64,000 nt of DNA from Zarea fungicola (Eukaryota; Ascomycota; Sordariomycetes; Hypocreales; Cordycipitaceae), in assembly GCA_900169235.1 (NCBI GenBank), contig FWCC01000322.1, forward strand, positions 1 through 64,000, given 5' to 3'. A program made the position numbers and the translations under genes. Below are positions 1 to 64,000 of this stretch, piece after piece; positions within the stretch are counted from its first letter, which is position 1; each line of letters starts with the position of its first letter. Under the pieces are notes generated by a model. The model saw only the letters and a list, made by a program, of their open reading frames with translations, was not told the origin of the DNA and did no database searches.

Positions 1-307
1 TACGGAGGTCGACGCAAAAAGTATTGACTAAAGCTAACCTCAGCTAACCCTACAGACCAGGATTAGGCAGGTTTGGTACATTAGATACATGTAATCACTA
101 TATTCAGCTGCTGTAAGCCACCACAAGGATCATATCATAGCAGACCGTTTAAAAAAACCAGGGCAGTCAGTCAAGAGGCAGGCCGCTAAAGGTGCCCTAA
201 ATATTTAGCGGAGTTCAAATAAGTAGATGTATATTAATGTATTCTATTCTACCCTGGTCAGGGTTAGATACTAGCGTTAGTCAATACTTTTTGCGTCGAC
301 CTCCGTA
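1..307. mobile_element. MITE with 31-bp perfect terminal inverted repeats
   Basis: The first 31 bases (TACGGAGGTCGACGCAAAAA...) are the exact reverse complement of bases 277-307. Inverted similarity continues imperfectly to about 60 bases on each side (a shared TAACCCT...GACCAGG block). The 307-bp element has no coding capacity. Both ends finish in TA, which fits a Tc1/mariner or pogo-like element with a TA target duplication, but the left flank is outside the window so the duplication cannot be confirmed. The family assignment is inference; the inverted repeat is seen directly. Confidence 0.85.
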
Positions 308-931
308 GGAAAAAAGACTTGCGTGGCGTTGCTAGACCCGGCACCAGGCAGAACCCCCGCCCAAAATTATCCCCGCAAACCATCACTCAAGCAAGCACAG
401 GAACAAGTCGTCCCATTGGTTTCCATGCCCAGGACAGCTGCGGCCTCTGACCCCTCTGGCACCTCTGACCCCTTCCAACCAATCGAGGCGCTGGAACCCT
501 TTTCCCCGCACCGCTCCACTGGGGAGAGGCTTGGGTCAGAGGTAAGATTTGTGCTGCAGGGGGGTTTGGATTTGTGCGTGGTAGTAGGCACTCTCGGGAA
601 TCACCCGCGTCCACGTCGCATACTATTCACAGTCGTTGGCTACACGGCTGAATACAAAAAGAATGCAAAAGCGCTGCTGTTCTGTTTTCCCCTCCCTCTC
701 TTCTCCCTCTTTATAGCTGTTCAAATTTTCTTTACAAGTTTTGCAACTTTCATTTAGACAGATTTCTGCGCTGCCAAGCCGTCTTCTCCTGCTAGGTGTC
801 TCATGTCGCCCTACGTTTCTGCGCGCTGAACAACTCCAACTGCTCCACCAAGCTCGCTCCACAGACGACCCAACGACTGATACGAACAAAAACCAACATT
901 GTATAATACGATTAAACAACTCTTCATACCA
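308..931. other. Upstream region of first small-protein gene; no gene seen
   Basis: Several open frames overlap here on both strands, but none starts with ATG and carries a recognisable domain or splice signal. A weak TTTATAG-like box near 709 and a pyrimidine-rich run just before it are the only promoter-like signals. Confidence 0.4.
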
Positions 932-1301
932 ATGCCTCTCTCTCAAGAAGCAGTTATTGCCCTTACCGGTCTTGTCCTTGACCTGCCTTCCAAGGTCGGC
1001 AGCTTATGGCTTTGGTGCAAGTCCATCTTTGAACAATCGACTTTCCATCCACCCGCAGGCCTGCAGGGTACGTTATACCTATTCTTCGGTCGCAGAGCAA
1101 GCACCATCGCCTGCATCATAGTAATTAATTTTGAAATTTTCTCGTCGTTTCTTTCTAGACGATTTAGAGCTTGGCCACTCTTTGGAGGGAGCCCCGCCAC
1201 CTTCAACCAGTCGTTTCTTCAGCACCAGTACGCAGACAATGAGACTAGTGGTGGCTTATGAGCAAGATGTCCGCCAACACCAGTGGCTCTATTTGGACTG
1301 A
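932..1301 (+). CDS. Small membrane protein family, copy A (92 aa, two exons)
   Basis: Exons 932-1067 and 1159-1301, intron GTACGT...TTTCTAG (91 nt), phase 1. Exon 1 starts MPLSQEAVIALTGLVLDLPS, followed by WLWCK and a polar tail. The hydrophobic stretch at residues 7-28 could be a single membrane segment with a short outside N-terminus. Exon 2 begins DDLELG, is rich in Ser/Thr/Pro, and has LVVAYEQ near the end, which copy E shares. The start is the ATG whose sequence context is repeated in copies E and G. No named family is recognised and the function is unknown. A one-pass membrane protein is inferred from hydrophobicity only; the hydrophobic run contains an aspartate (LDLP), so a membrane-associated helix or a weak signal anchor is also possible. 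Confidence 0.7.
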
Positions 1302-1620
1302 ATGAATAAGGAAGACCATTGTCTTTTACTTCAGGCGATTTGTTAGTTTTATGAGAGTATATGTAGTATGTAGCCCCGAGAAAACGTCATCATTTGCTTT
1401 TAAACGTTGAAACACTAAGAAGCCCAGCTCACTGCTACCTGCACGCGCCAGTAAGTGTGCTAAACCCCCCATTGGTCAGATGCAACGGTGCCTACACCCA
1501 ATCATGCTTCCGCCTGGATTTTATAAACACGTTGAACATGGGAGTGGGGCTTGTACTCACACACCGGCCATGCCGGTCGTTCTTTTATCTCTTGAAATGC
1601 AGCTCTTAAATGGTTAGGGC

Positions 1621-1628
1621 TATAAAAG
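1621..1628 (+). promoter_or_regulatory. TATA box upstream of copy B
   Basis: TATAAAAG lies 117 bp before the ATG of copy B and is followed by a pyrimidine-rich leader. It fits a core promoter. Confidence 0.5.
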
Positions 1629-1737
1629 AGTCTTGCCTCGAGCTCAACGACTGCTTGAAAAGTCCAAGTAGGCTCTCTCACAACCAAAGCCCACCTTGAC
1701 ATCATCTGTTTGGCACCCGGCAATCACAGCACCGCCA

Positions 1738-2093
1738 ATGTCACTCTCTCAAGAAGCCGTCATCGCCCTCACGGCACTCATCCTCGATCTCCCAGCCACA
1801 TTCAGCCACGTGTGGCGGTGGTGCCAGTCGCTTGCTCGGCCATCTACTTCCGAGCCACAAAGAGCGATGCCCCGTACGTTCACCTACAATCCCATCACGA
1901 GAAGAACGGCAGGGGGGGTATCCTTCAAGAGCAGCAGCTAACATGGTCGCCTTTTTCTTTTCCTTTAGACGATGTGGAACTTGGCGCGTCATGGGGGCGG
2001 CCCTTGCCGGCAACTGGCAGTCGTCCGATCTACCGAGTGTACACGCGGACAGAACTATTGGCCTATGAGTACACTGTCCCCAATCGTCGGTGA
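1738..2093 (+). CDS. Small membrane protein family, copy B (86 aa, two exons)
   Basis: Exons 1738-1873 and 1969-2093, intron GTACGT...CCTTTAG (95 nt) with a GCTAACA branch-like site near 1936. Exon 1 has exactly the same length (136 nt) and phase (1) as copy A. It reads MSLSQEAVIALTALILDLPA, then WRWCQ. Exon 2 starts HDVELG, a variant of the family DDLELG motif, and ends with LLAYEY, the counterpart of VVAYEQ in copies A and E. A TATA box stands 117 bp upstream. It lies in tandem with copy A, same strand, 436 bp away. Function unknown. Confidence 0.7.
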
Positions 2094-3786
2094 CCGCGTC
2101 TGGATGTAATAAGCATGGGAGTTTTTGGTGATGTTTATTTTCAGTCCATGTATTTCTCCATATAAGTATTTCCCATACTTTAAGAGATCTATTTTGATTT
2201 TTTATTTATTAATATTGTTGATGAAGATGCCTGCCGAATGGCCGTGTAAGATGAAGTCGCGCCCATGAAATTGGCTGGTGGGCGAGCTTTTTTCCTCCAC
2301 TCTGCGCAAGGGCATCTAGAACACGACATTACTAGTCCAAACTGGTGCTAGCCGGACCGTTTATTCTAGGCTCGAAAGTAACCTTCGCCATCGTGTTCAA
2401 GGATTATCGAGACTAGAGTAGACTGTGTAACCAAGAGACTTCATTGTAGAACTTGTCGCAGGTCCTTATCAGTCTCACAGGGCCTTCAAGTTGGCAGTAC
2501 ATTTGATATTTAAGATTCTAAATGAGTTGGAATTTTTGAGGAATGAAATTGACACCGTTGGCTCAAAATGAAATTAAAGAAACAAAGGACAAGGAAATGA
2601 GAGGAAGAAAAGAGAAAACGAGTACATATTCTACCAAACTAACTCCACGTGTCTTGGTTGGCAAACCTCTGCTTATTGCCGTGGTTGCACATTTCCGGTC
2701 CAAATGTCGTCTGCATCTTCGAATAGAGAGGTAGCTGCAAGTAACGGCGGCTGCGTTTCATCGTGTACATTTCAGCAGCGGCAGTTGCAATTCGCAGCGG
2801 TGTACCGAACAGTGGAGGCGTTGGCTATTTACACGTTTGCACCATGTATTTATGTACACCTATTGCCCGTCTTTGTCGAAGCCGTGTAATGCCCTCGGCG
2901 TCATGGAATTGCACTAGAAGTGGCGTCAGCGTTACATCAAGGAGCCAATCGGGTGATTCCTAGCGTGGCATTGTTGGGCCGTCACCAATACAAGGTAGTT
3001 AGTAGCTTGCGTACGACACTCACGAGAAGAGGACACTAGTCTGTGCTGAAGGCAAAAATTACAAAACGCCTCAGGCGGCTGATTGTGGAGCGCCTGACTG
3101 GTCATGGTGCGAGATGGAGGTACCCGGCTATACGTAAAATAGCATGCAAAGGCGGTGGGAACTGAAACAGGCAGGAATTATTCCACTGTGGCCGTTAGCC
3201 AGCGCGTGGCAGTTGGAGCTAAAGGGTGGCAGTTGGACAGGGGTAGCTCTGAGAGCGGTGCGCTTTCGTCCTGCGACTTTCCATGGGTGCGAACTTATAT
3301 CCAGGGTCCAGATCGAAGTCGACCGTGGCGGCGCAGGAGTCATCCCTGATAGAGGAAATGCTTCGCCCCTACGCACTCGCCAAGGTGTTGGATGTATGTA
3401 CCTATGTAGCAAAAAGCTGCGGGCCATGCCTGCACAGTTGGCCAATGGCATTTCACGTTGCCCAGGACTCGACCATTCCCACCAGAAACATTCAATAGAG
3501 GAATTGTGCCGCGGTCGCTCAAAGACATGCCTCTTCTCGTCCTCTTGCGAGCCGCAACCTAAATTTTTTTTGCCTTTGCTATAACATGTAAATTGCTTGG
3601 ACAATTTTTTCGAGTTTTCTCTGCAGAACCCTCTTCTTCTCGCAGAGGAAAGGTACACAACACGTGAACTACGAGTTACTACAGAAGGTCCCGCGCAACC
3701 CGGCCGCAAGACTTGCAACAGCGCACACCAAACAGGCCGGCCGACTGGACTTGGACGTGGACGCGAGCCTCACAATATTTTGCGCA
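2094..3786. other. 1.7-kb intergenic stretch, no supported gene
   Basis: Open frames of 60-196 codons exist on both strands (the longest on the minus strand, 3128-3718), but they lack recognisable domains, credible starts and splice signals, and overlap one another in composition-driven fashion. It probably holds the 3' region of copy B and the promoter of copy C. Confidence 0.4.
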
Positions 3787-4187
3787 ATGTCGCTTTCACC
3801 AGAATCTGTCATTGGACTTGCCACCCTAGTTGTCAACCTCCCACCTTTTATCAACGTTGTTTGGGCCTGGTGCAAGTCCGCTGTTCGGCGAGTGTCGCGC
3901 CCAACCAATGCTGATGTGCGAACCACCTCTATTGACGGTACGTTTGTCTATCTTGCCGGGCATCCACGAACAAAAATAAAACAGAAAAAAGAAAGGAAAC
4001 GATTTTACTAAATCAACAAGGATTACAGCAAATGGAAGCTAATTTTTTGTGCCTATATTCAGATGACTTGGAACGAGGTCTGGACTATGAGCGGCATGCC
4101 CACAATGTCCATCAACGCACTTACTATGCCTTCAATTTGGATACACCAACTGTGAAAGTCGCCGTTGTCGCCTCCACTTCCATCTAG
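3787..4187 (+). CDS. Small membrane protein family, copy C (91 aa, two exons)
   Basis: Exons 3787-3937 and 4063-4187, intron GTACGT...TATTCAG (125 nt), phase 1. Exon 1 reads MSLSPESVIGLATLVVNLPP, then WAWCK and a basic, Arg-rich stretch. Exon 2 begins DDLERG and is otherwise unlike the other copies. The PP after the hydrophobic half links it to copies D and F, while WxWCK links it to A, E and G, so it is intermediate between the two subgroups. The basic residues right after the hydrophobic segment suggest an inward-facing C-terminus (inference). Function unknown. Confidence 0.65.
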
Positions 4188-5479
4188 TGACATGGTGTAA
4201 CCAAAGAGCAGCAGCGGGTGTTGAAAGTGAACGAGGAGGTACATACGGATCGGAGATGAAATAAATAGATTTCTTTTGCATGCAAATATGGAAAAGAGTG
4301 GGCAGAGACTATCAGGTGCGCAAGCAAATCGAATTGGCGATTATTCATCGCGCAACAAGTTTGAGGAGCTGTAATCATGTAAACTGTCTCGGTGTCCCAT
4401 TGTAGGCAGCTGTCATGTCTTGATCAACGATCGCGGCATGAGAGAAAGACGTGAGAGGTGAAAAAAAGAAAATTGAATTGAAAAGATTTCCTGATTGGAC
4501 AAACATGGACCAATAAGGATCAAATCATCCCCAGATTTTGACTGAATCGTTCTAGTGGACCAAACACAACGGCGGGGCAGCAGGGGACCACTGAGATGGG
4601 ACCAATCACTAACAAGGTCAAAAATGCTCACCTTTGCCGGTTCTCATTGGCCGGCACTTTCAAATCGAACTACTCTGGAGTTCGGCTTTCAATGTTTATT
4701 CCCTCGTGCCCCCTCGTCCCCCCCTCGTACAAGCAGAGAACGGAACGCAATGGAGGTATGAGATTGTGGTGGCGGTTTTTTGCATCCGCACAGCTGTGTC
4801 TTTGAGAATGAGGCTGGTTGTGTGGTCCATTACCCACGGTTATTAGGGGTTCCCAGTATGGGCATCTCCACCAGCAAAGTGGCGTTTTCCTTGCACCCTT
4901 GTCACGGCCTGACCAAGCGCGAAGCGGCTTAGTAGGTACAAGATGTGGCAAGGCTGATTCTAGCAGAAGCCGGATCTTAACCCAGGCCAGCGCCATGTGA
5001 GCTTGTTAGCGTCACTGAAATGTAGGCAGTCCGCACTAGTCTGGTAAGAGCGGTGCCCTGCAGAAGCCGACCAGGTACGTATCTCAACACGCGTTGCCAC
5101 GCAAAGTGCAAGTCAAAGTACAACATTAATAATGTAAGTAACGTATGCGTACCCGTCAAAGTCGCGGATTTCTCATCAGCCGCACTGGACCCCAGACCGT
5201 CCCTGGTTTTTCTCAAGGGCCGCCTCCTATCAAACCTCTTTGGCACTAGGTCGGCAACGACACTGTAGTGCCACACGATGGCTGCCGGTTTATAAAGGCT
5301 TGTTCTTCGTCACCTTGTGCAAGATGGACAAGGAATGAGTTTATAGCAGCATATGACATTGTCCTATCACTGAACCAAGTATTCTATCCTCTTTTGTTCC
5401 TATTTCTTTCCATTACCAATCATCTTTTTGTGGAATTATACACGGCCGTACTCTTGAGCAGGACCTATTCCCAGTCGCA
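4188..5479. other. 1.3-kb intergenic stretch with TATA box for copy D
   Basis: No gene can be supported. TATAAAGG at 5291 lies about 190 bp upstream of copy D. A segment just before that ATG (a TACCAATCATCTTTT-like run) is shared with the leader of copy F. Confidence 0.4.
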
Positions 5480-5806
5480 ATGCCATCTCTCTCCTCGGAA
5501 ACGATAATAGCCCTACTCGCGCTGGTTGTGGCTTTGCCCCCAGCGTTGATAATTGTGTGGCGATGGTGGCGCAGGTGCTCGGCCCGGACTGTACCTGGCG
5601 AAAGACTACCAGACTCTGAAGGTATGGTTCAGGCGGTCGTGCTCTCAGCAAGAAGACACAATATTAGATAAAAAGCTAATTACTTTATTTTCTTAGAAAT
5701 GGAATTGGAATCTGTAGCCTGGCCGCCGCCTCTACTAATGATACCGACAACATCCCGTGGAGGCTTGCTAATAGAGATTCGCGCACTCCTGACAAGCGGT
5801 ACTTAG
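5480..5806 (+). CDS. Small membrane protein family, copy D (83 aa, two exons)
   Basis: Exons 5480-5621 and 5697-5806, intron GTATGG...TTCTTAG (75 nt), phase 1. Exon 1 reads MPSLSSETIIALLALVVALP, then PALIIVWRWWRRC. The hydrophobic run at residues 8-27 is long and uninterrupted enough to be a convincing membrane helix, with WRWWRRC as interfacial and positive-inside flank. Exon 2 begins E-MELE, a degenerate form of the family DDLELG, and ends near LLIEIRALLTSGT. It is closest to copy F in both exons and in leader sequence. Function unknown. Confidence 0.7.
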
Positions 5807-7380
5807 GGTCTGGAAATTCGTGATAGCGATTAGTATGTGTAAGGTAAAAGCGGTAGTATACAGGGATATAGAAGAAATAACGAATGTTAAATGGTTCTAT
5901 TTTTTTACGAAATTCCAGACCTCCGCCTAATCTGGTCCAGTTGCCTCGAAAATAAAACAGCCAGCAGGGAAGGAGCTTCGAGTACGGGTGAGATATCTTT
6001 TAGGTTTAGCGCAACTTGACTCAGGGCAGGGTGTGTCGATTTATTGTACGGAGTGTTCGTACTCCGTACTGGTATTGTGTATGTACCACTTACTACCAGC
6101 ACACCGTTTAGCTAGCAGTGCTCGCAGGTCCGTGCGGGCGACACTCCTCCTCCGGCTTCCCTTGCACAAGCCACAACAAACCTTTCGCTTTCCGCCCGGG
6201 GTTCCTACGGGGTCATCAGCCATGTTCTGGGACGCCAGCAATGCATAGACAAGCATAACAAGTCTCGTCAAGTCGAGTGAAGTGGATTGGCTTCCATAGG
6301 CCGGCCAGAACATTGAATCCACCGTCCGCATGGAGGATGACCTCTGAAAGATGTGGAGTGCCGACGACCATGTAATTGTAGCATTAGCTGATGGCAGGGA
6401 ACAATTTCCACAAGAGGCAACAGCTCAGATTTGGAAAGCGTTCAATTCGGCCGACAATTTTCAGCACAAAAAGTAATAAACAAGGGCTGTTTTCTAACAG
6501 CCACCACAGCAGGTATGCTTTGACTGATTATTACCTGCGGTGTAGTGCTTTGTGTCGCGGCCGTAAGTCCGTGTCTGGTACCGTTTAACGGCTTCATTTC
6601 ATCTGCTTTAGAGTATGGGTTCCTACTTCGTGCACTGCTGCCACCAGTTCCCCGGTAACGGCTGTAGCAAAAAGTCCGATTACATTATGTGAAGTAATCA
6701 CCAGGCTCGTGGCCGTCTGCATGTCTGTTGTTACATTTGGTTTCATTCTTTCCTCTTTGGTATGTTTGGAAGATAGAGAGCGCCACCCGTCATTTTGTCC
6801 ATGCGCACTTGTAAATTACCCTGCCCTGGCGCAGCGTACATGGCAGCGCTAGCCATATGTGCAAAATGGTTATGCACCGGGTGTGGCTCGGAGTGCAGAG
6901 AGACGAAAAACTGGTGCAGAGGCGGACGAATAGAGGGACGAAAAACATGTAACTAAAACGGCCAAGGGCCCGGGTCCCGGGACAGGGCGACGCCACCTGT
7001 TGCTTCGTTGCATTGGTGCTGCCACAGCCGAGTTTGGAGTTGACCACGGTCCGGCCCTGACAGGTTTCCTGCAGAGGTATAAAATAAACTTGCTTTCCCT
7101 CTATCTTCCGGGGTCTCTATTCAGAAATTTCCGTTGTGTCACTGTCAATTCCTTTGTTGTGTCCCCTTCCTGTATCGAGGCCTGGCCTTTGCCTGATTCC
7201 CTCCTTGCTCTCTACGGCATCCTATGCTACATTGCTCATCGCAAACTCGACTATCCCTAGACTGGCAACAAGTGCGGAGTGCAACGAACGAACGAAACCA
7301 GTCAGGCCAAATAAAAACAACCAATAAGAGGCATGTCCTAGGAAAACCATATTCATTCCAATTGCGAATTCTTTCTTCCA
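5807..7380. other. 1.6-kb intergenic stretch, promoter of copy E at its end
   Basis: No supported gene. The last 305 bases contain a TATA box and leader that are repeated upstream of copy G. Confidence 0.4.
7076..7103 (+). promoter_or_regulatory. Core promoter of copy E, conserved with copy G
   Basis: GGTATAAAATAAACTTGCTT followed by TCCCTCTA is almost identical to 10652-10679 upstream of copy G. Both begin with a TATA box about 280-305 bp before the ATG and run into a pyrimidine-rich leader. Conservation of this non-coding stretch points to a shared promoter inherited by duplication. Confidence 0.65.
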
Positions 7381-7761
7381 ATGCCTCTATCCCAAGAAGC
7401 CATTATTTCTCTCACTGCACTTATCCTTGATCTTCCTTCCACTGCCAAGAACCTCTGGCATTGGTGCAAATTCATGGTCGGGGAAACCTTTCCTTCCAAC
7501 CCTCGTCTGCAGGACCACTCTGACGGTGCGTTTCCCTATCAGCTCCTCACAGAAAAGTATAAGAAAGAACATTATTTGAATAGAAATGGCTAAAATATAA
7601 TCATGAATTTATATATAGAAGATTTGGAGCTCGGTCATGTACCATTGGCAATGGCGCCTATATCTACGGATGGCAGTCGCACATCCGCTGGCTATACAGA
7701 GATACAGCGGACGCTAGTGGTTGCTTACGAACAGACGGTTCGACATCATCCCCGGCAGTGA
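7381..7761 (+). CDS. Small membrane protein family, copy E (95 aa, two exons)
   Basis: Exons 7381-7525 and 7619-7761, intron GTGCGT...TATATAG (93 nt), phase 1. Exon 1 reads MPLSQEAIISLTALILDLPS, then WHWCK. Exon 2 begins EDLELGH and ends LVVAYEQTVRHHPRQ, close to the end of copy A (LVVAYEQDVR). Copy G shares nearly the same exon 1, an IGYTQI/AGYTEI block in exon 2, and the promoter. The shared C-terminal AYEQ block in copies A and E, despite poor conservation between, suggests it matters. Function unknown. Confidence 0.72.
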
Positions 7762-8129
7762 CTGGGTAAAAGGCAAGCCTGTGGAAAGGAGGACATTGGC
7801 CGGCAAAATTAAAATTCTTGTTCGGTATTCATATTGATGTACAACTTCCTCGACGGAAAAAAAAAGATAGTAGTGAGGTTTGGAATATAGAAGGCCATTT
7901 ATTGTTTTAGTAATACTAACTAGTTGGTCCGTCATACCAATTCTCTGCTTTACAGCGGGTATATTACGCTACCACATTTAGTGTTGCTCTAATTTCTCCT
8001 GGCACGCTTCAGTGCAAGGCGCTATAAAAAGGGATTCGGACGTTCAAGGCCGACATTATTTGCCAAGATTTGATGCACAAGGGCTGAAGCTTGTAGAAAA
8101 TAACATAGACATGGATATATATTTTTTTA

Positions 8130-8154
8130 AATATATATATATATATATATATAT
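8130..8154. repeat. (AT)n microsatellite
   Basis: Twelve consecutive AT dinucleotides, seen directly. Confidence 0.95.
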
Positions 8155-8906
8155 CTAAGTCTATTAGAAAAAAATTCACTGCTGGGTTGAACAATCCTCA
8201 TCAACATTCCCATAACGAGACAGCACCCCTTAACAAGACAGACCCACTTAGCCTAAAACCAGCCGAAAACCCGCCGGCTCGGCCCGTGTGCAAGCGTAAC
8301 GGATGGGGAAGCGCTATAACTTGTTGGTTGAGAACTTTAATCGTAACTAAGGGTAGGATGCAGTAGGCGCATCACTTGGACCAACCCGCAATCACCCCAG
8401 CTAAAATTGCTGTGGCAACTGACTCCAGGGCACTATCTGGAGGAGAAAACGGCCGTGCAGTATATTGAAAACGGGCTCCATCGTAAACAAATTGTTTCAA
8501 CTAGAAGAGACCACAATAAAAAAGATGAAGAAAATAAATCCCCGCCTAATTAAAAAAAAAAAAAGATCTCAAGTTCACACTCACTTCGTTTCTTGGTCCC
8601 GCGGTTCCTAATCATGGCCCCAACTACTGCGTACATTTAACTGCTTTAGCCTGACTGAACGTAACACCGGCGATATCTCCATGGTATTTTGCAACGGCTT
8701 AGCGGGGAACGCCGACGCCTTCCGGAGGTATCTAATGGTAAGCTGTTTACAATGATGCTGATTCAGCTGGCAAATTATACCATCTTGGCAATTCTTCGGA
8801 CATAAAAAACTACAAACCCCGCAGAACAAGCCGTCCTCCGCTACCTGGGGACGCGATGGGACAATGTTCCACAGGGGACGGTACGTACCCATTGTCGGTG
8901 AACCCA

Positions 8907-9213
8907 GCACAAGGCGACTCAAAGTACAAAAGTTGGCGTCGTGTACATGTAACTCTTCAGTCACAACGCCCACCGTAACGCATCGATTTGACTTGGTCCT
9001 GCAAGGCTGTGTCAAATATGCCAGCTTGCCACGAGGCTACGTACAGGTAGTGGCAAACTAAGCACGGGGCGAGTCAAAGTACAAAAGTTGGTGTCACGTA
9101 CATGTGACCACTTAATCATAACGTCCACCGAAACACCTCAAATTGGCTTAGTTCCGCAAGGCTGTCAACATATGCCAGCTTGCCACGAGGCTGCGTACTG
9201 TAGTGGGCGAATT
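8907..9213 (+). repeat. Two tandem copies of a diverged ~150-bp unit
   Basis: Unit 1 (about 8907-9060) and unit 2 (9061-9213) both run GCAC(A/G)(A/G)GGCGA(C/G)TCAAAG...CAAAAGTTGG...GTACATGT...AAGGCTGT...ATGCCAGCTTGCCACGAGGC...AGTGG. A third start (ACAAGGCGAGTAAT) follows at 9216. The units differ at many positions, so the duplication is old. It lies directly upstream of copy F. Confidence 0.75.
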
Positions 9214-9536
9214 GGGACAAGGCGAGTAATACGACAAATTTGCGGCTCTCAGCTCATTGGCCCGATGAATCAGTTTCGTCAGCTCATCCGCAAGCTGAGC
9301 GCCTGCGATGCTTCCAAGAGGGGGCTATTTTCATTATATATACTTACTACGCTTGCCTCCTGGGTGATGGGTTTCCAAATTGCCCCATATGAATGAATAA
9401 AGTTTCACACTGACGTATGTTGTCTCTTTTTTTACTTAACCAAGTATTTGACTTTATTCCTTTTTCTTTCCATTACCAACCATCTTCTCTTGTCCGATAC
9501 GAGCGTATTTTTGGTCAAGATCTGATTCTTGTCGCA

Positions 9537-9880
9537 ATGCCGTCTCTCTCCCCCGAAGCCATCATAGCCCTGCTCGCGCTGGTTGTAGCTCTCCCACCAG
9601 CCATGATCATTCTGTGGGGGTGGTGGCGCCGGTGCTCAACCAGAGCTGCAACTGGCGGAAGACGAATACCGGATTCTGAAGGTATGCTTGGCGCAGGAAT
9701 GCTATTAGTACAAGACAACACAATGAATAGAAGTGCTCATCGGTCATCTTCTCAGAAGCGCAGCTGGCCGTTGCAAACGGACCGCAGCATGTACTGTTTA
9801 TGCCGACAACAGCCCGCGGAGGCTCAGCCCGCGGAGAATTGCTTCTAGAACTGCGTGCGCTACTGACAGCCGGCTCTTAG
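9537..9880 (+). CDS. Small membrane protein family, copy F (89 aa, two exons)
   Basis: Exons 9537-9681 and 9756-9880, intron GTATGC...CTTCTCAG (74 nt), phase 1. Exon 1 reads MPSLSPEAIIALLALVVALP, then PAMIILWGWWRRC. Exon 2 begins E-AQLAV and ends LLLELRALLTAGS, matching LLIEIRALLTSGT of copy D. The hydrophobic segment (residues 8-28) and flanking WWRRC make a one-pass membrane protein likely. Copies D and F also share their leaders and downstream neighbours (E and G), so the pair was probably duplicated as a unit. Function unknown. Confidence 0.7.
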
Positions 9881-10261
9881 AGGGCCTGGAGCGCCTGTGT
9901 GGCGGTGGGCATTTGTCAACTGGAACAGCGAGCAATGTAGATGTTTGTACTCAATATAGAACAAAGAAAATTGGATTCACGCAAATGTCAAAAGAAAAAT
10001 AATTCGTTTTAATATTCGGTGGACTTTTTGCCGTCACAATTCAGTCACAGAGTAAGCAAGGTGATGCGATCACTTAAATATACAATCGAGGAAGATTCAG
10101 ACAGTTTCGCACTATGCTTATGGCCCTTGCATAGTGTTGGCGCGCTGTCGCATATCCTCGGACGAAAACACGGAAATTCTGCCCACGAATATTGCTCAGT
10201 GTCACACTCTAAGCCACTTCAACGCAGCGCCACGGCCTCTAGGCGCAGGGAGTCGTGACAA

Positions 10262-10392
10262 GTAGGGAGTTGACGGCATGTGTGGAGCTAACGACTCTAC
10301 TGGGTAGCATGTTGACGACCAGTAGCGGGTTGACGACAACTATCGAGTTGACGAAGCGGAGTGGCTTGGCGACCAGCAGGGGTTGACGCTCA
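10262..10392 (+). repeat. Degenerate GTTGACGA-type minisatellite
   Basis: The motif (A/G)GTTGACG recurs five times in about 125 bp with spacers of 16-36 bp. It lies between copies F and G, and no gene overlaps it. Confidence 0.5.
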
Positions 10393-10651
10393 GCCTGGCA
10401 CATGGGGACCGGTGGATAATGAGAGGACCCATGTCCTCAGTTGTTCCTTACTGGTGGAATGGGCGTGACAGCTGCAACCTTTGCCATTTCTTGCTTCAAG
10501 CACTGATTTTGACCGCCCCATCCAAAGTGGGCACTGTTCGTTTTGGCCTTTGATATGGTTGGTTGAAATTCAGTCTCCTGGATTAAAAAGGGAAAAGTGA
10601 GCACTCGGTTTGACTTGATGGACGGCGCTCAGCGCAAGCAGCTCAGCCAGT

Positions 10652-10679
10652 GGTATAAAGTTAACTTGCTTTCCCTCTA
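10652..10679 (+). promoter_or_regulatory. Core promoter of copy G, conserved with copy E
   Basis: GGTATAAAGTTAACTTGCTT followed by TCCCTCTA, the counterpart of 7076-7103. Further blocks of leader similarity follow up to the ATG, such as AACTATCC and CAAGTGC..GAACGAAAC. Confidence 0.65.
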
Positions 10680-10930
10680 CGTCTTGTTGTAGTGCTCAAA
10701 ATCAAAACAATACTGTTCTTTGACAATTCTTTTTTTGCCTCTTTCCTGCATCGACGGTGAGCATTATCCGAGTCCCTTTTGTCTTGAGGCGCGGTGCAAC
10801 ATCTCTCCCCGCATAATCAACTATCCACAAGCCTCGTACCAAGTGCCAGGAACGAAACTGATTAATCGTTATAAAAAAAACAGCTGCCACAGGAGTTATA
10901 TCCGGTCCGTTTATCAGAAAACCAGTGCCA

Positions 10931-11300
10931 ATGCCTCTATCTCAAGAAGCCATCATTTCTCTCACTGCCCTTATCCTTGATCTTCCGTCAACCGCCAAAA
11001 ATATTTGGTGTTGGTGCAACTTTATAGTCCGCAGGGCATCGCTGTTCAACTCTCGTCAGCAGGCATCTGCTCAAGGTACGTGTAGTTATCATTTTTTATA
11101 AAAAAATAAGGAGAGAAAATTGCCTACAATCAAAAAAAAAACTAGAATAAATAATTAATAGTTATATAGTGGATTTGGAGCTTGGCCGATTCGCGCATGT
11201 GTCTGTGGAACGGAGTGAGACCCCGATTGGCTACACTCAGATACACCAAAAATTCGTCGTGATCCATGAACACACCGTGTTACGTCACCCTTGGTACTGA
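10931..11300 (+). CDS. Small membrane protein family, copy G (91 aa, two exons)
   Basis: Exons 10931-11075 and 11170-11300, intron GTACGT...TTATATAG (94 nt), phase 1. Exon 1 (145 nt, same length as E and F) reads MPLSQEAIISLTALILDLPS, then WCWCN. Exon 2 begins VDLELGR, contains IGYTQIH and ends VVIHEHTVLRHPWY, which aligns with VVAYEQTVRHHPRQ of copy E. Exon 1 is almost unchanged relative to E while exon 2 is heavily substituted. The function is unknown; membrane association is inferred. Confidence 0.72.
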
Positions 11301-12341
11301 CTTGATTTATGGGTCTGGCTTTATAGTGTTGCGAGAGATAGCCGAGTAGAGTTCTTGGGATGGATGCAGTTGAGAATAATATGCAATTACATTAATGGTA
11401 AATTGATCTTTTGAACGTAGACTATGTTTGGATTGGGTACCAGTTGAGGCTCGTGGCTAGTGTAGTGGGAGCTATAGTTAGTCTGTGGAGTATGAAGCAA
11501 CCCTGCTACATCGTCTCGACTCAGGCGTGCGTCGAGATATACAAGAGGTGGCAGTGGTTTAAACATTTCTAGACATGCACGGTGGGCAATATAGAGGTTT
11601 AAAAATAGGCAGAACACATAGCCGCTGCCTCTACTCTACTCTGTGGCACAACCTAGCCAGGGTAAGTAAGGACATATTGACTATAGTGGGATACTGGGGA
11701 AGTTCGTTTCCCCCTTGGTTTTACCGGTCTTAGCATCCTTGCTAGGGCTAGATGCATTTACAGCAAATAGATTAGATGGACTAGATGGCTTAGATATAGC
11801 TAGGGGACGCATTAGGGTATAAAGAGCCTAAGAAGCCTTATTAGTGGGTGTGAGTTTAGAGAGGGTGTTAAAGTGTTGAAGTGAGTTTTTGTCGATGTAG
11901 ACTACGAAGTTCGATGGTGAAAAGTGTGGGGACAAGTACAAAGTACCTTTTGCAAAAGATACCTGGCATGCCGTCTTGCCCAATCCAATGTTCAAGTATT
12001 TTCCCAAAAGATACCTGCACGCCTGGATGCTACAAAACTCCAGCGTCTCACAGAAAACTTGCGCCACAGGATCTGTGCGCCATCACACCAAAAACTGCCC
12101 AAGGATTCTTATATAGCACGCAGTCCCTGCTCGACCTTTGCCTCATAAACATCCTACCAAGACACGATTTAGAAAGAACTGGCCAAACATGAAAGAGATG
12201 TTGCCTGTCAGTATTTAATTTTAATTTCCCAAGCCAACCTCAATTGTTACTCGAGAAATCCCTCTTCTCCCACCCCAGATTCCCACGTTAGAGACACCTG
12301 CAAGCCTTCAAAGTCTCAAGACACATCCCACTCTTTGCGCA
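11301..12341. other. 1.0-kb intergenic stretch, promoter of copy H at its end
   Basis: No supported gene. Short open frames lack domains and splice signals. Confidence 0.4.
12108..12142 (+). promoter_or_regulatory. Core promoter of copy H, conserved with copy I
   Basis: CTTATATAGCACGCAGTCCC followed by TGCTCGACCTTTGCC corresponds to CTTAAATAGCACGTAGCCCA followed by GACTCGACTTTCCC at 21922-21955. A TATA-like box sits about 230 bp before each ATG. Confidence 0.6.
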
Positions 12342-12813
12342 ATGGCTCTTTCAACTGGAGACGCATCTTCCGTCACTGGCACCATTTTTACCATTCTGGG
12401 CGTTATTGTTGCCATATTTGTTTTTTTATGGACTGTCCCCATCGCTCGCGCGGCCACTTGCGGCTTGCTCTCGTCAGTCATTAAGTCGCTGATCTGCCAC
12501 ACTGCTCCGTCGCGCAGAACTGAAGGTGCGTACAAATATACACCGCGTACAGTCAACTAGAGGGTTAGAAAAGTCGGCCAAATATATTAATTACTAATTC
12601 TATCAAGATGACCTGGAGCTTGGCCTGCCCCAACAGCGACAATTTCCATCGCCGCGTCCTATGCTGGCTCCTCGTGATGGCTCTAATCCACCGCCTTGGG
12701 CGATTTGGCGGCTTGAAAGGCGTGAACAGACCATTCTCATGTTTCAACCCAGTCTAAATGCGGAGCTTGGAAGAGACACTTATGAGCGATCTCTTGACCT
12801 TGTCAATCTATGA
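12342..12813 (+). CDS. Small membrane protein family, copy H (129 aa, two exons)
   Basis: Exons 12342-12525 and 12608-12813, intron GTGCGT...TATCAAG (82 nt), phase 1. Exon 1 has MALS at the start, then VTGTIFTILGVIVAIFVFLW, a clear membrane helix at about residues 11-30, and a second mildly hydrophobic stretch to residue 50. Exon 2 begins DDLELGL, as in copies A and C, and continues with a long polar tail with two Trp. It is the longest member. The same intron phase and junction motif join it to the A-G group even though the helix sequence differs. Copy I is its closest relative. Function unknown. Confidence 0.7.
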
Positions 12814-13310
12814 CTTTTGGGACTTGGACTACATGGATTACTTTTTAGACTTTTTATATAATGTTTCAAATAAAGATGACACTCCTTAGAAAAGCAGCAG
12901 ACAATGAGAGAAAGTAACTTGAAGCATCTGGTCTGTAGTCAGTAGGCGCAAAAATTGCGAACCTGCTGCGACAACCTGATAAAGGAGGCAAAACTTTCTT
13001 GGCAAGGAATCGTGTCCAGAAATACAGTGGACCATATCATCACAGGCCTGCATCAGAACATGTCGACACTGTCAGACCACAAGAGGCTTAGAAAGCGTGA
13101 TTCGCCATCTCCTAATAAAGCAGGCCTATCTGCATTGCACACCATCTCTATAGTGATCCACTATTCCTATCAAAAATAATTCTACTGCGATCATTGTTAA
13201 AAATGCACTTGATGATAAGGTTTATTGAGCGCATATGCTTGGAACACTAGGTGCGGGCAGAAAACAAAACCGGGGAGAAAGACAAGGGAAACACTACACT
13301 TGCGCCGGCC
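12814..13310. other. 0.5-kb intergenic stretch, no gene seen
   Basis: Only short frames without domains are present. Confidence 0.4.
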
Positions 13311-13470
13311 GGCGGCTTCGATGAAGAGCTCATTCTAGAACAGCCTGCTCGCAGTCAAGTATTTCTCATTCTAAAGTGTTGAACAATGGACGCAGCTCTT
13401 TCGTTGTTGCGGTTGGATGTGGCGGCGTCGGATCTCACTGCGCGGCTTCTCTAGCTAGATCGGGCTGCCC
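13311..13470 (+). pseudogene. Decayed Tcd/ThiF-like (E1 superfamily) relic
   Basis: Two short blocks in different frames recall the start of fungal tRNA N6-threonylcarbamoyladenosine dehydratase (Tcd1/Tcd2, ThiF/E1 fold). Bases 13314-13367 read GFDEELILEQPARSQVFL, like the conserved DEELIREQLARNRVFL region. Then, shifted in frame, 13391-13466 read RSSFVVAVGCGGVGSHCAAS and on to LARSG, the Rossmann nucleotide-binding loop GCGGVGSH. The block between is too short and out of frame, and nothing further downstream continues the enzyme, which normally has several hundred residues. This is therefore a fragment. The family is recognised by motif; the history is inference. Confidence 0.65.
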
Positions 13471-14514
13471 TTTCGCACGCATGACCCATTTGACCCCATA
13501 CCCACTCGAGCCAAGTATTCTCAAAAGGAACCATATTCGTACCCTTCTATTTCACCGCTTTCAGCTTCTGCTGCTGGTATATGGAAGACCTATTTATCAC
13601 AATAAGTTCCTCGAGCATGTGTGAGGTGGCGAGCCCATCTTAGAGCATTCTCTAGATCACAACACAAATATCCTATTGGCACGAGATCAGCTGATAGCAT
13701 GCGCCAATCTCATTAGAGCACCTCAGTTTATGGCTATAAGAGGCTAAATTTATATTTAACCATCAATCTTGTAGTATAGAGATCTTGCAGGAGATGAGCA
13801 AAGTCGTAAATTTAGTCTCTGAAGTTACACGTCCTCTCCTCGGCAAATTGAATATCGTGTCCAGCCATAGTGCTAAACATAAGTAGCGCTTCTAAACTTC
13901 TAGTTGTTGCTGTTTAACAACTGCTGTTTCTCTTCCATGGAAAAGAAAAAGTAGGATACGTGACAATGCTGCAGCTGCGCTTGGAAGCCACCGGTCACTT
14001 GGTTGCGATTTTCGGTTCGCCCATTAGTATACACAAGTGGCTCTCGTTGTACACAGTAGAGTGAGAGACTACTTGCGATTACCCGCTGCTGTCAAACCTA
14101 AAATCGACTGTGTAGAGCACATTGAAGAGAGTCCTTAGACTCATTACTGCGCCAGTAAAGTATGGTATAAGAGGAATTGTCCCTGGCTGCACACAAGATA
14201 TCTTGTACCAGTCTCTTGTTGTTTAACTATTGTCTTCTATGTAACTATACAATGGCTTACTAACTTTTTCTTTTAGATCTCCTCGTTTGGGCCACCGACA
14301 CTAGCTCGCTTTCGAGGGGTCAGACTTTGTAACTTGGTGAACAAGCCGTCGTCTTAACTGGCTTCGCAACAGAGACCAATGTCAGTGTTAGCACTTAGGT
14401 GCAGGTGGCGAATGCAGGCTAAAGTTGCGTCAGTATTTCCCCCTTTCTTTCTCAACATTGAGAGCAACTTACTGGTCCCTCCGCTCCGAACTCAAAGACC
14501 GTACACGGATGGTT
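13471..14514. other. 1.0-kb stretch with an orphan splice-acceptor-like site
   Basis: A strong branch and acceptor signal (TTACTAACTTTTTCTTTTAG, ending about 14276) suggests a former or small gene, but I find no convincing ATG exon or donor upstream. No gene is called. Confidence 0.35.
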
Positions 14515-14862
14515 CTAAGGTAGATTAGTAATGCATATCTGCAAGGGATATTCATAAAAACATACAAATCCTTTGCATTTGAAATTCTGTGGCTAGAAAA
14601 GTCTGTTAGCGTACATCCCATAGCTTGAAATATATGTTTCTTACGCAAGCAAAGGCAATCTCGTTATTCGGGAGGTAACAGGCTCCTTGAGGATGCAAAT
14701 CTCCCAAGTAGCAGGACCCGGCGATACCAGTCTACTATGTCAGTACTTTTAATGTTGAGATAATGTATGGCTTAAACTCACTCGAGGTACAACAGGCGCA
14801 GTAGGACTGGCAACTGCAAAAAGAGGAAGCACTAAGCCACCAATCCAAAGGGTGTAATGCAT
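14515..14862 (-). CDS. Small six-cysteine secreted protein (81 aa, three exons)
   Basis: Minus-strand exons 14862-14782, 14731-14645 and 14592-14515. Intron 1 is GTGAGT...CATAGTAG with ACTGAC nearby. Intron 2 is GTAAGA...GCTAAC...TTTTCTAG (52 nt), a textbook fungal intron. The protein starts MHYTLWIGGLVLPLFAVAS, a good signal peptide, followed by a Thr/Pro-rich spacer. The rest carries six cysteines: SCYLGD, GACYLP and FAC in exon 2, and FKCKG, VCFY and QICI in exon 3. An even cysteine count after a signal peptide suggests three disulphides. Size and layout fit secreted effector-like or antimicrobial-type peptides, but I recognise no family. The intron 1 acceptor is less certain: an earlier TAG acceptor would give an immediate stop. 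Confidence 0.55.
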
Positions 14863-16160
14863 TTTGTAGTTTAAATCGCGAAGAAGAGTGAATAACTTGA
14901 GGAAAGATGCTACAATTTCAATATCTAAACGGTTACTTCCAAGCATTTATACTTCTATAACGGAAAATTAGATTCCGCAAGACCATAAACTTCAACACAG
15001 AGAGCGTCCTGACATGCGGAAGTGAACTTCCGATGTCGCGTGCCTACTATGAAGTTTGAAGACTAATCAGTTCTTCAGGTGGAGCAGTTGGTTGGTGACT
15101 CTCCAATTTGTAGTCAGAACTACGCCGCTTTCTTGTGTAGTGCCTTTTTTGGCAAGAGGCCCATACGTCGGCGAAGCTCTTTGTCTTCGTGTCGCTGAGA
15201 TGCCCAGAAGTCTGGTAGCGTATAGATATTAAAGAACGCTGAGAATGAGAATCAATTTCGCAGTTTAATCAAGGTTGAACGGTTGATACTAATGGAACGG
15301 ACAGGATGTAATAAATGGACAGTTGCGGGATAGTCAACAGTCTCTCAGAACGACTATGCATAGGGTGGAATGTACCAACTCTGCAAGGCTTCTGTATTAA
15401 CCTTAACAATTACATTCTTTTCTTGGGGTAGCAGGGCAAACTCTTCTCTGACGCCGTACTTGGTGATTAATAATATTTAGCCTAGAACTTGGCCCGGCTA
15501 TTTTGTCAATTCTAGTAGGTGACTGGCGGTGTCACGAAACTGTGGAGTTTGACCGAGGTACCGTAGTTAGTAAAACTTGCTATGGCGGTAATAATACAGG
15601 GTATAAGGCTAGTGCTGAGGTAGGGACGACCACATTACACTTGGGTCGCGAGGCGAGTCAGTCATTTGTGGGTTACAACTTAGCCGACATCAAACTAACA
15701 ACATGATAAATGGAGATACTTAGCCGACATCAAACTAAAAACATGATAAATGGAGATACTATAGCCTTATTTGGAAGTTATCAATAAAAAAAGAGATGTT
15801 AAACGACTCTGGCAGTTATAAACAAGCACAGAGATTATTAATGCAAGTGGAAACTACTGTAAGATAACAGTATGACTCCGCTCTACTAGCAACAATGAAT
15901 ACAAAGAGATGCACAAATCAAGTTAGAGAAAGCACCAAGGCAACTTGCAAAATCCCAAAGTTCCTGGGTTTGTTTGAAGACATAATCAATGCCTGAATCT
16001 AGCAGCATTATTGACGTGAACGCTGGGCACAAAAGTATATAAATCCTGGCTCGTCCAACAACCCTCCCTTACTTCTCTCTATTACTTTAACTTTAGCAGA
16101 CAACCTTCTACTTTAAGCAAACCTTTCAAACTTTCCAAATACTACCGAAACACCTTGACC
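14863..16160. other. 1.3-kb stretch with a short tandem duplication and a TATA box
   Basis: A 67-codon frame at 15503-15706 (GDWRCHETVEF...) has no ATG and no clear upstream exon, so it is left as an unassigned open frame, perhaps a relic. A TATATAAA box at about 16036 serves the gene at 16161. Confidence 0.4.
15681..15760 (+). repeat. 40-bp tandem duplication
   Basis: Bases 15681-15720 and 15721-15760 are identical except for one C/A difference (TAGCCGACATCAAACTAA[C/A]...GAGATACT). Confidence 0.95.
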
Positions 16161-16826
16161 ATGCTTTGGCATACCATTGTACTGTTGGGCTCCGCATTCA
16201 GCAGTGTTGCTCTGGCACAGGCTGATGTTACTAGCGCTGCTTCATTTGTTTGTAACTTTTTTCCTACTATATAGTGCGATGCTAACATACCATAGGAGCA
16301 CAATTCGCAGGATGTTGAACCGTCCAGCGAATTTCGTGATCAGTTTCCTGGTCGGCTTTGGCTGTATGATCACCCAGAGCAGCCCGTGACCAATGAAACC
16401 ACTTGGTGGGCCACTTCAAATGACAATGGACAATCTCCAGCTTATTGGAAGCCTATTGCGCCATTTGACATGAGCCAGGCCGGCCCATTGGATAACTCAC
16501 CTGATTCAGATGGTGATGATGGATCCCTTGAGCGACGTCTGCCAAGTTATGTTCAAATTTACTGGAGGAATGATTGCACCGGTTTGCCCTCGAAGAAATG
16601 CAATTTCCCACTTCCTGGTACATGCTGTAGCTTTCCTCAGCGTGCACTAATTAATGGCCACTCTGTTAAGATCCCGTCCTACTTACCTGGAGATTTGATT
16701 ATTCCATTTACTGTTACAAACTGTGCTCAAAATATTGGCGCACCAATTCTCTTGGGTTTTACTGGTTGCTACAAGAGCCGCAGTGTTGTTAACTCGGTCA
16801 AGACCCTTTCATGCATCAGCTGCTAA
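16161..16826 (+). CDS. Secreted cysteine-containing protein (205 aa, two exons)
   Basis: Exons 16161-16247 and 16296-16826, intron GTTTGT...TGCTAAC...CATAG (48 nt), phase 0. The N-terminus MLWHTIVLLGSAFSSVALAQ is a typical signal peptide. The mature part is Trp-rich at first (TTWWATSND, YWKPI), then acidic (DSDGDDG), and ends with eight cysteines, including NDCTG, KKCNF, GTCCSF, TNCAQ, GCYKS and SCISC at the C-terminus. No enzyme motif is seen; the layout fits a secreted fungal effector-like or surface protein. A TATATAAA box lies about 125 bp upstream, followed by a CT-rich leader. The promoter, signal peptide and intron make the gene credible; its function is unknown. Confidence 0.7.
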
Positions 16827-17352
16827 TAGGACAAGCGATTAGGGTCGAGGCGGAATATATATGCTAGCTATTAAAGCCGTTTTCTATTAGTCTTTAGTCT
16901 CTCCCCTTTTCTTTTAGTATAAATCTTTAGAAGTTGGCAATTCTATGATTTTTTTACTAAGTCGCGGTTGGTTTTCTTGATAAGACTTTTATAAGAATAG
17001 AACAGTGCAAGGGAATGTGTCGCTTTACCAGGGACTGCATCGTTGTTACATCTTGCCACTGACCCGTCTCGCTCAGCTGCTCCCTACATGACAAATTTAG
17101 GCCCTGTTGATTGCGCGCAGAAGCGCAGTGTATGACTTGGGAATCTATTCATTTTTCAAGAGATTATACCAGTCTTCTACCACGATAATCTGATTTATTC
17201 CCAAACAGCGGAAAGGGGAGGCGCACTTACAGGGGTCGATCCTGCGCTTACATAACAGTTGCGGCAAGGCTTGATGAAGGAAGAGAAACTGTACCCCGCC
17301 TGCCAAGGATCTGCTCGCGTGCTTCTTCCACCAACAACAACAGATAACCCCA
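16827..17352. other. 0.5-kb intergenic stretch, no gene seen
   Basis: 3' flank of the secreted-protein gene and 5' flank of the proline-rich gene; no supported coding frame. Confidence 0.4.
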
Positions 17353-17823
17353 ATGCCTTTGGAAGATATGGCAGGACCACCAGGCTGGCAAACACGTCCC
17401 TCTCCTCCATGGCAAACACATCCCTCTCCTCCATGGCAAACAGGTCCCTCTCCTCCATGGCACGGCAGGCCAAACCCTCCAGGGCCTGGCGGTCCCTACC
17501 CTCCCTGGGATACCGGCCCGCCGGTCTGGTTCCAAATTTTCTCTATATTCATCGGTCTAGCCATATTGGCAGTCTTGGCCGGAGCCTTGGTTCAAGTCCT
17601 GGAAAGGGCTACGGCAGCCTCACATGCCACATCGATTGCGGAAACAACACCACTGTTAGGCACAGAACTGCCACCACCACCGTACGAACCAGGGACCATT
17701 GTGCACCATCCAGAGCCTCCCTCGCACCATCATGATCCAGCACCGCCATTTCACCATCATGACCCTGCACCACCGTCGCATAGTTCACCGTCGCATGATC
17801 CGCCGCCGTCATCACATCATTGA
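17353..17823 (+). CDS. Proline- and histidine-rich one-pass membrane protein with PPxY motif (156 aa)
   Basis: A single-exon frame from ATG. Residues about 10-55 hold tandem PSPPWQT-type repeats rich in Pro and Trp. Residues about 58-83 (WFQIFSIFIGLAILAVLAGA...) form one strong membrane helix. Then comes TTPLLGTELPPPPYEPG, with a PPPY motif of the kind bound by WW domains of Nedd4/Rsp5 ubiquitin ligases in other proteins. The C-terminal 40 residues are HHHDPAPP-type repeats rich in His and Pro. Low-complexity repeats on both sides of one helix suggest a membrane adaptor or surface protein. The PPxY link to ubiquitin-dependent sorting is inference from the motif alone. A decayed relative lies at 24690-24780. 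No family name is recognised. Confidence 0.6.
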   Translation: MPLEDMAGPPGWQTRPSPPWQTHPSPPWQTGPSPPWHGRPNPPGPGGPYPPWDTGPPVWFQIFSIFIGLAILAVLAGALVQVLERATAASHATSIAETTPLLGTELPPPPYEPGTIVHHPEPPSHHHDPAPPFHHHDPAPPSHSSPSHDPPPSSHH

Positions 17824-19994
17824 GAAACAACGAAGCTTTAGGAATATATTCTTGTCAGTCTAACGGTCTTTGCATGGTGCATAAAGGAAGACATTTTGCT
17901 GGTCAGCCCTGCTCCAGGGTAGAGGTTGCCTGAAAAGCATTGTATATACAAAGTAGTCATCTCCATGACACAGCCTAGCCACTGTGCTTTAAACAACGAT
18001 GGAGCCATACAAATATAATTTTCAGGCACTCGCGGCCCTGCCATGAAGTACCATGCTCTGATCTAAACTGCTGCTGGCACAGTGGCGTGTATATACTCTG
18101 CAGAGTAGTGGAGCTATTTTATGTTGAGTTACAAGTTGTCCTGCAAGCACATGTACCGTGCCGCAGCAAAATATGCTGTGGCGCTGGAAGAGCATATGCC
18201 GCGATGTGGCAATGGCAACTGCTGTGGCTTGGCAAATCAGATACTTTGACAGAATGGGTCTAACGAGCTCGTACGTGGAGGGAGTCTCTTTTTAGCTTCT
18301 TCTGCCTCTTCTGCCACTTCTGCCATCTTTCGAACATGTATATGTATACAGTACTTCTAGCCAGAGTCTACCCTTTAATTTCAAGTCCAATTTTAAAAGC
18401 ACGGTTTGGTATTTTGGGCACCCCATTGTCCCCATTTTGGATACGACCTGGGCGGGCAATTATTGAGGCGACAAGGCTGACTACAGGCCAAGTGGCATAG
18501 GCAGAGCAAATTTGGCTCCTCTTTTCTACTTGTTCTTTGTTTGGCCGCTTTTTATTTATTCTTTTCTTTTTTGAAACTCGGCACGGGAGAAATGATTTTT
18601 TCTCTCAAGCACAAAGTTGAGGGTGGTAGTTGGACACATACATCATTCTTCGGAGTGAAAAGTACTCGCTCGGGACATTGGCGCGGCACAGACATGCGTC
18701 TCAAACGAGTTAGAACAAGTTTACTCACATGGGAATAGTGTGGCAACTTGCAGTCTCCCTGCCTGCACGAAATACAGATTAGCGTTACTCTTTGACCAGG
18801 TAGGTGAGGCTTACCATGGCCCGGAGTTTGGCAGAAGTGTGCCACCGTTTGGTTAGTGTATGTCCGCACTGGCAGCATCCCATACCGCAAAAGCTGATGC
18901 AGCGGCATGGAGTGGTCTGGGACAAAACGGTTCCTGGTGCCGGGTATTTTCCTGGTACTTGTTCATTGCTCAATTAATGGGGCTGTGCGGCATCGACGCC
19001 ACTAGCGGTAACTAGTGTGTTTTGCTGTCGTTCTCAGTGGTTGATTTGGTATTTGCTGCCCGGATGAATGCCTGGGATGAATCTTCTCTCTTTTCTCTTT
19101 CCCTTTGTGGCGCCCCTGATCCGTCGTCGCCAGACTCATCCAAAGGGCTCCGGAGAAGACTGAGCCAGAGAAACATACCAACAATGTGTCTCTTCTTGAA
19201 ATGTAGCCTGTCATGCTGATATCTCGAATGCTGCTAAAGGCGATCCGCAGACTGAAAATATAAATCTTGCTCCAGACAGACTAGGCCCGCACCGGGGATA
19301 CTCTTCCGCTTCCATGACAGCCGTCTAGTACTCACGGCGCCCGCCACACCACGTGTTGATGAAATGGGGCGATTGGATATAAAACTCGGTAAAAAAAAAA
19401 AAAAAAGACCCGGAAACTTTCCGAGGGGCGAAGGAAGCAGCCGGTGCTAGTGCATAGAATGCTCCAGCAGTTACTGTGGGAGATTTGATGGACCAGCAGG
19501 GGGGCCTTCAGCATCCACATTATGAATCTGTGTTAACAACAGTCGGACTTGTCCGAGACGTTTATTACCATTTGACTGAATTAGTGAAAATATGAAGAAT
19601 TCCACCACCGAGTCTTGCAAGCGGCTTGGGAGGTCCCGCCGTTGTGGCTTCACATACTTGCCCCCGTTTTGTAGCTGGTGCAAGGGTGGCTCGGTGATGT
19701 AGATCGTGCTTGTGCTTGTCCTTTTCTTTTTACGCCTGTTGAAGAGATTCGAACTGATGGCGCATATTTATTAAGGTGGTAAGTTGCAGCGTCGCTGCAG
19801 GGCAGTCTTTGGCGTACAGGAGAGTGGAGAGCAAAATGCATCAAATACATAAAGGCAAGAGGAAAGGGATGTGCCAGGCTGCACAAGTGCAAGTGCCAGA
19901 GTGGGAGGAAGTTGCCGGATGGGAAGAAAATATTACGACGCAAAAGTCACAAGCTAAAAAGGTTACAAGGTGAAAAAGTAACTAGGAAAATGTT

Positions 19995-20236
19995 CCAAGG
20001 TAAGATTGTGGAAGGTAGGATTGTGGAANNNNNNNNNNNNNNNNNNNNNNNNNNNNNNNNNNNNNNNNNNNNNNNNNNNNNNNNNNTGGAAGGTAGGATT
20101 GTGGAAGGTCAGATTGTGGAAGGTAGGATTGTGGAAAGCAAGATTGTGGAAAGCAAGATTGTGGAAGATCAGATTGTGGAAGGTCAGATGTGGAAGGTCA
20201 GATGTGGAAGGTCAGATGTGGAAGGCAAGATTGTCG
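19995..20236 (+). repeat. 15-bp minisatellite interrupted by an assembly gap
   Basis: The unit GTGGAAGGTAGGATT and its variants (GGTCAGATT, AGCAAGATT) repeat through the region. Bases 20029-20086 are N. In one frame the array reads EGRIVEGQIVESKIVE-like peptides, but there is no start or neighbouring domain, so it is treated as non-coding. The last copies shift to a 14-bp unit (GTGGAAGGTCAGAT). Confidence 0.9.
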
Positions 20237-21921
20237 TTTCAGTGTCAGAGTCAGACGCCACGAGGATCTGCCGGATTGTTCTGGGCTGTGTCGCATTGCG
20301 TTTTGCTTTTTTCGGGATATATGACGGCTAGGATTCAACTCAATGCAGTTTTACAATTAAGCACAGGAGAAGCACCTCAGGAAATACAGGGGTCTGCTAG
20401 CTGACCCTGGCTGCACTTTCCCTCATCATATGGTCGAGATCAAGATTTTCGGACCGGGGGCAACGCCACACTTTGACAGCCGCCCGCCAACAGGTCCGTG
20501 CGACGGTCCCTGCCTTCGTTTTTCCTAGGATGCAACGCGGATGTATTCAAGGGAGTACGCTTCGCGACAGAGAAAACACTCATCTTCTACACCAACTCTC
20601 ACTTGTGGCTTTGGTTATACATGATCGAGAGGCCGCCGCTTTGAGGAGTGTGTGCTTTGCCAAGACGGGACACAATACGCGTATCCGTGTACCGAAAAGA
20701 AAAGAAGACCGGAAGTAGGAAGGAAATGAAAGAATAAAAGGGCATGCAAGAATGAGGAAAGGGGTGGTTTAAAAAAAGAAAAAGCAGCAGACCACTCGTC
20801 CGACAAGTGTCTTTAATAGTACGCAAGGCAAGGCTCAGATACATTTCGTTGCGATGTACGTCCGTGGGCAAGAAGTTCTCTATTGCGAGGACCGCATCCG
20901 GAAATTATGTCAAATATACTAGGTAGACCTACAATAGTTATCAAACGTAACCCATTATGACTATGTTTCGATGTCGGCTTTAACTATATCATGGAATAGT
21001 GAGCAACTGTAGCAACTGCGCATCGATTGGGAGTCATGTTATATAAGTGTTTGAGTGTGGTACACAGATGAAAAAAGGTACCGCACAAGTACAGAAAAAA
21101 ATCAGCTCGTAGGAAATTACACTTTCCAGAAAATACAGGTTACAGAAAATGCAAATTCAGCCAAGGGGCCGTTTTAGGTGAATTGAGTCCATGCAACGGT
21201 GCCTACATGTGAAAAAAAAAACCCACTACATCCTTTGGCTGGTATAGGACACCATTTCTTCTAGAAATGGTATACTCTGCTAGTCGGGAGCAAAGAAAAA
21301 CTACCTGCAAGCCGCGGTTCATGGGGTAATGGAGTTGGTTTCTATGGTGTAGCACATTGCCAGAACGGAGCCAACCAAGCCAAACGTCCTCGTGGTTTAT
21401 TGCAAAGTTCCAACAGCGTAGTACAACAAAAAGAAACAAGACCATTTGCTCTCTTTTTCCTATGCCGACGCTTAATCCACTAAAGTAAATAGTTACAGCT
21501 TACAAGGGTGCTTACTTCTCTCGCTCAACGAGTGGACAAGGTTCTGGTTGGGTGTTTTCCAAGGCATGTCAAATCTTCATTGGTCATCGTCATTGTCGGT
21601 GTGTCCGCGCGCCCGGGTTGGCCCTGTTTAGCAACAACCACACCCCCATAGAATTACCGGGGATGCCTCTGATCAGCCCGGTCTTAGGCTGTTAAAGAGT
21701 TCTCTCCGTGCGGTAACCCTTGGGCGCTTCATCCAGAGGTATTCACACACCCGACGTCCTCGATTGGACGCATGGCGGTGTTGCGTACGGCTGATCGGAT
21801 CTGCTTCTCTTATAAAGACCACGGTGGAAATTGGGGGACAACACAGGGCCGCGGAAAGAGGAGACTTTTTTGCGGCAAACTCACCTGGTGCATGCCCTCT
21901 ATTGTTGGCTCACCTGTTGCT

Positions 21922-21955
21922 CTTAAATAGCACGTAGCCCAGACTCGACTTTCCC
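21922..21955 (+). promoter_or_regulatory. Core promoter of copy I, conserved with copy H
   Basis: CTTAAATAGCACGTAGCCCA followed by GACTCGACTTTCCC. The same order of blocks is found 230 bp upstream of copy H. Conservation across 10 kb of unrelated sequence supports common descent. Confidence 0.55.
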
Positions 21956-22171
21956 TTCCCGTCCTTCCGGAGAGATACGATTTACAGATAATTGGTCACA
22001 CCTACATGCGCCTTTTCCTCCAATTATCCGTGATTTATGCGCAGAAGAGACTTTCAATCAGCCCATCAATCCAAAGCTCTTGCCTCCTCTTAATCCTTTC
22101 CCTGTCGCTCTGAGGACAAGCAACTCGGAACACAGGTACCGGCTATTGCACTACAATTCCATCTTCACGCC

Positions 22172-22525
22172 ATGGGCCTTTCTATAGGAAACACACTTGC
22201 CGTCATCGGTACAATTTTCACCATTTTAGCTGCTATTATTACCTTTTTTGTCTGTTGCCGGCCTGTTGCCACTGCTCCTGCTGTCATCTGGGTCTGGCCC
22301 GCGTCTATCCTGAAGTGGACGGCCGGCTGTAACGCTGGGTCGCACACAAGCAACGGTGCGTAATGGAAAGCTCGATCAACCAATAGGAGAGAATACGGGA
22401 CATAAATTGATTGCTGATTCTGTAAAGATGACATTGAGCTCGGTCTTGGCCAGCGGGACCAATCGTCCACGCCGAGTCTTACAATGGCTAACCGCGTCGA
22501 CCCCAATCCGCCGCTAGCCGCCTGA
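22172..22525 (+). CDS. Small membrane protein family, copy I (93 aa, two exons, shortened tail)
   Basis: Exons 22172-22355 and 22428-22525, intron GTGCGT...GTAAAG (72 nt), phase 1. Exon 1 has exactly the same length as copy H (184 nt) and shares GTIFTIL in the membrane helix (residues 11-30). Exon 2 begins DDIELGL and then ends early. Copy H reads PPPWAIW where copy I reads PLAA-stop-AI, so a Trp codon of H aligns with TGA in I. Beyond the stop, sequence similar to the H tail (CAGTCTAAA..GGAGCTTGGAAG versus CAATCTAAACGTCGAGCTTGGAAG) continues to about 22590. The protein has therefore lost the H-type C-terminus. It could still work as a short form, or be decaying. Confidence 0.65.
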
Positions 22526-25286
22526 GCAATTCGCCCTCCTGCTTCAAGTCAATCTAAACGTCGAGCTTGGAAGAAGCCAATGTCAATGCCTTGTCTCCTT
22601 AAGGCTTTCACTCCGATATTTCAACTTTTGTTAGTTAGTTCTAGATAAAGCAGAAATCTTTCAAAATAAATCTCTCCCTCCCCATTGGACAACCCCCGGA
22701 GGGAGATATGTCATCAGGGAACGCTCCCTACAGTGAGAGCTATGATTGCAAACCCGTTGGCCTTGTTCCGCTGCGTTTTATATTATAACTCTCCAACTAC
22801 AGACGATGCCTTGATGCGAGTAATGAGTAACCTCTATCCAAAGTTGCAATAACTCCGTTTTCTTATTGAATTTCAATTTTAATTTTTCGACAGCCGACTA
22901 CTTCTCATGCTTGCTTTGGCTTCCAAAGAATTGATCTTGATGCCCCCCAATAGAAGGAACGCAGCAAAGATTGAAGCGAAAGGAAGTCAGAATGTTTGTG
23001 AGAGAGCCTTTGTGCACGGTATTTGTTGGACAGTCACAATCCATAGTCGTAGAGTGCGAGCACTGCTGCAGCAAAACGAGGATCTTCATTAATTGCTTCG
23101 CTCCTTGCCTGCTTAGCAAGAGATTGTTAAAGACTTCGACTAACTAGTTACAGCCGCTGAGCATGTGCACCTGCCTGCCCACATGGCCAGGACAGAGTAC
23201 TGCGCAGCTACTACCCACTATACATGTCAGTTAGTGGAAACGAGAGTTGGACCTACAGCGGGTGTGCGAATACGTGTCCATGCGCAAAGAGGGCCACCAT
23301 GCACTGCGCAACGCGGCGCTGGTGTGTGTTTTTTTCTTTTTCCTTCTTTCCTCTTTCCTGTTCCGACTCTCTGGCACGACGGAGCGCACTGGGCAGCTAA
23401 ACCCGTGGAGTTGTCCTGGCATCAAGCCCCGTCAAGCTGCGCTGGCATGCATTGCGCGCGCCGGCTGTATAAAGTGGAAAAACTAGACCCCAAAAAATCT
23501 GGTTAAGCAGGACACTGTTGAGTTGTGCGGTCCAATAGCAATGGAACCTACACGATAACTAATCTATTCTAAGGAGCCAGCTGGGTAGCGCTACGCTAAA
23601 TTCAGCATGGCTCGCGCCATCCTGCTGCAAGACATCCGGTTTATGACAACCAGAACCAGGGGAAATGGAGTAGTGGATTCCTGGCGTTGATCTCGAACCT
23701 CGACTTGTGCGATAAGTGGGTTCCTCGACAAGCTCCCGCGTGTGAGTTTCATTATAAGACCATCGTATTTGTATTTATTTGACTTCCAGCTTCCACACTC
23801 ACTCCACCCCGTCAAAAAATCATGTAATTTCCACCAGGAGTCAAGAAGCTGACAGCAAGGCACTCATTAAGCTTGAGGATCCTGCAATTGCACCCGTGGC
23901 CTTGCTCACTGGTGAGTGAGTCAGATTGAACCCTAAGCAATTCGTCCCAGCAAAAGTGATCAACCACGTTCAGGCGTATAGTTGACAGCGAAGGAACGCT
24001 CTGAAGCGCTCACCCCTTCGTAAAATCTGTTCTATCAAGTACAATGATTCGCCACTGCAACTGGCATCCATGAATCAACTGCCCGCTGAGCGTATACGTT
24101 TAACAGATTCGGTGTGTCAAGAAACACTATCGGGAGAGCCGGTGCTCGTCCCAGTCCCGTCTATCTGTGTAATCCTTGAGTAACCCTCTGGAATATTCGG
24201 CTATCTGGTGCCAGATCAACTGTTTGGTGACAGATTAAAATGGTAAATCTGATACTATGCCTGGACAGCCAACGTATCTCACATGAAACTCAGGGCCGAC
24301 AGCAACTATCCGACAGCAATGTGAGCCCCTGTGAAAATAAATGAGCAACAAGCAAGATGGCGTCACACACGACCTCGCTGTGTGATCACACATTAGCTGC
24401 AAAACGACAAGAAATACAGGAGAGTTTGATTTTAAATTAAGGGCGTAGAGCTGGTCGACCTCCTCCGCAGCCTCACGCAGCCTCGCGCCTGTAATCTATG
24501 ACCGGATCCACTGGGCATCCTCGAGGGGGTGCGTTTATTCTGCCTCCACTAGATTGCAGGATAGACCAAAAACACCACCTAAAGAGACGAGACATTTTCA
24601 AACGATGTGTGCAGCAAATATCGCAAGGGCGTGCTGCAATTTATTATCCGCTGCACCATTGACACAGGCGTTTCTCAGAAATAATTCCAATTGTCGCACC
24701 TTTTACGAGCAAGTCACCATTGCGCATTATTCAGAGCCTCTCCCAAACCACCATGATCCACCGCCGCCTTAACTTCATTGAGAGCGTATGGCACTTGGTG
24801 ATCTTAAAGCCATCGCGTTGTTAGCGTGTGTCATTAAGACTCGTAAGGCCCTATGACTAAAGAGTACCCTTGACTAAAAGTAGTACCGTGTTGTGATATA
24901 TACAGTACAGGGTAAAGCACTCGCTCACCAACGTGGAGGCACTTACTTTGTGCGGAGAAAACTTGATAAGTATAAGCCTGGGAGGATACCTAACGACGCG
25001 TATAGCTTCGTTTTTAAAAGTAGTATTAAGATATTTAATCCGTCTCTGGCTGAGAAATAAACAGCGCTGGCGTCCCTTTCAAGGCGAAAACTCAATACTA
25101 ATAAGCCAGGCACTCCCGTCTCGTCGAGGAGTAATACAAAGAAAAAAGTGCCGACTAGGAGAATGCCGTTTCGGACATCTTGGCCTCCATGATTCTCCAC
25201 CAATATACTTCTCAAAAGGAAAGTCTCTCCATATCGAGCCTCAGAGACTTTTGTTACTTTCTTCATCATAATATCGCACATCTGTC
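22526..25286. other. 2.8-kb gene-poor stretch with a decayed proline-rich relic
   Basis: Apart from the tail relic of copy I and the relic at 24690-24780, no supported gene is seen. Confidence 0.4.
24690..24780 (+). pseudogene. Decayed relative of the proline/histidine-rich gene at 17353
   Basis: ACCATTGCGCATTATTCAGA...CCACCATGATCCACCGCCGCC...CATTGAG aligns with ACCATTGTGCACCATCCAGA...CATCATGATCCAGCACCGCC...CATTGAG near the end of the 17353 gene. Only the C-terminal part is recognisable; the helix and N-terminal repeats are missing. The in-frame reading HYSEPLPNHHDPPPP resembles HHPEPPSHHHDPAPP. The match is short and low in complexity, so the call is tentative. Confidence 0.4.
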
Positions 25287-26081
25287 TTGTGCCGCAGCCA
25301 TGGAACGCAGCAACGTGATTTCAGGCCGAGCTCAAAAGCGTCGCAGAAACCAGACTGCTTTGCACGAGGAAAACTTCCAGAGTATCTTGGAGAAATTGCG
25401 GAACGTCTGAGAGAGCAGGAAAAAATTGAAGAGGAAGAAAAGGAGAGACGGAGGGCCAGTATACTTAATTTTAGGGAGGAAACCAGAATATGGCAGACGC
25501 AATACGAAGGCGAAAGCGTTCGTCGCAAAGCGCTTTCCCCAGCCGAGCGGCTCCGCGAAGATGGCCAAGAACTACAGCAACAACTCGAGACCGACGGCGA
25601 AATCTTTGCTGCCCTCGAGCAATCTGCCTCCGAACGGGCCAAATGTCGCGCCGAAGACGACTGTCTTGGCCGGCAAATAAACCACTACCACCGGATTGGT
25701 ATAACTGACGAATACCGCATTTGTTTGCACGGCGTGCAAAAGAGAGATTGGTCAGGCCGCAGAAAGAGCTACTATCATGTCCGATGCTTTAGTCACATGG
25801 TTGACTTGTATGATCTCATGCCCCATATGTTCAAGCTAGATGGCGCAATAGAGCGATGGCAGCTCATGGTGCAGAAATGGTATCAACACAAGGGACATGT
25901 CGATCCGGTCAAAATTACAGCGCACATTGCCGAACTGCAAGCATATTTTTCGACCCTGGCGGAAAAGTATGCCAAGGTGTCGGACTGGGAACGGGCACAT
26001 ATGCAATGTTGTATCAACGGGGCTAAAGGAGAGTGCGAGTGTCCCGAGAGGCCGACACGCCCTCTGAAACCAACGCTATAG
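25287..26081 (+). CDS. Coiled-coil protein with possible C..C..HxxC zinc site; 5' end unresolved
   Basis: An open frame of 264 codons with no in-frame ATG before its last third; a stop lies just upstream at 25269. The nearest good ATG (25300) opens a different frame (MERSNVISGRAQKRRRNQTA...) that stops after about 36 codons, so a frameshift or an unseen splice must join them. The frame has a charged coiled coil (residues 35-60, EKIEEEEKERRR), then C120, C126, H164 and C167 in KCRAEDDC...YYHVRCF, which resembles a degenerate PARP-type zinc finger seen in fungal proteins of unknown role. A Trp/Cys-rich C-terminus follows. A nucleic-acid-binding role is inference. It may be a damaged gene. Confidence 0.5.
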   Translation: MCRSHGTQQRDFRPSSKASQKPDCFARGKLPEYLGEIAERLREQEKIEEEEKERRRASILNFREETRIWQTQYEGESVRRKALSPAERLREDGQELQQQLETDGEIFAALEQSASERAKCRAEDDCLGRQINHYHRIGITDEYRICLHGVQKRDWSGRRKSYYHVRCFSHMVDLYDLMPHMFKLDGAIERWQLMVQKWYQHKGHVDPVKITAHIAELQAYFSTLAEKYAKVSDWERAHMQCCINGAKGECECPERPTRPLKPTL

Positions 26082-26914
26082 AGTGGTGCCGCCGTAGGAA
26101 AGGATATTTATAATCTCGAGGATGTTTTGAAAACCCTAGCTGTCGGTTTGGAGTCCCGTACTTGGACCGCGGGTGGTGATTTCCAGGATTGTGTAGTGAT
26201 CCCGTACTCAGTTGCACAAGCCTTTGCATCCGCTCAACGTTGATGATTCTTTTCTCAATCCGGATTGAATTCAGAGTAGATACACAAGGCCAGTTTTTCG
26301 GGTTTATCCATGTATCCCTTGACGGTGTCAGAATGGTTGAAGTATGCCTCGTATGTATTCTTCCTCTCCTGTCTGTTTTGGCGATGTTGGTGAGAACACC
26401 ACCACCTGCTTGAGCTGTATGTATTTGCAGAGTTTGTGCAGACCATAGTCTCGAGCAAAGTTTTTTTGCCCGAGAATAACATTATGAGCGTTTGTCAATA
26501 TTTGTATAGAGTGTTTTAAAAGTACAACTACGTTTTGACAAGCGACAATGAGTGCTTCTCTCGATCCAAGTCCATGATTGTTACATGTGAAAGTGTTGCT
26601 GTGCTGTCGCAGGAACATGTCAAGCACGTCGATGGTAATATGGTATTTGCATTCAGTAAGTAAAGCTAATCAAGGAACAAAGAAACAAAGTCATTTGTTG
26701 GCACTAGAGCTAAAATAATGATTCAATAATTTCCCCTGAATTCGAATAGTTGATGTTGATCGTGTCAACAGTCTCAGAGTCCTTCCCTGTTACGCAGCAA
26801 TGACGACTCGCAGCCTTTGTACATGAGAGCAAAACACATTTCCATAGCCAGCTAATAAACATTAATCGCAGTTTGAAGAATCCGTCAAAGTATCACCGTC
26901 AAGACTCACACCTG
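26082..26914. other. 0.8-kb intergenic stretch, no gene seen
   Basis: Short frames without domains. Confidence 0.4.
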
Positions 26915-27882
26915 CTACGTGTAAAGCACTGCCGCGAAAAAAAAGCACTCCGCGGCAGTGCTCTGCGCAATCGCGTGCGCCGCAATTGTCCGACGGGCTG
27001 GTGTCTCCAAGCACGCCGCCAGCATCAGCGCCGCGTATACAAAGCTCATCGACGGCTTGTGTTCGCCGCGCTCCGCCCGCAGCTTGAGCGCCGGATCAAC
27101 AATGAGCGGCAGCTGCGGTTGCTGCTCCGTCATGTGCTTCTCGTCATGGCCTTGCATCAGGTAGATCACGCCGCGGAGCAGCCGACGTCGGAGGTCACTG
27201 CACAGCCGCTGCGAAGCTGTGCCGGAACAGACCTGGCAGGTGCAGGTGAAGCGCAGGAGTTTGCTGCGTTCACGCATGGTCATGGTGTTTAAACGGTTGC
27301 TGTGGTAGGAGATGACGATTTCGTCGCCGGTGTCAATGCTTCGAGTGGCGACAATGCTAGCCCCGGGGACGAGGGCATCGTGCTGGCCTGTGGGGGTTGA
27401 CCAGCCTATGCAGTTGGGCACGCAAGAGTGGTTTAAGCGCGCGTACAAGGCGTAACAGCCATCTGATGGCGACGACGGTGGTCTGTAGGGGTCGTTTCTG
27501 ATCCAGTTTGCGACATGGATGAGCCTGAGCGAGGAGGGGTTTAGCATGTCCTCACCAGGAGGGAGGAGAAGCTTGGCTTGGTCCTTTTCCGCGCTGGTCA
27601 TTCCAAGCAAGACGTTTGCATAGTCTTCATAGCCTGCATAGCCTGCAGAAAAGATCTTGGAGTTGCTGTTGGGGACGACGAAGAGTGGTTTCTCAGTGAG
27701 TATCATGGTGCCGGCCTCGATGCGACGTGTGGCAAATGCACCCTAGCCTTTGCCAGGCGATGGCCTCAGCTCAAAAGAAGCATCATCGGGTATCTTAAGG
27801 TCCTGATATCCTGATATCTTTTAGCCGGATATCGAAAAGGAAACTGGAGGAGAGTGGTAATCTTACGGTGTCTCTTTGCCAT
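26915..27882 (-). pseudogene. SET-domain protein gene with in-frame stop codon
   Basis: Minus-strand exon 1 27882-27867 (MAKRH), intron GTAAGA...GGCTAAAAGATATCAG, exon 2 27810-26915. The protein would have 303 residues: YQDLKIPDDASFELRPSPGKG, a stop, GAFATRRIEAGTMILTEKPL, then the SET core with RLNHSCVPNC, GDEIVISY and the post-SET-like CTCQVCSG. The TAG at 27745-27743 (codon 28) falls where SET proteins of this type have GKGxG, commonly Trp; TGG to TAG is one G-to-A change. Translation could restart at the Met of codon 41, but that loses the cofactor-binding GKGxG start. The family uses S-adenosylmethionine to methylate lysines or serves as a SET/MYND-type regulator. Whether the gene is dead or a read error is unknown. 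Confidence 0.7.
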
Positions 27883-30198
27883 GATGATTTGGCACCGGCG
27901 AAAGCTGAATGTAGTACCGTGGGCGTTTCCTTGGAAGTCTTTGATATGTTGCATGAGCGAAGAAAGGCATCCAGATATTGAGAGCGGCAGCATCTTATAG
28001 AAAATTCACTCCGGGCTCGGAAGCAGTGACCACAAGGTTTACCAGCGCCCGCATGCTCTTCACTTTCAATTCAGACTCACTTCACACTGACTTGGCACAT
28101 CCTTCACACTTGACACTTGCCAACTCCATCTGTAGCTTTCATGTCTCTGAAATAATACAAAGACTGCATTTGAATTCGGTAGACTTTTACCTGTCTTGAA
28201 CATTTTTAAAGGTCGTTTTGCACAGAAAGTGTCGGAATCTCTGCCAGCAGGTGCCAACGTTGCTGCAGGGAAACTGGTCTTGGAGGCTGCAGCGTGTGGG
28301 TTTAGTTTATTGACGGCTGCGCAATAGGAATTGAATTAATAGTATAATTTCAAACGGTAGAAAATTTTGGCCCATCCCGTAATACCTTCCATTCTTTCCC
28401 ATCACGGACCATGGTGATTTGCCACCATGACGGAGGGAGACTTGCCGATATGCAGCTACCCTAGAAAGAAAGTCCAAGATTTGGGATCCTTCACAACACA
28501 ATCAGCACTGTTCCAGTTTGAAAATGTAATTCAATCTGGTGGTTTATTAGGCTATGTATAAATAGAGTAGGCTTTTTATTAACGGACGTTTCAAGTTTTG
28601 CATGTAAATGGTGGTACACTCCAACTACAATCCTGACAACAATTTTGTTGGCACTTTTCCTGTGGGTGAAAAGAAAAAAGAAAAAAGAAAGAAGAGAACA
28701 AATGGCAAGAATTACTTGTCAAGATAATTTCTTTTTCAAACTGAATCCCCGCCGATACTACATTTGCTGCTTTATTTCTGCTGCATAATGTTTATGTCGC
28801 TTCCTGGCGAGGAAACGCGCCGAATGGAGCTAGTGATTGGCGAACGAAAGTGGTGGGCAGCCAAGATGGTGAGGTAATGGCCGCCTACCGCCGTCACATT
28901 GGATATGCATGCAAGAGCAGGATTCCATCTTTAATTATCTCGACTAGACAAGAGGCTTTCAAACATGTTTATCGGCATTCGGAGGCGCCAAGCTTTTCCT
29001 GCCTAAGCCGCCCCAGCCTTCTCTTGCGACTTTGCGCAAACCTTGGTCGCAACGTCCCGCCGCCGCACTGGCGCTTTTCACGGAGATAAATGTATGAACA
29101 GCATCAGATGCCCATCAGCTCGATTGCCGAATTAAGCATACATTCATCATATTGACTACTGCGTGAAAATCCAGTGCCCTCACAACTAGACGTGTGTGGG
29201 TGGGACAGCGACAGGGATTGTCAAGACTGTCCAAAGTTAAATCCAGGCACGCTAGTTTTTGCAAAATCTCACTGGCTGTGCAGTGCTCGCCTACCTTGCA
29301 TCCCCACGTCTTATTAACATCTGTTGGGGACGGAATACTCCAGTTTTGTTCGTGTCAAGGTCTGTGAGATGTGGGCACATGCATGATTAGTGAGAATTCC
29401 CCAGTGCAGGCGATTTTCGGCTACGAGTCCGCAAAAGAAGTTGAGCGGCCTATCTGCTAAAATCAGCCCTAAAACTGACATTGTGGCTTAAACTATCATG
29501 TGGATACACCCCCATGCTCAGGCACAACAAGTCTTGGATGCATCTCGACTAAGCGTGCAGCCTTGTCATGGTTCTTTAGCTGTTGCCGATTTCTCCCGTC
29601 TCATTTTTGTTGCCAAACAATTGAGGATTGGTCATGTCCTCCTATAGCTGTACAGAAACTTGACAATCCCATAATTCTGAAACGACATTCACCACTCAGC
29701 AGTCTGGCGAGACGAGACGCCTCGCCAAGCTGGACGGCATTCGGCACATGGGTACCGAATGAGATGTGGTGCCATTTTCTACCAGCAAACTTCAACCTAG
29801 TTAGCCTTGAAAGCGGATACCGGTAGTGAGTGAATGACCAGTAGTATGTAATAGGCCGGGTGGCTTGCGCCTCAACATGCATGGATAACGCGGCACGGAC
29901 ACGGTTGTTACGTGGCCCTCTCCACCCCTTGTCCCTCCCCCAAAGGAAATGACTCTCTTTCTCAGTCAACCCCCTAAAAAATTGGAAAAAGGGCTGAGCG
30001 AAATAAAGGGATACATAATACGCCTGTGAACCGCTTTCCCTTTGCGTTCTCCTTTCCTTCCGAGGGAAAATACTGCATCCATCATTCTGATTACGAAAGA
30101 TAAAAGAAAACTAGCCCCTTTTCTTCTTCCAGATTTGGTACTTTTCTTCATCCTTCACCCGATTGCCGATCGAGTGCCGCGCGCTCTGCTTGACGAGG
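27883..30198. other. 2.3-kb intergenic stretch, no gene seen
   Basis: No supported gene; short frames only. It is the transition from accessory to core sequence. Confidence 0.4.
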
Positions 30199-30381
30199 AT
30201 GTTCCGCCTAGCCGTGACTACCGCTGGAGTAATTGCTTTGTTAACCGGCATGTACCTGACCATGTTGCTGCTGTCGCCGGCTCTTGTACGGCCGTGGTAC
30301 GTTTTTACACACTTTGATTATTCGCTTCACGATTATTTTGCTAACAATATACCTAGGGAGGTGGCTACCAAGGTGCCTTAA
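30199..30381 (+). CDS. Possible 40-aa membrane microprotein with canonical intron
   Basis: Exon 1 30199-30296, intron 30297-30356 (GTACGT...TTGCTAAC...CCTAG, 60 nt), exon 2 30357-30381. The intron is textbook, with donor, branch and acceptor all strong, which is why a gene is proposed. From the ATG the product is about 40 residues: MFRLAVTTAGVIALLTGMYL, then a second hydrophobic half, and a short end WEVATKVP. It would be one membrane helix. The alternative frame across the same splice (ending GGGYQGALMSATPVK) has no ATG. The transcript could also be non-coding, or an extra exon could exist. It lies 211 bp beyond the 3' end of the OPT gene, on the other strand. Confidence 0.35.
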   Translation: MFRLAVTTAGVIALLTGMYLTMLLLSPALVRPWYVFTHFDYSLHDYFANNIPREVATKVP

Positions 30382-30591
30382 TGTCTGCCACGCCAGTCAA
30401 GTGAGGCCGCCAGTCCAGGAAAGGGGCAAAGATTCCCAACAATGAAAAACAAACAACAAATAGCGCGCGTGTGCTTGTCAAAAAATTTCGCTCATTTTTT
30501 TTTATTCCTAGCGAGTTTTTCCTTATTTTATACTGCTTTTTTGGGCAGATATTTTTTTTAATCATGCATCACCCAAGAGGAAACGGCGCAT

Positions 30592-33167
30592 TCAGGAACT
30601 CTTGTAACAATAGTCGATATGACCAGTGGCAGTATTGCCCCAATAATTTGCTAAAAAAAAAGGCGCAAACCAGTCAGATACCAGAACAAACAAATCGCAT
30701 GCAAGGCAGGGCAGGGGAGGAGAGTGGAGGGGAAAAGGAATTGAACTTCCTTCATCACTACAGATAGAGAATCAAAATTTCACAACTTACGAAACGGAAT
30801 CGCAGCCTTTGCAGCACCCAGCACCGCAAAGGACAAGATAAACACCATGACCGATGTGCCACCATCCAGCGCCGCCGACACCAAGTAATTATACTTGACA
30901 AACGCGTTTGGATACCGCCGGCGCGCGAACCACTGCGACGCGAAGCCAACCGCGAAAAATGTCATGATGGACGCGTTGATGCCAATGTTGAGGTAGCACA
31001 TGTAGAACAGCATCACGGGCGTGTTGACATGATGCAAACCCCACGCGGGCCTCTTTCGATGCAGCCACCAGAACGGGACGGGCGCCAGGAACCCCAGGAG
31101 CGTCACCAGCGGCACCCACTGGTACTTGCCGCCGACGGAGAAGAGCTCGTGCGGGAGCCCGCCAAAGGTGACGGCCTGGGCGTTGAACTGCTGCGCGTTG
31201 GCGCCGGACCAGATGTTGGTGCCCTGCACGCTGCGCAGGATGGCCGCCTGGTTGGTGATGATGCGGTCGGCCATGAGGTAGTTGAGGAGCGCCCCCACGA
31301 CGGTTCCCAGCATCTGCGCGGCGAAGGTGGTGCGCGGGGCCAGGTGGCCGTACTGCGCGAGCTTGAGGTCCTTGGCCAGCAGCGTCCCCTGCAGCAGCGC
31401 GTTGTAGCCGTACAGGGAAAAGTACATGTTGGCGATGGGGAAGCGCGGGCGCATGTAGCCCCCAATCATCTGGATGATGGACTGGATGGTAAAGGGCACG
31501 CCCGTGATGCCTTGCATGGCGCCCAGCACGAGGAGCAGCGCGTACCCGACGAGGCAGGCGACGAGGAACCCCCACCACGGCAGCGTGCTCTCGGCCTGGT
31601 AGAGCACGACGAGGGCGACGGCGGCGGAGAGGACGAGCACGACGAGGTACCACCAGTTGGGGCACTCTGCGTAGTTTTGCATCAACAAATAGTGCGGATC
31701 GTAGTGTGCTTCCGAGCGATTGTGCTGTGCCGAGGACGTCGGGGATCGGTTCGTGCGAGGACGACGACTGGGTCGCAGGGACGCGAGGCCATCCATGATG
31801 CGACGTGGGCGGAGAAACGCAAATGCGGCCTTGAGCTCAGAGGGATACCACAGAACTAGATGTGTTATAGCGGCAGCGATGCACATGTTGGTGAGCAACA
31901 CATTCAGCACATTGGTCGCGGCAAAGTTGGGCAGGCCCAGCTCATCCACCGCCGTCATGTTGATCCTGCCACCCGGCCCCATGGCTGCCGTCTGGTTCCA
32001 CTGCACCGAGTTCCCGGCCGTCGACGTGTTCGAGAAGATGGTCTGCGACAGGAACGGAAAATTCTGTGCATTCCACAGATTACTATAGTACACACCAGTA
32101 AACAGCGCAATGCACGCCGCGACGCCGATGCCCTGGCTGATGAGACTCCCGACGGGAAAGTACAGCGGCGACAGCCCACCGGAAATGTACTGCCAGTCGA
32201 GGGAGATGGAAAACAGGCCCAGGCCCTCGTTGCCCTCGGCGCCGCCAAAAATGTTGGTAAACGCCGGGCTAGTCCGGTTGGCGAGGCAAAAGACGCTCAC
32301 GCCCGTGAGCAGCGGGCATATCCACTGCGGGACAATCTCCCAGAAGAAGACGCCCAGGAACACGGCCAGAAAGACGCGCAGCGGCTTGCGGTTGCTCGGC
32401 GCGCGCGAGTGCAGGCGCTCCAGCATGGCGTTGATGGGCAGGTTGGACGGCCACAGCATGGCGGCCGGGTACACCATGGTGCGCCGCATGAGGCCCGTCA
32501 TGCCGTAGCCCAGGCACTGCGAGGACATGAGCATGAAGACGACGAGCGCGCCGGACAGGCGTCGGTCGTAGTAGAGGCGCTCCGCCGTGAGGACCTCGAG
32601 GCCGAGGGCCGATGTGCTGGCGGCGTTGGCCATGATGGTGATGGCGAGGTGCTCCTTGATGTTGAAGGGCCCTGGGTTGAAGAAGCGGCTGATGGGACCG
32701 CGGCCGCGGGGGAGGAGCCGGGACATGGACTCGCCAAGCAGGAAAGCCATGACGGCGATGAAGACGGCGGGGATGGTGACGGTCTGCGGCTTGAAGTAGT
32801 AGATCCCAGACAGGACGCCACCAAAGGCGGAGAGTCCGAGGCCAAGGGGAGTGTCAACTTTGATTTCACCTTGTTCCTAGCAGTAATACGAATTTTTAAT
32901 AAATGAAATGGACCTACCGATGAGCATGGAGCGAAACGTGATGGCGGGCAGGGACGGGTCATCTTGGAGATGAATGGTATGGGTGAGGACGTCGAAAGTG
33001 GTGGCTGGCTTGGAGAGCTCAGGCTCGTCGTCGAGCTCATCTCCAGTGTCTAGTCTCTCTACATGAGCTGGCTCAATGGTCTCTTTCTTGTCATTACTGC
33101 TATTGCGTCGCTCGACAGCTACTTGTGCTGGTGCTGGCGTCACGGCATCAGGTTCTTGTGTCGCCAT
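30592..33167 (-). CDS. OPT-family oligopeptide transporter (795 aa, three exons)
   Basis: Minus-strand exons 33167-32918, 32869-30791 and 30650-30592. Intron 1 is GTAGGT...AACAAG, the only acceptor that keeps frame. Intron 2 is GTAAGT...TTTTTTTTTAG (140 nt). Exon 3 adds PNYWGNTATGHIDYC..., which completes the usual C-terminus after AAIPF. The N-terminus is acidic and cytosolic; many membrane helices follow. NPGPFNIKEH at residues 148-157 is the OPT signature, and YYFKPQ, GYGMTG and FMLMSSQCLGYG are also typical. The family imports tetra- and pentapeptides or related compounds with protons across the plasma membrane. The substrate of this member is unknown. It is divergent from RMI1. Confidence 0.92.
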
Positions 33168-33824
33168 TGCGTTTGGTTTCTAACAAATGCCTACTTGTGT
33201 ATATACAGCAACCCTTACAGAAATTGTCCGGAGCGAGGGGGCTCTTTAACTATCTATTCATGGTGTCTGGGTACAATAATGTCTTGTAACTTATAGATCA
33301 AATACCCCGCTTTGCAACCTGCATAAGTAAACGCCCATCATTGCGGATAAGAGAAAAATGTCTCTTGGACATGCCCGATCGGGGAACCTGGCATTCAGCT
33401 TTTGTAAGGGCTGCTGCAAAAGTGCGCTCAGGAGTAATTCCGCGACGGCAATCCGGCACACCACGGGGAACAAAAGCAAAGTGTGTGCGACAGAAGTGAT
33501 CGACACGGCAAAGACTCCGAGCCCAACGTACGCTAGGAAGAGATCCAATGAATGTGGAAATGCATGTTTTAAATGTTGAAAAGAGCAGTTTCCCGAGTGC
33601 GCGAAGATCTGTATTGTGGCGTTTACAAGGGCAAGATCATCTCCATCGTCTTTTAGCATCGCGACACGCCTCACTTCTCCACTGAAAAATTGAGCACCAC
33701 GTTAAAAGACACAACGGCCCTGGTCCGCCTTGATTCATCAAATCCCCCATCGAATATATATTGAATACACATTATACATACAATTCGGACCAATCAAACC
33801 CACGCACCGTCTCAGCTGTCCATT
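33168..33824. other. Divergent promoter region between OPT and RMI1 genes
   Basis: 657 bp between two divergent starts. A 127-codon minus-strand frame (33674-33291) begins without ATG and has no family match by eye, so it is not called. Confidence 0.4.
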
Positions 33825-34619
33825 ATGGACATGGTTGGTCAGCTCAGGACCGCCCTCGCCGCCCAATCCCTCCCCCCTCCATCCCAGTCCTTCCTCACCA
33901 CCCTCGTCGACTCCCGCACGCCTCCCCCGCCCCTCGCCTCCCTGCTCGCCACCGCCAAAGCCCGCATCCTCGCCTGCGACCTCGCCCAGAACCCACACAC
34001 CATCCTCGACACCTCATCTTCTGCGGCCAGCTTCCCCCCCGACATTGCCAATGCCCGCGCCCAAGAGACCAGGCTCCCGCGCGACGTCTACGTGCAAGTC
34101 ATTGACATGGAGAACCTGAGCCTCAGCCGGTGGGAGCAGATTGAGGAGCTCGAGGCCATTCAGCGCGGGGAGATGACGCGCGGGCGCCAGGTCATTCGCG
34201 TCACCGCCGACGATGGCGACGCCGAGGAGGCGGCGCGGGCGGCGGGCACGCAGATGAGTCGGGGCCATAATTCGCAGGCGAATCAGCAGCAACAAGCAGC
34301 GACAGCGACAGCGACCGCAACGGCAGCGGCGGCGGCAGCGGCAAGAAACGCGGTGCATAGGCTCGTGCTGCAGGACGGCAGGGGACAGACCGTGTACGCG
34401 GTGGAGATGAGGCGCATGGACAGGATCGGCATGGGCAAGACGGCCATGGGCGAGAAGCTGCTCCTCAGGGCGGGCGCCGTCGTCGCGCGCGGGTCGGTGC
34501 TCCTCACGCCGGACAAGGTGGTGTTTTTGGGAGGCAAGGTCGAGGCGTGGCAGGAGGCGTGGGCGAGCGGACGGTTGGCGAGGTTGAAGGCTGCTGTCGG
34601 TGCGGATCGACCGCAGTGA
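33825..34619 (+). CDS. RMI1: RecQ-mediated genome instability protein 1 (Rmi1), 264 aa
   Basis: A single exon. The N-terminal helical part (SLPPPSQSFL, LLATAKARILACDL) is followed by the diagnostic RMI1 block ETRLPRDVYVQVIDMENLSL and SRWEQIEELEAIQRGE (about residues 80-115). The OB-fold part ends with VLLTPDKVVFLGGKVEAW. Rmi1 binds the Sgs1/BLM helicase and topoisomerase III, and helps dissolve double Holliday junctions in the nucleus. Between residues 145 and 172 lies a Gln/Ala/Thr low-complexity insert, probably in a surface loop. The second Met (residue 3) is an alternative start. It converges with SKI3, with about 300 bp between the stops. Confidence 0.9.
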   Translation: MDMVGQLRTALAAQSLPPPSQSFLTTLVDSRTPPPPLASLLATAKARILACDLAQNPHTILDTSSSAASFPPDIANARAQETRLPRDVYVQVIDMENLSLSRWEQIEELEAIQRGEMTRGRQVIRVTADDGDAEEAARAAGTQMSRGHNSQANQQQQAATATATATAAAAAAARNAVHRLVLQDGRGQTVYAVEMRRMDRIGMGKTAMGEKLLLRAGAVVARGSVLLTPDKVVFLGGKVEAWQEAWASGRLARLKAAVGADRPQ

Positions 34620-34920
34620 AGGGGCGTCTGCATCCGCATAAAGGCCAACTGTATAAAAAGGAGGATTGCGCATGGCATATGGGAGTTTTAGCTTGATTTG
34701 ATACCCAATGGAAGACATAGATATACAAAGCTGTAAAATTGTAAAATTGTAAAATTCTAGATATGAGTACAAAGGTCATATTCATCATCATTTTATTCCA
34801 GTTTCATCTATAATGTTATGCCTTGCCAAAATCTATTTCGTCACCAGCCCCAACACCTTTTTATTGGCTCGGGCAGTATACAGCGGCTTAACTACATGCT
34901 AGCATATCATGTATGCAATG

Positions 34921-37900
34921 CTACATCCCCTCCGTCACAATCTGCAACGACGACCATCCCTTCGTTTCCCACGGCGCCAGGAACGCTGCCCTCTGCGAAT
35001 CCGCCACCGCACCTGTACCCGCATACGCATCCGCCAGGTCAACCGCATCCAGCTGGCCCCGCGGCGGAATACCCCTCTGCGCGACCTTGAGCGACGTCTG
35101 CGCCGTGTACAAATCGCCCGCCGATGCAGCCATCGCCGACCACCCATGCGGCAGGTGCGGATGCAGCATCACATCCGTCTGCATCTGTGCAAGGGCCTCG
35201 CCCGCTGCCATCGTCTTGCGTCCCGAAATCGCACGCAGCACATCGCCAATCTGCGCCTGCTCCCGCACCGTCGCCACTTTATCGCTTGTCCGCAGACGCT
35301 GTAGCTCCTCCGTCACGGCCTCCAGGCTGCCTTCATCCTCGTCGAGCAGACCAACCACACCAAGCAGAAGCACGCTCTGAACATGGTCGGGGTGCGTCTC
35401 AATCACGTCAAACAGCAGTGTCCGCGCCTTTTCCTTGGTGTCCTCTGTGCCTTGCGCCCAGAGCACCTGCGCCAGCAGGCATGTCGCGTCCGGGTTGTTG
35501 TCCGACTCCTGCAGCGCCGCCTCGAAGCACTTTTCGGCCTCGCCAAAGTCCCTTTGGTAAAACTGTGCGAGGCCGACAGTGAGGTGCGCCGAGAGACGTG
35601 CCTTTTTGCGCTGCTCACTAGTCAGCTCGCTGTCCTGCTCGTCGCTGCTCAGGCCGAGCGCCATCTCGCCGCACTCAACCGCCTGTTCAAACGATTTCGA
35701 GGCAAGGTACGCCCGCGCCAGGTCAATCCTCGCCAGTGTAAATCGGGCCAGACTCAGTGGCGACTCAGTCTGTTCATAGTTGGCTTCCAAGCTGGCGCAG
35801 ATCGTTTCCAGTGTCTCCACGGCACGTTTATGGTCGTGAGTGCGCTCCAGGAACAGGCTGGCCAGGTGACCAAAGGTAAAGTCTTGCGGTCGCATGCTCT
35901 GAACCTGGTTGAGCGCAAAGATGGGCTGCAGCAGCGAGGCAATTGTGGTGTTTGTCGGTCCGACAAGAATATGATCAAACATGGATGAAGAGTAGTGGTG
36001 GCGGACAGAAAGGGACGAAGCTTCTGAAATATCCATGGCATGTGTAAACAGGCCGCGTGCTTCTTTCGCTTCGCCATACAACAGGGCGACAAACGCTTGA
36101 CCGAGCCATGCATGGGCATAGTCTGGGTCTGTAGACTGTGCTCTGGTAAATGCTTCATTGGCCACCTTGAGATCCGACGAAAGGAGAGCCAGAGCGCCGA
36201 GATTGGTCCAGGCCACGGGGCTGCGCTCGTCAATATGTACACTTCGGACAAACGAGTGCTGTGCTACCGCGGGATTCACTTCGCTGGTCACGACACCCAG
36301 AGCATTCCAGAAATCGGCGTTGCCAGCCTCAAGCTCAATGGCCCGCTTGAAGCATCGAATGGCTGCTTTCAAGTAGTTGCTTGACGTCTTTCGCATCAAC
36401 GCTGGTAGACACGAGTGTGCTCTGTACTCGGCCCAACCAAGATTATACATTGCGACAGCTTGTGCGTGCAGGTCCTTTGACGCAATGTGCACTGCAACCT
36501 TGTTGCACAGGATGGCCGCCTGAAGACACCTTGTAAGCTCGACACCAGGTTGCTCGTCATCTGGATAAATGCCTTCCGCACATACAACATCCATGCTGAC
36601 TTTATCAACATCGGCGCTGATCTCAAATGCTTCTGTGGACGCCTTTCTCAGTATCGCCCGTATATCAGCCAAGGGCAGGGAAGAGGTACGGCTTTGGACA
36701 GAGGAAAACACAGAGCATGCGTCGCCCAGCGTCTTCCAAAAATTAAATGTCGCGAGCACGTTTTCGTTTGTCGACGTGCCAAATGTAATGGTTTCTGTCG
36801 CAAATTCAATCGCCTTGCCAAACTGGCCCTTTTCAACACTGATCAGGGCATTGTCGACGAGGGTCTGCAGTAAGGCAATGACAACGCCTTCCTCATCCGG
36901 ATGTGTCTTGATGACCGCCTGGTACAACTCGATTGCCTCGTCATATTCACCCAACTCTCGCTTGATGTTACCAAGCATGAATTTCGTGAACCACGAATAA
37001 GCAGACATGTCACTTTCGGATTGCTCCTCCAGCTTCTGCGCATTCAAAATGGCCTTTGTTGCCGCAACATATCGCCCAGAATTGTGGTAGCTTTCACCCA
37101 GGCCGACCCAACAGTGGTAGTCCTCGGGGGCAAGTCGCAATGCGGCTTGGAAGGACACAATAGCTTTATGGTACTCGTGCTTGTTCAGTTCAGCAACACC
37201 GAGAGCGGCAAAGGGCCAGCTGATGCCCTTTCTCTTCGAGCCAGGAGGGGGCTTGACTTTGCCAGAGTTGACGATGCGCTGAGCTACGAGCTCGACCCTG
37301 TCCCAGTCGCCGTCATCGGCAAAAGAACGGGACAAGCGCTCGGCAGAGATGACCTCTGAGGACGAAAGTTCGAGTGCCTTTTGAAAACAGCGACGCGCAC
37401 GCTTCTTGTCCTTGGCGTACTCCTCGTAAAAGATACCAAGCATGGTATAACTAGATGCATGGTCGAGGTTGTTGTTAAGTGCGGACAGCCAGTATGCGTA
37501 TGCGCATTCCCCTTTGCGTTGCTTTCGGGCTTGACGAGATGCGTCAATGTTCCACAGGCAAAAGCCTAATCTGTACTGTGCGTCTGCGAGCATCTCTTTG
37601 TTGGGATCCTTTACGTCCAAAACTTCCAAACATTGACGCAGTCCGTCAGCAGCAGCCTCATAGTCTCCTTTCAGGGCTCTAACCCAGGCGGCCTCGGATT
37701 TGACGCGAATGTTCTTCGCGTCCTTTAACAAAGCGCGATCAAGAAAGTCGATTGCCTGATCGTATTCTTCCTCCTCTTCATAGATGAGACCAACGCCAAT
37801 CATGGCGCGGGTAGACGTGGCATCATGACCCAAAACTGTCTCAAAGAGGCCCTTTGCTTCGGCATGATGTCGTGGTGATTGATAGTAAACCAGCGAGGTA

Positions 37901-39230
37901 CCAAGACACAAAGAGTAGGCGTCTGCAGTGTTTGTAAACCTAAAGCCGCTCAAAGATTGCTCCTTTGCAATGAACGGCAATGCCTTGCGCATGTATTCCA
38001 CTGTGCTCTCATATTCTCCGTAATGGAGGAAAAACTCTCCGACAAGTCGGTATGCGAAGGAAGACTCTGTGCCAGAAATACCCTCGGATATCATGATAAT
38101 GCGATCTTCATCAGTGATTGGCACGACAGACGTTGGAACTCCGCCATCATCGTCATCTTCGCTCTCGTCGGACAGCTCTTCGGCCGAGTCCTGTTTAAGT
38201 GCCCGTGCAGCTGGAAATGGCGATATCGGACAAGTTAGAAAGGCTGTGATGACTTTGTACAGGTCACTCTCTGGGAAGTGTGAACAATATCCGTGGATCA
38301 AATCCACGCTCCAGTCCTTGATCTCCTTGTGGTCTTGCCAATTGATTGCAATATCCCAAGCAAGTCTGAAAGGGTGCTTGATTACAACCATGTCGGTGCA
38401 AAGGCCAAGTACCTTGGTTCGCTCCGCTTCTTTTTGGTCGCCAAGAGGCAGAGAGAGTAGGCGATCGTGGCAATACTGGATCAGCTTTTCCTCATATGTG
38501 CGTCTCAGGTCGTCGTCCTTTGTCCAGTTGATGAATTGCCGGTATATAGTTTCCAGCTTGCTCTGTGCATAGACCTCCCGCTTCACTTCAAGAGTGACAT
38601 CCTGCAGCCTGGCGCCGAGGCGGGTTCTCCGCTCACCAATCAGGTGGTTGATGCGCTTCTTCTCGAAATCTTCAAGAATAACGGCAATAGTTTCATACGT
38701 CTGTGCCGGGGCGGGAAATCGACCTTCCATTAGAGCGTACAGAGGGCTTTCTGGGAGTCGAATCCACAATGCATCGGCATACTGTAGGCGATCGCCTCTA
38801 ACCCGGGCAAAGTCGACAAATTTGTCTGCGACAACCTGCGCCTTGTACAAATCTTCGGCGCTGTAGAGAATTGGAACGAGATTCACCACCGCATGCTGAT
38901 ACTCTCCCAGCTTCTGCGCACCCTGTTTCTCGTAAAGCTTGATGAGGCCCTGCCACGCCTGGTCGATTTCGGGACGCAGGCTTGTTGCTGTTCTGTACAC
39001 ATTTTCTGCGTCATCTGTTCTTCCCTTTTTATCTAGAGCAAATGCCAGAAATATGTTCCTGATGCGCCAGTCAGTGACTCAGCCGTAGGTAGAGAGCAAA
39101 TGGGGGCTTACGCTTGGTAATTTTTGGGGTCCTTTTTTAGGAGCTCCTGAGACTTGCTGATGGCATCGTCGAAATTTTCGGACCTAATAGCCTCGTTGAT
39201 GCCTTTTAGGGCAATCTTGGAGCTGGACAT
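34921..39230 (-). CDS. SKI3: Superkiller protein 3 (Ski3), TPR scaffold (1418 aa, two exons)
   Basis: Minus-strand exons 39230-39112 and 39058-34921, intron GTAAGC...CACTGAC...CATCAG (53 nt), phase 2. Exon 1 reads MSSSKIALKGINEAIRSENF, the usual Ski3 start, and joins NIFLAFALDKKG of a TPR helix. The protein is almost all tetratricopeptide repeats (for example YHCWVGLGESYHNSGRYVAA, DFWNALGVV, PVAWTNLGALAL), with an acidic insert (EELSDESEDDDD) near residue 340. Ski3 is the scaffold of the Ski2-Ski3-Ski8 complex, which feeds mRNA to the cytoplasmic exosome for 3'-5' decay. Length and start fit the family. Confidence 0.92.
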
Positions 39231-40338
39231 GTTCTCGTATAGTGAACTGACTTGGACAACGACAGTTTTGCCGACCAGTCATGAGCATTTGGCGGGGATG
39301 ACGAGGGGGAAATTTTATACCAGAGCTGCGTGCATATCGATTGGCACGTGGCTTTGGACTTGAATGCCGGGGCGTAGCTCTTGAGTTCCTAAAATGTCAG
39401 AATGTGGTACGATGCACAATGAACAAGCGCCTATGAGATAATGTGAAGTTTCGACTGCTGTCGTGGAGGTTTGGAAGCTCATGTGGGGAAAAGCCGCGGT
39501 TTCCCCGCCGTGACATCTGTTGGCACACATAACGGCCCTGGTGTTGGGATCCCTACATTTCTCTGGGAAATTTTCTGTAATCCTTTTTTTTTTTTTTTTT
39601 TGGCTAATTTTATATTTAGATATAATCCGACTGATACGAGACAGAGAATCACTCAAATTGCGCCGATTCTCAGCTTGTAGTGCATCAACAATCGGGGCTG
39701 TGCTGTTAAAACAAAACGAAATGGCGGATCCAACCCTGAAAATAATATTCAAAAAGTAAAATAAAAATAAATAAAAAATAGCCGTAGTATGTAGTATAAC
39801 TCATCACCGTGGGCATACTCTGCGAAACCTGGAGCAGTGACGGTTCTCACTGAGGTAATAATTAATACATAAATCCGAAAGCCTGGTTGTTGCTCTCGCC
39901 ACTAGACGCCTCCACAGCCACAGTGGCAATACGAATACGTTGCAGGGAAGCCGATCGGTTTGCACCACTACTAACCAGCTCGCTCTCAGTAAACCCCTCC
40001 TCCCCAGTTACAACGCCCAACAGCGCCATCTCGGATCCCCGCCACCCGAGTGGAGTGTCTCGCAGTGAATGCTTCAGGCGGTAACGTCACGCTCGAGCGC
40101 TGACTGGCCACTTGGTCAGTGTGTGGCCATTCGTCAATCAGCAAATCTCCGGAACGTCTTGGGCAGCGCCCTTCTTGGCTTCAGCATTGCACGACACTGA
40201 CATCTTATCGACAACCAACCCAAAGAGACGAGTTGAAGTGGTTGCGTTTCAAACCCGATACATATCCGCCAGCAGACCGCAGTAACCCTATCCTCCTCCA
40301 CTATCGGGCCACCCGACGCAGAGGTCACAAACCCCGTC
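39231..40338. other. Divergent promoter region, SKI3 and GH5 genes
   Basis: 1.1 kb between divergent starts. It includes an 18-T run at 39584-39601. No supported gene. Confidence 0.45.
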
Positions 40339-42606
40339 ATGGCGTCCTTCCGATTGACCATCGAGGACGGACAATTTCGTGACAACCATGGCCGCCAGGT
40401 GATCCTCCGCGGCATCAATGTCGCTGGCGACTGTAAGCTGCCAAGCGAGCCGAATCAGCCGTCGCATGTCCGCGAGCACTTCTTTGACGGCGACAACGTC
40501 TCATTCCACAACCGCCCATTCCCCAAGGACGATGCGGCAATGCACTTTGCCCGACTGAAACGGTATGGGTTCAACACCATTCGATATCTGTTTACCTGGG
40601 AGGCCCTCGAAGCCGCCGGCCCGGGCAAGTACGACGAAGAGTTTATTCAACACACGATCGACGTACTACGCATTGCCAAATCCTACGGCTTTTACATATT
40701 CATGGATCCTCACCAAGATGTCTGGTCGCGATTTACAGGCGGCTCGGGCGCACCAATGTGGACAATCTACGCCTGTGGATTGAATCCGGAAGGCTTTGGA
40801 GCAACGCAGGCTGCGATTGTGCATAACACGTACCCCGATCCAAGCCAGTTCCCCAAGATGATTTGGTCAACCAACTACTACCGTCTGGCTGCCTCAACTA
40901 TATTCACCATGTTTTTCGCCGGCAAGGTCTTTGCCCCCAAATGCATTATTGATGGTTTGAATATTCAGGACTACCTTCAGAACCACTTTGTCAACGCCTG
41001 TGCCCACCTGGCCAAGCGCATACACGAAGCCGGTGACCTCGAAAACGATGTGGTCATTGGCTGGGAGAGTATGAATGAGCCCAACAGATGCATGGTTGGT
41101 TACCAAGATCTCACTGTCATTCCCAAGGCACAGCACCTAAAAAAGGGAACGTCGCCAACCATGTGGCAAGCGTTGCTAACGGGCATGGGACGACCATGCG
41201 AAGTTGAGACGTGGGGAATGGGAGGTCTTGGACCTTACAAGACTGGTACAGAGTTGGTAGATCCCCAGGGCGAAATTGCCTGGTTACCAGTCGGCTACGA
41301 TGACTCAAGATACGGTTGGACTCGAGATCCCGGCTGGAGACTCGGGGAATGCATCTGGGCGCAGCATGGAGTCTGGGATCCCTCAACCGATACACTCTTG
41401 CGAAAGGACTATTTCGCTAACCATCCGGAAACGGGCAAAAATATCGACTATCCCGAATTCACAAACACATTCTTCATGGAATTTTACCGAAAATACAGAG
41501 ATGCTTGCCGCGCCATTCACAAAGATTGCATCATCCTCATGCAATATCCAACTCTAGAACTCCCACCCCAGATCAAGGGCACAGCGGATGATGAGAAGCT
41601 GCTTGTTTTCACACCGCATTACTATGACGGCATCACACTAATGACAAAGCATTGGAACAGCACCTGGAATGTCGACGTTATTGGCGTCCTGCGAGGCAAA
41701 TACCTACATCCAGCGTTTGCCATCAAGATAGGAGAGACGGCTATTCGGAACTGCTTGAAGGACCAGCTCGCCACGCTTCGGCAGGAGGGTATTGACCGCA
41801 CTGGCAATCATCCTTGTTTGTTAAGCGAGTTTGGTATCCCATTCGACATGGACGACAAGAAGGCTTACAAGACGGGTGATTACAGCAGCCAATCTGCAGC
41901 GCTGGACGCCAATTACTTTGCTGTCGAAGGCTCCGGGTTAGAAGGCCACACGATGTGGGTGTACTGTGCCACGAATGACCATGAATGGGGCGAGCATTGG
42001 AACGGTGAAGATCTTTCCATTTTCTCGTCCGACGATCTGGTGCCTCCCATGTCGGGCCAACACCCCGATTTGAAATTTAACGGATCCAATGTCAGCATTG
42101 CAGAAGATAGTGGCGTAACTCCCGAAAATCTTCGACGATCCCTTAGAACCCCCTCAATCAGCTCAACTCCATCACTCAAGGACCCTGAACTCACCAACGC
42201 ACCGGGATATCGCGCCGTTGAAGCGGTTATTCGGCCAACTGCCACGACTGTCGCAGGCGATGTTGTATCGACTGGTTTTGATTTGAAACGATGCGCATAC
42301 GACTTGAAGCTCCGGGCGCCCAGAGCCACGGATGAAAAGTTTCCTACGGTGGTGTATCTACCCGAGTTTCACTTCCCGCGCGACTCTTGCGAGATTGCCG
42401 TGTCATCTGGCAAGTGGGAAATTAGCATCGACGAGGATGAGGGTGTGCCGCTGCAGAGATTGAAATGGTGGCACCCCGAAGGCGAGCAGAGCATCACAAT
42501 CACCGGCCTAGTTCGCAAGCACAACACACTGACTGGTTCGGCAGAGGATGCTGGATATCTGGAGCAATGCCAGCAGGGGTATCTAAATAGCTGTAGCATC
42601 ATGTAA
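40339..42606 (+). CDS. GH5 subfamily 12-type steryl-glucoside/glucocerebroside glucosidase (755 aa)
   Basis: A single exon. The N-terminus DGQFRDNHGRQVILRGINVA is the family start. Residues 242-248 (WESMNEP) hold the acid/base Glu247, and LLSEFGIPFDMD holds the nucleophile Glu497. The C-terminal beta domain is present, so the length is normal for the Egh1/EGCrP group, which cleaves ergosteryl beta-glucoside or glucosylceramide in fungi. The protein has no signal peptide, which fits an intracellular lipid-glycoside enzyme. The last four residues, Cys-Ser-Ile-Met, match a CaaX box, which suggests farnesylation and membrane attachment (inference). It is divergent from SKI3 and upstream of BCK1 on the same strand. 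Confidence 0.9.
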   Translation: MASFRLTIEDGQFRDNHGRQVILRGINVAGDCKLPSEPNQPSHVREHFFDGDNVSFHNRPFPKDDAAMHFARLKRYGFNTIRYLFTWEALEAAGPGKYDEEFIQHTIDVLRIAKSYGFYIFMDPHQDVWSRFTGGSGAPMWTIYACGLNPEGFGATQAAIVHNTYPDPSQFPKMIWSTNYYRLAASTIFTMFFAGKVFAPKCIIDGLNIQDYLQNHFVNACAHLAKRIHEAGDLENDVVIGWESMNEPNRCMVGYQDLTVIPKAQHLKKGTSPTMWQALLTGMGRPCEVETWGMGGLGPYKTGTELVDPQGEIAWLPVGYDDSRYGWTRDPGWRLGECIWAQHGVWDPSTDTLLRKDYFANHPETGKNIDYPEFTNTFFMEFYRKYRDACRAIHKDCIILMQYPTLELPPQIKGTADDEKLLVFTPHYYDGITLMTKHWNSTWNVDVIGVLRGKYLHPAFAIKIGETAIRNCLKDQLATLRQEGIDRTGNHPCLLSEFGIPFDMDDKKAYKTGDYSSQSAALDANYFAVEGSGLEGHTMWVYCATNDHEWGEHWNGEDLSIFSSDDLVPPMSGQHPDLKFNGSNVSIAEDSGVTPENLRRSLRTPSISSTPSLKDPELTNAPGYRAVEAVIRPTATTVAGDVVSTGFDLKRCAYDLKLRAPRATDEKFPTVVYLPEFHFPRDSCEIAVSSGKWEISIDEDEGVPLQRLKWWHPEGEQSITITGLVRKHNTLTGSAEDAGYLEQCQQGYLNSCSIM

Positions 42607-43521
42607 GAGGAGGATGTCTGCTGTGCAGTATTGGGAGGTAGAGGTCAGGTCTATCAGAAGCGCGCATAAACACTCAGTTGGACTTTTTGGATGTTTTTGG
42701 ATTTTCTTTTACTATTTTTTCTGTATTTATTACGATGGCATTGGCATCCCAGCTAGCAATATCATATCAGCGTCCATGCTTGACTTGCATGTCTTCCGCC
42801 AGGACACGGCGATGCATGTGCGCTTACACGCAGATGCTTAACCCTGGGCGAGGTCAAATAGTTGGAAGCTGTGGCTGAACCCTTGATGCCCAATGTGCAT
42901 GGAGAAACATTAGTGATAACGTTTTCACGCCACTAGGCTGAATGCTCTAAATATGTTCTCGGCATTCTGCGTCGCCGGATTGACCAGCTTCTAGTGGAGC
43001 AAGCCACAGCGCCAGCGTCACCCCAGTTGCTGCCCCCCCGGTCCTTTCAGAAGTCGTCCTCGCCGTGGGCAGCTCTCCACTATCCGAGCCAGCCCGCCCA
43101 GCACAGCCCGTTGCACTATCCTTCTTCCTTTGTCTGTTTATTTTACTCTTCATCTTTAAATGGCCCTTGCCTGGCCGATGCGAATGCCAATCATCGCAAT
43201 CGACCAACAGCGGATAAAAGGAGCATTCTTCTCCTCTGGCCACTGCCCGACGCCCCTCACCTCCAGCGCAGGCTAGCGGCCTGTAGCCGCCGAGCAATTC
43301 GAGCCCCGGCGTCCGACACTGGGCGATCCAACGGCGACCTTGATCAGCGCTAGCCATCATCACTGACTCTTGCTCGCCGGTTTTGTTTTTATCGGCAACT
43401 CTTCATCCCTTCCAGCGTTGCTGCCGTTTCAATCGATAAATTTCCCGTTGCGCTGGCGCTACCATCGTGAGCTGGTTGTGTCCTGCCGACAAGGAGGACT
43501 ACCGTCCAAGCCTCGCCCATC
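42607..43521. other. 0.9-kb intergenic: GH5 3' end and BCK1 promoter/leader
   Basis: No supported gene; the stretch from about 43020 is CT-rich, as in fungal leaders. Confidence 0.45.
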
Positions 43522-46500
43522 ATGTATCAGGGTGGTGGTCAAAGACATGTCTCTAACAACGACCCGAACCGGCCCTTTCAGGTGCCTCCACCTCCGCCGC
43601 CACTATCATCGCCTCCTATGGCTGGACCACAAATGGGAGGCATGATGAACGTGCCTCCTCCACCGCCGCGATACCCTCCAGGAACCGCGACTGGTGTCAT
43701 GATACCGCCGCCCCCGGGTCCTCCGCCAGGCAGCGCCCTCGCCCAGCAGCAGCAATCACAGCAGCCGACATGGCACGGCAACTACGGTCGCATGTACGAC
43801 GGCCGATCGGGCTTCAGTCTTCCCCCGCCACCGCCGTCCGCGACGTCCCAGCACCAGCCCTACAACCCGAAGCTACATGCCCAGATGGCTGTGCGACAGC
43901 AATCCATGCCGATGCCTCCCCCGCCTCCGCCGAGCGACGCCATGAGCGCGACTTATATTCCAAGCGCCAACCCGTACGGCGAGGGAGTCGGCATACCTGG
44001 CTTCGGCGGCGAGGACCTTCTAGCCTTGGATGCTGCCGCCCTGGGGCTGTCGAGGTCCGAGAACGGCTCCGCGACGATGCTTGATGATCCCGCTGCAAGA
44101 GAAAAAATGTACCATAGTGCCGCCGTACAGGCTAGAGGCCTCTCTGCCTCGTCCAGCATGGCCAGCGCCGGGCTGATTCCACCGGATTTGATAGACCAGT
44201 GGCCGCTGGAAACGGTTCTTCACTGGTTGGTGCAAAACATGTTTTCCAGAGACTGGCAAGAGACCTTTCGCGCCCTGAATCTGCATGGACGACAGTTCCT
44301 CGAGCTCGGCGACCCCTACTTTCGCGGGAATAATAGCTATATGCATCAGCATGTCTACCCCCAGCTCGCGCAAGAGGTCACAAACCGGGGTGGCCAATGG
44401 AACCAGCAAGCAGAACGCGACGAGGGAAAGCGCATGAGGCGTCTGATTCGAATCATTGTGATAGGCAAACCTGTGGACCCGTCCAAATCTCACGGTAGAC
44501 AGGACTCTACTAATAGTGGGCAAAGTACTACGCTGCACAGCGCCGGTACTGACCCGTCTGATTCTCCCAGTGTAGGCCTCATTCCTACGCCTTGTATTTT
44601 ACTATGACCCGTAAATGCTAACAGCTGCCCAACTAGACCCCTCTTAACGCTCCTGGGCCTGGCTTCGCAGCCAGACGCTTCTCGCAAACGAGATCGACCA
44701 CCATGCCGACCTTGACCAGTGGGACAATGTCCAGCTCAGAGAGTGGCCATCGTCTTGCTCTGAAATTGTCTGAGAGTGATACCGGCCGGTCTGCAAACTC
44801 GGCCATGAAAAATGCATTAGGCGAAGGGCCCCATTTCCGTGTCACAACGCAGCGCTCTGATAGTCCAAGTGCAACCGGCAGCCCTGCTCCACAGCAAAAC
44901 ATGTTTACTTCCTCCAGTATGAGCGCGTCTCCCAGCTCTACCAAATTTGGCCACCGCTCAAGACAGAGTATAGATTCTACCTCTTCCAATGCTGCGATTT
45001 ACGGTTCTGGTATCCCAGCTGATGCAGCCAACATGTTCAATCGAGGAATGAATATTGGAGAAATTGTTGGCGGTCGCACCGTCGATGGCCGCACTAGCCA
45101 ATCTCCGAATGAGGCGGGTGAGCGCTCTGCAGGCACAGAGCCAGGCTCGGCAAAGGATTCAAAGAACTTTCTCAGCTTTCTGTCTCGTAAGAAGAAGCAG
45201 CGGGAGGAAGGTGCCATGCCGTCACCTGAAGAGAGCGATTATCAACACTCGGACAGCGCTGTCAAGCCGCCGTCTGCACTCGGAATCCGCGAGATGCGTA
45301 TGAGCGAGACGAAACTGGACCAGCACGCCAACTACGACCTACTGAAGACCACTGCATCCAGCAAGCCAGTGAGGGTATTTGTTTTGGCAACGTTTGACTC
45401 GTGGAATTTTCGAATGTGTGACATCACCACCACATCGACTGCATCAGATATCCGAAGAACAATTGGCCTAAACTTGGGATTAAGCAATTACGCCAATACC
45501 CGGCTCTTTGCAACAGAACTCGGACAATTCCACCACAACGAAGCACTGGGAGACGAACAGATTGTCTCTCTGAAAGAGGTGCAATCCAAGACGGGGAGGA
45601 CGCTAAAGTTTTTCGTTGACAACCGGGGAAATGCCAACGGTGCTGCTAGACCTGATACAGCCATGCTAACACCGAACAATCTGCCTCCCGGCATGGATGA
45701 GGAGGCGTATGAGAAGCTGAATGGCGGGCGCAAACGCTCCATTTCATCGCCACCAACGTCAAGGACGAATGACCCAGCGGAAAACAAGCCCGACGAACAG
45801 CCGCTATCACCAGAAGCCATTCAGTATCGGGCCGAAATGGAACGCAAGCAGCGAGAGTATCTGGAGAAGCGCAAGCAGGCCAACAAAAAGGAGAGTCCCA
45901 ATACATCGGAAGGAGCAGGCGGGTTCGGCATTGTTGGGCGAAACGTCGACTTTGATCAGCCGCGAGAATCACCCTTTGAGGACCGTAAGCACTCTGATCA
46001 CCTATATCCACAGCGGAAACCACCGGCACCACCGAGTGACCCATCAGCCACCCTGATCAAGGCCAATTCACTGAGCAGAAAACCCGGACACAACATGCGC
46101 CATTCTGCGGGCAGTTCCGACGGATTCCCCAGCCCCAGGCGCCTGGTCACGTCGCATACGGATCCTCAGGATGTCTCGAAGAGCCGTCAGGCTAGTGGCC
46201 AGTCGCTGAATGCATCTAGCGGTATCGGCGGCGCTTTAGCAAGCATGGGCCGTCATATGGGTGCCATTGGCCAGTCCACTGCCAATGGACCACGCTCGGC
46301 TTCCAGCAACGCAGCCTTGCAGTCAGGTGGCTCTGCAAGTGGTGTCCAGCGCTCAGGTAAGATGGGATCACCGAATAGTACAAGGAAAGAAGCCGGGTCA
46401 GACGTAGCTCAGGCATCTGGAAGCTCGCGTAATATGACGTGGAGCCCAGGCAACATGTCGTTTGCAGTGCCTGACTATTCTCCCGGCGGGACGCCGGTTG

Positions 46501-48578
46501 TGAAGCCAAAGGGCGCTCAGGCTGATGCGAAACCACAAGGTGTAGGAATGCAAACATCCTCCTCTTCCGAGCTGAGCCCCAGCACGCTCGCTCCAAAATC
46601 CTTTGACTGGAGTACGGCAACTGATAATTCGACGCAATCTACGTTATCCAGCAATAGAGACTCTCACAAGAGCTCAGAGGTCAGTTTCTCCACGGCGACG
46701 ATAGCAAGGTCCTCTGCCGCTCCAGCAGACGGTAGCGATGACTCGGACGACGATCTATTTGTGATTAAGCCGAAAGGATGGGACAAGGGTAAGAATCAGG
46801 CTGGACGCAGCAGCCTGCGGGCTTCAGACTCTCAGAGCAAACGATCAAGTATCATGGGGAATACACAGCGTTCAAAGAGCAAGGTACTCTCGGTATCGTT
46901 TCAATCCCCTCCGCAGGCCGGTACTCCAACCGATGTTACGGATGACCCTAGAAGTGCTGGCAGTTCTCGACGCACGCCGACAACCCCGGCATCAAGCACA
47001 TGGGATTCAGATGACAAGGTGTCGCGGCGCAAATCATTTATTGAAAAGGACGTGTGGGCCAATCGTCCTCCTACTGACGCACTGCTCAACAACCTTGACG
47101 ACTTCTTCCCCAACCTTGATCTTGATGAGCCTGTGCTAGAGGACAGTGTTGCAATGACAGCCTCGCCTATCGCCACCGACGTCGAGGGATCTGGTCGCCA
47201 GCGCAGCGCGTCCAACAATTTGGGTGGTGATGAGCCTCCCCCGATGCCAGCGGCTATTCCGCCGTCAAGACAGCCGTCGCTCTATGGAGATGGGGATACG
47301 CTAGGATCGGACGAGTCGACGCTCAAGGCATCTGACCGGCCTCTGTCCTCACAGGGTGGCGGATCGAAGAACCTGCGACGGTCAGGTGGACTAGGCAGAA
47401 TGAAGTCCATCAGAGAAGTGGCACGCGGAGCGCATGAAGCCAATAAGAGATTCACAACCATGTCGCAAAGCGCGGGCAAGAACAATTCGAATCTGCTGCG
47501 GCGAAAGAGCACCAAGATGTTTAATGCCAATATTGTGCAAATCCGACCAGACCAGCGCGGCAGCGTCGCGATGCCGCACGGCGTACCGGACACGGCGCTC
47601 AAGCGACAAACCACGTTTCGCTGGTTCAAGGGTCAGCTGATTGGCAAGGGCACGTACGGTCGTGTGTACCTTGGTATGAATGCAACCACGGGAGAATTTC
47701 TGGCTGTCAAGGAGGTGGAGGTGAATGCCAAGGCGGCCGGTGGTGACAAGAACAAGATGCGGGAGATGGTTGCTGCGCTGGATCAGGAGATTGACACGAT
47801 GCAGCATCTGGATCACATCAACATTGTGCAGTACCTGGGTTGCGAGCGCAAGGAGACGAGCATCAGCATCTTTCTCGAGTATATTTCCGGTGGCAGCATC
47901 GGGTCATGCTTGCGGAAGCACGGCCGATTCGAGGAGTCGGTGGTGTCGTCGCTGACGCGGCAGACGCTGTCGGGGCTGGCGTATCTCCATCGCGAAGGCA
48001 TCCTGCACCGCGATCTCAAGGCTGACAACATCCTGCTGGATCTTGACGGCACGTGCAAGATTAGCGATTTTGGCATCTCGAAGAAGACGGACAACATCTA
48101 CGGCAATGACAAGACGAATAACATGCAAGGGTCGGTGTTTTGGATGGCGCCCGAGGTGATTCGGTCGCAAGGGGAGGGATACAGCGCCAAGGTGGACATT
48201 TGGAGTCTGGGGTGCGTGGTACTGGAGATGTTTGCTGGCCGGCGTCCGTGGAGCAACGAAGAAGCGGTGGGAGCCATTTACAAGATTGCCAATGGAGAGA
48301 TTCCGCCGATTCCCAAAGATGTGGAGGAGTCGATTCCACCATTGGCGGTGGCATTTATGGCGGATTGTTTCCAAGTGTAAGTGTTTTTCCCTTGTGTTTT
48401 TGACACGTGTGTGTATGTATGTGTGAAAGAAAAAGGGCTGACAATGAATAGTAATCCCTCGGAACGACCCACGGCAGAAGTCATGCTCTCACAACATCCA
48501 TTTAGCGAGTGGGATCCAAACTACAATTTCTATGATACGGAGCTGTATTCTAAAATCAAGGACTCTTACAAGTCTTAG
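43522..48578 (+). CDS. BCK1: Cell-wall-integrity MAPKKK, Bck1 type (1638 aa, three exons)
   Basis: Exons 43522-44571, 44637-48376 and 48452-48578. Intron 1 is GTAGGC...TGCTAAC...AACTAG, phase 0. Intron 2 is GTAAGT...GAATAG, phase 2. The N-terminus has proline runs (PPPPPPLSSPP). A SAM-like helical region follows (DQWPLETVLHWLVQNMFSRD, about residues 225-310), then a Ras-association-like block (RVFVLATFDSWNFRMCDITT) and a long Ser-rich linker. The kinase domain, about residues 1345-1620, has GKGTYGRV (from about 1354), Lys1375, HRDLKADN (1474-1481) and DFG (1494). Exon 3 adds the last kinase helix (NPSERPTAEVMLSQHPF). Bck1 acts between protein kinase C and the MAPKK Mkk1/2 in the cell-wall-integrity cascade. 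Confidence 0.95.
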
Positions 48579-49148
48579 GGACGAGGTGTGCGGAGGCGGG
48601 TATATTTTTTGCAACACAGACGAAGAGTGGGTGTGGCACAGCGTTGATTGTACATGCAGCCTGTATGTATACTCTGGTTTGTTTATTGGTTTTTGTTTTA
48701 TTGTATTTATTTTGGACAAAAAAGGCAGGAAAGCTGGGAATAACTCATATCGCAAATAATCCATTGTATTAGGAAACCTCGAAAGACTGTTTCATGTTCT
48801 TCTACGAAAGAAATATCCTCTGGCATAGGACAGGTTGGTTATAAGAGACAGTTTCATTGCTAGCTTAGAGTGGCGGTCGCAAACCTTGAGGTCTGGTCGC
48901 AAAAGCTCTAAAGTTCCTCGGTCTTCTAAAGCAATTCTCCTACTAGATCATGTTTCCTGGTAGCGGAAACCTTGCGCACACGAGAACCTTGACCTCGCCT
49001 TTCAGCTAATCGAGCGCTGTAAATTTCGTAACCAACATTTCCATTTTAGCTAAAAGTCCAGGGTTGCGAAGAAATAATTTGATTGATGGAGTGAAAAATG
49101 CTCAAGATATATTATTAAATACCGTGTACACTTCCTCGGCTAGTACAT
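48579..49148. other. Convergent 3' region of BCK1 and the S9 peptidase gene
   Basis: 570 bp between converging stops; no supported gene. Confidence 0.5.
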
Positions 49149-51185
49149 TCACTTGGCGGGCATATGCTCCTCCATCCAACTCACAAGACGATAGCAGAAG
49201 TCTATGTAAGCTGGAAACTTCCTTACTCCGTGACCCTCCCCGGGATACTGAACAAAAACAGATTTAGTTCCATGCTCGACGAGCGCGCGATGGAACTGAA
49301 GAGCTTGTGTTGGAGGGGTGCATCGGTCCTCAGAACCGCATATTTGAAGTGTTGGTGTCTTGCATCTTGACGCGAATAGCAGAGGGCTTCGCTGAACGTA
49401 CAAGCCATCCAAGGCATATGGTTTGCCATCGAGACCGAGAGAACAAAACTCGGGAATATTACAAGTCGTATGCATAGACACCCAGTCAGAAACAGGCGCA
49501 ATAGGGACAGAGGCTGCGAAACGAGTCGTTTGCGTAACCAGCCAAGTAGACACGTATCCGCCATAGCTACCGCCGCAAACACCAAGCCTCTTTGGATCAA
49601 CAACCCCCCTTTCAATTAGCGCATCAATACCAGACAGAAAGTCATTAGTATCTAAACCTCCCATATCTCCAAAGACTCTTTCAGCAAAGTCTTGTCCTCT
49701 TCCGGAAGAGCCTCGAGGGTTAGGAAATAACACGGCGTAGCCGCGAGCAACAAGAAGTGCAGTATGGCTGCCTCCAATCTGCCATTTGTTTCTAAAGGCC
49801 CATATCGGACCGCCATGTGCATAGAGCACTAGTGGGTATGGTTTCGAGCCTGTGTTTGGCAGTGCGAGAAGTCCCTCAATCTCAAGGCCATCAGGGGCCG
49901 TCCATCTCACTTCCTCAACAGGCCCAATCTTTGACCGAAGCCACGCACCGCCTTCATGGTCCAGTGTCGCAATGGTTCGGTATTCGCCCATATCTACAAT
50001 GCCAATTTCGGGATAGCGTGTCCAACTCTCACCAACAACTGCAAAAGAGTCCCCTGGCAGCAGACTTGCGTCTGGGTAATATGACCCACAGGTTTCTGCT
50101 GTGTCCCACAAAGTATGAGTTTTGTTATCTTGTACAGTAATGCTTCCAGCGACGGTTCGAAGTCCTCGGATGCCAATATAGAAGAGCTGCTCTTCATCTC
50201 GCCACTTCAACTGCGTGGTATCAACTCCACAAGTGTCAAGTTTACTGGCGGTACCTTTACTGGCATCAATCAGTAGCACATCTCCAGCCATTATGCCGCG
50301 GTCGCTGCAAACTCCCGCCAATACTGCGAGGCGGGCGCCGGAGGGTGATGCTGCTGGGACTGCAAGTTGTCTCTTCGCACGGTACACAATACGAATACGT
50401 TCAGTGCCGGGCCCTCCTTCTGTTTCTGTAGGCATCAAAGCCAAAGCCGCATCGTACCAAGCACCTTCTCCTGGCTGCGCCGAAACTACCGCTGCAACTT
50501 GACTAGGGCCGCACCAAGTTGCCTCCCAGACATTCAATCCCACTCTGCTTACACGTCTGAGCTCAGTCTTGATGGTGTCATAAATCCACAAAGATCGATA
50601 TGTGTCCGGTTTTGCTTCTCCTTCGACTTCTGGCATCCACTCGGGGATCGACTCTTCTGGCCCTACCCCTATGCCTCCAGAACCTTGAGCCCCGGCCTTT
50701 TCGGCACCGTCACCAGCAACGCCGATTAAAATTTCCGTACCATTCGGTGACCAGCTGATGTATTCAATGGTACCATCAATAGCGGCCGCTGGTTGAGCCT
50801 CTCCGAATTCACGATGTAGCAGGTACAATTGAGACCGGCCCTTCTGTACCCTGTCAGATAAAAAGGCTATTGCCTTTCCATCGGGAGACCACTTGGGGCA
50901 TCTGGCCTGCTGAGAGCCGCTTGTAAGAGCCCTGATCACCCCTGTCTTGACACTGGCTAGATAGATGTTGGAATTGGGAATCCCTGCAAGCTTTTCCCAC
51001 GTCCCACCAGTAAACACGACTTGATTGCCGTCAGGAGCAGCATCGATTTCCGCAGCAGAGAATGGCTTCCCGAACGCGGGAGCATGCAATTGATGGAAGT
51101 GTTCCTCTATTTCCTGCCAGAGGCATGTCTTCCTGACATCCCGGGCGTTGTGCGCCATGGCTTCCGATATTGGTGGCTGCGCCAT
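49149..51185 (-). CDS. S9 family (prolyl oligopeptidase fold) serine peptidase (678 aa)
   Basis: A single exon. The N-terminal half is a beta-propeller with SPDG/SPNG-type blades (CPKWSPDGKAIAFLSDR, YISWSPNGTEI). The C-terminal alpha/beta hydrolase has YAHGGP, NPRGSSGRG and GGSYGGY with Ser540. Asp620 (CGSEDRCTPP) and His652 (GEGHGVRKF) complete the triad. This layout fits the acylaminoacyl-peptidase/dipeptidyl-peptidase (S9C-like) group, which removes residues from short peptides. No signal peptide is present, so it is probably cytosolic. The start could also be Met10, nine codons later. Confidence 0.9.
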   Translation of the reverse strand: MAQPPISEAMAHNARDVRKTCLWQEIEEHFHQLHAPAFGKPFSAAEIDAAPDGNQVVFTGGTWEKLAGIPNSNIYLASVKTGVIRALTSGSQQARCPKWSPDGKAIAFLSDRVQKGRSQLYLLHREFGEAQPAAAIDGTIEYISWSPNGTEILIGVAGDGAEKAGAQGSGGIGVGPEESIPEWMPEVEGEAKPDTYRSLWIYDTIKTELRRVSRVGLNVWEATWCGPSQVAAVVSAQPGEGAWYDAALALMPTETEGGPGTERIRIVYRAKRQLAVPAASPSGARLAVLAGVCSDRGIMAGDVLLIDASKGTASKLDTCGVDTTQLKWRDEEQLFYIGIRGLRTVAGSITVQDNKTHTLWDTAETCGSYYPDASLLPGDSFAVVGESWTRYPEIGIVDMGEYRTIATLDHEGGAWLRSKIGPVEEVRWTAPDGLEIEGLLALPNTGSKPYPLVLYAHGGPIWAFRNKWQIGGSHTALLVARGYAVLFPNPRGSSGRGQDFAERVFGDMGGLDTNDFLSGIDALIERGVVDPKRLGVCGGSYGGYVSTWLVTQTTRFAASVPIAPVSDWVSMHTTCNIPEFCSLGLDGKPYALDGLYVQRSPLLFASRCKTPTLQICGSEDRCTPPTQALQFHRALVEHGTKSVFVQYPGEGHGVRKFPAYIDFCYRLVSWMEEHMPAK

Positions 51186-52111
51186 GCTGTACTAAAAAAG
51201 GTGAAAAAATACAAGGAGAGAAGGAATTGCTTGGTAGGTAATGCTGTCCTCACATGGTGGCGGCGGCTCCAAGTCTTTTTATAGACTTGGACAGAAAGAA
51301 ACAGTTTTACCCCGCATCCATCAACCAGCTAATACTATTAAGCTCGCGTGAGGTTCCAATAGTGTGTCACAATGCCCGATGACCAACATCGTTGAACCGC
51401 GAAAAATAGGTGGGTACGGATCAAGTTTCTGATTCCGTCTTCCGTCTCTTCTTTCATAACGCTGCGTTTTTTATTCCAGCTCCAATCGAATCTATGCTTT
51501 GGAGGAACATATAGATATAAAGGAAAGTAACAAGCCCATTACAGACTTAATTATTTTCGTAACTTGATGCAATTTTTCTGGAGGGCAAGTACCTGCAGAG
51601 ACGTGTGTATACATGGTCGTACATTCCGCTCATGTGATGAGTGTCGTTTAGCAGCGCAGAGAAGGACTAGCTTCCAGTTTGAGTAAATTGATTTGATAGT
51701 GATCCTGTAGCTTGGTACTCTACGCAGTCATGAATTCTGGCAGGTTCGTATTTGAACAGTGACGAGTTAGTTGGACTATTGAGAGTCTAATGAGGACGAA
51801 TGTAGAGTGGGTGGGTGGGTACGGCTAGAGGTCAGATCCGGCATCCGTCCTTCCTTTCATTTCATGTTCCAGAGTTAAAGCGGCACAGGAAGCCGCATTC
51901 TCCTGGACCTTGGCAAATTTATTGTTGAAGCAACAATTGTATTTGATATTGACAATTAATATCGAGAACTGACGACGAGGAAGATATCAGCTTTGGCAGT
52001 CTTGTGGTGTCATATGACGCAAAACAAAAGAAAACAAATCAAGCTGTTGGAAAAATCCCATTTTATTTGATTCTGAGATCATGACGGCTTTCCACGTCAT
52101 GTTTGGCTAGT
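51186..52111. other. 0.9-kb intergenic stretch, no gene seen
   Basis: Promoter of the S9 peptidase gene and 3' flank of the next gene; no supported frame. Confidence 0.45.
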
Positions 52112-52585
52112 TTATATGTATTCCTTTGAAACAACAGTCATATCCATGCACACCGTAACATCCCAGGTCGGCTTTACCAACTCCATGCGGGCAGTGACAT
52201 TCACATTCTTGCCATCCTCCTCCCACGACGTGTACTGGTGCGTCATCCAGAATTCGTACGACTGCGAGGTCTGGTTCCAGGCGTTCATCTTGATGTACAT
52301 CTTACTCGGGTTGTACGGAAGCTGGTGCTGGCACTCCACCCATTCACCGCGGAAGCCATATGCCAGGCAGTGAGCATCAAAGGTGTATGCCTTGGGCATG
52401 TAGTCGGCTGCTGCCGTCACAAATAGGTCCTGGCTGCACCCGGCCTTGCTGCAGTTTTGCTTCAGGCGTCTGACCTGCCATTTACCCAGGGCTCCCGGGC
52501 CGTCGGTGCCCTTGGCGAGAGTGGCGGGCGCCAGCACCAGAGAAGAGATGGCGAAAGACTGAAGAATGGTGTTGGCTTGATGCAT
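52112..52585 (-). CDS. Small secreted protein, unknown family (157 aa)
   Basis: The start is taken at the Met (52585) that gives MHQANTILQSFAISSLVLAP followed by ATLAKG, a signal peptide; the open frame extends further upstream but without such a feature. The mature part has five cysteines (NCSKAGC, AHCLAYG, VECQHQ, VTVCMD), one potential N-glycosylation site in AWNQTSQS and another in NVTARM, and an aromatic-rich beta-like pattern (YEFWMTHQYTSWEEDG). No catalytic motif or named family is recognised. It could be a secreted effector or surface protein. It is a single exon, transcribed away from the GH16 gene. Confidence 0.65.
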   Translation of the reverse strand: MHQANTILQSFAISSLVLAPATLAKGTDGPGALGKWQVRRLKQNCSKAGCSQDLFVTAAADYMPKAYTFDAHCLAYGFRGEWVECQHQLPYNPSKMYIKMNAWNQTSQSYEFWMTHQYTSWEEDGKNVNVTARMELVKPTWDVTVCMDMTVVSKEYI

Positions 52586-53444
52586 TGTGTAGTCGATGAT
52601 TGTGTTGGCTACGTAGAGGAGAGTTACCCTGGAGTCTGGGTACCGTGCGCAGTGTAGAGTGCGTGTGTGGTTATACATGTGCAAGCACCCTCCACAATTC
52701 TGTAGTGGGTGCCCATCACCATCGCGACTGTCTTGGCCTGTCGGTGCCTTTAGTGATCCCGCATAATGACGGGGTGCCGACGCCGACGCCAATACTGGCC
52801 TTTCGGTGTCTTTGTGAGCCAGGATAATGGCGGAGCGCCGAAGACAATAGCAAGGCTGATGGGCCTTGCTGCTCTTCTGCACATGGAGGCACTTTGCAAC
52901 CGTTTTCCCACCTGTGGATCTTCAGCGTCGAACCCAAGTCAAGAGCGCCGTGTTGCCCAGCTGAGGCGACAGAGCCTCTGCCAAGGCAAAGCCCGCCGAA
53001 GAGATGCCATTGTGGAAGACAGAGTAACTTTCAACAAGGCTAAAACTTTAGCTTGTATTATATCCCTGTCAATGCAGGCCAGACCTGTGCAACTGCCTGG
53101 TCCGACGCCTGCTACCAATGCTTCGCCAAGAACAAAGTTGACCAAGTTCCTAGCACCGGCCAGGACGCGATGCTATGTTCCTTTTGTCTCCGGAATTTCC
53201 TTGTTTTGTCGGAGCTGTCCTTTTATCTCGCAATGTGGATTGTGAAAAGGCTTTGATGATGGCGATAGTCGCTCCCCCACTTCTAACTCTGTCTGGGGGA
53301 GGTTCCAAGTGCGTCGTTTCTTGTCTTTAAGTTTGTACCTGCTCGTACCAACAGATGGATTTTTTTTGGCATCCCTTCTAATTAGTTTCATTAATGTACT
53401 AGTTCTCTCGGGAATATATTTCTCCCTTCTTCTTGTTTGTCACG
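52586..53444. other. 0.9-kb divergent region with an imperfect ~60-bp duplication
   Basis: Around 52738-52850, a unit GCCTGTCGGTGCCTTTAGTG... recurs as GCCTTTCGGTGTCTTTGTGA... about 61 bp later. No supported gene. Confidence 0.45.
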
Positions 53445-54617
53445 ATGCGCCCTTGCTCTGTGTACATGGGCGTAGCTTCATCTTTGACCTGGTCAGCTTC
53501 TGCCAAGGTTTACTCCCTTGCCGACACTTACAATGTAACCAACTTCTTCGACAAGTTTGACTTTTTTGAAGTATACAAATCCATTGTTTCTTCCTTCTCC
53601 GTGACTTATCTCAGTCTCTAACCTTGTCACAGAGTAAGTTTGGCACCGACGACAACAACAATGTTGATCCCACCAACGGCTACGTCAACTACAAGAACCG
53701 TAGCACAGCCTTTGCCAGCGGCCTTGTGCGGGAGTTAGATTCCGAGGTCTACATTGGCGTTGATCACACAAACATGAAATGGGGTGCCATTGGTGGTCGG
53801 CCGAGTGTGCGCCTTGAATCCAGGGACGACTACCATCGGGGACTCCTCATTGCTCGCTTCACCCATCTCCCCAAGAGCGTCTGCGGCGCCTGGCCTGCTT
53901 TGTGAGTGATTCAAGATATATTATCTTTGTATATTCTTGCTCTTGTTATAACTTTCATGTAGTTGGTCCTATGGAAAGACAGTTGGCTGGCCCAAGGCGG
54001 CGAGATTGACATTTACGAAGGCTGGAATCTGAATACCGAAAACCATCCCACCTTCCATACGGGCGAGATATCGGACGTCGGTCAGTGTATCCTCGACTTG
54101 GATGGCACTGGTTTAGTTCTTGAAGACAACTGTGCTCCGTCAAAGGGCAACACTGGCTGTAGTGTCGCCGATCAGAGCGGCCCGTGGGCCCTCGCAGAGG
54201 GCGGCATTTGTAAGTTTTCCATCTGCCCAGAGATTGGTTCTCTTCTAATCATGTTGCCAAATAGATGCTCTGGAGTGGACTCAGGATTACATGAAGATCT
54301 TCACGTTCCATTACAAGAGTGCCCCCGCCAACATTGACAGCCAGCACCCGGACACATCCACATGGGGCGAGCCAACGGCATATCTCAAGAACGACAGCTG
54401 CAACCTTGACAAGCACTTTGCTCCGCAAAAAATTATCCTCAACATTGATTTCTGCGGCGATGCGGCGGGAAATGCCATTCTTTGGAAGGAATGTCAAAGG
54501 AATACAGGCGTGGACTTCTGTGCCGCTTACGTCAAGAGGAACCCCGAGGCATTTAAGGATGTATATTTCAAGGTCCAGTCTATCCGCTACTTTGTCGAGG
54601 ATGGTTTTTCTCAATAA
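53445..54617 (+). pseudogene. GH16 endo-beta-1,3(4)-glucanase-like gene with a one-base frameshift
   Basis: Exons 53445-53570, 53633-53901, 53963-54209 and 54265-54617. All introns have good GT..AG ends (GTATAC/CACAG, GTGAGT/ATGTAG, GTAAGT/AATAG). Exon 1 may be a weak signal peptide, then YSLADTYNVTNFFDKFDFFE. Exon 2 has NGYVNYKNRSTAF and the WPA start of the active-site block. Exon 3 reads FWSYGKTVGWPK in one frame, but GGEIDIYEGWNLNTENHPTF in the next, so a base is missing near 53991-54000 (CCCAAGGCGGCGAG). The catalytic ExDxxE (EIDIYE) is intact. Exon 4 completes the fold (IILNIDFCGDAAG). The family cleaves beta-glucans of cell walls. A sequencing error is possible; as written the protein is truncated. 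Confidence 0.8.
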
Positions 54618-55288
54618 ACTGAATGAGAAATGATTCTGCTATAAATTTAAATACCTTTATTCAACCAATGACCACCATTAGTATAACGGCATCTACTTTA
54701 AGGTCACTCTTCATACGCTTACCCACTTTCCTCCTCAGTAATACTATCATCAGCGTCACATCGGCCGTTCCCATCACTGTTCGTGCTGATCTGGCCGCAG
54801 TGTAAATAACTAAAATAAAACCCTTCGTAGGAGATTGCCTTTCCATTCCGCTCTGGGGTGGCAAGTTTTATCATCTTTGCTACTGTTACAAATGCCAGCA
54901 TCAATGCTGCCCTGGCCGCCCCAGGTCGCTGCTGCTGTTGTTGTAAGTGAGACTTCGGTCAAATATTGCCTTGCCAAGTGGTCTACGCTGTAGCTGAGCG
55001 GATGCAAAGCAATTGTTACAGTCATCAAACGAACGTAGCCTTGAAATGATGTTGCCCTTGCGCATGCCCAACTCCGGCCTCTCACGACGCACGAGATTGG
55101 TGATTGCCTGGCCGAAATATGTGGTGAGCTTGCTCAGAAATGCCTCAAGAATCACTGGGTGCGATTTGTACTACTCTTGTTGCGAAATTTGTATCACGCT
55201 CAGGTGTTCTGGAACTTCCTCAGCCAACTTCTAGAGATTGCCTACTTTACAAGCGTCGTGTCTTGCACGCTTTGGGGGAATTACCAAT
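54618..55288. other. Convergent 3' region of GH16 and GH72 genes
   Basis: 0.7 kb between converging ends; no supported gene. Confidence 0.5.
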
Positions 55289-56955
55289 CTAGAGCAAAAA
55301 AGTGAGAATACAAAGAAAGGGGAAAAGTCCAACAGAAAGTTTCGCTGATATGTTGTCCTTGGTCGAGGTTGTGTGCGGCGCGGCCACAGTAGCCGTCGCG
55401 GCCTGTTCGTTGACCTTTTTTGCCTCGGTGAGCATGCCTTTGCATTTCCCGTCGACGTCCGCCTTCTGGACTTTGGCGGCGCCGTCAAAATCACAGGCAG
55501 AGGCGCCGCTCTGCTGCTGCCGGTAGTATGCGTCCATGACAAAGGCCAGCTTGGCAGAGTCATCGCACATGCCGTACGAACCAAACACGCCAGTCGTGGT
55601 GTTGCCACTGATGCCCGCACAGAGCGCCTTGTTCTTGCTGCAGATAAAGTCAAAGATGCCTCCGTATGCATCCTTGGCCAGGTTCTGCTTGGGAACACAC
55701 TCCAGGGAACGAACCATGCAGTCGCACAGGCTCTTGTCGGGGGTTGGCGGCAGCGATGCGCTCGCCTGCCAGTTCGACCCCACCGCAGGACATTCACTCA
55801 GTCTCGCGTCTGTCGTGGCACCAGAGCCCTGGGGATCAATTTTGGCCATCTTCTTCTTCAGCGCGTCAAAGTTCTTCATCCTGACAGCCTCGCCGTCTCG
55901 GATCCGGACTAGACCTATGGAGGAAATGTTAGTGGCGAGGGGCTGCAGGGCTGGTGGGTGAGGTGGCAAGTATACCAAAATCATTTGCTTCCTGAAAGTA
56001 CATGTAAACAATGCCGCCGCTAAAGACGGCGGTCATCTCCTTGGAGTAGAGGGCCTCGGTGTCCGTAAAAATGCGCGTCTCAGCACCCCCGCCTTCATTG
56101 CAGCCGTACTCTGCAAAGAAGACTGGGATGGAGTAATTTTGGAAGAACTCAATCTGTTTATCATAGCCGGAGATTTGCATGGTGCTGTCGCCGCACCAGG
56201 AGTAGATGTTGTAACCCCAAAAATCGGCAGCCTCTTCCATTTTTCCGCAGTTGAAATAGTTGGAGAGTTCTTTGCGGATATCTTCATCGTCGTTTGTGGC
56301 GTAGCCAACGCCGATCCATCGAGAGTTGTGCTTCTCATTAATGTACTGCTTCGTGTCGCGGATAGCAGCCTTGACGTACGCAGATGCAGCGGTATTGTTC
56401 TTGGCATTGGTGACTTCATTGCCAGCAAAGTATCCAATTACGTTGGAATGAGGCGACAGAGAATCAACGACTCTGCGGTATCTGTCAAAGAGTGCGACGT
56501 TCCACTGCGGCTCGTCCCTGTTAATGGACAGGCTTGGCTCCCCAAGATCTGCGACAACATAGATGCCTGCTTCCTGAAGAAGTTGCATGCAGAAGCTGTG
56601 GTCTGCGTCGGGATCAATGGCATAGGTACGAATCGTATTTGTGCCCAGTTCTTTCAATAGGGGAATGTCACGCGCGCAGCTCTTCTTATCCGCCAGAGGG
56701 TCATGGTAGGTGGTCGCAGTTCCAAATGTGGTCTGTCCGCCGCCAGCAGCAATCTCTTCCTGGTAGGCCACTCCTCGCATAAAGAACTGGGTGCCGTTTG
56801 GGAAAAAGAACTTGGAACCCTGTCGACTGTCATTATTCTTGATTTCGCTGACGGTGAGTATGGAGTTGAGCTACCTTGATCACAATGGAGGGCAGTTCAG
56901 CGGAAACCGCGGCGGTTAGCGCGACTATCGTCGCCTGCGCATAAATCAACTTCAT
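55289..56955 (-). CDS. GEL: GH72 beta-1,3-glucanosyltransferase with X8 domain and GPI signal (516 aa, three exons)
   Basis: Minus-strand exons 56955-56875, 56819-55976 and 55914-55289. Intron 1 is GTAGCT...GTCGACAG, chosen because it gives IVIKGSKFFFPNGTQFFMRG. Intron 2 is GTATAC...CCATAG. Signal peptide: MKLIYAQATIVALTAAVSA. The GH72 core has Glu162 (FAGNEVTN, acid/base) and Glu264 (FFAEYGCN, nucleophile). Residues about 355-450 form a cysteine-rich X8/CBM43 domain (CDCMVRSLECVPKQN...CDDSAKLAFVMD...). The C-terminus ends in a hydrophobic GPI-attachment tail (LSVGLFPFLCILTFLL). Such Gas/Gel enzymes elongate and branch beta-1,3-glucan at the plasma membrane and wall. The presence of X8 places it in the GH72+ subgroup. 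Confidence 0.93.
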
Positions 56956-58167
56956 GATTCCAAGTTCACTGTCAGCATTAAGGACAAAATTTGTGTCGTA
57001 GAAAAGTCTCTGAATGCCTCGAAATTACGCCTTGTAATTTATAATGAAGAGAAGTAATTTCCGGTCTTGGTCTTTGGAGTGTTTGTGAGTGAATATTTGG
57101 AGGCGTGTTGGAAGTGTTGGGAGTTGTTTGGATTCGCCAAGCAAGACGCTGCAGGTAATTTCGGCCTTATGCTTCCAGTCGTTTGCTTCCAACGTAAACC
57201 CGCCATGTATTCAAAATCATACCTAAGCAGGGCGCATGGATGGCAATGGTCTACAGAAGGTAAATTACGCGTGGCATCGTCAAGCTGCCCCCATGCCCAG
57301 TTGCTGCCCATTTACTGGCAGATTCTCTGCTTCATTTTGGCCACATATCCACTCTGCAAATTAACAGGTTCAGCTTGAACTGATATCCTTATATTCAGGA
57401 GTCATTTTGCCTTGGGCCAAGTCCTTGGAGTGGTCCATATTGGCTCCACTAACAAGCGTTCCATCTTGGCAGCCTTGGCCTAGTTCAACTCGCCGACGAG
57501 GTCATCGGCGACTTTTGAGGAATTGAACAAACAATGTATCGTTGAGTTCGGCTTTCGGAAAGGTAAAGAAAGAAAAAAGCAGCCCGCGCTACAGTGCAGA
57601 GTATGGAAAGAGGTTGAAAGATCGAGGCAGCCAAACTCGGTAACCCATGCCATGGAAAAATGACACGACACGAAACCGAAGCTTCAACTAGTTCTGAGGG
57701 GCCGAATAGTGAATATGCTGCAAGTCGGTCAGTGGGAGGGAAGCACATTAAACCGATAAAATTAAATAATTAAATAACATTAAAAGTCTCAATAAATAAA
57801 AGGGCATCATATATATTAAGTGGGTTTTTATATAATATTAACTATATAGAAGTAGTAATACATTTTTTAAATAGTAATTAATTTATATAAAATAGGAAAA
57901 AAGAATTCAAGTCCGTCAAGTGCATGATGTAGGTGATCCTGGCCCTTACTCATCAAGATGGTTGGGGTGGTCACCGCAATTTATTGCACTAAATAACGTA
58001 ATTATTTATCAATTCAAAAAGATTTCAGTGCTTCTGGGCACCTATTATTAGCCACCGAAAGCAAACTTGAATCAAAAGCGGGGTAGACTGTGGAAGCGAC
58101 ATATGTTTGCGCGCGGCTGTCTTGCTTTCTTCCAATATACCAGATAGTATTACAAACAGCCGACAAT
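56956..58167. other. 1.2-kb intergenic stretch ending in AT-rich DNA
   Basis: No supported gene. Bases about 57755-57905 are strongly AT-rich (runs such as TATATAATATTAACTATAT), unlike the GC-balanced core to the left. This may be a repeat-induced-point-mutation trace or simply promoter sequence of the NLR gene. Confidence 0.5.
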
Positions 58168-61100
58168 ATGAGCACAGCAGGCGACGGGACTGGTAGGAGA
58201 AAATATACAGAGCCACAGCTCTCTGATGACGATGATACCGTCCGCTGGAGCATCCAATCGACGGCAGTCAAAGTACAAAGGGGGACACAAAACCTCCAGT
58301 AAGTGCAACTGTGCAATTCTCTACATCTTGCTCCCCTGGTTGACAGGTTTATGATAGCAAATCATTGCTTAATGCTAAGCAAATAATGGTTCTTAATCAA
58401 CTTCACATTGCCCAAGGTGCCTTCTTCGATTCCTACGCTCAAGAACACAATCGGTATTGCTCGCCGAATACGCGAGTTAAACTGCTCCAACAGATTGCAA
58501 AATGGGCCAAGAATATAATCGCCGAGCCAATCTTTTGGTTGAATGGAAGGGCTGGAACGGGGAAGTCGACAATCTCTCGCACAGTGGCGAAAACATTTGC
58601 AGAGAACGGTCAACTTGGTGCCTCATTCTTTTTCAAGAAGGGGGAGACTGATCGAAGCAGTCTATCCAAGTTCTTCATGACTATTGCGGCTGATTTGGTT
58701 GTAAAGAAGCCAGCAACTGCTCGTTATATTGAAGCAGCTCTCAATTGCGACTCTTCAATTACAACGGCAAATGCCACTGACCAATTTCAAAAGCTTCTAC
58801 TTGAACCTTTATCGAAAATCGATATAGAAAGGGGACCCGTCGTTATTGTGGTTGATGCGCTGGACGAGTGTGAGCAAGAAGATGGCATTAATCGTCTTCT
58901 TTACTTGGTTTCTCGGCTTGAGACTGAACTGCCTGACCGTGTCAGAATATTCATGACTAGCCGGCCGGAAGAGCCGTTTCGTTCTCAATTTGAGAAAATC
59001 AAGAGAATAAATTCTCGCGTCATCTTGTGTGAGATAACCCAACCTATGGTTCAGCATGATATGGACGTTTTCCTGAGATACGAGCTATCTAGAATTCGAG
59101 CCAAGTTCAATAACCAGGTAACAACAAAACAAAATCTCACCCTAGATTGGCCTGGCCAATCCAGCTTCGATAGGCTTATGAAGATGGCTTTTCCGCACTT
59201 TCTTGTTGCTGCCACTATTTGCCGCTTTATTGGTGATGAAAAAATTGGAATACCCAGGAAGCTGTTGGAGAGAGTGCTTTCTCAACCCAATTACGGCGTG
59301 TCACAACTCGAGATAGTTTACCGCTCTGTCTTGGATAACCTAATAGCGGAGGTATCTGTCAGCCAACAAGAACAAATCATCCAAGAGTTCCACCAAGTCG
59401 TTGGGTCTATTATTCTGCTCGCAAGTCCTCTATCGACATCTTCGCTGGCGAAATTACTCAGCATTTCCAAGGACGACATTGACAGCAGGCTAGATCTGCT
59501 GCACTCTGTTCTCAGAATACCTTCAGCAGAAGCGCCAGTGAGCCTTCTACACATATCATTTCGAGACTTCCTTCTATATCCCGAGGAGCCCGCAATGCCG
59601 TTTCGAGTAGATTGGAAGCAAACTCATGCAAATCTGGCAGCCCACTGTCTGCGAGTATTAAATTGTCTCAAAAAGGACCTTTGTGATATAAAATCTCCAG
59701 GCACACCTCGATCTGATATCAGCTCCGAAGTAATCGACCGCTGTTTATCACCGGAGGTGCAATATTCCTGCCAATATTGGGTGTATCACTTCAAAGAGGC
59801 GGGTATTACTCTCTCTGAGGGCACAGATGCATATGATTTTTTACGAAACCACTTCCTTTACTGGATAGAGGCGTTAGCTCTTATTGGCAGGGCATCCGAG
59901 AGCCTTCGCTTGCTCAGTACACTACGGTCACAATGTAAGGTAAGAGAGACTCGCTGTTACATATCCCAGTTAATTATTTGGCTTGTAGACTTACAGTGGT
60001 ATAGGGAAAGTCTAACGTGAATATCTCCATGTTCCTAGAGGATGCGATTCGATTTGTACAGAAATACATGCCCACTATAAGCTCAACTCCTCTTCAGCTA
60101 TATTCCTCACTGCTTATATTTGCACCAAAGCAAAGCAAAATACGAACCATGTTCGAAAATTCCGATGATATAGCTAGATGGATATGCGTGAAACCACAAG
60201 TAGAAGAGTATTGGAATGATTGTCTGCAGACACTGGAGGGCCATTATCGCTGGGTTACGTCCGTGGCTTTCTCGCATGACTCAACGCTCGTGGCGTCAGG
60301 CTCAGGCGATGAGACAATTCGAATCTGGCGCGCCGACATAGGCGAGTGTGTGCAGACGCTGGCGGGTCATAGCCAACCAGTTACATCTGTGGTCTTCTCA
60401 CATGACTCGACGCTCGTGGCGTCCGGCTCAGGCGAGATGGTGCGAATCTGGCGAGCGGTTACAGGCGAGTGTGTGCAGATACTGAAGGGCCATGGCCACA
60501 AGGTTACGTCTGTAGCCTTCTCGCATGACTCGACATTCCTAGCGTCAGGCTCATACAAGACGGTGCGAATCTGGCGCGTCGACACAGGCGAGTGCGTGCA
60601 GACGCTGAAGGGCCAGAATCAATCGATTACGTCCAACACAGGCAGGAACGTGCAGATACTGACGGGCCACAGTCAATCAATTACGACCGTGGTCTTCTCG
60701 CATGACTCAGCGCTCCTGGCGTCAGGCTCAGACAGGACGGTGCGAATCTGGCGTGCTGATACAGGCGAGTGCGTGCAGACGCTGTTGGGCCACAGCCAAT
60801 TTGTTACGTCTATAGCCTTGTCGCACGACTCGACGCTCCTGGCGTCAGGCTCAGACAAGATGGTGCGAATCTGGCGCGTAGACACAGGCGAGTGCGTGCA
60901 GACACTGAAGGGCCATCACCATAAGGTTACATCTGTGGTCTTCTCGCACGACTCGACGCTCGTGGCGTCGGGCTCAGACAGTGCGACAGCGAGAATCTGG
61001 CGCTCCGACACGGGCGAGTGCGTGCAGACGCTCGGCCATGAGGGCCGAGTTGCGACTGTGGTCTTCTCCCATGACTCGACGCTCCTGGCGTCTGGCTCAA

Positions 61101-62107
61101 GCGACACGACAGCTCGAATCTGGCGCGTTAATATAGGCGAGCGCGCTAATATAGGCGAGCCCGTACAGAGGCTGGCGGTCCTAGGCAGATCAGTTACGTC
61201 TGTTGTCTTCTCACATAATTCAACACTTATTGCCACAGGCTCAAAGGATAGTGCAGTGCGAATCTGGCGCGCTGATACAGGCAAGTGCGTGCAGACGCTA
61301 GTAGGCCATGGATTCTGGGTTACGTCTGTGGTCTTCTCGCACGACTCAACGCTTGTTGCGTCAGGGTCATACGATAAGACAGTGCGAATCTGGCGTGCTG
61401 ATATAGGCGATTGTATGCAGAAGCTAGTAGGCCATAACTTCTGGGTTAAGTGTGTGGTCTTTTCGCACGACTCAACGCTTATAGCATCAGGCTCGGACGA
61501 TAAGACAGTACGAATCTGGCGTGCTGATATAGGCGAGTGCATACAGACGCTAGCAGGCCATGGCCTCTCAGTTAGGTCTGTGGTCTTCTCACACGACTCA
61601 ACGCTTGTTGCATCAGGCTCAGACGATAAGACAGTGCGAATCTGGCGCGCCGACACAGGCGAGTGCATGCAGATGCTAGCAGGCCATAGCCTCTTAGTTA
61701 GGTCCGTGGTCTTCTCGCACGACTCAAAGCTTATTGCATCAGGCTCGGACGATGAGACAGTACGAATCTGGCGCGCCGACACAGGCGAGTGCATCCAGAC
61801 TTTAGACATTGGACTTGCTTCAAGACGCCTTATATTCGACCGAAATAGCTCTTATATAATAACCGATGTTGGCGCTATTGCTATCAATGATGGCACTCTT
61901 GAGGTTGCGCAATTGTCTATGGAGTGTTTTAACTACAGGAAGGACCAAACTTGGATTACATGTGGTGGAAGAAAACTGCTGTGGCTTCCAGTTGAGTTTC
62001 AGCCGTCCTGCTCATCTGTATCGGGGACTACTATTGTAATAGGGTGTGTTTGGGGCGAGGTAATCATCGTCGGACTATCGCCTGATTGCTCTATAGCATG
62101 CGGATAA
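58168..62107 (+). CDS. NACHT-WD40 NLR (STAND) protein (1271 aa, three exons)
   Basis: Exons 58168-58298, 58358-59939 and 60005-62107. Introns are GTAAGT...GATAG and GTAAGA...GTATAG; both were chosen because they keep frame, with the first less certain. The first 44 residues match no known N-terminal effector domain. The NACHT ATPase has Walker A GRAGTGKST (107-115) and Walker B VVIVVDALDE (205-214), then TSRPEEPF. A winged-helix-like region (LHISFRDFLL) leads to about 13 WD repeats of 40-42 residues (GHxxxVTSVVFSHDSTLVASGSDDKTVRIWRADTGECVQTL). The repeats are very similar to each other, and one (about 60598-60655) is internally deleted. Such proteins (HET-E/NWD type) act in non-self recognition and programmed cell death. 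The partner of this one is unknown. Confidence 0.88.
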
Positions 62108-64000
62108 CTGTCAGTACGAGCACCAACCTTTGTCACCTGCACGGCGCTGGAGAGGAATTCTCCCAGCGGGTGTGCTTTGTGAGGTTCGGATCTAGCTTGT
62201 ATTGACTCTATCTAACTATCTGCGGCGGGGGAAACCCCTCTGTAAATATAATACAATCAAAGCAGTAAAAACAAAACAAACGTACTGCCGGACCAAAGGC
62301 TCCGGTGACAGACGCGGGCTCCCGTCGTGAGGAGCTGACGCCGGCCGGTTCTTGTATCGCCAGCACACTTCCGTCGGTCAGGGCCGTACGCTAAGCTAGC
62401 GTGCGGGTGGCCGTACACTGATCCGTCGCCGTGGCAAGCTCGCTTGACTTTCGTGGAGACTTGTGGCTGACAAGGTTACGTAGAGGTATTGTCTTTGCAA
62501 TGGTTGCTCCGTCTGCTAGTTAGGCTCGGCGAGTTTTCAGCCCTCCATCTTGGCGACTGTCTTTGGTGTGTGCGATCCTGTGATGCCAAGACATAAGTAG
62601 CCCGACAGTCAGGGGCTTGGACGGGAGTGGAGGAACTAAAAGGTTAACGAGCTTTAGGGGTAACCAGCTGTAGATTTCTGCATTGGTTTCTTGAGCGAGG
62701 TTCTCCATGTCTGGGTGTAACTGGGTCCAAGAAAATCACCAAAACTCGCGGAAAACCCTAACCATCAGGTGGACCGTAATGAGTTCTTTCATGAAAAGGG
62801 GGCCAGATGTAACGCTGCTCCGACTCGCCGGGTCAGAACGCTGCTCCGACTCGCCGGGTCAGAACGCCGCTCCTAGCAAGCGCCGACTTGGTATTCGGGC
62901 GGCAAGTGGACCACGCGGCGACTTATTGGCACGGGAACATCCCATACCCTACTGAGATCTTTATTCAAGTACATTACTTTGTATCTACGGCCTGTAAATT
63001 TCGGTTCGACTTCGATTTACAAAGTCTTTTGTGACAGGTTTTAAGCAATGTGGAGTGCTACATGGGTTTCCATAGCTCAATCGTACGGATACAAATGCGT
63101 TAATACAGTTGATTAAACCAGTTTCCAATACCTTTGCCAACCCGTAAAGAATGAACCTGGCAGTAACCAGAGTAGGTCCTTGGAGGAGTTTTAATGGTAA
63201 GAGTCCAGGAGCAACCACTTGTAGTAAAAGGCTTTACAACCTCGGAAGGTTGGAATTCCTGACGTTGTACTGTAAGATGCGTAGCTCCCAGTGTGCTCTC
63301 ATTAGGCTGGCGCTGTGCTGGTACCGTGTGTGAGGGATTGACTCCTGGTTATGCGATTTTGTTCTTCTACTTCTTCTTTATTCATAGACGATCCCAGCCG
63401 CCATTGAGGCAGCTATGTAGCGTTCTATCTACCTACTGATTTTGCTGTCATTGGTCCCAAAAACAAGGCTTTGTCCTGTCAGATGCTGGCCTTGCATTCG
63501 GATTAGATGACTCCATCATACAGGTGGCCATGTGTGGCAGTTTTGTGTCTCTGACTTGTCAAGCCTTTTCTGGCCTTGCAGTGTTTCTACTTGCACGAAA
63601 TCACTGGTCTGCGCTATGTGTTAGAGTACTGTGGACGGAACTGTCTGGAACTGGCTTAATAGTCCCGTTCTTATCATCATCTTTGCTGATTGTAACCGCA
63701 TTGGCACCTGTCAGATTCCGCCTTGTTGTTAATGGAGTAAAGATATGCTCGCAGGCCAATCTTTCCTGTGCGCATTTGCGTGATGGCTGATGGCTCTGCG
63801 TGTTGTGTTATGTGAGAGTGTTGCCTTTGCGGGGAATCGACGCAGCCAAAATGGCAGTCCTCACTACTACTACCAGTACCGTTGCCTGCGTACTGACGGC
63901 TACTTGCTGTCCCTACTTGCTGTCCTGTGGCTTGTATTGGACATCGTATTCGACCCCTGAGGCTGAGTTTTGGGGAGAGCTTCCGGGGAATTACAGTGGG
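62108..64000. other. 1.9-kb right-hand stretch, no supported gene
   Basis: Only short open frames without domains or splice signals. It holds a 26-bp tandem repeat at 62811-62873. Confidence 0.45.
62811..62873 (+). repeat. 26-bp tandem repeat, two full units and a partial
   Basis: AACGCTGCTCCGACTCGCCG followed by GGTCAG occurs at 62811-62836 and 62837-62862; a partial unit, AACGCCGCTCC, follows. Confidence 0.9.

Follow-up and report, generated by a model that had tools for sequence, protein, structure and literature searches.

A 64,000-nucleotide stretch of Zarea fungicola DNA (the window) carries a run of very short predicted two-exon genes, which raises the question of whether they form a genuine family and what such small proteins might do.

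Gene models and extent of the family

The gene models confirmed nine genes at the starts proposed in the first-pass annotation, all on the + strand between 932 and 22525, and the expected protein sizes of 83-129 aa were borne out. Genes of the LSQEA subfamily are located at 932..1301 (92 aa, intron 1068-1158), 1738..2093 (86 aa, intron 1874-1968), 7381..7761 (95 aa, intron 7526-7618; exon-1 counterpart P0002, 36/48), and 10931..11300 (91 aa, intron 11076-11169). The WWRRC subfamily is represented at 5480..5806 (83 aa, intron 5622-5696) and 9537..9880 (89 aa, intron 9682-9755). A further gene at 3787..4187 encodes 91 aa (intron 3938-4062), and two divergent members lie at 12342..12813 (129 aa, intron 12526-12607) and 22172..22525 (93 aa, intron 22356-22427), with exon 2 starting DDLELGL and DDIELGL, respectively. 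The tail of 22172 is the shorter one; since its DNA similarity to 12342 (62.5%, 12325-12774 against 22156-22574) continues beyond the 22172 stop, we regard it as truncated. Two other + strand genes (~16161 and ~17353) are situated between these two members. DNA comparison further identified a two-gene + strand unit, 5480 and 7381 (5369..7763), that is duplicated as 9434-11302 (9537 and 10931), with 68.7% identity between 5369-5814 and 9434-9890 and 63.5% between 7072-7763 and 10648-11302.

The exon-1 core described earlier for seven of the nine genes was confirmed. Besides M1, residues L3, S4, E6, I9, L11, L14, L18, P19, W26, and W28 are invariant in these seven, and the core ends in WxWC (932, 1738, 3787, 7381, and 10931) or WWRRC (5480 and 9537). 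Written as MxL(S/T)xE(A/S/T)(I/V)(I/V)...P, it is found in 7/9 window genes and in seven loci elsewhere in the genome; at the locus on contig C419, a stop replaces the S/T codon. Genes 12342 and 22172 fit only the MxLS portion and form a separate exon-1 clade. Their exon 2 ties them to C352:30082 (shuffles reaching the match: 0/1000 for 22172 and 2/1000 for 12342), and their exon-2 matches to several other members were not significant in the shuffle test.

As proposed, all nine window models contain one phase-1 intron by predicted splicing, and a single phase-1 intron separates anchor and tail in all 15 predicted family models of this genome. Because intron candidates were listed for phase 1 only, and models were chosen with phase 1 in view, support for the phase comes from exon-2 homology and from the identical splice junctions of P0001 and P0009, two independently annotated Z. 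fungicola proteins. The acidic (D/E)DLELG-like exon-2 start holds as a group likeness beyond chance: over the first seven exon-2 residues of the 15 genes of this genome, the mean pair score is 3.1 against -6.2 for shuffled sequences, and none of 2000 shuffles reached 3.1. It is not uniform, however, as 5480 reads EMELES and 9537, in which the acidic box is mostly gone, reads EAQLAV; 9537, C263:49599, and C352:27039 are the genes in which little or none of the likeness remains.

The description of a nine-member family proved to be an undercount, as the genome contains at least 16 loci on five contigs, nine of them in the window and the others on C352 (4), C263 (1), C183 (1), and C419 (1, with the in-frame stop). 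A strict codon pattern gave 10 matches over the 43.1 Mb genome, all of them family loci, and its reversed control gave none. A looser pattern, allowing one extra residue, gave 11 matches against 2 in the control; three were family loci, three proved on reading to be non-members, and five were not read. An open reading frame on C263 beginning MALSAENTIG was rejected as a member, as a second exon could not be recognised. A TATAWA motif occurs at -300 to -50 in 6/15 genes compared with 14% of 2000 random window positions, an enrichment that is suggestive and was not taken as promoter proof.

The claim that the proteins belong to no named family was supported. No Pfam-A model reached its curated cut-off in any of 18 proteins, a set without 22172 and C352:27039, and the protein-database relatives, sought among proteins of 0.55-1.75 times the query length and hence outside much longer proteins, are all nameless, "hypothetical" or "uncharacterized". 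None of the listed titles and openings of abstracts, those of PMC6627653 and PMC12258605 included, describes the family. Counterparts from other sources (P0001, P0002, P0008, P0009, and P0013) point, at the sequence level, to old, retained subfamilies; since they occur in other genomes, a purely one-species expansion is disfavoured. Annotation readily overlooks genes so short and interrupted by an intron, and databases may therefore understate how common the family is in filamentous ascomycetes.

Selection and the membrane segment

Selection acts at the protein level, with exon 1 under the stronger constraint and the tail under the weaker, as indicated by a third-position excess and dN/dS values below 1. 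In four paralogue pairs, third positions account for 72/145 differences in exon 1 (p 3.6e-5) and 76/185 in exon 2 (p 0.017). Exon-1 dN/dS is 0.17-0.38 in 7/8 pairs and 0.73 for 12342/22172, and overall values for seven pairs range from 0.18 to 0.53, with no sign of positive selection in these ratios. In four pairs, the DNA of exon 2 (57-69% identity) is scarcely better matched than that of the intron (59-65%), and constraint on the tail may therefore be only weak. The earlier proposal of rapid evolution is supported for the tail, since conservation is lower in exon 2 than in exon 1.

The product of exon 1 consists of a short N-terminus that lacks basic residues, a single hydrophobic helix and a juxtamembrane end that is basic; most members have a proline in or near the middle of the helix. 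The tail encoded by exon 2 is variable and in most members opens with the acidic DLELG-like box. The N-terminal hydrophobic segment noted in the first-pass annotation has a best 19-residue Kyte-Doolittle mean of 1.8 in 3787 and 2.6-2.8 in 5480, 9537, 12342, and 22172, but is marginal in 932, 1738, 7381, and 10931 (1.2-1.7). In 21/21 sequences, no K/R precedes the segment and at least one K/R occurs in the 15 residues following it; a secretory signal peptide is therefore disfavoured as the default reading. An AlphaFold2 model of P0001, of low confidence (pTM 0.22), places helices at 5-16 and 18-36 and has pLDDT <50 over most of the tail. A C-terminal hydrophobic strand was not adopted as a family feature; 4/19 tails gave p <0.05 (combined p 0.009; C352:27039 was too short), a weak signal picked after looking.

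Divergent pairing with Clr5-ankyrin genes

One microprotein subfamily (C183, C352:52428, and C419) lies head-to-head with Clr5-ankyrin genes at all three of its loci, approximately 0.55-0.6 kb apart. The partner proteins of C352 and C183 are 36.5% identical, and the leading segment of the paired ankyrin protein matches only these three loci. The pairing is one old association, not three events. It covers 3/16 family loci and 3/13 Clr5 loci, the reading of the upstream 2 kb having covered these three Clr5 genes. At C419, the partner frame is open over the part searched even though the microprotein carries its stop, and the pair is therefore not indispensable. The window's own contig, C345, gave no Clr5 match, and its nine genes have no divergent Clr5-ankyrin neighbour. 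Beside C263:49599, no shared Pfam partner was found; of the two adjoining frames scanned, one contains an aspartyl-protease domain and the other gave no match. The arrangement hints that the subfamily and the Clr5-ankyrin gene work as a pair. The earlier suggestion of signalling thereby gains indirect support, limited to one subfamily outside the window.

Possible function and comparison with known systems

The sequences show an old family of two-exon genes under selection at the protein level. Our leading reading, held with slightly less than even confidence, is that these genes encode single-pass anchors with tails that hold partners, a Clr5-ankyrin protein being the likely partner in one subfamily. 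The strict-pattern search, the third-position excess, the low exon-1 dN/dS, the charge pattern around the helix, the P0001 model and the Clr5-ankyrin pairing speak for it; the marginal segment of four window genes, the near-intron identity of exon 2, the ratio of 0.73 for 12342/22172, the small share of loci that are paired, the stop at C419 and the low confidence of the model speak against it. The protein would insert N-out/C-in into a cellular membrane, and its disordered cytosolic tail would bind a partner and retain it there, acting as an adaptor or sequestering peptide. In the paired subfamily, the tail could dock onto the repeats of the Clr5-ankyrin protein encoded by the divergent neighbour. 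Genes that duplicated and then diverged in their tails would supply an array of anchors that differ in partner. A bolder form of this proposal, possible but rather unlikely, is an unnamed two-component membrane system, in which variable single-pass anchors each have a tail tuned to a cytosolic partner; the divergent pair would be its best-preserved form, and in filamentous ascomycetes at large the system would work as a switch tethered to the membrane or as a device for recognition. The pairing offers a concrete candidate partner for a protein class otherwise without a functional handle, and could also assign a role to one type of Clr5-ankyrin protein.

Yeast Pmp1/Pmp2 and animal sarcolipin, regulators of transporters or pumps, are very small, single-pass proteins with a basic cytosolic side. 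By analogy, the microproteins might regulate transporters or pumps that are integral to the membrane, acting within the bilayer through the kinked helix, with the tail secondary. The conservation of exon 1, the size and the charge pattern agree with this, but it leaves the Clr5-ankyrin pairing and the acidic exon-2 box unexplained, we know of no such box in proteins of this type, and we consider it unlikely. Recognition or antagonism, suggested in the first-pass annotation and taken here as allorecognition, killer/antidote or defence, appears more doubtful: variable small membrane proteins would be signals or membrane-active executors, one subfamily being restrained by its ankyrin partner. The clusters with divergent tails on C345 and C352 and the divergent gene pair are in its favour, and a NACHT-WD40 gene on the same contig, unlinked at a distance of 36 kb, proves nothing; positive selection was not seen, however, counterparts are retained between genomes, and Pfam scans of the 18 microproteins gave no match to HeLo, HET or any further domain known from fungal recognition, though short amyloid motifs would escape such scans. 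Spurious or decayed short frames, small and known here from sequence alone, with 2/16 loci damaged (22172 and C419), are a highly improbable explanation of the whole family, given the clean strict-pattern search, the third-position excess and the annotated Zarea relatives with identical junctions.

The family can be compared with several known proteins. The large Clr5 (PF14420)-ankyrin proteins (frames of 1026 and 1044 aa, with ankyrin repeats) are divergent neighbours of one subfamily, not relatives, and have no match to the microproteins. The Pmp1/Pmp2 proteolipids and sarcolipin share the general build described above, but Pfam and PDB searches gave no significant sequence match to such regulators. 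The closest likenesses are hypothetical proteins of Z. fungicola itself: NQ176_g6612 (P0001) is the counterpart of 3787 (56/91 identical) and NQ176_g996 (P0009) that of C352:27039 (44/58 identical), both with the same splice junctions. The uncharacterized GGS25DRAFT_474870 (P0014) of Hypoxylon fragiforme, compared at the protein level, is far more diverged, yet its 71 aa comprise a MTLSPEAIISIVGVLINIPP helix and a basic end, followed by GEDIELRR (E 1.2e-8).

Gene models and extent of the microprotein family

Re-reading of the sequence and gene modelling recovered all nine plus-strand genes of the first-pass annotation, with window starts at 932, 1738, 3787, 5480, 7381, 9537, 10931, 12342, and 22172 (the window comprises bases 1-64,000 of the 94.7 kb contig C345; assembly 43.1 Mb, 456 contigs, with a gene content that we read as fungal). 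Each is modelled with a single short phase-1 intron (72-125 bases), as had been proposed. Because the candidate listing took in phase-1 introns only, the phase rests on the exon-2 match among paralogues and on two independently annotated Zarea fungicola hypothetical proteins, P0001 and P0009. Exon 2 of 3787 opens DDLERGL where P0001 reads DDLELGL, and DLSR is joined to EEQNIG in the family gene C352:27039 and to EERNMG in P0009.

The shared exon-1 core is common to the first seven window genes, with eleven invariant columns, and the acidic exon-2 start is a true group property (0/2000 shuffles, 15 genes), largely lost in 9537. Exon 2 ties 12342 and 22172 to the family; in exon 1, the two resemble each other (22/61 residues shared) and form a separate clade. 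Against exon 2 of C352:30082, the score was reached in 0/1000 shuffles for 22172 and 2/1000 for 12342; against several other family members, the match was not significant in the shuffle test.

The family itself is established, and the count of nine was too low. Protein search of the own genome and locus reading identified C352:27039 (plus strand, tail of just 13 residues), C352:30082 and C352:36208 (both plus), C352:52428 and C263:49599 (both minus), C183:40666 (plus, intron boundary GC-AG), and C419:25568 (plus, in-frame stop at codon 4) on four other contigs. A phase-1 intron was modelled in each of the six without a stop. The same search with 12342 as query returned nothing beyond 12342. 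Across the whole genome, the strict codon pattern MxL(S/T)xEA(I/V)(I/V) gave 10 matches, all of them family loci, and its reversed-pattern control gave 0. A looser pattern with one extra residue gave 11 matches versus 2 in the control, including three family loci (5480, 9537, and the C263 member); three of the eight others were read, and none of these three is a member. The working count of 16 loci is thus a minimum (at least 16). About 4 kb from the C263 member lies a short ORF, MALSAENTIGVITACFTFFDL... (L024 1109, minus strand), that resembles exon 1 of 12342/22172; no second exon was seen for it.

The window holds further features. At its left end (1-308), about 30 bases recur by eye as a reverse complement at ~279-308, resembling a small inverted-repeat element at the end of the contig. 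A two-exon-looking gene at 16161-16826 starts hydrophobic, contains Cys in its body, and perhaps encodes a secreted product; Pfam gave no match for the main frame (16296-16826). The Pro/His-rich protein of 156 aa at 17353-17823, also without a Pfam match, has one hydrophobic stretch and the motifs PPPPYEPG and ETTPLL, which we take to be of PPxY and dileucine type, respectively. A short tandem array of TGGAAGGTAGGATTG-like units at ~19980-20230 is broken by an N run (58 N in the window). The gene at 58365-62107, an NPHP3_N/NACHT frame followed by 12 WD40 repeats in an overlapping frame, is NLR-like.

Selection and duplication history

The family genes behave as coding sequence. In four paralogue pairs, third positions account for 72/145 exon-1 differences (one-sided p 3.6e-5) and 76/185 exon-2 differences (one-sided p 0.017). 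Nei-Gojobori dN/dS for exon 1 was 0.17-0.38 in all but one of eight pairs, the exception being 12342/22172 (0.73), and for exon 2 it was 0.22-0.89 in the 6/8 pairs that were computable; these values are rough, as several dS are near or above 1, and some pairs have a gene in common. DNA identity in four pairs was 63-80% for exon 1, 57-69% for exon 2, and 59-65% for the intron. Together, these identities and ratios indicate that the anchor is held and that the tail drifts fast, with DNA-level conservation hardly above that of the intron. Support for the description "rapidly evolving" concerns the tail, and dN/dS gave no sign of positive selection in the family pairs compared.

DNA similarity indicates that 5480 and 7381 were duplicated together, as a unit, to give 9537 and 10931 (5369-5814 versus 9434-9890, 68.7% identity; 7072-7763 versus 10648-11302, 63.5%). 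Genes 12342 and 22172 are a second duplicate pair, whose likeness in DNA extends beyond the 22172 stop. Two adjoining copies of ~205 bases (75% alike) lie at 8877-9238, and ~125 bases at 6138-6265 recur with 74% similarity at C352 L023 2599-2720, so that both microprotein clusters contain them.

Individual members have database counterparts: P0001 for 3787 (56/91 identical), P0002 for 7381 (36/48 exon-1 residues), P0009 for C352:27039 (44/58), P0013 for C352:52428 (51/60 aligned residues), and P0008 for the C352:30082/36208 type (29/46 and 32/46). The subfamilies are probably older than the splits from these counterparts; in the family tree (40 columns), 3/23 inner branches are well supported and the bootstrap is unsettled. 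P0014 of Hypoxylon fragiforme matches the family (E 1.2e-8) and extends it to another order, the Xylariales. The match to P0017 of Aspergillus unguis was not significant (E 0.082).

A divergently transcribed Clr5-ankyrin neighbour in one subfamily

A neighbour survey found long ankyrin frames adjoining C183:40666 and C352:52428, and Pfam confirmed the ankyrin repeats. A genome search with Clr5 (PF14420) gave 13 loci above cut-off, including C183:40110 (minus), C352:53038 (plus; barely above, 23.1 versus 22.3 bits), and C419:25018 (minus), and none on C345, the window's own contig. At all three loci, the Clr5 gene and the microprotein are transcribed away from each other, with 556 (C183), 610 (C352), and 550 bases (C419) from the Clr5 match to the microprotein start; 592 bases separate the two ATGs of the C352 pair. 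No microprotein match lay near the other 10 Clr5 loci among the matches listed in the protein and codon-pattern searches of the genome. By a rough estimate, 1 kb on either side of 13 Clr5 loci covers ~0.06% of the genome, where ~0.01 of 16 microproteins would be expected by chance.

Residues 1-343 of the C352 ankyrin frame served as query against the own genome (118/138 candidates scored). The leading part of this query was matched only by C352, C419, and C183, from residues 1, 18, and 33, respectively, and all other matches listed begin at residue 119 or later, as repeats would. The partner type thus has three detected members, and the microproteins with which they are paired all belong to a single subfamily. 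The ankyrin proteins of C352 and C183 are 36.5% identical, and C352 and C419 share 63% DNA identity over 1707 columns that take in the microprotein as well as the beginning of the Clr5 gene. The two-gene unit is old, and its three occurrences probably go back to a single ancestral pair by copying; the chance estimate above is therefore to be set against one association kept rather than three separate events.

Possible function and relation to known proteins

By best 19-residue hydropathy, the four LSQEA genes (932, 1738, 7381, and 10931) score 1.2-1.7, gene 3787 scores 1.8, and the remaining ten modelled genes score 2.3-2.8. In 21/21 sequences (15 genes and 6 database proteins), lysine and arginine are absent ahead of the hydrophobic segment, and the 15 residues beyond it include at least one. 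By the positive-inside rule, this charge pattern suggests an N-out/C-in orientation. AlphaFold2 modelled P0001 with five relatives as helices 5-16 and 18-36, with a break just ahead of the conserved LP and no order in the tail, at low confidence (mean pLDDT 59.4, pTM 0.22).

In our best reading, the microprotein would insert in the membrane as an anchor and its short tail would bind a partner, which in the paired subfamily may be the Clr5-ankyrin protein. A helix that itself regulates a transporter would account for the conserved anchor but leaves the pairing with the Clr5-ankyrin gene unexplained. The recognition or antagonism system suggested initially agrees with the gene clusters and variable tails and has no direct support.

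That the microproteins lack a named family was borne out: no Pfam model scored above cut-off in 18 proteins, and the best PDB match had an E of 0.16. No published description of the family was found among the titles and abstract openings of the papers listed. In the excerpts of two papers, Clr5 appears only within a list of sex-related genes (PMC6627653) and where an orthogroup is excluded (PMC12258605). We place these genes among the single-pass membrane microproteins, a general kind already known, as an undescribed family, one branch of which has an unusual genomic partner.
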